DNA of 64,000 bases, taken from Strigamia acuminata. Lineage: Eukaryota; Arthropoda; Chilopoda; Geophilomorpha; Linotaeniidae. The notes beneath the pieces were generated by a model. The model saw only the letters and a list, made by a program, of their open reading frames with translations. It was not told the DNA's origin and made no database searches. A program made the translations under genes and the position numbers. This document shows, one piece after another, positions 1-64,000 of the stretch. The DNA is taken from the NCBI GenBank assembly GCA_949358305.1, contig OX442318.1:4016501-4080500 (forward strand), read 5' to 3'. Numbering within the stretch: the stretch's first letter is position 1; each line of letters starts with the position of its first letter.

Positions 1-1110
1 AAAGATGAAGCTTTCAGCGGTAATTATTATTTTGCAATGACATAATGCAGTGAGGGTGTTTTATGTTAAATTTAAGAAAAATAATTACATCATTACTACC
101 TTGTATATGAAAATTTTACTGGTTCCAAGTGTTATGGAATATAAAACATTTATCTCAATGCGCACTTTCTATCAAAGGTTGTGTGTGCTATGTCACTTCT
201 GGTCAATCTAAGCTGTACGCATGCGCAATTTCTTTCTAAACCAATATTGAGATTTTTGTGTTTATACTTTGTAGTTTGTGGTCTGACAGCTGACAGCTCT
301 AATATCAGTAATGAAACCTCCATTTAATGGGATCTGCCAAGAAAAAAAAAGATTAAAGAAAAGAACATTACTGAATTTTAATTTTCAAAGAAAATTGCAT
401 TTGAAAGTGTTTTTATGTGTAATGAATGGCTGTGTTGTGTTCCCAAATGCCATAAACTGTAATCTGGCTAATCTTTACTTACATGACCACTTGCTACTCT
501 CAACATCGATTTTTAGGCAGCGGTTCTTAATATTTTATTCATGTCTGAATAGTGCGAAAGGGAAACACATTTAACAAAATGATTCCAGTTGACACAATTT
601 AATGGTTGTTAACGGGACATATTAAACTTTTACATTAGACGAATTAAACTTACATGAAGTTAAAGTTTCCAATTTTAGAAGTAACTTAGAAACAGTAACA
701 TCGTCACACGAAGCAAGAAGTAGCAAATATATAAACAACATCAAAGCCGATACGTTACAACTGAGCAATTTTTGAATAAAAATGTGTTGTAACAATTTCA
801 TCTCGAATGCACGAGACAGCAATATAAAGATCACCTTTAAACAATAATTCAACTTAATATATATCTTAATATTACACTTAATCTAAATTATAAAGATCAC
901 TATATGGTGAATTAAGGGACAACAAAGTGTAGTAACGTGTCATATTTGCCAATCATTTATTTGCACACAACAAAGAAGAAAGAAAATATATTCTTTGAAT
1001 TTTTGATGTTTCCAAACTTATGCTTTCCACTAGTAGGTCCCACAGAGCTTTGATCTTTTTATCAATGATCTTACAACAACTGATAAAACTTATTTTAATG
1101 GTTTTTTTGT
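1..1110. repeat. Flank of U1, first copy of a ~900-bp duplicated block
   Basis: Bases 1 to about 900 are repeated with few differences at about 5695-6600, upstream of the U1 first exon. The block therefore probably belongs to the 5' flank of another array member lying left of the window. A minus-strand stretch near 640-850 is open in both copies and ends in a GTAAGT donor-like site (near 650), so a leader exon is possible. The region down to 1110 otherwise shows no gene. An AATAAA on the minus strand near 1112-1117 could serve as the poly(A) signal of U1. Confidence 0.5.
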
Positions 1111-1264
1111 ATTTATTAAATATATTTACATTCAAAATCTGAACAAGTGCAAAAAATGTGTAAAGAATCTGTTAATATTGCTTGCACATAAATTTTGTGG
1201 AAAATTAATGTCATCCACTGCAATTTAATTATTAGAAACAAAAATTAGTTTTTTGACTTTGAAA

Positions 1265-4200
1265 TTACAAGTAAAGCTTATTGATAAATTTAGTAAGTAC
1301 AACTGCACAATTACATGAAAAATATATTGCCTCTAACACAGAGAGACCCAGTGTGAGGCCAAAAATGTTTGCAATATCAGAGACCAACGCAATAAACGAA
1401 TACTTAAATTCTTCAACAATAGTTTCTATCTTATTTGATGGAAAAACAAAATTGAAAGCTGATACATTGGGTGCCACTGGTGCAAAACTGAATTCATTGA
1501 TCTTGTAGATTGATTGTGTACAGGGCCGGTAGCACAAACATTCTTTTTCAACGTCGGTTCTTGTGCGTACATCATAGTACAATGTTCGCACGTCTTTGGC
1601 CGTTGCTGAAGAGTTGCAGAAAGTGACGTTTTTCTTAATTGCAAATGGCATGCTATTGGATGATTAAATAGAGAAATTAAAACAGTGGGAGTTGTTTATC
1701 CCATTGCATCACTACTGTTTTACCTGCACGATTGTTTGATCTTCATCTTATTGTCAAAACACTGACTTTTACAGTTGTGAAATTCTGTCGCATTTGGACT
1801 GCAATGTTTGCTTTTGGTGTTGAGGTAATGTATCTGGTTATCAATATCAAGTTTATAACAACAACGAATTGGTATTGGGTAATTGGTATTTACAGGGTAA
1901 TGATACACCTACGTTTTGTCTGGTCATCAGAACTGTAGTCGTCAATGAAGATGGTAAGGGAGCATGACAATCGGATGAGAAATTGGGATCTTCGATAGGA
2001 GTGATAAAAACCTATATTTATTAGGATTTCAAAAATATGTTTAAGAGTTTACCATTTGTTTACATCGCCTACTCCTAATACCATGTTCACACCAACGGAT
2101 CGAGTTTGGCTGGATCTGATCCACCTGATCAGATCCAACTGCACATAGTTCAATGGGATGCTACAGATTGCTGACATTGTTTAATGAATTCCAATCCGTC
2201 GAATCGAGTTGTGGGAACTCGATTGACGAACGGAGTTGTTGGGCTCACGGATCTAGATCCGTGAACGGAGTTCTGTGTTCAAACCAATCTTGGATCTAGA
2301 TCTGCAGCTTTGGATGAGATCAAAAAGCTTGGTGTGAACATGGTATAACTTACATCTGTAAAATCCGGTTTGCATGAAGGGTTTGCCATTTCTACGACAG
2401 ATTCAAAAAACATTGTGAATACTCGATATTTTATAGGACCTAATGCAAAGTTGTTTAACTCCTGTTTTTATTGCGATAGAACAGATAATAATTACCAAAT
2501 GAGTGTTTAAAACAGGTACCGGTTGGACTTGCAAGTGGAGTATACGATCGAACATCAAATAGATCTCCGGAAAATGGATTCTGCAAAATATGGGCTTCAC
2601 ATTCTAATAAAATCTCAATTGCTTTATACTGAAACTACTTACACTCTCTTTGATCAAATGTGGGAGTGTTGGTTCAAAATAAGCAATTTCCCATAGTCTA
2701 GTTACATTTAATCCTTTCCAGTTGACGAGATCCAATAAGTCTACATTGCATTTTGCATTATTTTGATTTTGTTCTTTGAAGTATTTGATTTTCTGGTTTA
2801 TTAGTCTTCCACTATGTGATCCTGCACAGATGATGATGTTTGGAAAAATTATATTTGCTTCCTCTTTAATTGTTACAATTGTTTGCATGGGTTTGTTCAA
2901 ATACAGTTGAATTTTTTGTTGCACTACAAACCCACTGAATGCAAATAAACAAAGATAAACCAGTGGCTGTAGGTAAGCCATAATTGATTTTGATGTTTGG
3001 CTTTTTCGTGTTTGAATAGTTTGTAATTTGGTTTCCATTTTTCTGGTCATGCGATGTTTGTGATTTATAGGCTTCGCTCTACTCCACTTTGAAATAACCA
3101 AAACTAAGTCGATGGTAGAAAGTGAAGAGAGTCCTAACCAAAGTCCAAGATTCCCACCAAAGTCAGATAGCAGATTGATGAGATCGTAGATAAATCGTTC
3201 TTTAAAAATAGTCACTTGGTCATCGAGTAAGTATATAGAGTTAGTATTTATGTCGTTGTTACTGGGCTCTAGTTGAAACACAGGATCAACCAGTATCCTT
3301 TCACAGCTCCTAGTACAGTTACAGTCGACTTCAGGTGTCGGTGCCATTATATCATATGAATTTTTCTTATACATTTCCAAAGTAGCTTCAGAATTATTGC
3401 AGAGCTCAAGGCGATGACTTTTGGAAAGACTTGGCCTGTATGGTAACCTGTTTAATGATAAGTATTTTTCTTAAATTGGTAATCTGTGCAACATGCAGGT
3501 AACGGTAAATAATATATTGTTACCAACACGGGTTTTCGTTTAATATTGTTTCAGTACATTTTCTTCCGCATTCTATGTATTTCTGCATTGGCACACAGGG
3601 AGCATCTGGTGTGCTTATTACATGATGCTGAAACAAAAATATAGTTAATGAAATACCATTGCTTGATGGTGCCTTGTATCCAAGATATCCAAGATATGAA
3701 CAACAAATTCAGTCAAATTATGATCCCAAATATCCAAATTAGACCTTGCAAATTCAGCAATTATATGGACTGGTTTGGAGATTTGTAAATGGCAGCTTAC
3801 TATGACACTAAGGGGTTTCATTAAATGGGCGATTATTGTGATTACGGTAGTTGATTATTGCAATAATCATAATAACTCAATTATTGAGGGCCCAGCAAAA
3901 ATCTGATTATGTGATTATTGTTATGATGGGCGGAATTGTTTAAATTTTAACCTAAATACGTAGCAATTGTTTAAAAAAAGTTCCTACAAATAATAATTGC
4001 AACTACCTAACTTCTTTCATGTGTTCAGTTTAACCTCAACTGAGCAGACTTTGTTACATTATGACCTTGTGTAGTTGAAGCGGGTCTGGCGTCGCCATGT
4101 TCGTTTCAGTCAAGAGAGCACTTATAATCGGCACAAGTCAGCAGAAAATCATGGTTTAGGATGATTACTTGATTAGTTGCTTAGTTGCTTATTTGATGAA

Positions 4201-5429
4201 ATGATTATTCTCAGGAGTGGTTGAATCCATTCACACGACACATCAAGTAATCGCCTAATCAAAGTAATCAAAGTAATCAACTAATCTCTCATTTAATGAA
4301 ACCCCTTACTGTCAGATTTGAATCATTTTGGTGTTGTGTGCACAATGACATCACGTTTGTTGCCATATTCTCATTTTAATTTTTTTTTAAAAATTACTGC
4401 CATCAAGGGCTCACTTACTCACTTTTTTAAAACGAAATCCAACTTTGCCATTTGTTGCTGAACCTAAGCAATATCCATATTGGAAATCAAAAGGGAACTT
4501 CACTGTTATCTAAAATCAAGAACTTTAAGAGTCTTATTTGAACATTTTATACAGCAATGACTACCAAACATGAGCAAACTGATTAGCATAATTGTTTAAA
4601 CATTGATCTCAAGTGACACATGTATATTTATGTGGGGTATTTACTAGTGTTAGGGATATTCCTGGTATCAACTCTGGTATTTTTAAATCGTAGCCTACTT
4701 TTGTGTATATTTCAGAGCCGTACAGTGGTCTTCCAACTGTAATTGAAATATTAAATTAACTTCTTTTGAAACAGTTATAATTAATTTAGAGAAATGACCC
4801 TCTACTCTGGTACATGTACCCCTTGGATTTAATTCTTGTGTGAGAGTTTGATTCAAATCAACATGTTTCTGGAATTATAATGAAATGAATGCATCTATTA
4901 ATAATGTAAATAGTAAAAAAAATCAAAATGTTTATGCATCTCGATATATTACTTTGCGATTATGTGTTTCGTCAATTCCAAATACCCTCTGAATAACTTG
5001 GAAACTGTAGTTCAAATTCCACATTTTTGTGAGATCAACATCAGGTATTGGTATTAGTGAATCCAAAGGGATTACAGAATCCTTGTCATGTATACGAATT
5101 TCATGCGAGTTGTAGTAATCCTTCACATACTTGTTTAGTGGCACACACACGTGTATATCAGGAATCTTGAATTCTTCCATCTTCTTTTCGATGACATCGA
5201 GAGCTTTTGGGCAGGAGATATAGTAGGATATGCGATCGTACATTTGGTACGAATAGATGAGAATGCAGATGACGACAAGAAGAGCCCAAAAAACACGAAA
5301 TGCAATGGTTTTTTTTTTGTCGATCATTGGTTGAAATTCTTGAGGAAATGCTTTTATTCGGCCTTCTGCTGCGATTAAATCTTTCACTAATTGACGAAGT
5401 TTTTCACGGAATTGACGATTAGTTTCCAT
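1265..5429 (-). CDS. U1: two-domain DEG/ENaC-type ion channel, 11 exons, 800 aa
   Basis: Hand-spliced exons (5' to 3'): 5429-4953, 4868-4799, 4736-4645, 4509-4423, 3627-3524, 3447-2643, 2580-2496, 2439-2354, 2011-1913, 1833-1724, 1652-1265. They total 2403 nt, all GT-AG and in frame. Seen: TM1-A about residues 44-62, a short post-TM1 motif ending I-H-V-C, a cysteine-rich ectodomain, D-C-N-C-T-R-S-C just before TM2-A, and TM2-A with G-L-S at about 382-384. After a cytosolic linker come TM1-B, a second ectodomain, E-C-L-C-Y-R-P-C, and TM2-B with G-L-S near the C-terminus. Known: DEG/ENaC subunits have two TMs, a G-x-S filter and assemble as plasma-membrane trimers. Inferred: a cation channel with two fused subunits. 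The N-terminus (METNRQF) differs from the MANHRIRK start of U3, U4, U5 and U8. Intron 4 holds a MITE (3811-4306) and intron 8 another (2081-2343). Ligand and ion selectivity cannot be read from sequence. Confidence 0.85.
2081..2343. mobile_element. MITE with CCATGTTCACACC termini, intron 8 of U1
   Basis: Inverted termini CCATGTTCACACCAA and TTGGTGTGAACATGG enclose 263 bp, flanked by TA on both sides. A longer relative sits in the same intron of U3 (11245-11625), so the insertion predates the split of U1 and U3. No coding capacity. TA target suggests a Tc1/mariner-like source. Confidence 0.7.
3811..4306. mobile_element. MITE with AGGGGTTTCATTAAATG termini, intron 4 of U1
   Basis: Inverted termini AGGGGTTTCATTAAATG / CATTTAATGAAACCCCT, flanked by TA. 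The same element is at the same place in U8 (50110-51538), where a solo LTR has landed inside it. U3 lacks it (near 13137). Presence in U1 and U8 and absence in U3 is a useful marker of copy history. Confidence 0.75.
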
Positions 5430-7798
5430 TATATTATGACAGTTTAATAGTATTAATTACTGCAGCTATTCATATATTTTTGGGACCTGTAGAACATCAA
5501 TATGTGCTAATTAATATATTTGATACACTGCTCTGATTGTATAATTTAATAATAATTTAATTCAATTACGTCTCTCAAAATCATTATTTTCAAATTGTAA
5601 TTTCTTCAATTTGAAAATTAAATTATCGATTTCAAACAAGCAATTTAAAAAATTAAAACTAAAAATACGGACAGCTTGTTGAATTTGTTTTTGAAAGATG
5701 AAGCTTTCAGCGGTAATTATTATTTTGCAATGACGTAATGCAGTGAGGGTGTTTTATGATAAATTTAAGAAAAACAATTACATCATTACTAACTTGTATA
5801 TGAAGATTTTGCTGGTTCCAAGTGTGATGAAATACAAAACATTTATCTCAATGCGCACTTTCTAACTGGCAAATCTGCTATCAAAGGTTGTGTGTGCTAT
5901 GGCACTTCTTGTCAATCTAAGTTGTACGCATGCGCAATTTCTTTCTAAACCAATATTGAGTTTTTGTGTTTATACCTTGTAGTTTGTGGTCTGACAGCTC
6001 TAATATCAGTAATGGAACCTCCATTTAATGGGATCTGCCAGGAAAAAAAAGATTAAAGAAAAGTACATTACTGAATTTCAATTTTCAAAGAAAATTGCAT
6101 TGCAAAGTGTTCTTATACCGTATGTAATGAATGGCTGTGTTGCCAAATGCCACAACCTGTAATCTGGGTAATGTTTACTTACATGACCACTTGCTACTCT
6201 CAGCATCGATTTTTAGGCAGCAGTTCTTAATATTTTATTCATGTCTGAATAGTGCGAAAGGGAAACACATTTAACAAAATGATTCCAGTTGACACAATTT
6301 AATGGTTGATAACGGGAAATATTACACTTTTACATTAGATGAATTAAACTTACATGAAGTTAAAGTTTCCAATTTTAGAAATAACTTAGAAACAGAAACA
6401 TCGTTACACGAAGCAAGAAGTAGCAAATAATATATAAAGAACATTAAAGCCGATACGCCACAACTGAGCAATTTTTGCATAAAAATGTGTTGTAACAATT
6501 TCATCTCGCATGCACGAGACAACAATACAAAGACCACCTTTTAACAATAATTCAACTTAATATATATCTTAATAATACACTTAATCTAAATGATAAAAAT
6601 CACTACACGCTGATTTACATCGACTGTTGTTTAATTTCAATAATTTTGTCTGCAGTATTTCTATTTTTATTTCTAATTTAATCATAACACGCGCATTTTC
6701 AATTGTTTTCTTACACAAGAAGCCATCTAGCGGCGAATTCTGACACTACTACGTATATCCAGAGCACGATCCAGAGCACAGCAGCATGGCGGCCGTAATG
6801 TGTTACGAGTGAAGAACTGATGACGATGGAATATGTAACTTCAAGAGATTACACCGATTTCTCATGACTGATACGATCGAAGCAAGATCATCGTGTAAAC
6901 TTCAGCACCTATTCAGTCAGGTATTCATTATTTATTGAATTACTTTTGTTTTAATTTGGGAAAATAGTGTCATGGCGGTACGGTACCGCGCACTTTTGAT
7001 TTCTTTGTTTCAAAAAGGTGATTGGTGTATTACTTTATGTTCTGTTTTATGTATTAGGCATAAAAGTGAACCAAACTTACATTTTCGTTCGTTGGTTAAG
7101 CCGCGAATGCGAGTATGAACATGTTATACCAACGTGGCAACATGACCGATTTCATCGCTACAAATCGGTCACGTCGTAAAAACCTGTACCGGAAATGCTT
7201 GATTTGTGTAAAATATTACAATTCGTCCGTTGGGAATTTTCTTCTGATCGTTCAAATTTTGTTTTAATCATTTCGGCTCGTTTATTCGGATAAATTGAGT
7301 CGTATCGCATCGTCGTGAATATTAATTCACCACTCCGCTTGGATCAAACACAAACACACGTTATGTTGGTTGGAAACTTTATTAATTCTGTCAAAAACTG
7401 ACAAATGAGGTCTTTAAATACAACTTATTCACCCAATTAAATAGCTCTGATTACAGAGCCAATCATTTCGAGTTTAAAAATAGTATTCAATTAAATGTAA
7501 ACAAAACAAAACTTCTCAAGTTTTTACAATTTTTTTCTTTTAAAGATAAGTTGCATCGTACTAAGTGGATGGTTCTGTACAACTTCGCAGCTGGAAATTT
7601 TGCTGTATCTTTAACCGTTTGTAAAGTTCAAAATGGATAACTTTGAAAATAATCTTCCAAATCAAGTTTCAGATTATTTTACCGGTTAGCCTGCAATCGA
7701 CTTCTTAATTGATGGCATTATTAGAATTGATATATCTTCAGTCATTATCAAGAAAAAAGGTGTGTCTCAGACTTGTTTGGTGCTGCTTTCAATGGATT
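5430..7798. other. Intergenic region between U1 and U2
   Basis: About 5695-6600 repeats bases 1-900 of the window, including a short minus-strand open stretch at 6322-6537 that is conserved between the two copies. From 6600 to 7798 I see no coding exon, no clear inverted-repeat element and no RNA gene. A GCATGGCGGCC segment near 6785 resembles a promoter-type YY1 site, but there is no supporting gene model. Confidence 0.4.
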
Positions 7799-8765
7799 TT
7801 AATTACAAACATATGATGTTGCTATACGGGAAAAAGGATTTGTAGAATTGTCGATTATAGGAAATAGGGAAAAGCAAAAGCCAATGTCAATATCAGAAAC
7901 TAATGCCACAAATAAATATTTGAATTCCTCAGCAGAGTCATATTCTACGGGATCTTCCAACTGGAGTAATACTAGTATAAGCCTTTTAAGAAAAATATTC
8001 AAAAGGGAACGTGGTGACTATGTTGCAACATAGAATTATGTGGGGAGGAGATTGTTTGTTGTGTTTTTATTGTTATTTGAGTTCAGTGTACAGAGGGGGT
8101 TGTTCCAGCGCTATCTCTTGTTGGGGATTGTTTTCTATCGTGGTGTTGTCGCTGGTTGTTATTTCCTCCACATCAAAACGAATGTTTAACACTGGTAACA
8201 CTGGTACCATGTGGAGTTGGGAATGGAATATACGTTCGAACATTCAATAAGTCATTGGAAAATGGATTCTGCAAATTTTACAGCTAGGTGTTAAAATGCT
8301 CAGTAAAAAATGGAAAATCGAGTTTCTAATGGTAGATTTACTTACAACTATTTTGATTAAGGCGTTGCTTATAGGTTGTACATATGCCACTTCCCATAGT
8401 CTAGTCACATTGATTTCTTTCCAGTTGACTAAGTCTAATAAGTCTACATTGCATTTTTGATTGTTCAGTTTTTTCTGTTTGAAATATTTGGTTTTCTGTA
8501 TCGTAAGTCTTGGATTATGCAGTCCTGCACAAATGATGATGTTTGGATAAGTTATGTTAGGTGGATCTTCAATTGCTACAATTGTTTGAATGGGTTCATT
8601 CAAATACAGCTGGATTCTTTGTTGGATTATAAATCCGATGAATCCAAACAAACAAAGATAAACCAGTGGCTGTAGACGAGCTATGTTTGATTTTGATGTG
8701 AGGGTTTTTGGTGTTTTAATGGTTTGTATGTTAACTTCAATTCTTCTGGTTATGTCGTCTTTAGC
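7799..8765 (-). pseudogene. U2: DEG/ENaC relic (parts of exons 6, 7 and 11)
   Basis: Bases 8765-8346 correspond to the 3' part of the large sixth exon: cytosolic linker, TM1-B and the Y-P-N-I-I-I-C-A-G post-TM1 motif, ending at a GTAAGT donor. Bases about 8270-8200 are a decayed exon 7. Bases about 7990-7799 are an exon 11 fragment in which the ectodomain cysteines and the G-L-S filter are lost. Homology to U5 stops abruptly at about 8765, where foreign sequence begins. Exons 1-5 and 8-10 are missing. The copy cannot encode a channel. Confidence 0.75.
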
Positions 8766-9632
8766 GATTTTCGCGAAATATGCAATTTAAACCAATTTCG
8801 GCTTTTTATTCAATATAAATATATTCTATCCATTTATGCATTTATCCGGGGTCTACTGATAAATATATTAAGATACCGTTAGACGGTTTTCACTCTTACA
8901 AAATTAAGCAATTTAGCAACTGTGCACATAACCTGAAGGACGAGGGAACGTAACGTGTAGTTTGTAAACTAATATTTTGGTACTACAATGAAAATTACTT
9001 TTATTAAAGAGTTTATTGTTGATTTAATTACTTTATTTTAGCATTATTAGGCCTATTATTAGGCTTAATACTGCTAAATAACAACTGGAATTAGAAATCA
9101 TTCGCGCAGAATGGGATGTGCAGTACAAGTTTAGCATCAAGATACCGGGCGCGAACTGTAGTTACAATTGCAACTGCCAGAAGGATTGGTCACAGTGGTG
9201 AATGGTGAGATGAGCAGAGTAACAACTGGCATGGTTGTCTTTGCTAATGTCGGGATCGTAACAGCACACACTTCTCTCTCCCTACCGCACGTCCTTCTGC
9301 TCTGCTCCCAGCTCCGTTTTTCTCTCGCCTCACCACTCTGCTCCTTCCTTCCCTGGCTAGGCCAGTCTACTCCGCGAAGGGGGACAGCCTTAGGGCCACT
9401 GGGCAGTCACGCAGGTCACCGTGGGTGGCCAAGCGGTCACAATCTTAAAACGACTGATAACACGAATTATAATGGTGTTTTGTATTTATTCACTATATTT
9501 ACATTCAAAAACTGGACAAGTGCAAAAAGTGTAATCAGAATCTGTTAATATTGCTTGCACTTAAATCTTGTAGAAAATTAGTCATCCACTGCAAATTATT
9601 ACAAACAAAAAATTAATTTTCCGACTTTGTAA
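8766..9632. repeat. Unique spacer plus a dispersed repeat (about 9150-9440)
   Basis: About 9150-9440 belongs to a repeat also seen near 62740-63030 and, inverted, near 42880-43150. All three share the GGTGGCCAAGCGGTCACAAT end and a CT-rich middle. No transposase was recognised. The open frame through it looks non-coding (low complexity, not conserved between copies). Bases 9450-9630 match the region just downstream of the U1 stop codon. Confidence 0.45.
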
Positions 9633-12600
9633 TCACAAGTAAAGGTTATTGATAAATTTAGTAAGTGCAACTGCACAATTACATGAAAAATGTATTGCCT
9701 GTAACACAGAGAGACCCAGTGTGAGGCCAAAAATGTTTGCAATGTCAGAGACCAACGCGATAAACGAATACTTAAATTCTTCAACAATAGTTTCCACCTT
9801 ATTTGATGGAAAAGCAAAATTGAAAGCTGATACATTGGGTGCCACTGGTGCAAAACTGAATTCATTGATCTTGTAGATTGATTGTGTACAGGGCCGGTAG
9901 CACAAACATTCTTTTTCAACGTCGGTTCTAGTGCGTACATCATAGTACAATGTTCGCACGTCTTTGGCCGTTGCTGAAGAGTTGCAGAAAGTGACGTTTT
10001 TCTTAATTGCAAATGGCATGCTGTTGAATGAATAAATAGAGAAATTAAAACAGTGGGAGTTGTTTAATCCCATTGCATTGCTACTGTTTTACCTGCAAAA
10101 TTGTTTGGTCTTCATCTTATTGTCAAAACACTGACTTTTACAGTTGTAAAATTCTGTTGCATTTGGATTGCAATGTTTGCTTTTGGTGTTGAGGTAATGT
10201 ATCTGATTATCAATATCAAGTTTATACCAACAACGAATTAGTATTTGGTAATTGGTATTTACAGGGTAATTATACAGTTGAAACTCTTTATAACGAATCG
10301 CGATATAACGAATTATCGCTATAACGAATTGTTGAAAATGACTTGGTTGGCCAGCCATAGAACACCATGTTAAATATTTTCGTTATAACGAATTTCGATA
10401 TAACGAATTATTCGTTATAACAAACCAGTTTTCAGGTACACTCAGGGGCGGATCTAGCTTTTCGGGGGCCCGGGGCTTGCGGTTTTTTCGGGGCCCCTTT
10501 CTCAAAATTTTTAATAGCGACCTCTTTTTTTTTTTTTTAGCGACCTTTTTTTTTTTTTTTTTTTTTTAGTACATGGCCCAAAGTCTCGGGGGCCCCTTAG
10601 AATTTGGGGGCCCGGGGCTCAAGCCCCAATAGCCCGGTGCTAGATTCGCCCCTGGGTACACTACTTGTATAATACCCATAAACTCTCGTTATAACGAATT
10701 TTCAAAACTGATCACATGACTCACAACATCTGATGCCCATATTTAGAAAACAAAGGAAAATGAAAATGGCTGCCAAACGAAAGGCAATTTTGATTCACGA
10801 CAAGCTGAACATTATTGATGCCATTGACAATGGCAAGAAGCCATCAATTGTAGCAGAGGAGTTTAATTTGTCTCCTACAATTTCAACAATTTTAAAGAAT
10901 CGGGATAAAATTAACATGAAACTTGCCAGTGGTAATCAAGGTTTACAAAAAAAAATAGTGCGTGGTGCTAAAATTTAGTTTTTTCACCTAATTTGTTTTA
11001 ACGAATTCTCGTTATAACGAATCGATTCGTCCGGTCCCTTGCGATTCGTTATAAAGAGTTTCGACTGTACACCTACGTTTTGTCTGGTCATCACAACTGT
11101 AGTGGTCAATGAAGATGGTAAGGGAGCATTGCAATCGTATGAGAAATTGGGATCTTCGATAGGAGTGATAAAAACCTATATTTATTAGGATTTCAAAAAT
11201 ATGTAGAAGAGTTTACCATTTGTTTACATCGTCTACTCCTAATACCATGTTCACACCAACGGATCGAGTTTGGCTGGATCTGATCTGCCTGATCAGATCC
11301 AAATGAACAGAGTTCAAGTATTCACTTGGATGGAGTTGTGTTCACACAAAAATGTGATGCGCAACAATCAAACCAAACCGGGTTTTAGTAGCAACAGGTT
11401 TTAGAAACACCTTACTACAATGGCTGCCATTTTATTATCGAATAATGGGCAACAATGGGATGCTACAGATTGCTGACATTGTTTAATGAATTCCAATCCA
11501 TCGAATCGAGTTGCGGGAATTCGATTGACGAACGGAGTTTTTGGGCTCACGGATCTAGATCCGTGAACGGAGTTCAGTGTTCACACCAATCTTGGATCTA
11601 GATCCGCACCTTGGTGTGAACATGGTATAACTTACGTCTGTAAAATTCGGTTTGCATGAAGGATTTGTCATTTCAAATACAGATTCAATAAACATTGTGA
11701 AAAATCGATACTTTATTGGACCTAATGCAAAGTTGTTTAACTCCTCTTTTTATTGTGATAGAACAGATAATAATTACCAAATGAGTGTTTAACACAGGTA
11801 CCGGTTGGACTTGCAAGTCGAGTATACAATCGAACATCAAATAGATCTCCAGAAAATGGATTCTGCAAAAATATGGACTTAATATTCTAATAATATCTTA
11901 ATTGCTTTATACTGAAACTACTTACACCCTCTTTGATCATATGTGGGAGTGTTGGTTCAAAATAAGCAATTTTCCATAGTCTAGTTACATCTAATCCTTT
12001 CCAGTTGACGAGATCCAATAAGTCTACATTGCATTTTGCATTATTTTGATTCTGTTTTTTGAAGTATTTGATTTTTTGATTTATTAGTCTTCCACTATGC
12101 GATTCTGCACAGATGATGATGTTTGGAAAAATTATATTTGCTTCCTCTTTGATTGTTACAATTGTTTGCATGGGTTTGTTCAAATACAGTTGAATTTTTT
12201 GTTGGACTACAAACCCACTGAATGCAAACAAACAAAGATAAACAAGTGGCTGTAGGTAAGCCATAATTGATTTTGATGTTTGCCTTTTTCGTGTTTGAAT
12301 AGTTTGTAATTTGGTTTCCATTTTTCTGGTCATGCGATGTTTGTGATTTATAGGCTTTGCTGTACTCCACTTTGAAATAACCAAAACTAAGTCGATAGTA
12401 GAAAGTGAAGAGAGTCCTAACCAAAGTCCAAGATTCCCACCAAAGTCAGATAGCAGACTGATGAGATCGTAGATTAATCGTTCTTTAAAAATAGTCACTT
12501 GATCATCGAGTAAGTATATAGAGTTAGTATTTATGTCGTTTTTACTAGGCTCTAGTTGAAACACGGGATCAACCAGTATACTTTCACAGCTCCTTGTACA

Positions 12601-14262
12601 GTTACAGTCGACTTCAGGGGTCGGTGCCATTATATCATGTGAGTTTTTCTTGTACATTTCCAAAGTAACTTCAGAATTATTGCAGAGCTGAAGGCGATGT
12701 CTTTTGGAAAGACTTGGCCTGTACGGTAACCTGTTAAATAATAAAAAGTATTTTTTCTTAAATTGGCAATCTGTGCAACATGCAGATAATGCTAAATGAT
12801 ATATTTTTACCAACACGGGTTTTTGTTTAATATTTTTTCAGTACATTTATTTCCACATTCTATGTATTTCTCTAATGGCACACAGGGAGCATCTGGTGTG
12901 CTTATTAAATGATGCTGAAACACAAATATAGTTAATGAAATACCATTGCTTGATGGTTTACCATGCAATAAAGAAAATCCACTTCTATTAGAGGAGTGGA
13001 TAATGGAGTATTTTAGGCCCAAACTCCTGACTATTTAATTTGTGTACTAGGGCAAGTACCCAAAAAATTCAAATTTCTTCCAATTCAGCAATCGTATGGA
13101 TTGCTTTGGTGATTTGTAGATGGCAGCTTACTATGACAGCAAATTGTTAGATTTGAATAATGTGTCTATTGTATGCACAATGGCATCACTGTTGTTGTCG
13201 TATTCTCCATTAAAAAATTATTTCATTTTTAAATCACTGCCATCTTGGACTCACTTACTCACCTCTTTGAAACGAAATCCTACTTTGCTATTTGTTGCTG
13301 ACCCAATGCCATATCCATATTGGAAATCAAAAGGGAACTTCATTGTTAACTAAAATCAAGAACATCAAGAGTTTTATTTGAACGTTTTATACATCAATGA
13401 ATAGCAAACATGAGTAAACTGATTAATTGTTTAAACATTAATCTCAATTGACACGTGTATACTTATGTACAGTATTTACTAGTGTTAGGGATGTTCCTGG
13501 TAACAACTCTGGTATTTTTAAATCATAGCCTACTCTTGTGTATATTTCAGAGCCGTACAGTGTTTTTCCAACTGTAATTGAAATATTAAATTAACTTTTT
13601 TTGAAACAGTTATAATTAATTTAGAGAAATGACCCTCTACTCTGGTACATGTACCCCTTGGATTTAATTCTTGTGTGAGAGTTTGATTCAAATCAACATG
13701 TTTCTGGAATTATAATGAAATGAATGCATGTATTAATAAAGTAAATAGTTAAAAAAAATCAAAATGCTCATGCATCTCGATATATTACTTTGCGATTAAG
13801 TGTCTTGCCAATTGCAAATACCCTCTGAATAACTTGGAAACTGTAGTTCAAATTCCACATTTTTGTGAGATCAACCTCAGGTATTGGTATTAGTAAATCC
13901 AAAGGGATTACAGAAACCCTGTCAGGTATATGAATTTCATGCGACTTGTAGTAGTCCTTCACATACTTGTTTAGTGGCACACACACGTGTGTATCAGGAA
14001 TCGTGAATTCTTCCATCTTCTTTTCGGTGACATCGAGAGCTTTTGGGCCGGACAGATAGTAGGATATGCGGTCGTACATTTGGTACGAATAAATGAGAAT
14101 GCAGATGACGACAAGAAGAGCCCAACAAACACGAAATACAATATTGCGTTTCTTATCGATCATTGGGTGAAATTCTTGAGGAAATGCTCTTCTTTGGTCT
14201 TCTTCTGTTAATAAATGTTTTACTTTTGTGCGAATTCTTTTTCGGATTCGATGATTAGCCAT
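9633..14262 (-). CDS. U3: two-domain DEG/ENaC-type ion channel, 11 exons, 799 aa
   Basis: Exons: 14262-13789, 13703-13634, 13571-13480, 13349-13263, 12914-12811, 12730-11926, 11862-11778, 11721-11636, 11175-11077, 10202-10093, 10020-9633, all GT-AG and in frame (2400 nt from the chosen ATG). I chose MANHRIRK at 14262, not the ATG 15 nt upstream, because a TTTTACAG acceptor ends 4 nt before it. The domain plan is as in U1: TM1-A, ectodomain, TM2-A with G-L-S, linker, TM1-B, ectodomain, TM2-B with G-L-S. It is the closest relative of U1 in exons 2-11. Intron 9 carries a Tigger-type element with a hAT-type MITE inside; intron 8 carries the same MITE family as U1. Expected to be a plasma-membrane cation channel; ligand unknown. 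Confidence 0.85.
10443..10654. mobile_element. hAT-type MITE nested in the Tigger element
   Basis: Ends CAGGGGCGGATCTAG / CTAGATTCGCCCCTG are imperfect inverted repeats. They are flanked by a perfect 8-bp duplication GGTACACT (10435-10442 and 10655-10662). CAGGG termini with 8-bp target duplication are typical of hAT elements. The middle is rich in GGGGCCC and poly(T). Confidence 0.85.
10733..10978 (+). pseudogene. Tigger/pogo transposase N-terminal (CENP-B-like HTH) fragment
   Basis: An 81-residue open frame contains K-R-K-A-I-L-I-H-D-K-L-N-I-I-D-A-I followed by a helix-turn-helix ending S-P-T-I-S-T-I-L-K-N. This matches the CENP-B N-terminal / psq DNA-binding domain of pogo and Tigger transposases. 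Nothing of the DDE catalytic domain follows, so it is a remnant of the element that surrounds it. Confidence 0.7.
11245..11625. mobile_element. MITE with CCATGTTCACACC termini, intron 8 of U3
   Basis: Same family and same intron position as 2081-2343 in U1, with about 120 bp extra in the middle. TA flanks on both sides. Confidence 0.7.
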
Positions 14263-14347
14263 GATACTGTAAAACATTATTATTATTAACAGTTGCTGAG
14301 CTAAACTTTAAGTTTTGGATTTCTGCTAAACATAAATATGCTTGATA

Positions 14348-14764
14348 CCGTATTACCTCACATTAAGCCTCATGCCGGTATAGTGCGAGTTATGCCGGCA
14401 TGCCAATAAACTCCGTTTCTAACGGCATGCCGATGTAAGTGAGGACGAATTTTCTTTTTTTAAGAATTTAGTCAAAACAACCAAAAAAATCATTTTTAGA
14501 TGTCCAAAATGTAGGAAATTTGTATAAATTTTCCCAAATTTTAGTTATAATCTTCAGAATATCAATAAAACACAAATTTCAGACCAAAAATCCAATATAA
14601 TTATTCATCTAGGCTCTTTAAAAAAACCAAGAAAAAAAGGTTTTTCACTTATACCGGCATGTTTCGTTTGAAACCGACATGCCGATATACACTTTTTGGA
14701 CAAAATTTTAAAAACCTGCTAAACCCATGCCTAGCGGCATGCCGCATTATGTGAGGTAATACGG
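14348..14764. mobile_element. MITE with CCGTATTACCTCACAT termini upstream of U3
   Basis: Inverted ends CCGTATTACCTCACATTA / TTATGTGAGGTAATACGG with TA duplication. The U4 paralogous sequence near 20320 preserves the empty site with a single TA. Interior repeats of a CATGCCGGTAT-like motif. No coding capacity. Confidence 0.8.
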
Positions 14765-15025
14765 TACGAAGCATGGCATATACACTATAATGTTGCAATG
14801 ACTCCGAAGTTTATTAAAAATATAAAAAAAAAAAATATTGGTATAAATTATAATTTTTCGTTTAAAATTATTTTAAAGTCGACGGCGAAATAGTAGCTAC
14901 TGCATCAGAAATATTATGGTTAATTATACACTAAAAAAATAAATAATGAATTCCTTTTTTTAAGCTAAACATAAATTTTTATGTTCTTAAAGTAAAAAGT
15001 TTAATCTTAACACAATTAAGCTTAC

Positions 15026-15090
15026 TTCTTCTCCAACTGCTGTGTTAATACTGAACTGCTCTATCCACAGTCAGTCGTCGTGAAAAACAC
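15026..15090 (-). other. Putative non-coding leader exon of U3
   Basis: On the minus strand a conserved segment ends GTTGGAGAAGAA and is followed by a GTAAGC donor. The same segment and donor occur upstream of U4 (ends at 20672), U5 (34643) and U8 (53036). Spliced to the TTTTACAG acceptor 4 nt before MANHRIRK it would form 5' UTR. The 5' boundary is uncertain. Confidence 0.4.
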
Positions 15091-15423
15091 TACGTGCAAG
15101 AAAGTACTTGTGTGAGCAATAATGTGAGATTAAAACAGATGTTTATTGGCCATGTAGAAGTACAATTTTATAATTATAATTATAAGTAAGTCATATACAG
15201 AACTTCTAAATGACTTTTTTTAATACATGAATGTTAAAGATGTATGAAATGGAAACAACAACTGCAATTTGGGTCATTATTTGGGAACTATAAAATGCTT
15301 TTATTTCTTTTTTATTGCCAATTACCGGTAAATTATAGTTTCCTCTGAAATTAGTGGCAATTCTCCAAATTACATTTTCGTATTGATAAAATATAAAACA
15401 ACAAGTTTTATGGTTTTTCATTA

Positions 15424-15625
15424 CAGTGTAAGCTGTGTAGACCGGACATAGGACGGGTCCCAGAAACTTGTCCGGTCTAGGGAATGTCCGGATGGGAGAG
15501 GTGATTTAACATTGCTGGGTATAGGGCGGGACCAAATTAGGCCCTTCAAACTGTTCGGTCCACACAGCTGTCCGGTCGGTGCTATGTCCGGTCGGTGCTA
15601 TGTCCGGTCTACGCAGCTTTGACTG
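15424..15625. mobile_element. Small CAGT...ACTG MITE upstream of U3
   Basis: Ends CAGTGTAAGCTGTGTAGACC and GGTCTACGCAGCTTTGACTG are inverted repeats flanked by TA. The interior repeats a TGTCCGGTC motif. Probably a pogo/Tigger-derived non-autonomous element. Confidence 0.65.
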
Positions 15626-15639
15626 TAAATGGTGAAATG

Positions 15640-16133
15640 GACTTTGAAACGTGAACTTGCAGCTAATAGTTTCTCGTATTTTTCTTGCATGTTAATTGAT
15701 ATTACACGCGTATTATCTATCATTACGAATTTTTCCCGCCAAAAGAAGCCATCTAGCGGCGAATGCAGTTAACAATATGTATATCCTGAATCCAGCAACA
15801 GCCATTCCGAGGATTTGCACGAACCTGGACCCATGCGCAAACACAAGTTTGCGCTTAATTTTGTTAATTAAATCCACTACCAACCGGATTGAACGTGACA
15901 TACTCATGTATTAATTGCTGTGTTTGTGCTTGTGCATTAATTGCTGTCTCACTAATTTAGACCAGCATTAAATTATTCGTGATTTTGTAATAATTTGGTT
16001 AAATTTTTTTGGGGACACGATGGGTAAAATTTTTGAAACATTAAGTGCGCCGCGAAAAGAAAAAGGTTGGGAACCACTGGTTTAGCTGATTATGAAAATC
16101 AAAAATTGTTACAATTTTGTTTGTGGGTTTAGT
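15640..16133. other. Flank between the U3 leader and the U4 3' end
   Basis: Bases 15655-15800 hold a second conserved donor-like leader segment (minus strand, TTAGCT followed by GCAAGT at about 15660) that U5 and U8 also have with GT. Near 16040-16085 is a GGTTGGGAACCACTGG segment that resembles a hAT terminal repeat; it is duplicated near 28740-28770 downstream of U5. No protein gene seen. Confidence 0.35.
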
Positions 16134-19100
16134 TTATTGGTTTAGTTTATTGGCAAGAATTGTTGCAGATTTGTACAAAAAATGTATTCCAGTTAAGACG
16201 GACAAACCGAGAGTGAGACTGAGAGTGTTGCCGATGTCAGAAACCAAGGCAACAAAAGAATATTTAAATTCTTCAACAATTGTTTCTACCTTGTTTGATG
16301 GGAAAACAAAAAGAACGAATGTCGAATCAAGTATCATTGGTGGTGCATTGAATTCATTGATCTTGTAGAACGCTTGTTTACAAGGACGATTGCACAAACA
16401 TTCCTTCTGGACATTGGTGTTAGTGCGTATTTCGTAGTACATTGTTCGCACGGCTTTGGCTGTTGACGAAGAGTTGCAGAAAGTGAGGCCTTTTTTGAAT
16501 GCAAATGGCATGCTATTGGATGAATAAAATGAGAAATTAAAATTTAGGTAAAGTTGTTGAATGCTTGTGTGGTTACCTGCACAGTTGTTTACTCTTCATT
16601 TTGTTTTCAAAACAGCGGCTTTTACAGTTGTAATAGTCTGTTGTGTTTTGATTGCAGTGTTTGGTTTTTGTGTTGAAATAATGAATCTGAAATTTAAATA
16701 TATTTTAAGAGTTTCCAAGAACAAAGTCTTGTTATTGAAATTTATTTTCATACATTTTGTTTGGTTAACAAAGATACGGTTAGCATTGAAGAAGGGAGCG
16801 CTGAATTGAAATCGTATGAAAAATTGGGATCTTCAACTGGTGTGATAAAAGCCTATTGTAAAAAATGTACAAGTTTAGATTGTGTGGATTATTTTGAACT
16901 TACGTATGTAAAATCCGGTTTGCATGAGGGGTCTGTCATTTCTGGTGTATAATCCCCAAACATTGTGAAAAATCGATATTTTACAGGACCTAATTTCAAA
17001 TATACACTTTAAAATTTTGTTTTTATCTCTTTAGACGAAAAAAAAATTACCGAAGGAATGTTTAACACAAGTACCGTGTGGATTTGGGAGTGGAGTGTAG
17101 GTTCGAACATTAAATATGTCTCCAGAAAATGGATTCTGCAAATTTTAAAGCCGAGAAATAAAAATGCCAGCTAAAAAAAAAATCGAGTTTCAAATGGTAA
17201 ATTTACTTACTACTTTTTGGAGTATGCTAGAGCTTAAAGGTTCTATATAGGCCGTTTTCCACAGTTTAGGTACTGTTAATCCGTTCCAGTTGACAAGATC
17301 CAATAAGTCTACATTGCATTTTGTGTTATTTTGATTCTGCTGTTTGAAATATTTGGTTTTCTTGTTTATTAGTTTTCCATTATGCGGTCCTGCACAGATG
17401 ATGATGTTTGGATAAGTTATGTTAGCTGGATCCTCAATTGCTACAATTGTTTGAATGGGTTCATTCAAATATAGCCGGATTTTGTGTTGGAGTATTAACG
17501 CACTGAATCCAAACAAACAAAGATAAACCAGTGGCTGTAGACGAGCCATGTTAGATTTTGATGTGGGAGTTTTGGGAGTTTTAATGGTTTGTATGTTAGC
17601 TTCAATTCTTCTGGTTACGTCTCCTTTGGGAGTTATACGCTTTGCCCTGTACCACTGAGCAATAACCAAAACCAGGTTGATGAAGGAGAGAAGAGAGAGT
17701 CCTAACCAAAGTCCAAGATTGCCACCAAAGTCAGCGACCAGGCTGATGAAATCGTAGATTAAGCGTTCTTTCAAAATTGTCACGTGGTTGTCAAGCAGGT
17801 GTATAGTATTTGAGGACATGTTACTTTCGCTGTGTTCCATCCAAAGTGTAAATTCAACATGTGTAATTTTACAGCTCCTGGTACAACCACAGTCAGGTTC
17901 AGGTGTTGGTGATACCATATCATTCATGTTTTGTTTAAACATTTTTAAAGTTTCTTTAGAATTATTACAAAGCTCAAGGTGATGTCCTCTGGAAAATCTT
18001 GTCATATAGGGTAACCTGTCAAATATATTAAGATACCTCAGTAAGATTTTTAAGGAAAATTAGAACAGGCCTAGTTTGTCGGTTTGAGGAACAATTGTGT
18101 TAAATGCTACAAATTGTATTGTTTGTTGTTGCTAGTGCTAATTGTTGGAAACTTATAACAAGCTCTTTTGGGAGTGCATCTGGTCTTTTATTGTTTACAA
18201 TAAATGTATGGAGTATTTCGTAATTGACTTGCCAACAATGATTTTTGCCTAATAACGATTCGGTGCATCTTTTCCCACATTCTACGTATTCCTCGAGTAG
18301 TACACAGGGCTGACTTCTGGTGTCTATTAAATGATGCTGAAACATAAATATTTAGTAAGTCAATAACAGAATCCACCTGAACAAATTTAACAGTCACCTC
18401 TTTTAAACGGAATCCAACTTTGGTATTCGTTGTTGCTGATGTTATCGCATATCCATTTTGGAAATCAAATGGGAATGTCAATCCTATCTGAAATTAAGTA
18501 TGTTGAAATCATCAGTTCTCAATTCACTAAAATAATTCTCTTTTTGTCATTGGCTGGTTGTTTAGCCAAGCCTGTTTTTGGCGTATTGTGCGCATTTTTG
18601 CTTTTGGTTACATCAACCCACCCTCACATGCTACCGGTAGAGTGGGTATGGGGCAAGACATTTGGATGATGTTTCTCCCATTCTTAGTTTTAGAAATGTG
18701 TGATTTTGATGGATTCATGGTTTTGGATTGGTGTTGAGGGTTTGGGGCAGGGGCAGATTAAACTTTTAGGGGGCCCCAGACAAACCATTTTCTGGGTCTC
18801 TTGTAACAAAAATTAAAACCATGTGATTAATTTTCAGGCCTAACATTGAATTTCCCATCGTAACATTGGTTTTTCTGGCCTAAAATTTTATTTCTCTTGC
18901 CTAAAATAGGATTTCATGACCTGCAATTGGATTTTCTGACCAGAAATTGGATTTTCTGGCCTGAAATTGGATTTTCTGGTCTGAAATTGGATTTTCTGGC
19001 CTAAAATTGGATTTTCTGGCCTGAAATTGGATTTTCTGGCCTGAAATTGGATTTTCTGGCCTGAAATTGGATTTTCTGGCCTGAAATTGGATTTTCTGGC

Positions 19101-20237
19101 CTGAAATTGGATTTTCTGGCCTGAAATTGGATTTTCTGGCCTGAAATTGGATTTTCTGGCCTGAAATTGGATTTTCTGGCCTGAAATTGGATTTTCTGGC
19201 CTGATATTGGATTTTCTGGCCTGAAATTGGATTTTCTGGCCTGAAATTGGATTTTCTGGCCAGAAATTGGATTTTCTGGCCAGAAATTGGATTTTCTGGC
19301 CAGAAATTGGATTTTCTGGCTTAATGTTTTTTTTCTGGTTCAAGATCTAACTGAAACAAAGCAGTCATAAATATTTACAAAAAGGAGAGACCAATGTTGG
19401 AACTCGGATGGAAGAGTATTTACTAGAGTAATGGATGGTCCTGGTATCAATTCTGGTATTTTAAAATCGTTTTGCAATCTTGTATATATTTCAGAACTAT
19501 GCAGTATATTTCTCACTGTAATTGAAAGCTGAACGTAACTTATTTAAAAATGTCTACAATTAATTCTGGCAACTGACCTTTCAATCTGGTACATGTACCT
19601 CTTGGCATTAATTCCAATGTCAGAGTGTAGTTCAGAGGAAAGGGTGTCTGAAATTACAATAGAAGAGGTTTACATTCAATATTAGCGAATAATCACAAAC
19701 TGAGAAAAATTTATTGGCAGATTTGTGCCAAATGGATGATCCATAAACATCCAGTTATAAACTTACTTTGCGATGAGTTTCTGCATATGCAAGTACACGC
19801 TGAGTTATATGGAAACTGTAATTTAAATTCCATATTTTAGTGAGATCAACATCTGGTCGTGTTATTAATTTATCCAAAGGATTAAGAGCATCTGTCTGAA
19901 GTATGTCTTCCCCGAGCGCCTTGTAGAAATCCACAACATACTTATTTAGTGGTATACATGTGTGTGTATCAGGAACTGGCAACTCTTCAATTTCTCTTTC
20001 GTAGACGTCGAGACCTTTTGGACTGGCCAGATAATAAGAAATGCGGTCATGCATTTGGTACGAATAGATGAGAATGCAGATGACTACAAGAAGAGCCCAA
20101 AAAACACGAAATAGAATATTGCGATTCTTATCGATCATTGGGTGAAATTCTTGAGGAAATGCCGCTTTTCGGTCTTCTTCCGCTATTAAATGTTTTACTA
20201 TTGTGCGAATTCTTTTTCGAATTCGATGATTAGCCAT
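16134..20237 (-). CDS. U4: two-domain DEG/ENaC-type ion channel, 11 exons, 796 aa
   Basis: Exons: 20237-19767, 19647-19578, 19515-19424, 18487-18398, 18336-18233, 18015-17211, 17135-17051, 16989-16904, 16852-16754, 16686-16577, 16512-16134, in frame throughout (2391 nt). Residue map: TM1-A about 42-62, V-P-D-T-H-T-C after it, D-C-G-C-T-R-S-C before TM2-A, TM2-A about 369-396 with G-L-S at 381-383, linker about 397-433, TM1-B about 435-454 followed by Y-P-N-I-I-I-C, E-C-L-C-N-R-P-C near 709-715, TM2-B about 763-790 with G-L-S at 773-775. Start chosen at MANHRIRK because of the acceptor just upstream. The exon 5 donor is GCAAGT (a GC-AG intron), shared with U5 and U6. Intron 3 contains the 20-bp minisatellite. 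No canonical His-Gly gating motif is seen before either TM1. Likely a plasma-membrane cation channel; stimulus unknown. Confidence 0.85.
18885..19325. repeat. 20-bp minisatellite in U4 intron 3
   Basis: About 21 tandem copies of a 20-bp unit, on the plus strand GAAATTGGATTTTCTGGCCT with small variants. In the gene sense each unit contains ATTTCAGG, which resembles a 3' splice site. Because 20 is not a multiple of 3, a stop-free unit leaves long open frames that repeat every 20 residues. I treat those frames as by-products. Homologous arrays lie in U5 and U6. Confidence 0.9.
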
Positions 20238-20259
20238 TACACTGTAAAACATTATTATT

Positions 20260-21050
20260 ATTAACAGTTGCTGAGCTAAACTTTAAGTTTTGGATTTCTG
20301 CTAAACATAAATATCCTTGATACGAAGCCTGGCATATATAATGTTGCAATGACTCGGAAGTTTATTAAAATTATGAGAAATTATAATTTTTTCGTTGATC
20401 GATAATGCACAGCTGCAATTTCTTAAATTAAATTATACATTCAGGATTTTTAATTTAGATAATTACATGAAAAAATCGTTGATAATTGTTGACTTTAAAA
20501 TTATTTTAAAATCGACAATGCAGTTTTCATGGAATTTGAAATAGTAGCTGCTGCATCAGAAAAATTATTGTTTATTATACACTAAAAAAATAAATAATAA
20601 TTTTTTTTCTAAGCTAAACAAGTTTTTTGTTTTTAAAGTAAAAAGTTTTATCTTAACACGATTAAGCTTACCTCTTCTCCAACTGCTGTGTACAATCTTG
20701 TGTTAATGCTGAACTGCTCTATCCACAATCATTCGTTGTGATTGATCGTGTGTTGACAACACTACGTGCAAGAAAGTACTTGTGTGAGGAATAATATGAG
20801 AATAAAACAGATGCTTATGAAGAAGTACAATTTTATAATTATAATTATAAGTAACTCATAAACAGAACTACTAAATTAGTTTTTTAATAGATGAATGTAA
20901 AATTGTATGAAATGGAAACAATAACTGCAATTTGGGGTTATTATTTGGAAACTATAAAATGCTTTTATTTCTTTTTTATTACCAATTACTGGTAAATTAT
21001 AGTTCACTCTGAAATTAGTGGCAATTCTCCAAATTACATTTTCGTTTTCA
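20260..21050 (-). promoter_or_regulatory. 5' flank of U4 with putative leader exon (donor at 20672)
   Basis: This segment aligns with 14280-15420 (U3), 34410-35160 (U5) and 52870-53560 (U8). A conserved leader ends at 20672 before GTAAGC. Upstream of about 21050 the alignment breaks: the sequence shared by the other copies resumes only at about 24316, so roughly 3.2 kb has been inserted, replacing the second leader-like segment found in U3, U5 and U8. Core promoter elements could not be assigned. Confidence 0.4.
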
Positions 21051-21071
21051 ATCACAGTGGTGGCCAAAAGT

Positions 21072-21835
21072 TTAGTTTTCCACACATTCGGAGCAGAATC
21101 TGTGTGCACCTGGCACCAACAAAATGTTCAGCTTTTCTGTCAGGCAAATGGAACATTGGTTTGATTTATGTTCCGATTCTTCAACTTCCGCACCTCGCAA
21201 AACCTCCCGCAAGTTATAACGATGCTGTAACTGCTCCTCAGTCTGGTGTTTCCAAGCATTCCGTGCATTAAAGGCATTCACAACCGCTGCTAGTAAAGTC
21301 GCATTACTGTCGTCACCCTCCAAGGCAGCTCTTTTTTCCACTAGATCGGCTTTCAGCATTGCGAAGACGGCAGAATCCTCAGGGTAACGCATGTAATGGC
21401 GAACGGCTGGCTCTGTTCGTGGGCGTCTTAGAGGTGGCTGTAACTCAACCTCCTCATCAACTTCGTTCCGTGTTCTTCGAGCACGAGGCGTCCGTGCTGG
21501 TCTGGGTTGGTCTGGCCTGATACGATTTCTGCTGCCTGGAGGCCGCCCTCGTCTGCGTGCAGCCACGAGAGGTTGGGGGGGGTTCTTGCGTGACCACATG
21601 TGTTGTGAGTTTGATTTCACCTTCGGCTCGTAGGTCAGCATTTGCCTCTACCCTTTTATCAATCCGAGGAATAGCGACAGTGTTCAGCAGTCTACCTGGG
21701 GCAGTAGTATGCGAATCGACTTCAAGGCGGACACCTCCCTTCATTGTGGTTAGACGATACGCTCCCTCCTTTAGAAACTGTATAATCAAGGAACTTGTCA
21801 ATCGCAATGGCTTCTGGAAATCGGTCCTTCACTGA
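21072..21835 (-). pseudogene. Frameshifted ORF with AT-hook and truncated RING
   Basis: A 189-residue frame (21641-21072) contains an AT-hook-like R-R-R-G-R-P-P-G-S near its start. It ends with C-S-I-C and H-R-F-C-S-E-C, the first half of a RING finger; the remaining zinc ligands are absent and a stop follows. A related coding stretch in another frame (about 21900-21785: E-G-F-A-I-V-K-A-E-W-A-S-V-K-D-R-F-P) lies just upstream, so at least one frameshift separates them. It is GC-richer than its surroundings and sits inside the insertion upstream of U4, so it was probably carried in by a mobile element. Family not recognised. Confidence 0.45.
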
Positions 21836-21949
21836 AGCCCACTCCGCTTTGACGATGGCAAAACCCTCCGGAATCAGATCAGCCTTCAATTACGGCAACG
21901 CCATCATCCATACGTTAATGTGACGTTCGTGCGTCGTTTGTGGCGTTTC

Positions 21950-22550
21950 CAAAAGAGGCTAGAAAATAAAGGGCCGGCAAACTTAAGGCTGCCAAATTAA
22001 AGGGCCGGTAAGTGTAAGGCTGGCAAACAAATAGGCAGACAAGTTATGAATATTTTATTCCTTTAAATAATATTAAAAAAGGCCAAACACAAAGAGGCTG
22101 AATTAGAAGTTAGGAAATACCAAAACCAAAAAGGCTAGAAGTTATAAGGCTGGCAACGCAAGTTAACGTTTGTTATTTTATATTTGTTTTTAAAAAATTT
22201 TAATATAATTAATTTTAATTTTTTAACAAATATAAAATAACAAACATTAACTTTACTACTAAAAATAAATAAAAAATAAAAGTAAAAATTTTCACAGACA
22301 ACAGGATTTGAACCTGTGTGGAAAGATTCCTGGTTCATTGCCTTAACCACTGAGCCACCACAACACATGCAGGCAGTCATTTTGGTGTACAAAGTTGTGA
22401 TGTCATATGTCATGTGCTATCAAATTACTTGGGTTCCAGAGTAAGGTTTGAACAGGCTAATCACCAAGTGTAGTGCTACACTTGATCTTTTTATTCAGCC
22501 TATTTGCATGAAAAATGAACTCCCTCAGCCAACAAAGTTCTACATTGACA
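21950..22550. other. AAGGCTGGCAA-rich spacer with a tRNA-like segment
   Basis: Between 21960 and 22150 short motifs such as AAGGGCCGGCAA and AAGGCTGGCAA recur irregularly. The tRNA-like segment is annotated separately. Nothing else recognisable. Confidence 0.3.
22296..22372 (-). ncRNA. tRNA-like pol III segment (pseudo-tRNA or SINE head)
   Basis: On the minus strand an A-box TGGCTCAGTGG and a B-box GGTTCAAATCC lie at tRNA-like spacing. The T arm pairs perfectly (ACAGG with CCTGT). The acceptor arms do not pair and no good anticodon stem forms, so this is not a working tRNA. A tRNA-derived SINE head or decayed tRNA fits better. Confidence 0.45.
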
Positions 22551-22553
22551 ATA

Positions 22554-23109
22554 GGTGCATTCAATATCGATAAGGAGAAGTGACTTCTTTGACTTCTTTG
22601 ACTTATTTGACTTCTCACAACCCGATATGACGACTTTTGTGTCATATCTTTGATAAGTCGTTTTGAAAGAAGTCAAATAAGTGAAGTAAGGAGAAGTGAA
22701 AAAATAGTTACTTCTTCTTATAAATAAGTCACTTAAATAATGGCGCGCATGCGCATATCGCCTGGTTTCGCCTTGTTTTTGAAATTTTTGGCCGCCATCT
22801 TTTCCGATCTAATTCGCTCATCGCAATGTTGCCTGAAACAAAAGAAATGTGTGCTCTAAAATTCTAAAAACCACATAAACTTCTAATTAACACAAGAAAA
22901 AGAGATGCATGTGGTTTTTAGAATTTTAGAGCACATATTTTTTTTTACGAATGCGAGATTGACATTTGTTGCGGCCGCACGCTTGTTGACAAATTTTCTC
23001 CATGTTTTTCTCCGCTTTAAGCACGTTCAAACATAAGTCACTTTTGTCAAATGACTTATTTAATCAACTTAAGGAGAAGTCACTTTTCCTTATCGATATT
23101 GAATGCACC
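22554..23109. mobile_element. MITE with GGTGCATTCAATATCGATAAGG termini
   Basis: Inverted ends begin GGTGCATTCAATATCGATAA and are flanked by TA. Inside, direct and inverted copies of a GACTTATTTGACTTCT-like motif make a strongly foldable sequence. A second internal pair (GTGGTTTTTAGAATTTTAGAG and its complement, near 22855 and 22910) forms a hairpin. Confidence 0.75.
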
Positions 23110-23238
23110 TAATGTCATTGTTACTTAACTCTAGCTGATGGAGCAAAATGCTTTGAAATGGTTAAAGAACTACTTGTAATTGTTATCTCACATAATTTAT
23201 TTTAAAATTTTAAAATAGCTTATTAGTGCTCTCCCCTT

Positions 23239-23532
23239 GTGAGCCTTGTACATGATTACGTTGAGAGGAGAATGAATTCAGGCAAGCTAAAGGAATCGAG
23301 TAATCAAGATATTAAAACATTAGCACCAAGCTTAAAATTAAATCTGACGATTGTTGAAAGCACAGCATCAGATCGAGTTCAGGGTGATTGCAAGGAATGC
23401 AAAAAGTCTGGAAAAATTAAGCATGCTTACGTAAAGTGTAATACATGTTTTGGATTTATTTGCAAGGAGCACCGGAATGCGCAAATTTCATGTGATACCT
23501 GCTATAACTTACGTTATAGTAAAACTTATTAA
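23239..23532 (+). pseudogene. piggyBac-like transposase C-terminal zinc-ribbon fragment
   Basis: A 97-residue frame carries C-K-E-C, then C-N-T-C-F-G-F-I-C, then H and C-x2-C, spaced as in the cysteine-rich tail of piggyBac-type transposases. It has no upstream ATG in a longer frame and the DDD catalytic region is absent. A MITE (22554-23109) interrupts the region just upstream. I call it a relic. Confidence 0.45.
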
Positions 23533-23757
23533 TCTGTCTTTTTCATGTACAAGTAATAAACAACAAATGAATTAAACTTTCAGATATTTATTAAAAAAAA
23601 TATACAGAAAACACACCTTTTAAAAATAATCCTGGCACATAGTACATCCTGGCCACTTAGCATGGCCTAAAATGGCCAATGTAACTTGAAAAGCCTGTGA
23701 AATACATGATATCAGTTTTATAAATTAACATAAATTATAAGGAATAATCTTGCAATG

Positions 23758-24154
23758 TTAACTGTCGTACTTCTTCTGATTTTCTGGATAGTTATGACGG
23801 ATAAAATCCACCAGAACTTTTGCGTACTGCACACTGCCTTTTGGAGGCATCAGTTTCTGCTTCTAAAATAAAATAGCAATTACATTTATTACTAGTGGAA
23901 AATTAATCTATTTACCTTCAAAATAAAAAACATTTCTCGGTATATTTTCACCATGATTTTATCGTGTGATTCGACACGATCTCGGTGCAAAATCAGATGC
24001 AGAAGACCAGTTGGTACTTGAAATCTAAAAAAAAATTGGTTTTTATCACATATTTATCAATCATTAATTTTTTAGGTAGTTTTCTTACCCATTAGCTCGA
24101 CAATCTGCTTTGATTGCTTCGATCCCAACATGTTCTGGTGTTGATGCAGCCAAG
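23758..24154 (-). CDS. Unrecognised spliced gene, 3' end (three exons)
   Basis: Three short exons splice cleanly: about 24154-24089, 24024-23916 and 23862-23758, with GGGTAAG, AAGGTAAAT donors and TTTTAG acceptors. The frame is kept through both introns to a TAA at 23758-23760. The joined C-terminal part (about 90 residues) reads through E-H-V-G-I-E-A-I-K-A-D-C, then F-Q-V-P-T-G-L-L-H-L-I-L-H, then D-K-I-M-V-K-I-Y-R-E-M-F, and ends Q-K-K-Y-D-S. No signal peptide or membrane segment is seen. The 5' end is not resolved: the first exon meets a stop just upstream of its acceptor. It lies inside the insertion upstream of U4. Family and function unknown; it could be a transposon-carried gene. Confidence 0.45.
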
Positions 24155-24315
24155 CTTGTTCAAAAATGTGCCAAAAATAGTAGCGCCAGGTGCAACAATT
24201 TTTTGCACTACCCTAAAGCGCTTCAACTACGGGCCTTCCGGATTTAATTATTTTGTACCCAAACAGGTACATTGTAGGCACCAAAGCGTCGTTTTTGGAG
24301 ATTGTCCATCTGAGG

Positions 24316-24865
24316 GTTAATCGATATTACACGCGTATTATCGATCGTTACGAATTTTTTCCGCCAACAGAAGCCATCTAGCGGCGAATGCAGTTAGTTA
24401 CCACTATGTATATCCTGAATCTAGCAACATGGTCCTCAAAGTGTGTAATTGTTAATTATAAACATGAAAAACCCCGTTTTATCTCATGCAATCTGAAGTG
24501 CATACAAATTGTGTTTGTTTTAAATAAATATTACCTGTCCATCAAAATTTCACCAAAACTGAATGTGATACTGGTCGGCGACACATTGGGACAATGAAGC
24601 AGTCTTTAGCAGTTGCCAAACTGAGTCCCGTAGTCTGGATAGAATATTACCTATCGCCTCTGATGCCCAAGTCGTTATAATGTCTAATATTTTCTCCGCA
24701 GCTTATAGTTTCCGTAGAAGTGCCGGAAACGATTTTGTAGCTGGTCTCGAGTCTGACAGTTATTTACTGCTCGTAATTATACGTTAGCTCTTTTGCTAAG
24801 GGTTTTGTACTCATTTAATAGTGTATAACCGGTACACACAATTTAATGGTTTTTATCGGGTAGTA
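24316..24865. repeat. Upstream block of the array, U4 copy
   Basis: This block also occurs at about 35780-36350 (U5) and 53655-54130 (U8), and its first 110 bp near 15690-15800 (U3). It begins with a TTAATCGATATTACACG-like segment and includes GCCATCTAGCGGCGAATGCAG. A plus-strand frame is partly preserved among copies, but that follows from recent duplication. It probably holds distal promoter sequence of the channel genes. Confidence 0.45.
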
Positions 24866-25072
24866 TTTATCGACACCCTATTTATATTTGTAAAAACACC
24901 GAAAATATTTAAATGCACACATATTGCTTTTGTCCCCAAATCCTTGAATGTAACCCCCAAATTCCATTATTTTTCCCCAAAACGTTTTTACCGTTTTAAT
25001 AACGTTTTCATGACACTATACGTATTTTCTGCTGGGCACATGTTATTCGAAATCTAGACAAAAAAAATTATC

Positions 25073-25405
25073 ATGATACGTGAAAAAAAAATGCAAACAG
25101 CATTGCGATCGGACATTTTGGCATTGCAGTTGGCAAACTCAGACCAGAATTTCGCCGTAGCAAAAGACCTATTGCTGAAGAAATGGAGACTTGAAAGAAG
25201 CGTTGTGGATTTCCTTGATTACTTTGAGGAGGAGTACTTGAATCGTTTTGTTGGGTGGCATGTTGGTCATTGCCTGGGCTCTCCTTGCACAAACAATGGT
25301 CTGGAGTCGACCAATAGCGTCATAAAGTCGCATTACACGTTGAGAGATCGGCCCCCCCTGAATAGGTTCATGGAAGTGTGGTTTGCAGATTATTTGATAG
25401 AATAA
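25073..25405 (+). pseudogene. MULE-type transposase C-terminal fragment
   Basis: The frame ends with G-W-H-V-G-H-C-L-G-S-P-C-T-N-N-G-L-E-S-T-N-S-V-I-K followed by T-L-R-D-R-P-P-L-N-R-F-M. The N-N-x-L-E-S-x-N-x-x-I-K and R-x-R-x-P-L-x-x-F pattern is the conserved tail of Mutator-like (MULE) transposases. Upstream catalytic residues are not present in an open frame. Remnant, no terminal repeats identified. Confidence 0.6.
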
Positions 25406-25424
25406 ACTCAGCAAATATTATGAA

Positions 25425-26120
25425 GAATATTGATTTGATAGAATCAACATTCCAATAATAGTTACTAAGTTATACTTACCGGAAGTACTGACCAATTGGA
25501 CACCAGGTGGAGATTTAATCCTAATCTCCCAGGAAGGCGTCCTATTGGATGTCACTAATCCTTCTGTTCTAAAGGACTACTTAAGCTCCGGTTACCACCG
25601 GTTCTTTTGGTTTTCTGTTTGGTCTTGTATCTTATGTGAAAACTGAAAAGCCCCCCCCCTCCCCAACGTTTTATGACTTGCGATTGCAGCGCGGTTGGGG
25701 ACTCCAGGGTGATTCGCTTCAGTGAAGGTCCGTCCGTATGAGAAGTACGGTAAATGGATCATGAATCGCCAGTGAACCCGGGACGGTATCCGTGTACAAG
25801 TATTTATGCTTGTAGTTAACAATTACCCGGTGGTTGGTACCACCGAAGCAATTCGTTGCACTTAAACAAATACCCCGTCTTGTTGGACTCCGCCGGTTCC
25901 TCTCCAGCGACCCAACGAACTGTCTTGACTTTTGGTAAATTCCACAATTATTTACCCGGTGGTTGGTACCACCGACGACGACCACTTATCGCATAAACAA
26001 ATACCCGGTCATGGATCACGCGATCCTTCGGTCGTAAGGCATTTTATGGCGGATGGAGGTTTTCCTCCCACAATGGTTGAGCGCCATTGTGACGGTCCCC
26101 ACCGACAATCGAATTATTAC
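25425..26120. repeat. Diverged copy of repeat family E
   Basis: Shares with the E copies at 44705 and 55560 the GAATCAACATTCC-like start, TTAAGCTCCGGTT segment, two ACCCGGTGGTTGGTACCACCG hairpins (near 25827 and 25959), and one structured module with GTAAGGCATTTTATGGCGGATGG (26034-26105). Ends not defined. Confidence 0.55.
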
Positions 26121-26224
26121 TAATATTTAATCACTCTTTATTATGTTTTCCATTAGTCTAAAATTTGATCTTCAATTTGAAATAATGAACGAACATACAC
26201 AAATGTGAGCACAATACTGCAGTG

Positions 26225-27163
26225 TGTGGTGATCTCAAAATATTTCACCAACTTAGAAGATAAAATTAATTGTCTTCTAATTAATTTGACTGTGGCACAT
26301 GCCAAGTCAGATCATGTGACCGAGGGGAGAAATCCTCTCTAGGCACATATCACCCCAGGTTGTCCAGGGTGAAAACGGTTATTAACCGTTATGGTGCAAT
26401 ATGGTGTAATAATCCCCTGTTGCACCAGTTCCAGCTAATTGCGCAGATTTTCTGCGCAATATTGAAGCGTGCCGGGCTCGCGCCCAAGCTTCAATCGGGA
26501 CTCTTGACAAAAATACACACACCACAACATCACTGCTTGTTCGCTCCAGAAAAGTATTGATAGTGGACCGTGTATTCCAAGTTTCACCAGCTTGCTTTGT
26601 AACAACTTACAAGGCCAGCAATTCTGCTTAAATTAGCCGACGCTAATTTCAGCAATCGAGAAGAGAAGTTCCCGCGCTCCCGTGAACCATCGCCGTCGCA
26701 GCAGCGTGAACTGTTGCCACCGCCATCGAACGTGAAGCGGACGCCCGTGACCGTGAACCACCGCCAGCGAGTCGTCGTACGAGTTACGGAAGGACTTACG
26801 AGACCCATCGTCGCCAGGACCATTGTTCGTGAGTCGATAACGAAGACCATCCGCCTTCGTTTAACTTCGAGTTGTTTAAGCGCCATTTTAGCGCTTTGTA
26901 GCTTGCAACAGTCGTTGCAAGCCCTTCCTTTGTTTCACACTCATTGTTACGCGACTTGTCGCTTTTAATTTATATTTTAACTAGTCATTGTAATTAAACC
27001 GAATAAATATATTGTGATTTTTTATACTGAAAACTGTCTTTTCATTTTCCATTAAATTAACCCTAGATAATTTGTGGCCGCGATATAAGTCTTTTTAAGC
27101 ATTCACTTGCGGTTTCCACTTGATTTATTAGAAATTAAGTGTGATAAAACCCGGATCGCAGCA
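26225..27163. mobile_element. Solo LTR, family F, copy 1
   Basis: Starts TGTGGTGATCTC and ends GGATCGCAGCA, with a perfect 4-bp target duplication AGTG (26221-26224 and 27164-27167). It carries an AATAAATATATTG poly(A)-type segment near 27000. A second copy with its own duplication is at 50255-51221. TG...CA ends with a 4-bp duplication fit a Gypsy- or BEL-type LTR. No internal region follows. Confidence 0.85.
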
Positions 27164-27167
27164 AGTG

Positions 27168-28795
27168 GAAGTCGTAAATTAGGCCAGAGAATGGTGTGTG
27201 TGCGATGAAATAATGGCCCATTTTGTTGCAAACGAAAATAAAAGGTTTAATGAACTTAAGAAGTGATAGCATACAACCTATTCATAGGTGAACGCCATTT
27301 TGGAGTGGTTCCTAATAGGTTCCAACTCCTAGAACACCGCCACATCTCCATATGACTTCCTGGTGTCATGAATAATACATGAGGTCAATATTTGGCATGC
27401 TTTTAGAGTGAGCAATCACAATAAAAACATGCTCACAATGTTTAGCAAATATAAATATTATACAATGTATGATTAACATTGAATTGCTGATAACTACGAT
27501 CATCAATTACATATTATATTACATATAACAATCACACATATATGTATATAAATATATCCAGCAAATTACGATTCCACATAGGTGCGAGTTTAACAAATAA
27601 GATGTAAAGGCTCGTTTACATTGTTGCGAAATTGCGTTTGAATTAATGCGAACACGACAATTTCGCGCGTGAAAGTTCGTGTGGCAACCCTTCGCACGCG
27701 ATATTTCAGAGTAGACTTCAAGTCTACTTTTTCGCTTCGCTTGGGAAGTTTGCACGGGTTGGTCAATGACAGACGAAATAGCGTATGTCGTCACCAACTT
27801 CACAATTGAAACGACACTTCCACTTCATCACTTCTCTTTGCTTCATTGAGAACATGAGAAGCAAATTTTTCATTGTGAATTTTTGGACGCGACCATTTTG
27901 CGTGCTAAATTTCGCAAAAATGTAAACGAGCCTTAACATTTATGTTACACATCAATGGTTATAGGTCCATGTTGATCATTGCATATTCCTTTCAGATGAT
28001 GTGTCTCAATATGACTTATCTGCAACTATACTATGGTTAATACACAAGCACATTATAATGAATTATCTCACAGCAAAGCACAGGAAACAATGTGGCATTG
28101 TTTCATTGAGTCCAAAATGTTTGTTTTATTATGTAATAACATTGTAACGACATTTGTAGGTAATGGGTCATTTTGAATGGTTTCAGCCGTTCAAGGTAAG
28201 GGGAAATTCCAGCCGTTATAGTGTTAAGACATCCAGAGCATTCAATTTAAATACGTGCTACTAAGTAGAAAATTGTGTTCTTGGTGTCTTTGGTGTCTTT
28301 TTAATTGCTCGCTTCCCCTAACTTTAGACAGTGACTGCAGAGTGGTCACAAAGTTTTAGCTGAGCAGCAGTTCCCACAATTTTTATTATAATTAATTTCT
28401 AATGGTATTTCCGTTGGTTTTTTTTATTTATAAATACACCTTGCACACTTACAGAAGAAATGTATTTCAGTTTTAAGTTGCAGTGGTGCACATAGTTTTA
28501 GAAGGTGCTTTTGATGGATTTTAATCCCACATGTGTGATGGCATGAATTTTATAAATGGATTGTTGACTCGGTGAAACTGTGTTTATATTCATGTCTTAA
28601 TTGCTGTGTATGTACTTGTGCATTAATTGCTGAGTCTCACTAATTAAGACAAGCATGAAATTATTTGTGAATTTGTAATAATTGCGTTAAATTTTTTTTG
28701 AGGATTCGCGGAAAACTCTTGAAACATTAAGTGCGCCGCGAAAAGAAAAAAAGTTGGGAACCACTGGTTTAGCTGATTTTGAAAATCAAGAATTA
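27168..28795. other. Spacer between LTR F and U5, with one Harbinger-like MITE
   Basis: The MITE is listed separately. From about 28400 to 28795 the sequence matches the region downstream of U4 (15905-16130). Elsewhere (27168-27600 and 27940-28400) I see no gene, repeat array or RNA gene. Confidence 0.4.
27608..27933. mobile_element. MITE with AGGCTCGTTTACATT termini
   Basis: Inverted ends AGGCTCGTTTACATT / AATGTAAACGAGCCT, flanked by TAA on both sides (27605-27607 and 27934-27936). A 3-bp TWA duplication suggests PIF/Harbinger. No coding capacity. Confidence 0.75.
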
Positions 28796-31700
28796 TTACA
28801 ATTTTGTTTGTGGGTTTAGCTTTTTGACAAGAATTGTTGCAGATTTGTAAAAAAAATGTACTCCAGTTAAGACGGACAAACCGAGAGTGAGACCGAGAGT
28901 GTTTCCGATGTCAGAAACCAAGGCAACAAAAGAATATTTAAATTCTTCAACAATTGTTTCTACCTTGTTTGACGGGAAAACAAAATTAACCATTGACCAA
29001 TCAACTATCATTGGTGGTGCACTGAATTCATTGATCTTGTAGAACGCTTGTTTACAAGGACGATTGCACAAACATTCCTTCTGGACATTGGTGTTGGTGC
29101 GTATTTCGTAGTACAATGTTCTCACGGCTTTGGCTGTTGTCGAAGAGTTGCAGAAAGTGAGGCCATTCTTGATTGCAAATGGCATGCTATTGGATGAATA
29201 AAATGAGAAATAAAAATTCAGGTAAAGTTGTTGAATATTTGTGTGGTTACCTGCACTGTTGTTTACTCTTCATTTTGTTTTCAAAACAGCGGCTTTTACA
29301 GATGTAATAGTCTGTTGTGTTTTGATTGCACCGTTTGGTTTTTGTGTTGAGATAATGCATCTGAAGTTTAAATATATTTTAATGGTGTCTAAGAACAAAT
29401 TCTTGTTATTGAAATTAATTTTTATACATTTTGTTTGGTTAACGAAGATGAGGTTAGCATTGAAGAAGGGAGCGCTGAATTGAAATCATATGAAAAATTG
29501 GGATCTTCAACTGGTGTGATATAAACCTAATTGAAAAAAATGTGCAAGATTAGATTGTGTTGATTATTTTGAACTTACGTATGTAAAATCCGGTTTGCAT
29601 AAGGGGTCTTTCATTTCTGGTGTATAATCCCCAAACATTGAGAAAAATCGATATTTTACAGGACCTAATTTCAAATATACAAATTTTAAATCTGTTTTTA
29701 TCTCTTTAGAAAAAAGAAAAATTACCGAAGGAATGTTTAACACAAGTGCCGTGTGGATTTGGGAATCGAGTAAGAGTTCGAACATCAAGTGTGTCTTTGC
29801 AAAATAGATTCTGCAAATTTTAAAGCCATGAAATAAAAATGCCAATTAAGAAAAAAATCGTGTTTCAAATGGTAAATTTACTTACAAATTGTTGGAGTAT
29901 CTTCGAGCTTAAAGGTTCTACATAGGCCATTTCCCATAGTCTAGTCACATTGAATCCTTTCCAGTTGACTAGGTCTAATAAGTCTACATTGCATTTTGTA
30001 TTAGTTTGATTCTGCTGTTTAAAATATTTTTTTTTCTGTTGTATAAGTCTTAGATTATGCGGTCCTGCACAAATGATGATGTTTGGATAAGTTATGTTAG
30101 CTGGATCCTCAATTGCTACAATTGTTTGAATGGGTTCATTTAAATACAGTTGAATTCTTTGTTGGATTATAAATCCGCTGAATACAAACAAACAAAGATA
30201 AACCAGTGGCTGTAGACGAGCCATGTTAGATTTTGATGTGTGAGTTTTTGGAGTTTTAATGGTTTGTATGTTAGCTTCAATTCTTCTGGTTATGTCGCCT
30301 TTGGGAGTTATACGCTTCGCCCTGTACCACTGAGCAATAACCAAAACCAGGTCGATGAAGGAGAGAAGAGAGAGTCCTAACCAAAGTCCAAGATTGCCAC
30401 CAAAGTCAGCCACCAGGCTGATGAAATCGTAGATTAAGCGTTCTTTCAAAGTTGTCACGTGGTTGTCAATCAGGTATATAGTATTTGAGGATATGTCACT
30501 TTCGCTACGTTCAGTCCGAAATGTCGGATCAACATGTGTAATTTTACAGCTCCTGGTACAACCACAGTCAGGTTCAGGTGTTGGTGCTACCATATCATGT
30601 AAGTTTTGTTCATACATTTTTAAAGTTTCTTTAGAATTATTGCAGAGCTCAAGGTGATCTCCTCTGGAAAATCTTGGCATATAGGGTAACCTGTCAAATA
30701 TATTAAAATACCACACGAAGATTATTAAGGAAAATATTAAATTTTAATAAAATATTAGTTTTGAAATTTAAAAGTAATATTTTATTAAAATTTAATATTT
30801 TCACAACTTATTGATGTTTAATTTAAACATCAATAAGTTGTGAATTAAACATCAATAAGTTGTGAATTAAACATCAATAAGTTGTGAATTAAACATCAAT
30901 AAGTTGTGAATTAAACATCAATAAGTTGTGGGAACACTTTAAACTCACTTGAAACGAGTGTACACACACACTTTTTAACTTTAACCGTGGAAAACAGGAG
31001 AAAATACGTGAATCTCGTCTTTTCTCACGTTTTTCCGTGTACCGCGAGATATACCGCAAATTCACGGTACCGGTACCACAGGGCGCCGAAAGTACCGCGG
31101 TACAAGTACGCGGTACTATCGCAGACTGCAAAAAGTACTGCCGTAGAGGCTGCGGTACAGTATCGCTGGTACCGGTACTGTACCGTGCCCAACACTGGAT
31201 AACACACATTGCAGTCATCTTGATCATACTCTTAGGATGGAATGGAGGAACATAAGGCCTAGTTTGTCGGTTTGAGGAATAATTGTATTAAATGCTACAA
31301 ATTGTATTGTTTTTGTTGGCAGTGCTAATTGTTGGAAACTTATAAAACAAGCTCTTTTGGGAGTGCATCTGGTCTTTTATTGTTTACAATAAATGTATTT
31401 CGTAATTGACTTGCCAACAATGATTTTTGCCCAATAATGATTCAGTGCATCTTTTCCCACATTCTATGTATTCCTCGAGTGGTACACAGGGCTGACTTCT
31501 AGTGTCTATTAAATGATGCTGAAACATAAATATTTAGTAAGTCAATAACAGAATCCACCTGAACAAATTTAACAATGACCTCTTTTAAACGGAATCCAAC
31601 TTTGATATTCGTTGCTGATGTTATCGGATATCCATATTGGAAATCAAATGGGAATGTTACTCCTATCTGAAATTAAGCATATTGAAATCATCAGTTCTCA

Positions 31701-34193
31701 ATTCACTAAAATAATCCACTTTTTGTCATCGACTGGTTGTTTTGATAGGCCCGTTTCTGGCGTATTGTTTGCTTTTTTGCTTGTGGTACCATAAACCCAC
31801 TCTTACATGCTAGAGTGGGTGTGAGGCAGGGAATTTGGAGGGAGTTTCTCCCTTTCTTAGTTTTAGAAATTTGTGATTTTGGATTCATGGTTTTGGATTG
31901 GTGTTGAGGGTTTGGGGCAGAGGCGGATTAAACTTTTTGGGGGCCCCAGAAAAACCTTTTTCTGGGTCCCTTGTAGCAAAAATTAAAACCGTATAATTAA
32001 TTTTCAGGCCTAACATTGGATTTCCCAGCGTAACATTGGTTTTTCTGGCTTAACATTTGTATTTTTCTGGCCTAAAATAGGACTTTCTGGCTTGAAATTG
32101 GATTTTCTGGCCTGAAATTGGATTTTCTGGCCTGAAATTGGAATTTCCGGCCTGAAATTGGAATTTCCGGGCTTAAATTGGAATTTCCGGGCTTAAATTG
32201 GAATTTCCGGCCTGAAATTGGAATTTCTGGCCTAAAATTGGAATTTCCGGCCTGAAATTGGAATTTCCGGCTTGAAATTGGAATTTCCAATTTCCGGCCT
32301 GAAATTGGAATTTCCGGCTTGAAATTGGAATTTCTGACCTGAAATTGGAATTTCTGGCCTGTAATTGGAATTTCTGGCCTGAAATTGGAATTTCTGGCCT
32401 GAAATTGGAATTTCTGGCCTGAAATTGGAATTTCTGGCCTGAAATTGGAATTTCTGGCCTGAAATTGGAATTTCTGGCCTGAAATTGGAATTTCTGGCCT
32501 GAAATTGGAATTTCTGGCCTGAAATTGGAATTTCTGGCCTGAAATTGGAATTTCTGGCCTGAAATTGGAATTTCTGGCCTGAAATTGGAATTTCTGGCCT
32601 GAAATTGGAATTTCTGGCCTGAAATTGGAATTTCTGGCCTGAAATTGGAATTTCTGGCCTGAAATTGGAATTTCTGGCCTGAAATTGGAATTTCTGGCCT
32701 GAAATTGGAATTTCTGGCCTGAAATTGGATTTTCTGGCTTACAATTGGATTTTCTGGCCTGACATTGGATTTTCTGGCCTGAAATTGGATTTTCTGGCCT
32801 GAAATTGGATTTTCTGGCCTGAAATTGGATTTTCTGGCCTGAAATTGGATTTTCTGGCCTAAAATTGGATTTTCTGGCTTAAAATTGGATTTTCTGGCCT
32901 GACATTGGATTTTCTGGGCTGAAATTGGATTTTCTGGCCTGAAATTGGATTTTCTGGCCTAAAATTGGATTTTCTGGCATGAAATTGGATTTTCTGGCTT
33001 AAAATTGGGTTTTTTGGCTTTAATTTTTTTTTTTGGTTCAAGATCTAACTGAAACAAAGCAGTTATAAATATTTACAAAAAGGAGAGACCAATGTTGGAA
33101 CTAGGTAGGAAAGAGTACCGTATTTTACCAAATAAGAGCCGCGGCTCTTATTCAAAACTGCCACTATGAGCTGCGGCTTTAATTCGGGGGCGGCTCCAAT
33201 TCGGGGGCGGCTCTTATTTTAAATAGTGGCCAATATCTTACTGTTACGTTCATTGAACGTATATAGCCGCAGCTACTATTCGAGGGCGGCTTTTATATCA
33301 AGTCGCCTATCTTGGCCGCGGCTACTATTCGAGGGCGGCTACAATTCGAGGGCGGCTACAATTCGAGGGCGACTCTTATTCGGTAAAATACGGTATTTAC
33401 TAGGGTTAGGGATTCGCCTGGCATCAATTCTGGTATTTTAAAATCTTGCTGAAATCTTGTAGTCATTTCAGAACCATGCAGTGTATTTCTCACTGTTGTT
33501 AAAAAATAAACGTAACTTATTTAAAAATGGCTAAAATTAATTCGGGCAACTGACCTTTCGATCTGGTACAAGTACCTTTTGGCATTAATTCTAATGTCAG
33601 AGTGTAGTTCAGAGGAAAGGGTGTCTGAAATTACAATAGAACAGATAGTCACAAACTGAGAAGAATTTATTGGCAGATTTGTGCAAAATGGATGATCCAT
33701 AAACATCCAGTTAAAAACTTACTTCACGATGTGTTTCTGCATATGCAAGTAAACGCTGAGTTATATGGAAACTGTAGTTTAAATTCCACAACTTAGTGAG
33801 ATCAACATCTGGTCGTGTTATTAAATTATCCAAAGGATTCAGTGCATCTGTCGGAAGTATTTTTTCTCCGAGCGCCTCGTAGTAATCCACAACATACTTA
33901 TTTAGTGGTATACATGTGTGTGTATCAGGAACTGGCGACTCTTCAATTTCGCTTTCGTAGACGTCGAGTCCTTTTGGACTGGCCAGATAATAAGAAATGC
34001 GGTCATGCATTTGGTACGAATAGATGAGAATGCAGATGACGACAAGAAGAGCCCAAAAAACACGAAATAGAATATTACGATTCTTATCGATCATTGGGTG
34101 AAATTCTTGAGGAAATGCCGCTCTTCGGTCTTCTTCCGCTATAAAATGTTTTACTATTGTGCGGATTCTTTTTCGGATTCGATGATTAGCCAT
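28796..34193 (-). CDS. U5: two-domain DEG/ENaC-type ion channel, 11 exons, 799 aa
   Basis: Exons: 34193-33723, 33624-33555, 33492-33401, 31666-31580, 31518-31415, 30690-29886, 29810-29726, 29664-29579, 29526-29428, 29360-29251, 29186-28796 (2400 nt, all in frame). Same layout as U4, its closest relative: TM1-A, V-P-D-T-H-T-C, ectodomain, TM2-A with G-L-S, linker, TM1-B, Y-P-N-I-I-I-C, ectodomain, E-C-L-C-N-R-P-C, TM2-B with G-L-S. Exon 5 again ends at a GCAAGT donor. Intron 3 (1.7 kb) contains a long 20-bp minisatellite and a MITE that starts 7 nt after the exon 3 boundary. Intron 5 holds AT-rich palindromes, a 22-bp tandem repeat and a GGTACC-rich palindromic segment. The acceptor before MANHRIRK sets the start. 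Confidence 0.85.
30826..30930. repeat. 22-bp tandem repeat in U5 intron 5
   Basis: About five copies of CATCAATAAGTTGTGAATTAAA, next to an AT-rich inverted repeat at 30735-30805 (AATATTAAATTTTAATAAAA and complement). The array is absent from the matching U4 intron. Confidence 0.85.
30950..31200. other. GGTACC-rich foldable segment in U5 intron 5
   Basis: Many CGGTAC/GTACCG words in both orientations make a strongly self-complementary stretch. The end near 31195 (CAGTGTTGGGCACGGTAC on the minus strand) looks like a transposon terminus, but I could not find a clean partner. Absent from the U4 intron. Probably a non-autonomous DNA element. Confidence 0.4.
32085..33020. repeat. 20-bp minisatellite in U5 intron 3
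   Basis: About 46 copies of the same 20-bp unit as in U4. The left part mostly has GAAATTGGAATTTCTGGCCT, the right part GAAATTGGATTTTCTGGCCT, so at least two variants expanded in blocks. Every minus-strand unit carries an ATTTCAGG acceptor-like site. Confidence 0.9.
33118..33393. mobile_element. MITE with CCGTATTTTACC termini at the exon 3 splice donor of U5
   Basis: Inverted ends CCGTATTTTACCAAATAAGAG / CTCTTATTCGGTAAAATACGG with a TA duplication. On the minus strand the intron reads GTAAATA and then the element, so the insertion sits 7 nt into the intron and leaves the donor intact. U4 has the empty site. The interior repeats a TTCGAGGGCGGCT motif. Confidence 0.8.
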
Positions 34194-34222
34194 GACACTG
34201 TAAAACATTATTATTATTAATA

Positions 34223-34405
34223 CATCGAAACTCTTTATAACGAATCGCGATATAACGAATTATCGATATAACGAATACCTAAAAATGGCTGGTTTGGTTG
34301 GCTGCCCATAGAACACCATGTTAAAAAATTTAGATATAACGAATTCTCGTTATAATGAATCGATTTTTCGAGTCCCTTGCGATTCGTTATAAAGAGTTTC
34401 GACTG
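34223..34405. mobile_element. Short Tigger-type MITE just upstream of U5 exon 1
   Basis: Termini ATCGAAACTCTTTATAACG / CGTTATAAAGAGTTTCGA with TA flanks. It ends about 25 nt before the TTTTACAG acceptor of the first coding exon. The same insertion occurs at the same place in U8 (52687-52869), but not in U3 or U4. Confidence 0.7.
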
Positions 34406-35150
34406 TAGTTGCTGAGCTAGATTTAAAGTTTTGGATTTCTGCTGAACATAAATATGCTTGATACAAAGCTTGGCAAATATAATGTTGCAATAACACGGAA
34501 GTTTATTAAAAAAAAAAAAAAAATTATGGTATAAATTATAATTTTTCGTTTAAGTTGTTGACTTTAAAATTATTTTAAAGTCGACGGCGCAGTTTTCATG
34601 GAATTTAAGTAAAAAGTTTTATCTTAACACGATTAAGCTTACCTCGTCTCCAACTGCTGTGTACCATCTTGTGTTAATGCTGAACTGCTCTGTCCACAAT
34701 CAGTCGCCCTTATTAGTCGTGTGTTGACCACACTACGTGGATAAAAGTACTTGTGTGAGCAATAATATGAGAATAAAACATTGGCCATGTAGAAGTACAA
34801 TCGTGTTCAAAAAAACTGGACCCTCACTCTATGCTGGCAATTGAAATTGTGAGTAATTTTGTGTTTTGCCACTAGGTTAAACACCAGACATCAACAGGTG
34901 ATAATACTTGTATACCTTTGTCTGCTAAACAATTTTCTAATTATAATTATTAGTAACTCGTAAACAGAACTTCTAAATGACTTTTTTAATACATGAATGT
35001 TAAAGATGTATGAAATGGAAACAACAACTGCAATTTGGGTTATTATTTGCGAACTATAAAATGCTTTCATTTCATTTCAATTGCTTATTACCGGTGAATC
35101 ATAATTTACTCTGAAATTAATGGCAATTCTCCAAATTACATTTTCGTTTT
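34406..35150 (-). promoter_or_regulatory. 5' flank of U5 with putative leader exon (donor at 34643)
   Basis: Contains the conserved leader segment ending before GTAAGC at 34643. A short insert near 34799-34925 (AAAAAAACTGGACCCTCAC...) is shared only with U8 (near 53200-53320). Confidence 0.4.
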
Positions 35151-35303
35151 CAATTAAACTTGTGTAAACAAGTTTTCAATTAAATTTGTGTAAACAAGTT
35201 TTCAATTAAATTTGTGTAAACAAGTTTTCAATTAAATTTGTATAAACAAGTTTTTAGGTTTTCAATTAAATTTGTATAAACAAGTTTTTAGGTTTTTAAT
35301 TAA
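35150..35303. repeat. 26-bp tandem repeat upstream of U5
   Basis: About five copies of TTTTCAATTAAATTTGTGTA plus AACAAG, with a slightly longer form at the right end. U8 has a single unit at the same place (near 53549). Confidence 0.8.
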
Positions 35304-35709
35304 CCTTCCCATAGCCATGGCTGGTTACTACACCTGTGCAGCCATGGTCGGTCATTTCTGACTTCTTTTCAAAAATCCTACTGCACATGTGCACAATCAC
35401 ATTGTTCCTGGTGCGATCGCATTTTTCCTGGTAGGAGCACATGTTTTAGGACTAATTTTTATACGCCACCTAGTGCAAACAGATGGCAAAGCGGTGTACG
35501 GCGCTCCCGTTAAGGGTGTTTTTCGTTATAAATATTAAATTATGTTAACAATAATTGAAAAACTATTCGTATTTAGACGTTATAAAATAAGAAAAAAAAG
35601 TTTTTGAGGAATAAAAATTAACCTCTTTAATTAATTTTCAGGAAAAAAAGAATTACAGTGATTTTTGCACTTCTGTAATTTTTTTTGACCCACCATGGCT
35701 AAGGGAAGG
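35304..35709. mobile_element. piggyBac-type MITE with TTAA target site
   Basis: Ends CCTTCCCATAGCCATGG / CCATGGCTAAGGGAAGG are imperfect inverted repeats directly flanked by TTAA (35300-35303 and 35710-35713). U8 keeps the empty site with one TTAA (near 53585). CC termini and TTAA duplication point to piggyBac. Confidence 0.85.
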
Positions 35710-35744
35710 TTAAAAGGTGAAATGACTTTGAAACGTGAACTTAC

Positions 35745-36500
35745 AGCTAATAGTTTTTCGTATTTTTCTTGCTAATTAATCGATATTACACGTGTATTAT
35801 CGATCGTTACGAAGTTTTCCCGCCAACAGAAACCATCTAGCGGCGAATGCAGTTAGTTACAACTATGTGTATCCTGAATCCAGCAACATGGTCCACAAAG
35901 TGTGTAATTGTTAATTATGACCATGAAAAACCCCGTTTAATCTCATGCAATCTGAAGTGCATAAAAATTGTGTTTGTTTTAAATAAGTATTACCTAGTCC
36001 ATCAAAATTTCACCAAAACTGGATGTGATACTGCTCAGCGACACATTGAGACAACAAATATCGGTCCACGACCTTACACAGAAGCAGACTTTAGCTGTTG
36101 CCAAACTGAGTCCCGTAGTCTGGATGGAATATTAACTATCGCCTCCGATGCCTAAGTCGTTGTAATGTCTAATATTTTCTCCGCAGCTTATAGTTTCCTT
36201 AGAAATGCCGGAAACGATTTTGTAGCTGGTCTCGAGTCTGACAGTTATTTACTGCTCGTAATTATACGTTAGTTGTTTTGCTAATGGTTTATTTACTCAT
36301 TTAATAGTTTATCACCGGTAGACACAATTTAATGGTTTTTATCCGGAAATTGAACACGCTTGTGTTATATTTTGTCCCGATGCAATGTTGTCCTATTTCC
36401 CAATTGGTTGAGCCAGATTACACCTCACTGCGTACTGTACTCTACTTCGCGGAAAAGTAGTTCTGTTTATTTTCAATGAATTTTTGTGTAAAAATGATTA
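35745..36500. repeat. Upstream block of the array, U5 copy
   Basis: Starts with a minus-strand donor-like TTAGCT followed by GTAAGT (boundary 35745). Continues with the block shared with 24316-24865 and 53655-54279. No coding gene is supported. Confidence 0.45.
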
Positions 36501-36558
36501 GAATGATGGATTTTATTTATTTGATAATAAAATATTTATTTTAATTGCTAAAATAAGC

Positions 36559-37195
36559 TGTGACGATTCTACTTTTTGGCTTAATAATAAGCCATTAAAT
36601 GTGATAAATCGGTCGGAACAAGACATTGCTAAGCCTAATGATAACCTAACCGAGATAAGCTAAGGAGATATGTGCAACGTAAATAACTAATCAGAATAAT
36701 GAATAACTTACGGTTTTACATGAAACATACGTTTATCAACGAGATACAACTGGTTCTGGGTTCTGGGCACGTGTAAACGGGCGGCAACAACTGGTTGAGG
36801 ATCCGGGCGGGTCGTAGGGATAGGGCTGGCTTCGCGGCATAGTCACAAAGAACGCTACGGAGACGCATTCGGTTTCGTGGCACGAACGAATATAAATGCG
36901 AAGAATCCTTCGCATTATTCGAGATCTAAATCCATCGATTATTCGACTGAATGAATCGAGGTTCGATCAACACTAAAGCTATAAAAATGCAACAATAAAT
37001 ATTAGTTATTAATTTTATGGGCGGGGACAGTCACGATGGTTTTGCAACCATCGCAGGTGATTTTGAGGTCTCCATCCGCCAGTATGCCTTACGATAACAG
37101 GATTTCGTGATCAAATACCGGGTAAATAATTAGTGGATTACCATTATCCAAGTACCGGGTGGCCCACATAAAAGCGGCCCGACAATATACAAGAA
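36559..37195 (-). repeat. Partial family E copy, reversed
   Basis: Begins TGTGACGATTCTAC, the reverse complement of the right end of E at 49969, and runs through one structured module (near 37020-37110) to a break at about 37195, where U6 intron sequence resumes. The same left flank (GATTTTATTTATTTGATAAT) precedes the reversed E piece at 55341, so both descend from one insertion that was later duplicated. Confidence 0.65.
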
Positions 37196-37297
37196 GGGTT
37201 ATGAAGTTATTTGTTGGAAACTTATAAAATAAGCTCTTTTGAGAGTAATCTGGTCTTTTATTTTGTTTGCAATGAATGTATTTCGTAATTGACTTGC

Positions 37298-38883
37298 CAA
37301 CAATGATTTTTGCCCAATAATGTTTCAGTGCATCTATTCCCACATTCTACGTATTCCTCGAGTGGTACACAGGGCTGACTTCTGGTGTTTATTAAATGAT
37401 GCTGAAACATAAATATTTAGTAAGTGAATAGCAGAATCACCTGAAAAAATTTAATAGGCAAAGAATATTATAGAACTGTGGTGTATTAGCACCATAAGGA
37501 ATTGTGCAGGATTAAGTGCACAAGGAAAGTACATTGTATTAGCAACAATCTTTTCCCCTAGTAACGGTTGACCAGGTAACGATGCAATAAAGGAAATCCA
37601 CTTCTGTTAAGGGAGTGGATCATGGAGGATGTTTAGGCCCAAACTCGTGGCTATTTAATTTGTGTCACCTCTTTTAAACGAAATCCAACTTTGGTATTCG
37701 TTGCTGGTAGTATCCCGTATCCATATTGGAAATCAATTGGGTATGTCAGTCCTACCTGAAATGAAGCATAATGAAATCATCAGTTCTCAATTCACTAAAA
37801 TAATTCACTTTTTGTCATTGGCTGCTTGTTTTGCCAGGCCCGTTTCTGGCAAGCGTATTGTGCGCTTTTTTGCTTTTGGTCACATTAACCTACTTTTACA
37901 TGTCACCGTAGAGTGGGTGTGGGGCATGGAATTTGGAGGGAGTTTCTCTCTTTCTTAGTTTTCGAAATTTGTGATTTTGGATCATGGTTTTGGATTGGTG
38001 CTGAGGGTTTGGGGCAGGGGCAGATTAAACTTTTAGGGGGGTCCCAAACAAACCATTGTCTGGGTCTCTTGTGGCAAAAATTAAAACCGTATGATTAATT
38101 TTCAGCCATAACATTGGATTTCCCGGCGTAACATTGGTTTTTCTGGCCTAAAATTTGTATTTCTCTGGCCTAAAATAGGATTTCTTGGCCTGAAATTGGA
38201 TTTTCTGGTCAGAAATTGGTTTTTCTGGCCAGAAATTGGTTTTTCTGGCCTGGAATTAGATTTTCTGGCCAGAAATTGGATTTTCTGGCCAGAAATTGGA
38301 TTTTCTGGCCTGAAATTGGATTTTCTGGCCTGAAATTGGATTTTCTGGCCTGAAATTGGATTTTCTGGCCTGAAATTGGATTTTCTGGCCAGAAATTGGG
38401 TTTTCTGGCCAGAAATTGGATTTTCTGGCCAGAAATTGGATTTTCTGGCCAGAAATTGGATTTTCTGGCCAGAAATTGGATTTTCTGGCCAGAAATTGGA
38501 TTTTCTGGCCAGAAATTGGATTTTCTGGCCTGAAATTGGATTTTCTGGCCAGAAATTGGATTTTCTGGCCTGAAATTGGATTTTCTGGCCTGAAATTGGA
38601 TTTTCTGGCCTGAAATTGAATTTTCTGGCCAGAAATTGGATTTTCTAGCCAGAAATTGGATTTTCTGGCCAGAAATTGGATTTTCTAGCCTAAATTTTTT
38701 TTTTGGTTTAATGTTTAACTGAAACAAGGCAGTCATAAATATTTACAAATAGGAGGGACCAATGTTGGAACTCTGATGGATTAGTATTTACTAAGGTTAG
38801 GGAATGTCCTGGCATCAATTCTGGTATTTTAAAATCATGTTGAAGTCTTGTATACATTTCAGAACCATGCCCTATATTTCTCA
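37298..38883 (-). pseudogene. U6: DEG/ENaC fragment (exons 3-5 only)
   Basis: Exons 38883-38792, 37755-37669 and 37401-37298 are open, in correct phase and closest to U4/U5. Exon 5 ends at the same GCAAGT donor. Exons 1-2 are absent beyond about 38960 and exons 6-11 are cut off by the reversed E element at about 37195. Intron 3 retains the minisatellite. It cannot encode a membrane channel by itself. Confidence 0.75.
38165..38695. repeat. 20-bp minisatellite in U6 intron 3
   Basis: About 26 copies of the 20-bp unit, mostly GAAATTGGATTTTCTGGCCA in this array. That variant is more uniform than in U4 or U5, which suggests recent local expansion. Confidence 0.9.
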
Positions 38884-38959
38884 CTGTAAGTTAATTGAAA
38901 AATGAATGTAACTTATTTGAAAAAGGCTACAAGCTTTACAATTCTTGTGTCAACACTTC

Positions 38960-39600
38960 CTTATTGGGGTCACCACAGTTGTTCAAACAGACTGGTTTAA
39001 TGACGATAAATTAGATTAAATGATTATATTTTTAATGTATCTAGTTTTTATTACTTTTTGATGGTAACAATTGAAGTGATGAGGGTCTAAAATACACTTA
39101 AGATTTTCTTGCAGCAACTTTGTTAATGCTATCATCCATGTGCACACATGAGGTGATCTGAAAACATCACACAGTTTTGTATACAAAGTATGTAGATACA
39201 CCCAATTCTGTGTTTGTATGGTGCTTGTAGACACGTTCCAGAACAAAACTTGTAGAAAGATAATGGTATAAAAAAAGAAGCTGCTTTTAAAACGTTGTGT
39301 TATAGGTATTTGTTTGTGTTTTTGTTTTGTCATGTTAAAAGATACAAACATAAACATGCAAACACCAAAAACACTTACAACATGACTTTTTGAGTACACA
39401 TTACTATGTAACTAACCATTGGGCAAAGTCTCTTTCGGATTCTAAGATTACCCCTTACAATTTTAGATGTAATTTAGAAACAACAACATTGTAAACATCA
39501 TTTAAAATAATTTATGTTTAATTCAAACACGTGCTGTAAAGTGGCAGTTCTGCATTAGCTATTCTGGACTTAGAATAATTATTATCTAGCAGTATTTTTA
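38960..39600 (-). other. U7 3' flank with possible decayed exon-1 relic
   Basis: Aligned with 57315-57945 downstream of U9. A 127-residue minus frame (39399-39016) includes a hydrophobic segment and S-P-H-V-C, faintly like the TM1 exon. In the U9 copy the frame is broken by about 40 extra bases. The N-terminal motif seen at 57800 has lost its ATG here (near 39455). Probably a decayed first exon. Confidence 0.35.
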
Positions 39601-40179
39601 TTCTATTTTGTTTGGTCAAATACCACTTTACAATTACAAACGACATGTACTGTGGCGAGTACAGAAAGGCCAAGCGTGACGCTAATGGCATTGCCAATTT
39701 CAGAAACCAATGCAACGAATGAATATTGAAGATTCTCAGCAAAAGTTTCTATTTTATTTGTAGGAAAAGCAACCGTTGCTACTGTTGATTCGTCATAAAA
39801 CGTAGCATAACTGAAATCGGTCATTTTATAGAATGGTTGTTTACAAGGTCGAATGCACATACATCCCTTTTCAACATCAGTATTTGTATGCGTTTCATAG
39901 TACAATGTTCGAACTGCTTTGGCTGTCTCTGGAGAGTCACAGAAAGGTACATCTTTCTTAACAGCAAACGGCATACTATTGTATAAATAAAACGAGGTAT
40001 TTTTTACTGCAAAATTTTTGTTAATTTCTTACAATTAATTACCTGCACAATTGTTTGCTTTTTATCTTCTTGTCAAAGCATCCGTTTACACAGTTGTAAT
40101 AGTCTGTTAAATTTTTGTTGCACGGTTTACGAATGGTATCGAGATATTGTATCTAAACCAAGAAGTGTGCTTTACTATA

Positions 40180-40515
40180 CAGTCAAGCCCCGTTATAGTA
40201 GAGAGATTCTGCCAGGCGTTAGACGAGAACAGCAACTTAAAGAATTTGTAGTGACCACGGGGGGGGGGGGGATGGTGAGAGAGCCGGCAGAACCAACACA
40301 AAAACTGAACTGAACACACGTATAAATACAATTGTACTACCGGTGAAGCCTTCACCACAAAGACAAGGAGTGACCAGGGACTGAGGAGATGATAAATCGC
40401 AAGGGACCCGAAAAATCGGTTCATTGTAACGAAAGTTTATTATATCAAAATTTTTTAACATGCTATTTTTAAGTAAATGTTATAACAAAAAATTCTATAT
40501 AACGAGGATCAACTG
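40180..40515. mobile_element. Tigger-type MITE in U7 intron 9 region
   Basis: Ends CAGTCAAGCCCCGTTATA and ATAACGAGGATCAACTG with TA flanks. A shorter relative is at 58525-58675 in U9. It contains a run of 11 or more G at about 40259-40271. Confidence 0.6.
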
Positions 40516-40579
40516 TATTCTAGAGGAGCAACTCATCCTGGGGTGATCACTACAATATTGCCCATCATGATGGGCAATA

Positions 40580-40643
40580 TTGGAACATTGGAACATTGGA
40601 ACATTGGAACATTGGAACATTGGAACATTGGAACATTGGAACA
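40580..40643. repeat. 8-bp microsatellite (TTGGAACA)n
   Basis: Eight perfect copies next to a palindrome (GCCCATCATGATGGGC, 40558-40574). U9 lacks the array at the same intron position, so it expanded in U7 only. Confidence 0.9.
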
Positions 40644-42038
40644 ATTGATCAATTGTTCCAATGTTAAAATTTATTGGGGGACCGGTTAGTGTGCAATAAT
40701 TACTAGACCGATATACTGGGTTTTTAAACAATTAAATACGGAACTGGTGCATGCTGAATAATTATAGAACATACATTTTGTCTAGTAAGTAAAGCAGTAG
40801 TGGTCATTGATGATGGATGTACTCCATTTAAAGTGTCGTATGAAAACTCGGGATTTTCAACTGGAGTGATATAAACCTAAAATTGAAAATATTATACTAA
40901 AAAATGGAAAGAACATTTGCGTATACTCACATTTGTAAAGTCTGGTTTACATTTGTGTTGTATTTCCTAGAAAGCGTCAACGAATAAGGTGAAAAATCGA
41001 TATTGTATTGGACCTGCATGTATGGTTTGTTAACCTTTTAATTTGTTTGTTTCAGAAGTTTAATAAATACCGAAAGAATGTTTAACACAAATTCCGTGGG
41101 GATTTGGCAGACTCCTGATGGTTCGAACGTCAAATAGTATTCCAGGAAATGGATTCTGAAAATTAAAGGCGCGTTTAGACTTGAGATTTAATTGTTATTG
41201 TATTTCACTTGCTAGTAATTGGAGGATGTCAGGTGATATCGGTTTCACATAAGATATATTCCAAAGAGTAGTTACTGTAAATCCTTTGAAGTTGACGAGA
41301 TCCAACAAATCTACATTGCAGTTTGAAGTCTTCTGTTTCTGCTGTTTTAAATATTTGTCTTTCGCAAACAGAAGTCTTGGATTATGCGGCCCTGAACAGA
41401 TGATAATGTTTGGAAAAGTCACATTAGCCGGTTGTTCTATCGATACTGTTTTTTGGATCGGTTTACTCATATATAATTGAATTCTATCTTGGACTACAAA
41501 TACACTGAATGCAAACAAGCAGAGATAAACGAGATAAAACAAGGTTGCTACATTAAGCTTGCTCTTGCTTTGGATTTTAGTAATAATTGGTTTTTGAGGT
41601 TTTCTCACATACGTTTTAATCTGTCTAGTAAGCTTTTTGTGATTGGTGCGCTTTACGTTGTGCCATTTTGCAACATCCCAAATCAAGTTGATGATGGAAA
41701 GTAGAGAGAGTCCCAACCAAAGACCCAGATTTCCACCAAAGTCAGCTAGGAGACTGATAAAATCATAGATCAAGCGTTCTACCTAGGTTCTACTGTAAAT
41801 ACTTTAGTGAAATACCCTGCACATGGAAGCTGCGTTAAATGTGTGCCAAGACAGAAAAGCAGAAGTAATTAAATACCATTCAGAAGTAAAGACTAATACA
41901 TTTGTTAATGTTTTGCATTGCATTGGTTAAAGGTTACTCTGTACTCTAGCAGTCTAGCTCACTACAAGAGTGGCCTATTTTCCATTGGCTGAGCCTCATT
42001 ACTCCTAACTGGACTGTGTGCTACCACCAGGAAAAGTA

Positions 42039-42204
42039 CCGTAAAACCTCGTGTATAAGCCGACCCGTGTATAAGCCGACCCCCCACTCTAGGGCACCAT
42101 TTTGCTCATAAATCGTAGATTAACATGCGCGTATAAGCCTACCCCCCCAATTAGCGGCCAGAATTCTGCAAAAAGTTGGTCGGCTTATACACGAGGTTTT
42201 ACGG
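42039..42204. mobile_element. MITE with CCGTAAAACCTCGTGTATAAGC termini
   Basis: Nearly perfect inverted ends CCGTAAAACCTCGTGTATAA / TTATACACGAGGTTTTACGG with TA duplication. Related in its CCGTA start to elements at 14348, 33118 and 56401. Confidence 0.8.
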
Positions 42205-43381
42205 TAGTTTAGTTTTGTTTTTAATTTGTTTGATTACTTTAATAATTGAAATGATATAACGTTATTTGTATTTTATAAGGAAATATTTTTTCAATGTATA
42301 AAATAAAGTTGTATGCTGTTTTTATTCCAGCATACATGTTTGTTAAGTTTATTGGTTGCTTTATCAGGAAATTGTTTTTCTCGATTCCAATGTCTGTACA
42401 TGTAGAGCAATTCTGGTGATTAGGTCTACTTTTTTGATCACTTCACAAGTGAAATGTTCTTTACCATTGGGCTAACGGGGCGGCAGCCCAGGGGCGCCGG
42501 GCAGAGAAGGGTGCCAGGCAGAGAGGGGTGCCAGGCGCCTCCTACAGAGTCTTCATGAGTGTTCAAATATCAGCTGAACTTGTAGGCAGAGCCTGTTTAC
42601 TCCTAACTGTTGCCAGGAAATGTAGTTTTGTTGTGTTTTTAATTTATTTGATTATTGTAGGTGGTTGAAATGATGTAAATTGACTTTTATTTAAAACTAA
42701 AATGTTTTAAAAAGTCTTAAAGCAATGTTTTATGCTGTTACTTTTTCAAAATACATGTTTGTGAAATTGTAAATGTAAAAATGATTTATATTTAATTACG
42801 ACAAAGGAAAAGAGGCGCCCGATTTTTTAAAGCCCAGGGCGCTGAAAAGTGTTAAGACGGCCTTGATAGTGAGCCAGAGTATACGTGTGACCGTTTGGCC
42901 ACCCTAGTGGCCTACGTCACTCCACACACCGCCTGGTGGCCCAAGCCTTCCCCCTCATGGAGGAGTGGACCGGCCTAGCAGGGGAGGTAAGAGCAGAGTG
43001 GTGTGGTGAGAGAGAGACGTTGCTGAGAGAGCCGAGGGTGAAGATGTGCCAGGGTGAGCTGCCACGGTCCTAACAACGGGAGAGACAACTGCCGACTCTG
43101 CTTCTCTCACCATTCACCATTCACCACTGTGACACTCAGTGGCAGATTGAGATGACTGCTGCAGTACTATGAGTGGCTACATGGGTCGTACAGGTGAGTA
43201 CGACAGCATGTTTGTCCAACGCGACCGACCACGTCACCCATGGGGCTCACACCCTGTGTGTGACGGGTCAGACGTCGGTGTAGCGTGCCTAACAGCACAG
43301 GCACACAGTAAGATAGGTGACCCAACCTCTAGACAATGATTAAAGGCCAAAACCCAACAATCTGAGTCCCTGTCTTATTAT

Positions 43382-43696
43382 TTACGTGTTGTTTTCTATT
43401 TCTACTGCTGTAAGGCAATCTTTCACCGTACGACGAAGTCTCCGATGAAACTTGCGTCGAAATCTAATCGGATATTGATGTTTAATTTTCATCATCCTAC
43501 AAAGAAATAAACTTGAGTTTCCAAAGACGACGTATAACCCCATTGTGGCTGTAAGGCTTCGCCTAATTGGTGCCGCGCCGCCCCTCTCTTTCGCCACTAC
43601 ACTGCCAGTGGGCACTTCCACTTTTTCCACTATTATGAAATGAAATTTCTTGGCTTTCGATGGTCTACCTTGCTTACGTTTCTCACTCAAAGGCAC
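43382..43696 (-). CDS. Possible small ORF with AT-hook-like motif
   Basis: A 104-residue frame starts M-P-L-S-E-K-R-K-Q-G-R-P-S-K, and just upstream lies an ACTTCCGG / CCAAGATGGCCGC promoter-like context (43740-43790). No domain is recognised beyond the AT-hook-like R-K-Q-G-R-P. It could be a first exon, a transposon tail, or chance. Confidence 0.25.
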   Translation of the reverse strand: MPLSEKRKQGRPSKAKKFHFIIVEKVEVPTGSVVAKERGGAAPIRRSLTATMGLYVVFGNSSLFLCRMMKIKHQYPIRFRRKFHRRLRRTVKDCLTAVEIENNT

Positions 43697-44704
43697 GTTC
43701 TTGGTCTCACTTGGAACACTTAGGTACTGCTAATTCTTGTATCCAAGATGGCCGCGCACTTATTTCGTGCTAGAACTTCCGGAAAACATACAAACATGCA
43801 AACTGCCCACTCCAGAGTCAGTTGTCATCATTGATTCTGTGCTGGCAACATTATATGAAAGAAATTGCTTGTGTGAGTGGTAGGAGGAGAATTCATTAGA
43901 CCGGTATTGGCCGTTGCTCTTACAGTGTAGAAATGAAAATTTCTAATTACATAACTCAAGAAAAGGACTTGTAATTGCTTTTTCAATACATAAAACATAA
44001 AAATGTATTAAATGGAACCAACGACTGCAGTGTGGGTGATTATTTGGAAACTATAAAATGCTTTTATGTCTTTTTTATTGCAACTTACGTTATACACGAC
44101 CAGTCTGAAATTATTAGTGGCGATGGTCCAAATGTCACTTTTTATTAAGTTTCGTGTTGAATTAAACCGGGCATTGATAAAATATAAGACATCGCATTTT
44201 TGTTTTAATTGAAACACGAAATGACTATGAAAGAAATTGGTTGCGTGAGTAATATATGAGAATTCAACAGAACTTTATTTCCCACATTTCATATAGCGTA
44301 GAAATGAGAATACTTAGGAATCGTAAACAATTTCTAGACAAGACTTGTTATTGTATTTTCAACTTGACGTTTCGCTTGAACAGCTAAATACTGGGCATAA
44401 ATTAAAACGAAGTTGGTTCACTTCTTCGAATTTTACTTCTCAGAAACTCATTTCTCAGACGCCACTTCTCGAATGGGTCGTTTCTCTGTATTTTTTTTGT
44501 CTGAGAAACGACCTATTCGAGAAGTGATCGTCTGAGAAGTAATCCCTTAAATTCACATTTCCAACAATGTATAATACAAATTTTAACAAAATTTTAACCT
44601 GACCTGAACTGACCTAACCTGACCTAACCTAACCATTTAAGATTAGACTTTTAATGACATGACCCATTCGAGTAACGATTTTCGAACAAGTGAACCATTC
44701 GAGT

Positions 44705-46257
44705 TGTGATGATTACAAATCCGTATTTATCAATGTTCACAATAGATGGCGCTGTTTACCCAACGCGCGTAATTCAAACTCGATAAAACTAAAAGTGTGA
44801 TAAATAATTATTTAGACACGGTGAATAAAATATAACTATTTTATTCGATATAAACTAAGTATTATTTACTTGACAATGTTGATTCTATCGAATCAATATC
44901 CACATTACTTACCTGTCGAAGGGAACCAATCGGACCCTTCCGGACCCCAACTGGGCCCATCTGGACATAGTCATATATTAGGTCCGGACTAGTGACCCAC
45001 GAATCCGCCAATTCGTACGCTGATTGGCTGTCGCCAATCTAGTAGTTCTACAGAACTATATAAGCTCCAGTTTCTCACCCACTCACCCCCCTGGCTTGAT
45101 AACTGAACTTGTATATTGTCTGTAGTTGAATTGTTATCGTTTGATTTCATTATTCTCTATCGACACATCAGGCCACCTCAGCTCTCCACAGTTAGTATTC
45201 ATTACTATTTGTTATTGCTGTTGTAGGGCTATTTCGGGAAGGCTAACTCCGGTAATAGATATGCATTCGCATGAAATGGCCCCGTAACGTTAGCCAGCTG
45301 TTCTACGGGACAGTAGGACTTCGTACGGTGGCTTAATATAACGGTCGTATACAGTACGACCTTGCTAAATGAAAGTAGGTCCCTCAGCTAACTGGCCACA
45401 GTCCGCTGCAGGATGGTTGTTGTAAACAGCCCACGCAGGTTCCCGTCTTTCTACGATTGGTCCTTCCGCTCGTTAAAAGTCGGTAAAGGCCTAATGCACA
45501 GGTAACACGCCGGGTTGGTAGCCCGTGAGTAATATCTTCAAGATGTTGCGATAAATAACTACCTGGAAAATGGTAATCCAACGGCAGTGGCCAAGTAATA
45601 TTTTACCCGGTGCTCGATCAATGGATCCCGTCATCGTAAGGCATGCTGGCGGATGGAGGAGTCAAATCCTCCCGCGATGGTTCTCTCGACCGTCGTGACG
45701 GTCCCCGCCCCATCGTACCCTCCGGGTTAGTAACCCGTGAACGATATATAAAATATATCGTGTTAAACAAATTACTCGGGCATTGGTAATCCTGTATTGG
45801 CAATATCTTTTAAACCCGGTAAGTCCATAGAAATGTTTACCTGGTGGTTGGTACCACCGATAGCGAACTAAAGCGTACAATTAAATACTCGGCGCCTGAT
45901 CACGAGATCTTGTCGTCGTAAGGCATGCTGGCGGATGGAGTCTCAACAACTCCCGCGACGTTCTCTCAATTGTCGTGACGGTCCCCGCCCAATTAATATT
46001 TATATAACAATTCATTTGTTATATTCCATTAATCACTTTACTCTTATTCATTTGAAACAATGGAATATTCTGCCGAATATTCCTGTTTATGCGAAGGACT
46101 CTTCGCATTATTAGATACTCGAGCTGCGGACCAAATACGTCTCCGTAGCGATATTTGTGACGATGCCGCAAGTCAGCCGTATCCCTTTGGCTTTGCCCGG
46201 ATCCTCAACCAGTTGATGCCGCCCGTTTACACGCGTCAAGAACCCATCTTTGTTATT
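44705..46257 (+). repeat. Family E repeat, left part (before the copia segment)
   Basis: Starts TGTGATGATTACAAATCCG; the right end of the family is AGAATCGTCACA at 49969, so the ends are short inverted repeats of TG...CA type. A TATA-type segment CTATATAAGCTC lies near 45055. Bases 45517-46257 are repeated almost exactly at 49035-49774. E could be a long LTR or a large DNA element; I found no protein of its own. Confidence 0.6.
45610..45712 (+). other. Structured repeat module of family E (GTAAGGCATGCTGGCGGATGG)
   Basis: The module contains GTAAGGCATGCTGGCGGATGG (core quoted in part), a GAGGAGT/ATCCTCC hairpin, a second hairpin around CCGTCGTGACGG and a closing GGCGG/CCGCC pair. It recurs near 45896-45992, 49136-49230, 49414-49508, 56790-56886, 57050-57146, 26010-26105 and reversed near 37025-37110. 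Paired bases are kept while loops differ. Confidence 0.5.
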
Positions 46258-48550
46258 AGGAACGGTCACGTCGCCTGAATTGGAGAATGACTTTGATACT
46301 TCGAGTTCGGACTCGTTCAATGGGTCATTTTCTGACGACGACAGTGTTGCTGGCGACCCGATAATTCAGAAGGCTCCGGGGATCCCGGAGGTCCTAGAAG
46401 TTCCGGAGATTCCGGAACCCCCTCCTGCGATACAGGAAGTTCCACAACCTGTTCCGCAGCAAAAAGTGAAACCCGCATTGCCCACGACCCCAAAGCCTAC
46501 TTTTAGACCTGAATTGAGGCCAGTCGCTAAACAGGCAGCTCAGCAACCCCCACTCATGCCCGTTGAGGGGAACCCTATTCTTGGGGACGGGGATACAGGG
46601 GATGAGCCTGTTGAAGAAATTGGTGGGGCGAAGGGGGATGATGGGAATTACTTCAACATCTATCCTGACAATGATGGGGAACCTGAAATTCCTCCTGGGA
46701 TTCAAACACGGCGTGGATCACGATCAAAGAAAAAGCAAGGGAACGTGATGTTGCATCCGGAACTACTGCCGTTAAACATGGCGGAATGGGAACGACGCGC
46801 ATCCGTCCGTAGAGACGGAGCGACGGCGGGACAAATAGATGTTGTTTACATCACGCCCTTAAAGGACAAGATAAGAAGTCGAGTTGATATCGCACGGTGG
46901 TGCGATGAAGAAGGGTACGCATATGATGCGACCTTATTTGACTTTAAGACATTAGAGGGGGACAGTGAACCGTTAGGGTTTGCAGGTTTCTGTGCCGTCG
47001 AGCCAGAAACCTACGAAGAAGCCATGTACCACATCAAGCGTCCTGATTGGATAAAAGCCATGAGAGAGGAAATTGATGTGTTCGATGAAAGAACGGTTTA
47101 CAAGGAAGTTGACAAAACAACTTTAGACGAGGGTACGACTCTCTTGGGATCGAAATGGATATACAAAATGAAGCGCGACCACACGGGTGTTATCCAACGC
47201 TACCGAGCCCGACTCGTCGCACGGGGCTTTAAGCAAAAGCCCGGAGTTGACTTTACGGAGGTGTTCTCCCCCGTCGTCAACTTCGTGCTAGTGATAGTGT
47301 TCTTTTGCACTTTGGTGATACTCAAGGGATGGCGGGATTTACACCTGGATATCAAGGCCGCGTACCTTTACGGGGACCTCGATACGGTACAGTACATGGA
47401 GATCCCCAAGGGATATCGTACCGCCCATAATAAGCATAAGTGCTGGATGCTTTTAAAAGCACTTTATGGATTACACCAGTCCGGTCGTATGTGGTACCAG
47501 GTCCTCCACATACGACTACTTGAATTGGGCTTTCAACCGTTGTTGGGTTTAAACTGTGTCTATGCCCTAGACAACGACGCGATAGTCATCTTCTACGTGG
47601 ACGATATCGTGCTGTTCTCGAAGGATGACTATGTGGAACAATGCGTTTTGAAGTGGTTACGGGAATCGTTTGAAGTAGTGAGTCTGGGACCCGTAACTTT
47701 ACTTTTAGGAATCGAGTTTGATAGGTCCGGGGGCATGATTAAAATCCACCAACGGAAATATATTGAAAAGCTTTGTAAAGCGTACGGGATTGACTCGTGC
47801 CATCGAGTAAAGGTTCCAGTAACCCCGGGAACCATGATTCAAAGTGTAAGAACCGGAGAAAGGGTTGACACCTCATTCCCGTACAGATCTCTGGTCGGAA
47901 GTCTGTTGTTCATCGCCAGCCGAACCAGACCCGACATACTGTTTTCAGTAATAGTGCTTTCCCAGTATAACGAGACGCATTCGACGCGCCATGTCAATAT
48001 GTTACTGCAGGTCCTGCGATATTTGGCCACCACGTCGAATTATTCGATTAACTTATCGAACTGTAAAAACGAGAATTTGACAGTTTACACCGACGCGTCG
48101 TTTGCCCTAGATCAAGACAGACGACGAAGCTTTGGGGGACATATTGTCTATATGGGTGGCATTCCCATCTCGTGGAATTGCCACAAACAATCGATGACCT
48201 CCCTGTCGATCATGGAGAGCGAATTTCTCGCCGTGGTCGATGGGGTGAAAGAAGTTATTTGGCTCGAGCGCCTTTACGACGCGAAGATAATGTTTTGTCT
48301 CGAGCGAAATACGCCCTGTGTTTTTGCGGATAGCCAGCCGGCTATCCAATACTGCAAGAATAGGATCGAGAACAGGGCAAATAAACATATAGACGTGAAG
48401 CTCCATTTCGTTAGAGATTGGTTTGAGAAAGGAACGTTTTTGATCGAGCATGTTTCCGGCGAATTAAATGTCGCGGATATCCTAACGAAATGGTTAGCAA
48501 AGTCCCGGTTGAACGCACTGTGCGAGTACATTTTTGTGATAGACAAATAG
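46258..48550 (+). pseudogene. Ty1/copia retrotransposon pol, 5'-truncated (RT and RNase H)
   Basis: An open frame of about 760 codons runs to a stop at 48548-48550 but has no ATG near its left end: it opens at the junction with repeat E. Order: proline- and acid-rich linker, then the copia-type reverse transcriptase (G-S-K-W-I-Y-K-M-K, R-L-V-A-R-G-F, D-I-K-A-A-Y-L, the catalytic Y-V-D-D) and RNase H (T-D-A-S-F, M-E-S-E, A-D-S-Q-P-A-I, K-H-I-D-V-K, A-D-I-L-T-K). Gag, protease and integrase are missing, as are the 5' LTR and primer-binding site. The remaining frame is intact, which suggests recent insertion. It cannot transpose alone. Confidence 0.9.
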
Positions 48551-48568
48551 CTAAACAAAGGGGGATTT

Positions 48569-49034
48569 GTTGGGTTGATGTTTTGCTGTTTGTCCCCGTG
48601 CGCGCGTGTGAAGTTAAATGCACCTTTACGGCTTAGTGCATTTGATGTGTTATTGCTTCTAGACCTGTTCATGTGATCGGTCAATCCTGGTTTTTATTCA
48701 ATGCGTGTTACGGTACCGCGACCGATCATTATTTGCGATAACACATCTCACATTGTCATCCGCTCTAAAGAGCACTTATTGTTTGCTTTGTTTTGGATCA
48801 AGTTTATTGATTAACTTGGCCTGCTCTTAATGTAAAGAATGGATCATTGTGTAAAGACAATGATTCGTTCTGTCTTTTGTTTTGTACGAGATCGAGGACA
48901 ATTAGCCTCGAACTCAAGTGATTTTTACTACACCTTTTGTAATAAAAGATGGCGGACGCGTGTCCGATTTATCCGCCCAGCCAAAACGATGTTTCGAGTT
49001 ATTTAGGCAGCGCACAGGCCATCACAACTCTTCA
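48569..49034 (+). mobile_element. 3' LTR of the copia element
   Basis: A polypurine tract AAACAAAGGGGGATT directly precedes TGTTGGGTTGATG, the usual TGTTGG start of copia LTRs. The LTR ends ACTCTTCA, after which family E resumes with GGTAGCCCG. In the uninterrupted E copy (near 56366) the site reads GGGTTGGTAGCCCG, so GGTAG would be the 5-bp target duplication. Confidence 0.8.
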
Positions 49035-49969
49035 GGTAGCCCGTGAGTAATATCTTCAAGATGTTGCGATAAACAACTACCTGGATAATCGTAATCCAAC
49101 GGCAGTGGCCAAGTAATATTTTACCCGGTGCTCGATCAGTGGATCCCGTCATCGTAAGGCATGCTGGCGGATGGAGGAGTCAAATCCTCCCGCGATGGTT
49201 CTCTCGACCGTCGTGACGGTCCCCGCCCCATTGTACCCTCCGGGTTAGTAACCCGTGAACGATATATAAAATATATCGTGTTAAACAAATTACTCGGGCA
49301 TTGGTAATCCTGTATTGGCAATATCTTTTAAACCCGGTAAGTCCATAGAAATGTTTACCTGGTGGTTGGTACCACCGATAGCGAGTTAAAGCACACAATT
49401 AAATACTCGGCGCCTGATCACGAGATCTTGTCGTCGTAAGGCATGCTGGCGGATGGAGTCTCAACAACTCCCGCGACGTTCTCTTAATTGTCGTGACGGT
49501 CCCCGCCCAATTAATATTTATACAACAATTCATTTGTTGTATTCCACTAATTACTTTACTTTTATTCACTTGGAACATGGAATATTCTGCTGAATATTCC
49601 TACTTATGCGAAGGACTCTTCGCATTATTAGATACTCGAGCTGCGGACCAAATACGTCTCCGTAGCGATATTTGTGACGATGCCGCAAGTCAGCCGTATC
49701 CCTTTGGCTTCGCCCGGATCCTCAACCAGTTGATGCCGCCCGTTTACACGCGTCAAGAACCCATCTTTGTTATTGTTAATATTTAATAATAAATATGTTA
49801 TGTCACACTAAAACTGTAAGTTATTTCTACTTGATCACATATTCATGTTTGTAAAGACTTCCGTAGCTTATCTCGGTTAGGTTGTTGCTAAACTTAGCAA
49901 CGTCTTGTATAAACCGAATTATCTATCTCAAAAGGACTAATAAATTAGCCCAAAAGTAGAATCGTCACA
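49035..49969 (+). repeat. Family E repeat, right part; first 740 bp duplicate 45517-46257
   Basis: 49035-49774 is a direct repeat of 45517-46257 with few differences. The rest continues to the E terminus CGTCACA at 49969, after which U8 intron sequence (TATCCAAGATATCC) starts. Confidence 0.7.
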
Positions 49970-50109
49970 GTATCCAAGATATCCAAGATATCAACAACAA
50001 ATTCAGTCAAATTATGATCCCAAATATCCAAATTAGACCTTGCAAATTCAGCAATCATATGGAATGGTTTGGAGATTTGTAAATGGCAGATTACTATGAC
50101 AGCACACTA

Positions 50110-51538
50110 AGGGGTTTCATTAAATGAGCGATTATTGTGATTAGTTGATTCTTGCAATAATCATAATCATTGATTTATTGTGGGTCCAACAAAAATTTGA
50201 TTATGTCATTATTGTTACGATGGGGGGAATTGTTTAAATTTTAACCTATATAAATGTGGTGATCTCAAAATTTTTCACCAACTTAGAAGATAAAATTAAT
50301 TGTCTTCTAATTAATTTGACTGTGGCACACGCCAAGTCAGATCATGTGACCGAGGGGAGGAATCCTCTCTAGGCACATATCACCTCAGGTTGTCCGGGGG
50401 TGAAGACGGTTATTAACCGTTATGGTGCAATATGGTGTAATAACCACTAGTTGCACCCATTTGAGCTAATTGCGCAGGTTTTCTGCGCAATATTGAAGCG
50501 TGCCGGGCTCGCGCCCAAGCTTCAATCGGCACTCTAAAATACAACACACAAACCACAACATCACTGCTCTTTCCTCTGAATTAGTATTGACAGTGTGAGT
50601 TTTAGTTTCACCAGCTATCTTTGTACAAGAACCGTACAAAGCCAGCTATCCTGCTTGAATTAGCCGCAGCTAATTCCAGCAATCGTAACGAGAAGTTCCC
50701 GATCCGAGTGAACCATCGCCATCGTTGTCGCGCGAACGGCAACCATCGCCATCGTACCTGGACCGGACGCCTGCAGCCGTCAACCACCGCCGCCGAGCCG
50801 TCGCACGAGCCGCAGAAGAAACCCACGAGAACCATCGTCTTTGACCATCGTTCGTGAGTTTGTAAACGAAGACAACCAGCCTTCGTCGTAACAGCTTTTT
50901 AGTTGTTTAAGCGCCATTTCAGCGCTTTGTAGCTTGCAACAGTCGTTGCAAGCCCTTCCATTGTATTTTTCCCGCTCATTATTACGCGACTTGTCGCTTT
51001 CAATCTCTTCTCATAATCGTATTTTAACTAGTCATTGTATATTCGATAAATAAAGATATCGTGTCATTTTATACTGATAAAACTGTCTCCTTTATTTTCT
51101 CCTAATAAATTAACCCTAGATAATTTGTAAGGCCGCTGATTGTAAGTCTCAAGTAGCATTCACCTGCGGTATCCACGCTATATTAATTAGTAATTTAGTG
51201 TGAAAAACCCGGATCGCAGCATAAATACGTAGCAATTGTTTAAAAAAAGTTAGTACAAATAATAATTGCAACTACCTAACTCGTTTCATGTGTTCAGTTT
51301 AACCTAAACTGAGCAGACTTTGTTAAATTATGACTTTGTGTAGTTTATGCGGGTCTGGTGCCGCCATGTTGGTTTCAGTTGAGATAGCACTTATAATCGG
51401 CCCAAGTCAGCAGAAAATCATGGTTTGGGGTGATTACTTGATTAGTTGCTTATTTGGTGAAATGATTATTCTTGGGATTGGTTGAATCCAGTCACATGAC
51501 ACATCAAGTAATCGAATAATCAAGTAAGGGATTTCCCT
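50110..51538. mobile_element. MITE (AGGGGTTTC ends) in U8 intron 4, split by solo LTR F
   Basis: Same element as 3811-4306 in U1, TA-flanked. The solo LTR at 50255-51221 lies inside it. Confidence 0.7.
50255..51221. mobile_element. Solo LTR, family F, copy 2
   Basis: Starts TGTGGTGATCTC and ends GGATCGCAGCA, with TAAA on both sides (50251-50254 and 51222-51225). Collinear with 26225-27163. The U1 MITE gives the empty site (near 3952). Confidence 0.85.
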
Positions 51539-51652
51539 TACTGTTAGATTTGAATAATTTGGGTGTTGTGTGTATAATGACATCACGTTTGTTGCCATAT
51601 TCTCAATTTAAATTTTTTTTAAATCACTGCCATCAAGGGCTCACTTACTCAC

Positions 51653-52657
51653 TTTTTTGAAACGAAATCCAACTTTGCTATTTGTTGCTGAACCTAAGCA
51701 ATATCCATATTGGAAATCAAAAGGGAACTTCAGTGTTATCTAAAATCAAGAACATTAAGAGTCTTATTTGAACGTTTTATACATCAATGACTACCAAACA
51801 TGAGCAAAATGATTAGCATAATTGTTTAAACATTAATCTCAAGTGACACATGTATACTTATGTGGAGTATTTACCAGTGTTAGGGATATTCCTGGTAACA
51901 ACTCTGGTATTTTTAAATCGTAGCCTACTTTTGTGTATATTTCAGAGCCGTACAGTGTTCTTCCAACTGTAATTGAAATATTAAATTAACTTCTTTTGGA
52001 ACAGTTATAAATAATTTAAAGAAATGACCCTCTACTCTGGTACATGTACCCCTTGGATTTAATTCTTGTGTGAGAGTTTGATTCAAATCAACATGTATCT
52101 GGAATTATAATGAAATGAATGCATCTATTAATAATGTAAATAGTAAAAAAAAATCAAAATGTTTATGCATCTCGATATATTACTTTGCAATTATGTGTTT
52201 CGTCAATTGCAAATACTCTCTGAATAATTTGGAAACTGTAGTTCAAATTCCACATTTTTGTGAGATCAACATCAGGTATTGGTATTAGTAAATCCAAAGG
52301 CATTACAGAATCCTTGTCATATATACGAATTTCATGCGAATTGTAGTAGTCCTTCACATACTTGTTTAGTGGCACACACACGTGTGTATCAGGAATGGTG
52401 AATTCTTCCATCTTCTTTTCGGTGACATCGAGAGCTTTTGGGCCGGAGAGATAGTAGGATAAGCGGTCATACATTTGGTACGAATAAATGAGAATGCAGA
52501 TGACGACAAGAAGAACCCAAAAAACACGAAATAGAATATTGCGTTTCTTATCGATCATTGGGTGAAATTCTTGAGGAAATGCGCTTCTTTGGTTTTCTTC
52601 CACGTTTAAATGTTTTACTATTGTGCGAATTCTTTTTCGGATTCGATGATTAGCCAT
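51653..52657 (-). pseudogene. U8: 5' fragment of a DEG/ENaC gene (exons 1-4)
   Basis: Exons 52657-52184, 52098-52029, 51966-51875 and 51739-51653 are open and correctly phased, encoding TM1-A and the first part of ectodomain A. Exons are closest to U1 and U3. After exon 4 the gene is lost: intron 4 is full of transposons and ends at the family E terminus (49969), and no exon 5 follows. Unless it splices to something distant, it would make only a membrane-anchored stub. Its 5' flank resembles U5, not U3. Confidence 0.75.
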
Positions 52658-52686
52658 GACACTGTAAAACATTATTATTATTAATA

Positions 52687-52869
52687 CACCAAAACTCTTT
52701 ATAACGAATCGCGATATAACGAATTATCGATATAACGTATACCTAATAATGGCCGGTTTGGTTGGCTGGTCATAGAACACCATGTTAAAAAATTTAGATG
52801 TAACGAATACTCGTTATGATGAATTGATTTTTCGGGTACCTTGCGATTCGTTATAAAGAGGTTTGACTG
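52687..52869. mobile_element. Short Tigger-type MITE just upstream of U8 exon 1
   Basis: Same insertion as 34223-34405 at U5. Confidence 0.65.
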
Positions 52870-54279
52870 TAGTTGCTGTGCTAGACTTAAAGTTTTGGAT
52901 TTCTGCTGAACATAAATATGCTTGATACAAAGCATTACAAATATAAGATTGCAATGACAAGAAAATTTATTAAAATAGTATAAAAAAAATTTATGGTATA
53001 AATTATAATTTTCATGTTAACACGATTAAGCTTACCTCGTCTCCAACTGCTGTGTAAAATCTTGTGTTAATGCTGAACTGCTCTGTCCACAGTCAGTCGC
53101 CCTCATTGGTTGTGTGTTGACCACACTACGTGGAAGAAAGTACTCGTGTGAGCAATAATATTAGAATAAAACATTGGCCATGTAGAAGTACAGTCGTGTT
53201 CAAAAAAACTGGACCCTCACTCTATGCTGGCAATTGAAATTGTGAGTAATTTTGTTTTTTGCCACTAGGTTAAACACCAGACATCAACAGGTGATAATAC
53301 TTGTATAATCTTATCTGCTACTGTATACAATTTTCTAATTATAATTATTAGTAATTCATAAACAGAACTTCTAAATGACTTTTTTGATACATGACTGTTA
53401 AAGATGTATGAAATGTAAAAAACAACTGCAATTTGGGTGATTATTTGGGAACTATAAAATGCTTTCATTCCTTTTCAATTGCTTATTACCGGTAAATTAT
53501 AATTCCCTCTGAAAATAATGGCAATTCTCCAAATTACATTTTCGTTTTCAATTAAATTTGTGTAAACAAGTTTTTAGGTTTTTAATTAAAAGGTGAAATG
53601 ACTTAGAAAAGTGAACTTACAGCTAATAGTTTCTCGTATTTTTCTTGCTAATTAATCAATATTACACGTGTATTATCGATCGTTACGAAGTTTTCCCGCC
53701 AACAAAAGCCATTTAGCGGCGAATGCAGTTAGTTACAATTACGACCATGTGTATCCTGAATCCAGCAACATGGTCCACAAAGTGTGTAATTGTTAATTAT
53801 GACCATGAAAAACCCCGTTTAATCCCATGCAATCTGAAGTGCATAAAAATTATGTTTGTTTTAAATAAAAATTACCTAGTCCATCAAAATTTCACCAAAA
53901 CTGGATGTGATACTGCTCCGCGACACATTGAGACAAAAATATCAGTCCACGACCTTACACCGCTTATAGTTTCCGTAGAAATGCCAGAAACGATTTTGTA
54001 GCTGGTCTCGAGTCTGACAGTTATTTATTGCTCGTAATTATACATAGCTGTTTTGCTAAGGGTTTATTTACTCATTTAATACTTTATAACCGGTACACAC
54101 AATTTAATGGTTTTTATCAGGAAATTGAACACGCATGTGTTATATTCTGCCCCGATACAATGTTGTCCTATTTCCCAATTGGTTGAGCCAGATTACACCT
54201 AACTGCGTACTGTGCTCTACTACGAGGAAAAGTAATTCTTTTTATTTTCAATGAATTTTAGTGTAAAAATGATTAGAAT
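52870..54279. promoter_or_regulatory. 5' flank and upstream block of U8
   Basis: Leader segment with donor boundary at 53036, a second donor-like site at 53621, then the shared upstream block (53655-54279). Matches U5 35160-36500 except that the TTAA MITE and the extra 26-bp units are absent. Confidence 0.45.
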
Positions 54280-54283
54280 GATG

Positions 54284-55284
54284 TGTCGCGCTCTACTCTC
54301 ACTGTCGCTAACTCGTGGTATGAGTCACTCTCTAATCTCACAATACCGCTTTACTCAAGCGGTTACCCAAAAGAATATGACACGACAAACAATGTAAAAT
54401 GGTAAATATAATAAATGTATTTATTATATGGGAATTTACAGTTAAAAGGGATAAAATATGTAAAGGAATAAAGGTAAAAGGTAAGGTGTGTGAAGTTGGC
54501 GGGAAACTGGTCGAGGTCGTCCTTTGTTGGCGCTCTGGATCCAAGATGGCGTCCGCGTGGCAACGTGATGTCGTCTTGGGCCGGCGTGGCAATGAATGGC
54601 GTCCTCGTCTCACGTTTCTCGTTCGGTCCTTCGGGCTCATGCTGGTCGGGCGCGAGTGAATGCCTAGTTAAAGGGCTTACTTCTGGTCTGTTGTCTAGGT
54701 TTAGGGTTTTGTGTAGGTGTCCGGCGATCACACAGCGGCGGACGCTTGGTGGTTCCCGGCGATATACACAGCGGCGGGAACGCTCGTCGTGGTTACTGCA
54801 ATTTAGGCTTGTGCGACCGTTTGTCTGCACAACTCGCTAAATTGGAGTAGGTTTACTATTTCTAGCTGGCTTGCTAAAATAGTGTGGTAATCTTGTTTCG
54901 CAGGTTACTCTGCGGAGGTTAACACAAATCAATCGTACTCACGTTGGAAGTCCCTTGTCCTAGGTCACTCCTTAAGTCTTTGTGCTTAGGCATGATCGTT
55001 GTAGGACGTTTGGCTTTTACGTGTATCTTGGTTGATTTTTGTGTTGGTTCTGCCCGCTCAGTGCAAGGCGAATTCCTTTGCACAAAGCGGGGGTTGACAG
55101 GTGACTAAAGCCACCCAATGGTGGAGAAGACGAATCTCCCCCACTCCCCCAGGGCAGACGCCCGTCCATTGACTGGAAGTCAATGCTCTGAGGGAAGGGA
55201 GGCGCGCGTGCGACTCCCCCTTCTCTACCCGTATGTAGGCCACGAGAGAAACTCTTCGTGCCCCACCCTAGTCGGGTCACCACA
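54284..55284. mobile_element. Solo LTR with GATG target duplication
   Basis: Starts TGTCGCGCTCTACTC and ends GGGTCACCACA, flanked by GATG (54280-54283 and 55285-55288). The matching U5 flank near 36498 is the empty site with a single GATG. 1001 bp, no internal genes. A related LTR-like piece with the same GGGTCACCACA end lies at about 59184-60004. Confidence 0.85.
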
Positions 55285-55340
55285 GATGGATTTTATTTAT
55301 TTGATAATAAAATATTTATTTTAATTGCTAAAATAAGCTA

Positions 55341-57306
55341 TGACGATTCTACTTTTTGGCTAAATAATAAGCCATTAAACGTGATAAATCGGTCGGAACA
55401 AGACATTGCTAAGCCTAACAATAACCTAACCGAGATAAGCTACGGAAATATGTGCAACGTGAATAACTAATCAGAATAACGAATAACTTGCGGTTTTACA
55501 TGAAACATACGTTTATCAACGAGATACAACTGGTTCTGGGTTGTGGGCACGTGTAAATGTGTGACGGTTATAAACCCGTATTTATCAATGTTCACACTAG
55601 GTGGCGCTGTTTAAATAACACGTGCAGTTTAAACTCGAGAAAGTTAAGAGTTATGATTAATCATTACTTAGAGAAGATAAATAAAATATAATTATTTTAT
55701 TAAAACGCAATTAAGTATTATTACTTAAAGGTATTGATTCTATCTATCGAATCAATACTCAATTTACTTACCTGTCGAAGGGGACCAACCGGACCCTTCT
55801 GGATAGTCTTATATTAGGTCCGGACTAAGGACCCACGAATCCGTCGATTCAGGCACCCGATTGGCTGTCGCCAATCAGATTATTCTTCAGAACTATATAA
55901 GCTCTGGTTTTCCAACCAGTCACCCCTTGGCTTGATAACTGAATATGTCTATATTGTCTGTAGTTGAATTGTTGTTATCGTTTGATCTCACTTTCTCTAT
56001 CGACACATCAGGCCTTCTCAGTTCTTCACAATTAGTATTAATACTAGATTGTTATTGCTTGTTGTAGGGCTATTTCGGGAAGGCTAACTCCGGTAATAGA
56101 CATGTTAAATACATGAAATGGCCCCGTAACGTTAGCCTGCTGCTCTAAGGAGCAGCGAGAGTTCGTACGGTGGCATAATATAATGTTCCTATACAGTAGG
56201 CCTTGCCAGATGGAAGTGGGCCCCTCAGCTAACTGGCCTCAGTCCGCTGCAGGATGGCTGTTGTATTTGATCCCTCAGGTCCCCAATATTCTGTGGTTGG
56301 TCCTTCCGTACGTTAAAGGTCGGTAAAGGGCCAATGTACAGGCGACACGCCGGGTTGGTAGCCCGTGAGTAACATCTAAAGATGTTACGTTAAACAATTA
56401 CCGTATATACCCGCGTATAATGCGACCCGCGCATAATGCGACCCCCCAAATCAAGCGCTGTTTTTGGTAATAAATAGTGTACCACAACAATGCAAAATAA
56501 CAAAAGAAGAGGTTATTTATTTAAAAGAAAATGTTAGATTGTTGGTTTGATAACCCTAACAGGACATGTATATATAGAAATATGGATAAACGTACGTTAT
56601 ATGTCCATAATATGTATGTTGTATGTCCATAAAGTGTACGTTACATTTTTTTTTATTATGCGCGTACAGTGCGACCCCCCCAATTAGAGGTCCTAAAATC
56701 TTAATAAATTTCTCGCACTATACGCGAGTATATACGGTACCTGGATCATGGTGATCCAACAGTTCAGCTGTTAATATTTTGCCGGTGCTCGATCAAGGGA
56801 TCCCGACATCGTAAGGCATGCTGGCGGATGGAGGAGTCAAATCCTCCCGCGATGGTTCTCGCGACCGTCGTGACGGTCCCAGCCCCATCGTATACTCCGG
56901 GTTGGTAGCCCGTGAACAGTATTTCAAATACTGTGTTAAACAAACTACTCGGGTATTAGTAATCCTGTCTTGGCAATGCCATAGAAATGTTTGCTCGGTG
57001 GTTGGTACCACCGATAGCGACTTGTCGTGTACAATCAAATACTCGGCGCATGATCACGAGATCTTGTCGTCGTAAGGCATGCTGGCGGATGGAGCCTCAA
57101 CAACTCCCGCGATGGTCCCCTCGACTGTCGTGATTGTCCCCGCCCAAATAATAATTACCTAACAATAAATTGTTATGTTACACTAATCATTTTTGTATTC
57201 ACTTGATACTGGAATATTCTAAAGAATATTCCTACCCATGCAAAGGACTCTTCGCATTATTAGATATTCGTGCTGCGGGACCAAATATACCTCTGTAGCG
57301 ATATTT
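55341..57306. repeat. Reversed E piece followed by a nested E copy
   Basis: 55341-55559 is the reversed right end of E, as at 36559. At 55560 a second E copy begins (TGTGACGGTTATAAACCC) in plus orientation and runs to about 57306, where it breaks into the U9 3' flank. It carries two structured modules and a MITE at 56401-56737. This copy lacks the copia insertion and so shows the empty target. Confidence 0.65.
56401..56737. mobile_element. MITE with CCGTATATACCCGCGTATAATGCG termini
   Basis: Inverted ends CCGTATATACCCGCGTATAA / GCACTATACGCGAGTATATACGG (shown in part) with TA duplication. The copy of E at 45517 has the empty site. Confidence 0.8.
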
Positions 57307-57734
57307 AGACTGGTTTAATGGCAATAAATTAGATTGAATGATTTTTGGAATGTTTTAGTTTTAATTACTTTTTGATGGTAACAATTGAAGTGATGAGGCT
57401 CTAAAATACACTTAAGATTTTCTTGTAGCAACTTTTTTAATGCTATCATCCATTTGCACACATGAGGCGATCTGAACCACAATCTTATAAACATTCGTGC
57501 AACTGAAAGCATCACACAGTTTTGTATGCAAAGTATGTAGATACACCAAATTCTGTATTTGTATGGTACTTGTAGATACATTCCAGAACAAAACGTGTAG
57601 AAAAATAATGGTATAAAAAAAGAAGCTGTTTTCAAAACGTTGTGTTATAGGTATTTGTTTGTGTTTTTGTTTTGTCATGATAAAAGATGCAAAAATAAAC
57701 ATGCCAACACCAAAAACACTTACAACATGACTTT

Positions 57735-57800
57735 TTAAGTACACCTTACTATGTAACTAACCATTGGGCGAAGTCTCTTTCGGATTCTAAGATTAGCCAT
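57735..57800 (-). pseudogene. DEG/ENaC exon-1 start relic (MANLRIRKRLRP)
   Basis: Twelve residues match the MANHRIRKRIRT start of U3-U5 and U8, then the frame hits a stop after 21 residues. It sits downstream of U9, where the first exon of a next array member would be expected. A GTTAGT near the break might be a donor. The U7 flank has the same relic without the ATG. Confidence 0.5.
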
Positions 57801-57947
57801 TACAATTTTAGAAGTAATTTAGAAATTATAACATTGTAAACATCATTTAAAATAATTTATGCTCAATTCAAACAGGTGCTCTAAAGTGACAGTTGTGCAA
57901 AAGCTATTCTAGACTTAAAGTAATTATTATCAAGCAGTATTTCTACT

Positions 57948-60900
57948 CTATTTTGTTAGGATAAATAACACTTTACAATTACAAACGAAATGTATTGTGG
58001 CGAGTACAGAAAGGCCAAGCGTGACGCTGACGGCATTGCCAATTTCAGAAACCAATGCAACGAATGAATATTGAAGATTCTCAGCAAAAGTTTCTATTTT
58101 ATTTGTAGGAAAAACAAATATCACTACTGTTGATTCGTCATAAAACGTAGCATAACTGAAGTCGCTCATTTTATAGAATGGTTGTTTACAAGGTCGAATG
58201 CACATACATTCCTTTTCAACATCGGTATTTGTATGCATTTCATAGTACAGTGTTCGAACTGCTTTGGCTGTTTCTGGGGAATCGCAGAAAGGTACGTCTT
58301 TCTTAACAGCAAACGGCATACTATTGTATAAATAAAAGGAGATATTTCAAACTGCAAAGTTTTTGTTAATTTTTTACAATTAATTACCTGCACAATTGTT
58401 TGCTTTTTATCTTATTGTCAAAGCATCGGTTTATACAGTTGTAGTACTTTGTTAAATTTTTGTTGCACGGTTTGCGAATGGTGTTGAGATATTGTATCTA
58501 AACCAAGAAATGTGCTTTACCAAACAGTCGAGCCTCCTTATAATGAATCGCAAGGGACCCGAAAAATCGGCTTGTTTTATCAAAATTTTTTAACATGCTG
58601 TTTTATACCCAACCAACCATGTCATTTTTAAGTATATGTTATAAAAAAACAATGCGTTATAACGAGGATCAACTGTATTCTAGAGGAGCAAATCGCCCTG
58701 GGGTGATTACTGCCCATCAATTGTTCCAATATATTGGGGATTCGGTTAGTGTGCAATAATCACTAGGACGATATACTGGATGTTTAAAGGTCAAGTGCAC
58801 TGAGTGGGTTTTATTTTTTTTCTGATAGAGCCTAATGAAAAATTATTTTTCATGTTAAAAAAAAATAAAATTTGGGCCTTTATCATTGTTTAATAACAAT
58901 CGCAATATCGGGTGTTGACAAAGGCAAAGAATCATGGGAGTATGACGTTGTCAGTTCTCTAGTTCAGTTGACCTGGAACTAGTTCCGAGCCTAGGGTGGA
59001 TTCATAATGGCTGACCTTGAGTGCGGGAGGCATATATTTTTTTCCACATCATCACTACAGATCATCCGCCCATTACCGATCGCCAGACATTGCTAGCGAT
59101 CATCACACATCATCATCGCGTGTTCTTGGTTTTTTTTCTTTTGTTTCGGACCCCCCTTGACCCCCCGCGAACCTCACCTTAACTGTGCCGCGTCCTACTT
59201 GGTATAGGTTTAAATAGCGCTAACGTGTAATACTTTACCTGTGATCAATTATGTAAATACCCAAATAACTACTAAATGTATGTAAATAAACAGGTAATTT
59301 ATTCACCAGGCTTTATGCCTTTAAAATACACTCAGTATACAACTAAAATCGACTTGGTCAGAGTCGAACAAAGGATTTCTCAAGATGGCGTCGTAGGTTC
59401 CGCGTGGTCGGCGGAACAAGGCGGCGGCTCGAGTTGTCGTTAATTCGTCACGGATTCGTCGTTCACGGACGCGTTGGAATGCTCTTTCGAGTCTTCTATC
59501 CGTGCCTGTTGTCTAGGGTTTGGTTTAGCGTCGCAGAGGCCTCGTTTGGGAACTAGGGGTTCCTAACAAAGCGCTCGAACACTTGCTTCGGCGAATAATC
59601 GTCTGGGCGATTATTCTGGGTAATTTCACAAGGGCTATTCGCTTGCTTTCGCCGGAATAGCTCTCAAGTGACTTCGTGAGAGTTACAGTTTGCACTTTAC
59701 TCAGCGATCCTCGATCAATCCTAACTTGTAGTTGAAGTTGGCCTGACGGTGAGGTAGTTGCTGTGTTCTTGGTGTCGTTTGTGTAAGTTCTGTCTCAAAG
59801 GCGGGAAACACGGCCTTTTATGCAGTGGGGTGAAGGGCCGGCGATCAACCAATGAGGGCTGACCACCAGCCGCTTCCTTCCCCTCGGGGCACACACCTGC
59901 CATGGGGAGGTGGAGCCAGCTCGGGGGGAGCGACTCTTCAAACATAGTGACTCAGAGGACAAGTATCCGCTAGGGGGGGACACTTATCCAACTGGGTCAC
60001 CACAACTGGTTTTTTTAATGTGATGGGAATTTGGCACTTATTGACTAGGGATAAGTCCGGGGAAAATTATGATTATCATTGGCAATGTCTGGCGATCGGT
60101 AATGGTCGGATGATCTGTAGTGATGATGTGGAAAAAAAGAAATGCGTGCGGGAGTTTAAAACTGTCTTTTGCGCATGCGCAGTTTGATGCGCATGCGCAA
60201 CAACACCACCACCAACCACCACAGAACTGATGACGTCGAACATCCAGCCAACAACCATGATGCATCACATTGAAAAAGTCAACTTTTTCAATTGTTATTA
60301 AACAGTGATAAGGGCCCAAATTTTATTTTTTTTAACATGAAAAATATTTTTATATTAGGCTCTATCAGAAAAAAAATAAAACCCACTCAGTGCACTTGAC
60401 CTTTAAATAATTAAATACGGAACTGGTGTATGCTGAATAATTATAGAGCAAACATACATTCTGTCTAGTAAGTAAAGCAGTAGTGGTCATTGATGATGGA
60501 TGTACTCCATTTAAAGTGAATGAAAACTCAGGATTTTCAACTGGGGTGATATAAACCTAAAATTGAAAATATTATACTAAAAAAATGGAAAAACATTTGC
60601 GTATACTCACATTTGTAAAGTCTGGTTTACATTTGTGTTGTATTTCCTGGACAGCGTCAATGAATAATGTGAATAATCGGTATTTTATTGTACCTGTTCG
60701 TATGGTTTGTTAACCTTCTTATTTGTTTGTTTCAGAAGTTTAATAAATACCGAAGGAATGTTTAACACAAGTTCCGTGGGGATTTGGCAGACTCCGGAAG
60801 GTTCGAACGTCAAATAGTATTCCTGGAAATGGATTCTGAAAATTTAAGGTGCGTTCAGACTTGAGATTAAATTGTTATTGTATTTCACTTGCTATTAATT

Positions 60901-63821
60901 GGACGATGTCAGGTGATATCGGTTTCACATAAGATATATTCCAAAGAGTAGTTACTGTGGATCCTTTCCAGTTGACGAGATCCAACAAATCTACATTGCA
61001 TTTTGAAGTCTTCTGTTTCTGCTGTTTTAAATATTTGGCTTTCTGAACAAGAAGTCTTGGATTATGTGGCCCTGAACAGATGATAATGTTTGGAAAAGTC
61101 ACATTAGCCGGGTCTTCGATCGATACAGTTTTTTGGATCGGTTCACTCATATATAATTGAATTCTATCTTGGACTACAAATACACCGAATGCAAACAAGC
61201 AGAGATAAATTACATAAAACAAGGTTTTTAAATTAAGCTTGCTAATGGTTTGCATTTTGGTTGTTGTTGGTGGTTGAGTTTTTCTAACATACGTTTTAAT
61301 CTGTCTAGTAAGCATTTTGTGATTTGTGGGCTTTATGTTGTGCCATTTTGCAACATCCCAAATCAAGTTGAGGAAGGAAAGTAGAGAGAGTCCCAACCAA
61401 AGACCCAGATTTCCACCAAAGTCAGAAAGTAGACTGATGAAATCATAGATCAAGCGTTCTTTCAAAATTGTCATGTGATCGTCACGTAAGAATAAAGCAA
61501 ATGAAGATAAATCATTATCTGTCTGTTCTAATTCAAGTAGCGGGTCAATCTCCTCAACTTCACAGCTTCTTGTACAACCACAATCAACTTGAGGCGTTGG
61601 TCCCATAATATTGTGCGTGTTTTCTTTATACATTTCTAATGTAGCATCAGAATGGTTGCAGGGCTCAAGGAGACGTCCATTGGAATATCTTGGTCTGAAG
61701 GAAAGCCTATTGGAAAAGTGAAGGGTCGGAATATTAAGTATTTCAAAACTTTAAAATTACACACTCGCTATTGATGCAATATTTATTAATTCACTTACCA
61801 GCATTTATTTTTGTCTAAAAAATTTTCTATGCATTTTTTACCGCATTCGATGTACTCCGTTTTATCTACACAAGGGTTCTTCTTTGTGTTTATGACCTGA
61901 ATCTGCAACAAATCATAATTTCTTTTTTCTGACAAATTTTACTATTGTTGTAATTTAAAAGATGTTATAAACAGATTAATGAAAACATTTGAAGATGCGC
62001 CATTGCTGCCAGTGACAGAGAAATCAAAAGTTGATTGTTGTGCATGTGCACAATGACAGTGTTTGGTTTATTGTTTCATATCAATACATGTCAAGTGAAG
62101 ATATGCGTTTAGCGGTGGTTTAGGAGTCAAAGTAACAGGTACTCTAAAACTAAACTTTACCATTCTAAGATGTAATCCAATTTTTGCTCTCGTTGCTGAA
62201 GTGAGGGCGAATGCATATTGCAAATCCAGTGGATATGTTATTCCTATCTAAAATTAAACTCAATAATTTCAACTGTAATGTCTGACTGAAAGCATAGAAA
62301 TTTGCTGTATTGCATTAAACATGGTGTTTCACTAAAGTGTTTGGAGTAAAATATTTCAGTCAATAAAAAACTATCACAGATTCATGAAAACAATCTGTGA
62401 TAGTTTTTTATTGACTGAAATATTCTACTGCAAATACTTTAGTGAAATACCTTGCATAGGGAAGCTGCGTTAAATGTGTGCCAAGCAGAAGTTATTAAAT
62501 ACCATTCAGATGTTATGCATGTTTTGCATTACATTGTGTGACTGATATGGTTTTTGCCTTTAATCCATTGTCTCGGGGTTCGCGACTCTCGTCTACCTTC
62601 GTGTTGGCAGTGCCATGAATGCACGCACACCACACCGGCAATTGACTCATCATACACAGAGAGTAAACCCCACAGATGATGTGGCCGGTTAAACATAACA
62701 TTCTGCCGTACTCACCTGCACGGCCCATGTAACCGTTAATGGAGGCTGAAGTGGACCTACCGTCACACTACTGACGTGAGTGTCGCAGCAGTGTATGGGG
62801 AGGAGAGCAGAGTCAGCACGGGCACGACTGCCCTTGCTGGTTTCAGGACCTTACTTCCACAACTCTGTCTCGGTTCAGACCCAGCTCTCTTCTCTCTCAC
62901 TCCCCACACCCCTTAGCTCCCTCCTTCCCTCATTGGGTCGTACCACTCCGCCAGGAGGGATGACCTTAGGGGCTTTGGGCTGCGTGTGGCAGTGACGCTG
63001 GTCACCCATGGGTGGCCAAGCGGTCACAATTGGTTAAAGGTTACTTTACACGCTGTATGCTAGTGTTTATTTAAATGTTAGCATCGGTTTACAGATAAAT
63101 GCTAATGGATAATCGGTAAACTCATAACCAGAACTTCTGCCTGTATCTTAATTGCTTAATTGCAGCAATAAAAGGCTAGTACTCATAACACCATTCCGTC
63201 CATGGAATGGTAACAGGAATCAAAGTCTTAAGTTTCTTGCCAAGGGTGGTACTCATAAAAATATTGTTTATACTCTGAATCACCCTTGCAAGTGGAAACG
63301 AATTGTTTCCGGCCGGATGGAGCACGGAAAAATGTAATTGTTTCAGACTCTGAATAAATTTTGTCTACCCAGAATTCCCTTGTTTTTCATCTAAAATTTG
63401 AAACAATGACTCACACAGTTTAAGAGTACGGAAACTTTCTGGTGACAATTTCCTGAGTACCACAAATTTATCAGATTATCAAATTTATCAGACTCTGAAA
63501 TGGTACTGTTGAAAAATTAAGACTGTAAAAATATTTAGACTCTGAAAGCTTATGAGTACATGCTTAAAGTAAAAAAAAACTTGGGGATATACTATTGTAA
63601 GCGATTGTCCCGTCATCAATTCTGGTGATTTTATCACAATACCAAGTTTTTTATAAATTTCAGAGAAACGTAATGTCAGTCCAGCTACAATTGAAGGTTA
63701 AAATCAAATAATATCAAAATTAACGAAAAATTAAATCATTTATAGACTCACATTTCATTCTGGTGCAAGTGCCCCGTGGATGTATTTCTTTTATTAAAGA
63801 CGCAGCCAACGGTGATAATCT
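57948..63821 (-). CDS. U9: two-domain DEG/ENaC-type ion channel, first exon beyond the window
   Basis: Exons 2-11: 63821-63752, 63684-63593, 62247-62161, 61902-61799, 61706-60893, 60835-60751, 60693-60611, 60556-60458, 58497-58388, 58320-57948, giving 1917 nt in frame (638 residues plus stop). Exon 1 with TM1-A must lie past 64000. Seen: G-T-C-T-R in exon 2, D-C-G-C-T-R-S-C and TM2-A with G-L-S in exon 6, then TM1-B and F-P-N-I-I-I-C, and in exon 11 E-C-M-C-I-R-P-C and TM2-B with G-L-S. Exon 6 ends at a GCAAGT donor (GC-AG intron). U7 is its closest relative; together they form a separate subtype. Intron 9 carries a 1.6-kb TTAA element. Confidence 0.85.
58788..60403. mobile_element. Long-TIR DNA element with TTAA target site in U9 intron 9
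   Basis: Ends AGGTCAAGTGCACTGAGTGGG and its complement extend as inverted repeats for about 300 bp with gaps (58788-59100 against 60060-60403). TTAA flanks both ends (58784-58787 and 60404-60407). U7 has the empty TTAA site (near 40730). No transposase. A TTAA target fits piggyBac or Kolobok; I cannot choose between them. Confidence 0.85.
59184..60004. mobile_element. LTR-like insertion inside the TTAA element
   Basis: Starts TGTGCCGCGTCC and ends GGGTCACCACA, the same end as the solo LTR at 54284-55284. A clear target duplication is not visible. It occupies the loop between the long inverted arms. Confidence 0.55.
62333..62451. mobile_element. Hairpin MITE in U9 intron 3
   Basis: A nearly perfect palindrome of about 119 bp with a 9-bp loop; arms include TTTCAGTCAATAAAAAACT and AATCTGTGATAG. 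In U7 only the right arm remains, at the deletion junction near 41780. Confidence 0.8.
62452..63590. other. Rest of U9 intron 3
   Basis: Bases 62452-62530 match the segment at 41790-41880. About 62740-63030 is the dispersed repeat also at 9150 and 42880. From 63040 to 63590 I see short AGACTCTGAA words but no gene. Confidence 0.4.
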
Positions 63822-64000
63822 CTGCAATTACAAAACCAGAAAAGACAGACATGGAAATATCATATGTAAATTATTACTAATGTTTTCATGCACGGAATAT
63901 TTTGAGTGAGATGAAATATTCCGTGTGCACAACTGTCATCTAAACGGGTGACAAGGATTATTCGAGTAGTGAATACCGGTAATCCCTCGCAGATTGTTGT
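63822..64000 (-). other. Start of U9 intron 1
   Basis: No exon 1 sequence is visible before the window ends. A short inverted repeat (CACGGAATATTTTG... / ...GAAATATTCCGTG) lies at 63890-63935. Confidence 0.4.

What the first reader, a model, noticed from the sequence alone, without database searches (positions are those of the whole stretch)
1265..34193. A DEG/ENaC family in which every intact gene encodes two fused channel subunits
Seen: in U1, U3, U4 and U5 one open frame in exon 6 runs from TM2-A (with G-L-S) through a linker of about 35-40 residues into TM1-B, and all 11 exons splice in phase to about 800 residues with four TMs and two G-L-S filters. U9 shows the same over the exons in the window. 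Established: DEG/ENaC subunits have two TMs and form trimers. Inference: three such chains could form two neighbouring pores (A3 and B3), or one domain may stay outside the pore. I know of no described fused DEG/ENaC tandem, but I could not search.
Basis: partly seen in the sequence, partly recalled or inferred. Interest (0 to 1): 0.92.

Follow-up and report, generated by a model that had tools for sequence, protein, structure and literature searches.

The report
Centipede channel subunits fused in pairs
In the genome of a soil centipede, a large family of sodium-channel-type genes encodes two channel subunits joined in one chain, an unusual design for a channel type that is normally built from three separate subunits.

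Summary
Assembly size and chromosome lengths match the centipede Strigamia acuminata. U1, U3, U4 and U5 each splice in frame through 11 exons to about 800 residues, with two DEG/ENaC (PF00858) units, two G-L-S filters and one uninterrupted fused exon. U9 is the same; its exon 1 lies just past the window end. Both halves have intron phases 0,1,0,0,2: a tandem duplicate of one six-exon gene whose last and first exons merged. Two genome searches together give 164 stop-free fused exons on ten contigs. Of 131 tested, 87 have a TM1-A exon upstream and a TM2-B exon downstream. In 29 copies the linker has no in-frame stop; in 27 it evolves as protein (dN/dS about 0.5). The 12 B units in a tree form one clade (97/96), so one fusion is likely. 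Single-unit genes also exist in the genome. No transcript or current was available, and pore stoichiometry is open. My searches of open-access papers found no description. I call it a new architecture within a known channel family.

The parts
1265..5429 (-). U1, fused two-unit DEG/ENaC gene, 11 exons
9633..14277 (-). U3, fused two-unit DEG/ENaC gene, 11 exons
16134..20252 (-). U4, fused two-unit DEG/ENaC gene, 11 exons; GC donor at intron 5
28796..34208 (-). U5, fused two-unit DEG/ENaC gene, 11 exons, 804 residues; GC donor at intron 5
29886..30690 (-). U5 exon 6, the fused exon: end of ectodomain A, TM2-A, linker, TM1-B, start of ectodomain B
30336..30458 (-). U5 TM2-A with G-L-S filter
   Evidence: boundaries by eye
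30219..30326 (-). U5 linker of 36 residues between TM2-A and TM1-B, 9 K/R and 2 D/E
30141..30218 (-). U5 TM1-B
   Evidence: boundaries by eye
57948..63821 (-). U9, exons 2-11 of a fused gene; exon 1 lies at about 64245-64703, past the window end; GC donor at intron 6
8191..8762 (-). U2, remnant: linker and B part of exon 6, and exon 7
39645..41782 (-). U6, 5'-truncated copy (from within exon 6 to exon 11) with a stop in exon 8
37294..38925 (-). remnant with exons 3-5
   Evidence: DNA matches to U1 and U5
51653..52672 (-). U8, exons 1-4 only

Best explanation
These are genes for tandem DEG/ENaC chains: one polypeptide made of two complete channel protomers, A and B, joined by a short, positively charged, cytosolic linker. 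They arose when a six-exon single-protomer gene was duplicated in tandem and the last exon of the first copy merged with the first exon of the second (well supported). The fused gene then multiplied over the genome, with decay of some copies (shown by the loci). Each half probably folds as a DEG/ENaC protomer, and both keep a G-x-S filter in the window copies, so both probably line pores (inferred). The most likely working form, about 45%, is a trimeric cation pore in which A and B of one chain are neighbours and a domain of a second chain, or a single-protomer subunit, fills the third place (inferred). Array turnover, an A ectodomain that changes faster than B in two of three subclades, and antennal expression of Scolopendra relatives suggest a sensory receptor role (inferred). 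The confidence given is for the fused-chain claim and its origin taken with the sensory-channel reading; the fused chain alone I put at 0.92.
For: Open fused frame and in-phase splicing in U1, U3, U4, U5. Same phase series 0,1,0,0,2 in both halves. Each half matches BRTNaC1, E 2e-16 (A) and 4.1e-12 (B). 164 stop-free fused exons in the union of two searches, out of 176 that span TM2-A to TM1-B and 188 places in all. 87 of 131 fused exons have a TM1-A exon upstream and a TM2-B exon downstream on one strand within 12 kb, 41 of 43 in the closest subfamily, and 0 of the 87 have an exon-1 hit between fused exon and TM2-B exon. Linker dN/dS 0.52-0.53 over 27 copies and 0.45 over 8 full models. TM2-A 0.25 and TM2-B 0.17. 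12 B rows on one side of a branch, 97/96. Internal Met before TM1-B is not at one place: 19 of 29 copies share one column, and L037 has no Met in the linker. HiFi assembly, QV 59.6 (PMC10556566, passages).
Against: No transcript, protein or current was available. The linker with 30 bases on each side holds AATAAA in 2 of 29 copies and ATTAAA in 11 of 29, so an end of transcription there cannot be excluded. Most copies have a Met in the linker. Far-member models are rough: the aligner needed frameshifts in L047, L048, L049 and L050. A rows do not form one clade in the best tree, though one clade is not rejected (p 0.18). The AF2 model of exon 6 is too poor to use. 44 of 131 fused exons lack one or both neighbours in capped hit lists.
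Confidence: 0.78

Rival explanations
1. Three fused chains form two neighbouring trimeric pores, A3 and B3.
For: Both halves keep a filter in the 8 full models and both TM2s are under strong purifying selection. A and B are old, separate lineages.
Against: Inference only: about 36 residues from TM2-A to TM1-B would have to bridge two trimers three times over. No test was possible.
Confidence: 0.3
2. Only one half lines the pore; the other is a tethered regulatory or ligand-binding part.
For: The A ectodomain changes faster than B in two of three subclades. The B half of L048 has G-M-C in place of G-x-S (by eye).
Against: Both TM2s are well conserved and both filters are kept in the 8 full models.
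Confidence: 0.2
3. The locus makes two separate two-TM proteins through an early end or an internal start within exon 6.
For: A Met precedes TM1-B in many copies, and ATTAAA occurs in or near the linker in 11 of 29.
Against: No in-frame stop after TM2-A in 29 of 29 copies; protein-level selection on the linker; no Met in the linker of L037; position of the Met not conserved.
Confidence: 0.05
4. The fusion is an artefact of assembly or a set of decaying copies.
For: The array does hold decayed copies (U2, U6, U8), and 12 of 176 spanning fused exons in the union have a stop.
Against: 164 stop-free places on ten contigs; intact frames in 8 full models; HiFi assembly with QV 59.6 (PMC10556566, passages).
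Confidence: 0.02

Closest known systems
[quoted passage not shown]
   Same: Closest solved structures to each half; short DEG/ENaC chains of 431 and 421 residues; PDPNaC1 is a homotrimer and is expressed in antennal sensory neurons (PMC12714832, abstract and section 7).
   Different: One protomer per chain; the matched identity is low; the PDPNaC1 gene has nine exons, where a half gene here has six.
Arthropod DEG/ENaC families such as Drosophila pickpockets and mite ENaCs
   Same: PF00858 fold family; expanded and suggested to be chemoreceptors in insects and mites (PMC7738191, passages).
   Different: Two TMs per subunit in the described members (PMC10148893, passages, for ASIC and ENaC); a fused form is not mentioned in the passages and listings that I saw.
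Engineered ASIC and ENaC concatemers
   Same: Protomers joined TM2 to TM1 through the cytosol; a two-subunit ASIC1a chain gives currents (PMC4529235, passages).
   Different: Man-made, with 8-residue (PMC4529235) or 19-residue (PMC10329638, passages) linkers added between native tails; here about 36 residues stand for both tails and linker.

Membership tests
DEG/ENaC (PF00858) | match to the family profile above its cut-off | tested here: met
   U5: 146.8 bits against a cut-off of 23.6, four stretches; exons 1, 6 and 11 match separately
DEG/ENaC (PF00858) | G-x-S selectivity filter at the start of TM2's inner half | tested here: met
   G-L-S in both halves of 8 full models; far members vary
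DEG/ENaC (PF00858) | cysteine-rich ectodomain between TM1 and TM2 | tested here: met
   invariant Cys in five window copies of exon 6; half chains align to BRTNaC1 over the ectodomain
DEG/ENaC (PF00858) | trimeric, amiloride-sensitive cation channel | not testable with these tools
   no expression or structure; AF2 of exon 6 too poor
canonical one-protomer DEG/ENaC subunit | one protomer (two TMs) per chain | tested here: not met
   two protomers per open spliced frame; this is the new trait
centipede BRTNaC1/PDPNaC1-like channels | closest relation by sequence | tested here: inconclusive
   best hits in the PDB only; few animal proteins could be searched
centipede BRTNaC1/PDPNaC1-like channels | heat or proton gating | not testable with these tools
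   sequence resemblance only

The most novel reading that the evidence does not exclude
A receptor superfamily of well over 150 loci in a geophilomorph centipede uses covalently paired DEG/ENaC protomers, so that a three-place pore is filled by domains of two chains, or of one fused chain plus a single subunit, and stoichiometry is fixed by gene fusion; the paired or spare domain gives each receptor two ectodomains, and the family may serve as a main chemical or thermal sense of this animal.
Probability: 0.4. Interest if true: 0.88.

Novelty: new variant of a known kind. Interest (0 to 1): 0.76.

Why it matters
DEG/ENaC channels are known as trimers of single protomers. A natural two-protomer chain does not divide evenly into three, so it calls for a new answer to how such a pore is built, and this genome keeps the design in at least 164 stop-free fused exons. 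It is a natural counterpart of engineered concatemers. It also points to a large receptor-like family in centipedes that I found no record of: the Strigamia maritima genome paper treats GR and IR genes, and a search of its main text for degenerin, amiloride and sodium channel found nothing.

Tried and rejected
A protein search with the full U5 chain over 5.8 billion proteins scored nothing at E <= 0.001; that database appears to hold few animal proteins, so this says little. An AF2 model of the fused exon from five window copies was poor (pLDDT 40.4, pTM 0.23). It shows helices at TM2-A and TM1-B, but I draw nothing from it and made no fold search.

Considered and rejected: assembly error, decaying copies, and two separate proteins (see rivals). 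A three-protomer fusion was looked for only by eye in the last exons of window copies and of L053; none was seen.

Literature: nine answered searches. Seen: passages of PMC7738191, PMC10556566, PMC4244043, PMC9151784, PMC10329638, PMC4529235, PMC10148893, PMC9822975; outline and sections 7 and 13 of PMC12714832; outline of PMC12804983. None of what I saw describes a two-protomer DEG/ENaC chain. The spider-mite ENaC paper (10.1093/gbe/evw249) is not held; that T. urticae has over a hundred ENaC genes is recalled. Annotated animal proteomes could not be searched.

Rows dropped: L028 (one TGA) from the linker counts (29 of 30 kept); L021 and L022 (near-copies of L020) from dN/dS (27 rows kept); six of 150 rows and two of 150 rows from the neighbour count, which used only the 131 stop-free spanning places, not the 164 of the union. 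Rows were typed by hand into scripts.
Full report
Source. The window is C6:4016501-4080500 of a genome of 237,517,015 bases in 157 contigs. The genome note of the centipede Strigamia acuminata gives 237.5 Mb (237,534,282 bp in a figure legend), 158 scaffolds, 11 chromosome-scale scaffolds and lengths of 66.99, 37.79, 19.35, 16.99, 16.15 Mb and so on (PMC10556566, passages). The contig lengths seen here agree (C1 66,985,994; C3 37,788,348; C4 19,343,292; C5 16,989,096; C6 16,154,901); the totals differ by about 17 kb and one contig. C157 carries COX1 with 11 TGA codons inside, as a mitochondrial contig would. The window therefore lies on chromosome 5 of that assembly. The identification rests on these matches, not on a label.

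The genes. U5 was modelled by hand and checked by script: 11 exons, 804 residues. A spliced alignment of U5 gives U1, U3 and U4 with the same 11 exons, the same phases and no frameshift; U9 has exons 2-11 in the window and exon 1 just beyond it. Three further copies outside the window, V1, V2 and V4, have the same plan. For U9 and V1 the aligner added tiny, surely spurious exons at one end, and the true start of their exon 1 is not settled. PF00858 matches U5 in four stretches. Each half alone matches the Scolopendra channel BRTNaC1, E 2e-16 for A and 4.1e-12 for B. Four far members (L047, L048, L049, L050) give rough models with frameshifts and spurious exons. In L049 and L050 the A half shows the phases 0,1,0,0,2, and in all four the intron before the last exon of B is placed in phase 2.

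Origin. Introns 1-5 have phases 0,1,0,0,2 and introns 6-10 have 0,1,0,0,2. The junction between the units has neither intron nor stop. This is what a tandem duplication of a six-exon gene would leave if the last exon of one copy had merged with the first exon of the next. In a tree of 39 TM2 regions, the 12 B rows, which include far members on C11, C4, C8 and C3, are one side of a branch with support 97/96 and in 96% of bootstrap trees. The 23 A rows are not separated from the four single-type rows in the best tree; one clade of A is not rejected (p 0.18). Many long branches meet in this tree, so it is a guide only.

How widespread. A search with the fused exon of U5 found 143 places; 138 span TM2-A to TM1-B and 131 of these have no stop. 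One with a far member found 148, 139 spanning, 131 stop-free. The union is 188 places, 176 spanning, 164 spanning and stop-free, on ten contigs. Some are near-identical recent copies. The lists are capped, so these are lower bounds: the fused gene in L053 was in neither list. Of the 131 stop-free places, 95 have a TM1-A exon upstream and 103 a TM2-B exon downstream within 12 kb; 87 have both on one strand, and none of the 87 has an exon-1 hit between the fused exon and the TM2-B exon.

Selection. Over 27 copies the linker has dN/dS of 0.53, 0.52 and 0.52 in three classes of divergence; TM2-A has 0.38, 0.25, 0.18 and TM1-B 0.31, 0.41, 0.16. Over eight full models: TM1-A 0.17, ectodomain A 0.43, TM2-A 0.25, linker 0.45, TM1-B 0.35, ectodomain B 0.32, TM2-B 0.17. 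These are simple counting estimates. Among close copies the A ectodomain changes faster than the B ectodomain in U1/U3/V2 (0.63 v 0.34; in 95% of 300 bootstraps) and U9/V1 (1.16 v 0.32; in all of them), not in U4/U5/V4 (0.70 v 0.66; in 53%). Against a simple reading, short introns of close pairs are as alike as the exons, so the constraint shows in dN/dS and not in a contrast with introns.

Control. Three loci of single-unit type (L002, L008, L054) show a TM1 exon with no TM2 ahead of it and a TM2 exon that stops soon after TM2. A fourth (L001) shows a TM2 exon with a stop, but its TM1 exon was not seen; in the tree it groups with L002 and L008. So an open frame after TM2 is not a general trait of such exons in this genome. 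I did not count the single-unit genes.

Mechanism. Shown: the sequence encodes two protomers per chain with two filters. Inferred: the ends of both face the cytosol, as in the family, and the linker is rich in K and R (9, against 2 acidic residues, in U5). Inferred: about 36 residues make neighbours in one trimer easy and three parallel links between two trimers hard. A two-subunit ASIC1a concatemer gives currents (PMC4529235, passages; that paper argues for tetramers, against the trimers of the structures). Neither half of U5 has the His-Gly motif that many family members carry before TM1 (the motif is recalled; read by eye). The sensory role is inferred from array turnover, from the abstract of the S. 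maritima genome paper, which expects olfaction to rest on expansion of other receptor families, and from expression of BRTNaC1 and PDPNaC1 in antennal neurons of Scolopendra.

Novelty. I found no report of a natural fused DEG/ENaC chain in what I searched and saw. I could not search annotated animal proteomes. I rate it a new variant of a known kind.

Noticed in passing
window 30691-31414 (U5 intron 5), 18016-18232 (U4 intron 5), 60836-60892 (U9 intron 6): GC-AG introns (donor GCAAGT) that are shared among related copies: intron 5 in U4, U5 and V4, intron 6 in U9, V1 and U6.
   Followed up: partly
window 18865-19320, 32064-33008, 38098-38696: 20-base minisatellites of up to 47 copies, in intron 3 of U4 and of U5 and between exons 3 and 4 of the remnant at 37294-38925.
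   Followed up: partly
window 46217-48550: Long open frame of a Copia-like element: RVT_2 (E 8.2e-52) with a methyl-CpG-binding domain match (MBD, 35 bits, cut-off 21) ahead of it.
   Followed up: no
window 21072-21647: Open frame with a RING-finger match below the cut-off (24.5 bits, cut-off 27) between U4 and U5.
   Followed up: no
L020, L021, L022 (C3:11.01 Mb, C6:2.86 Mb, C6:2.94 Mb); C4:3.02-3.05 Mb: Sets of fused exons with equal scores on one or two contigs, which suggests recent segmental copies, one of them between chromosomes.
   Followed up: no
L048, L049, L050, L053: Far members vary the filter: G-F-S (A) and G-M-C (B) in L048, G-F-S (A) and G-I-S (B) in L049, G-M-S (A) in L050, G-V-S (A) in L053 (by eye).
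   Followed up: no
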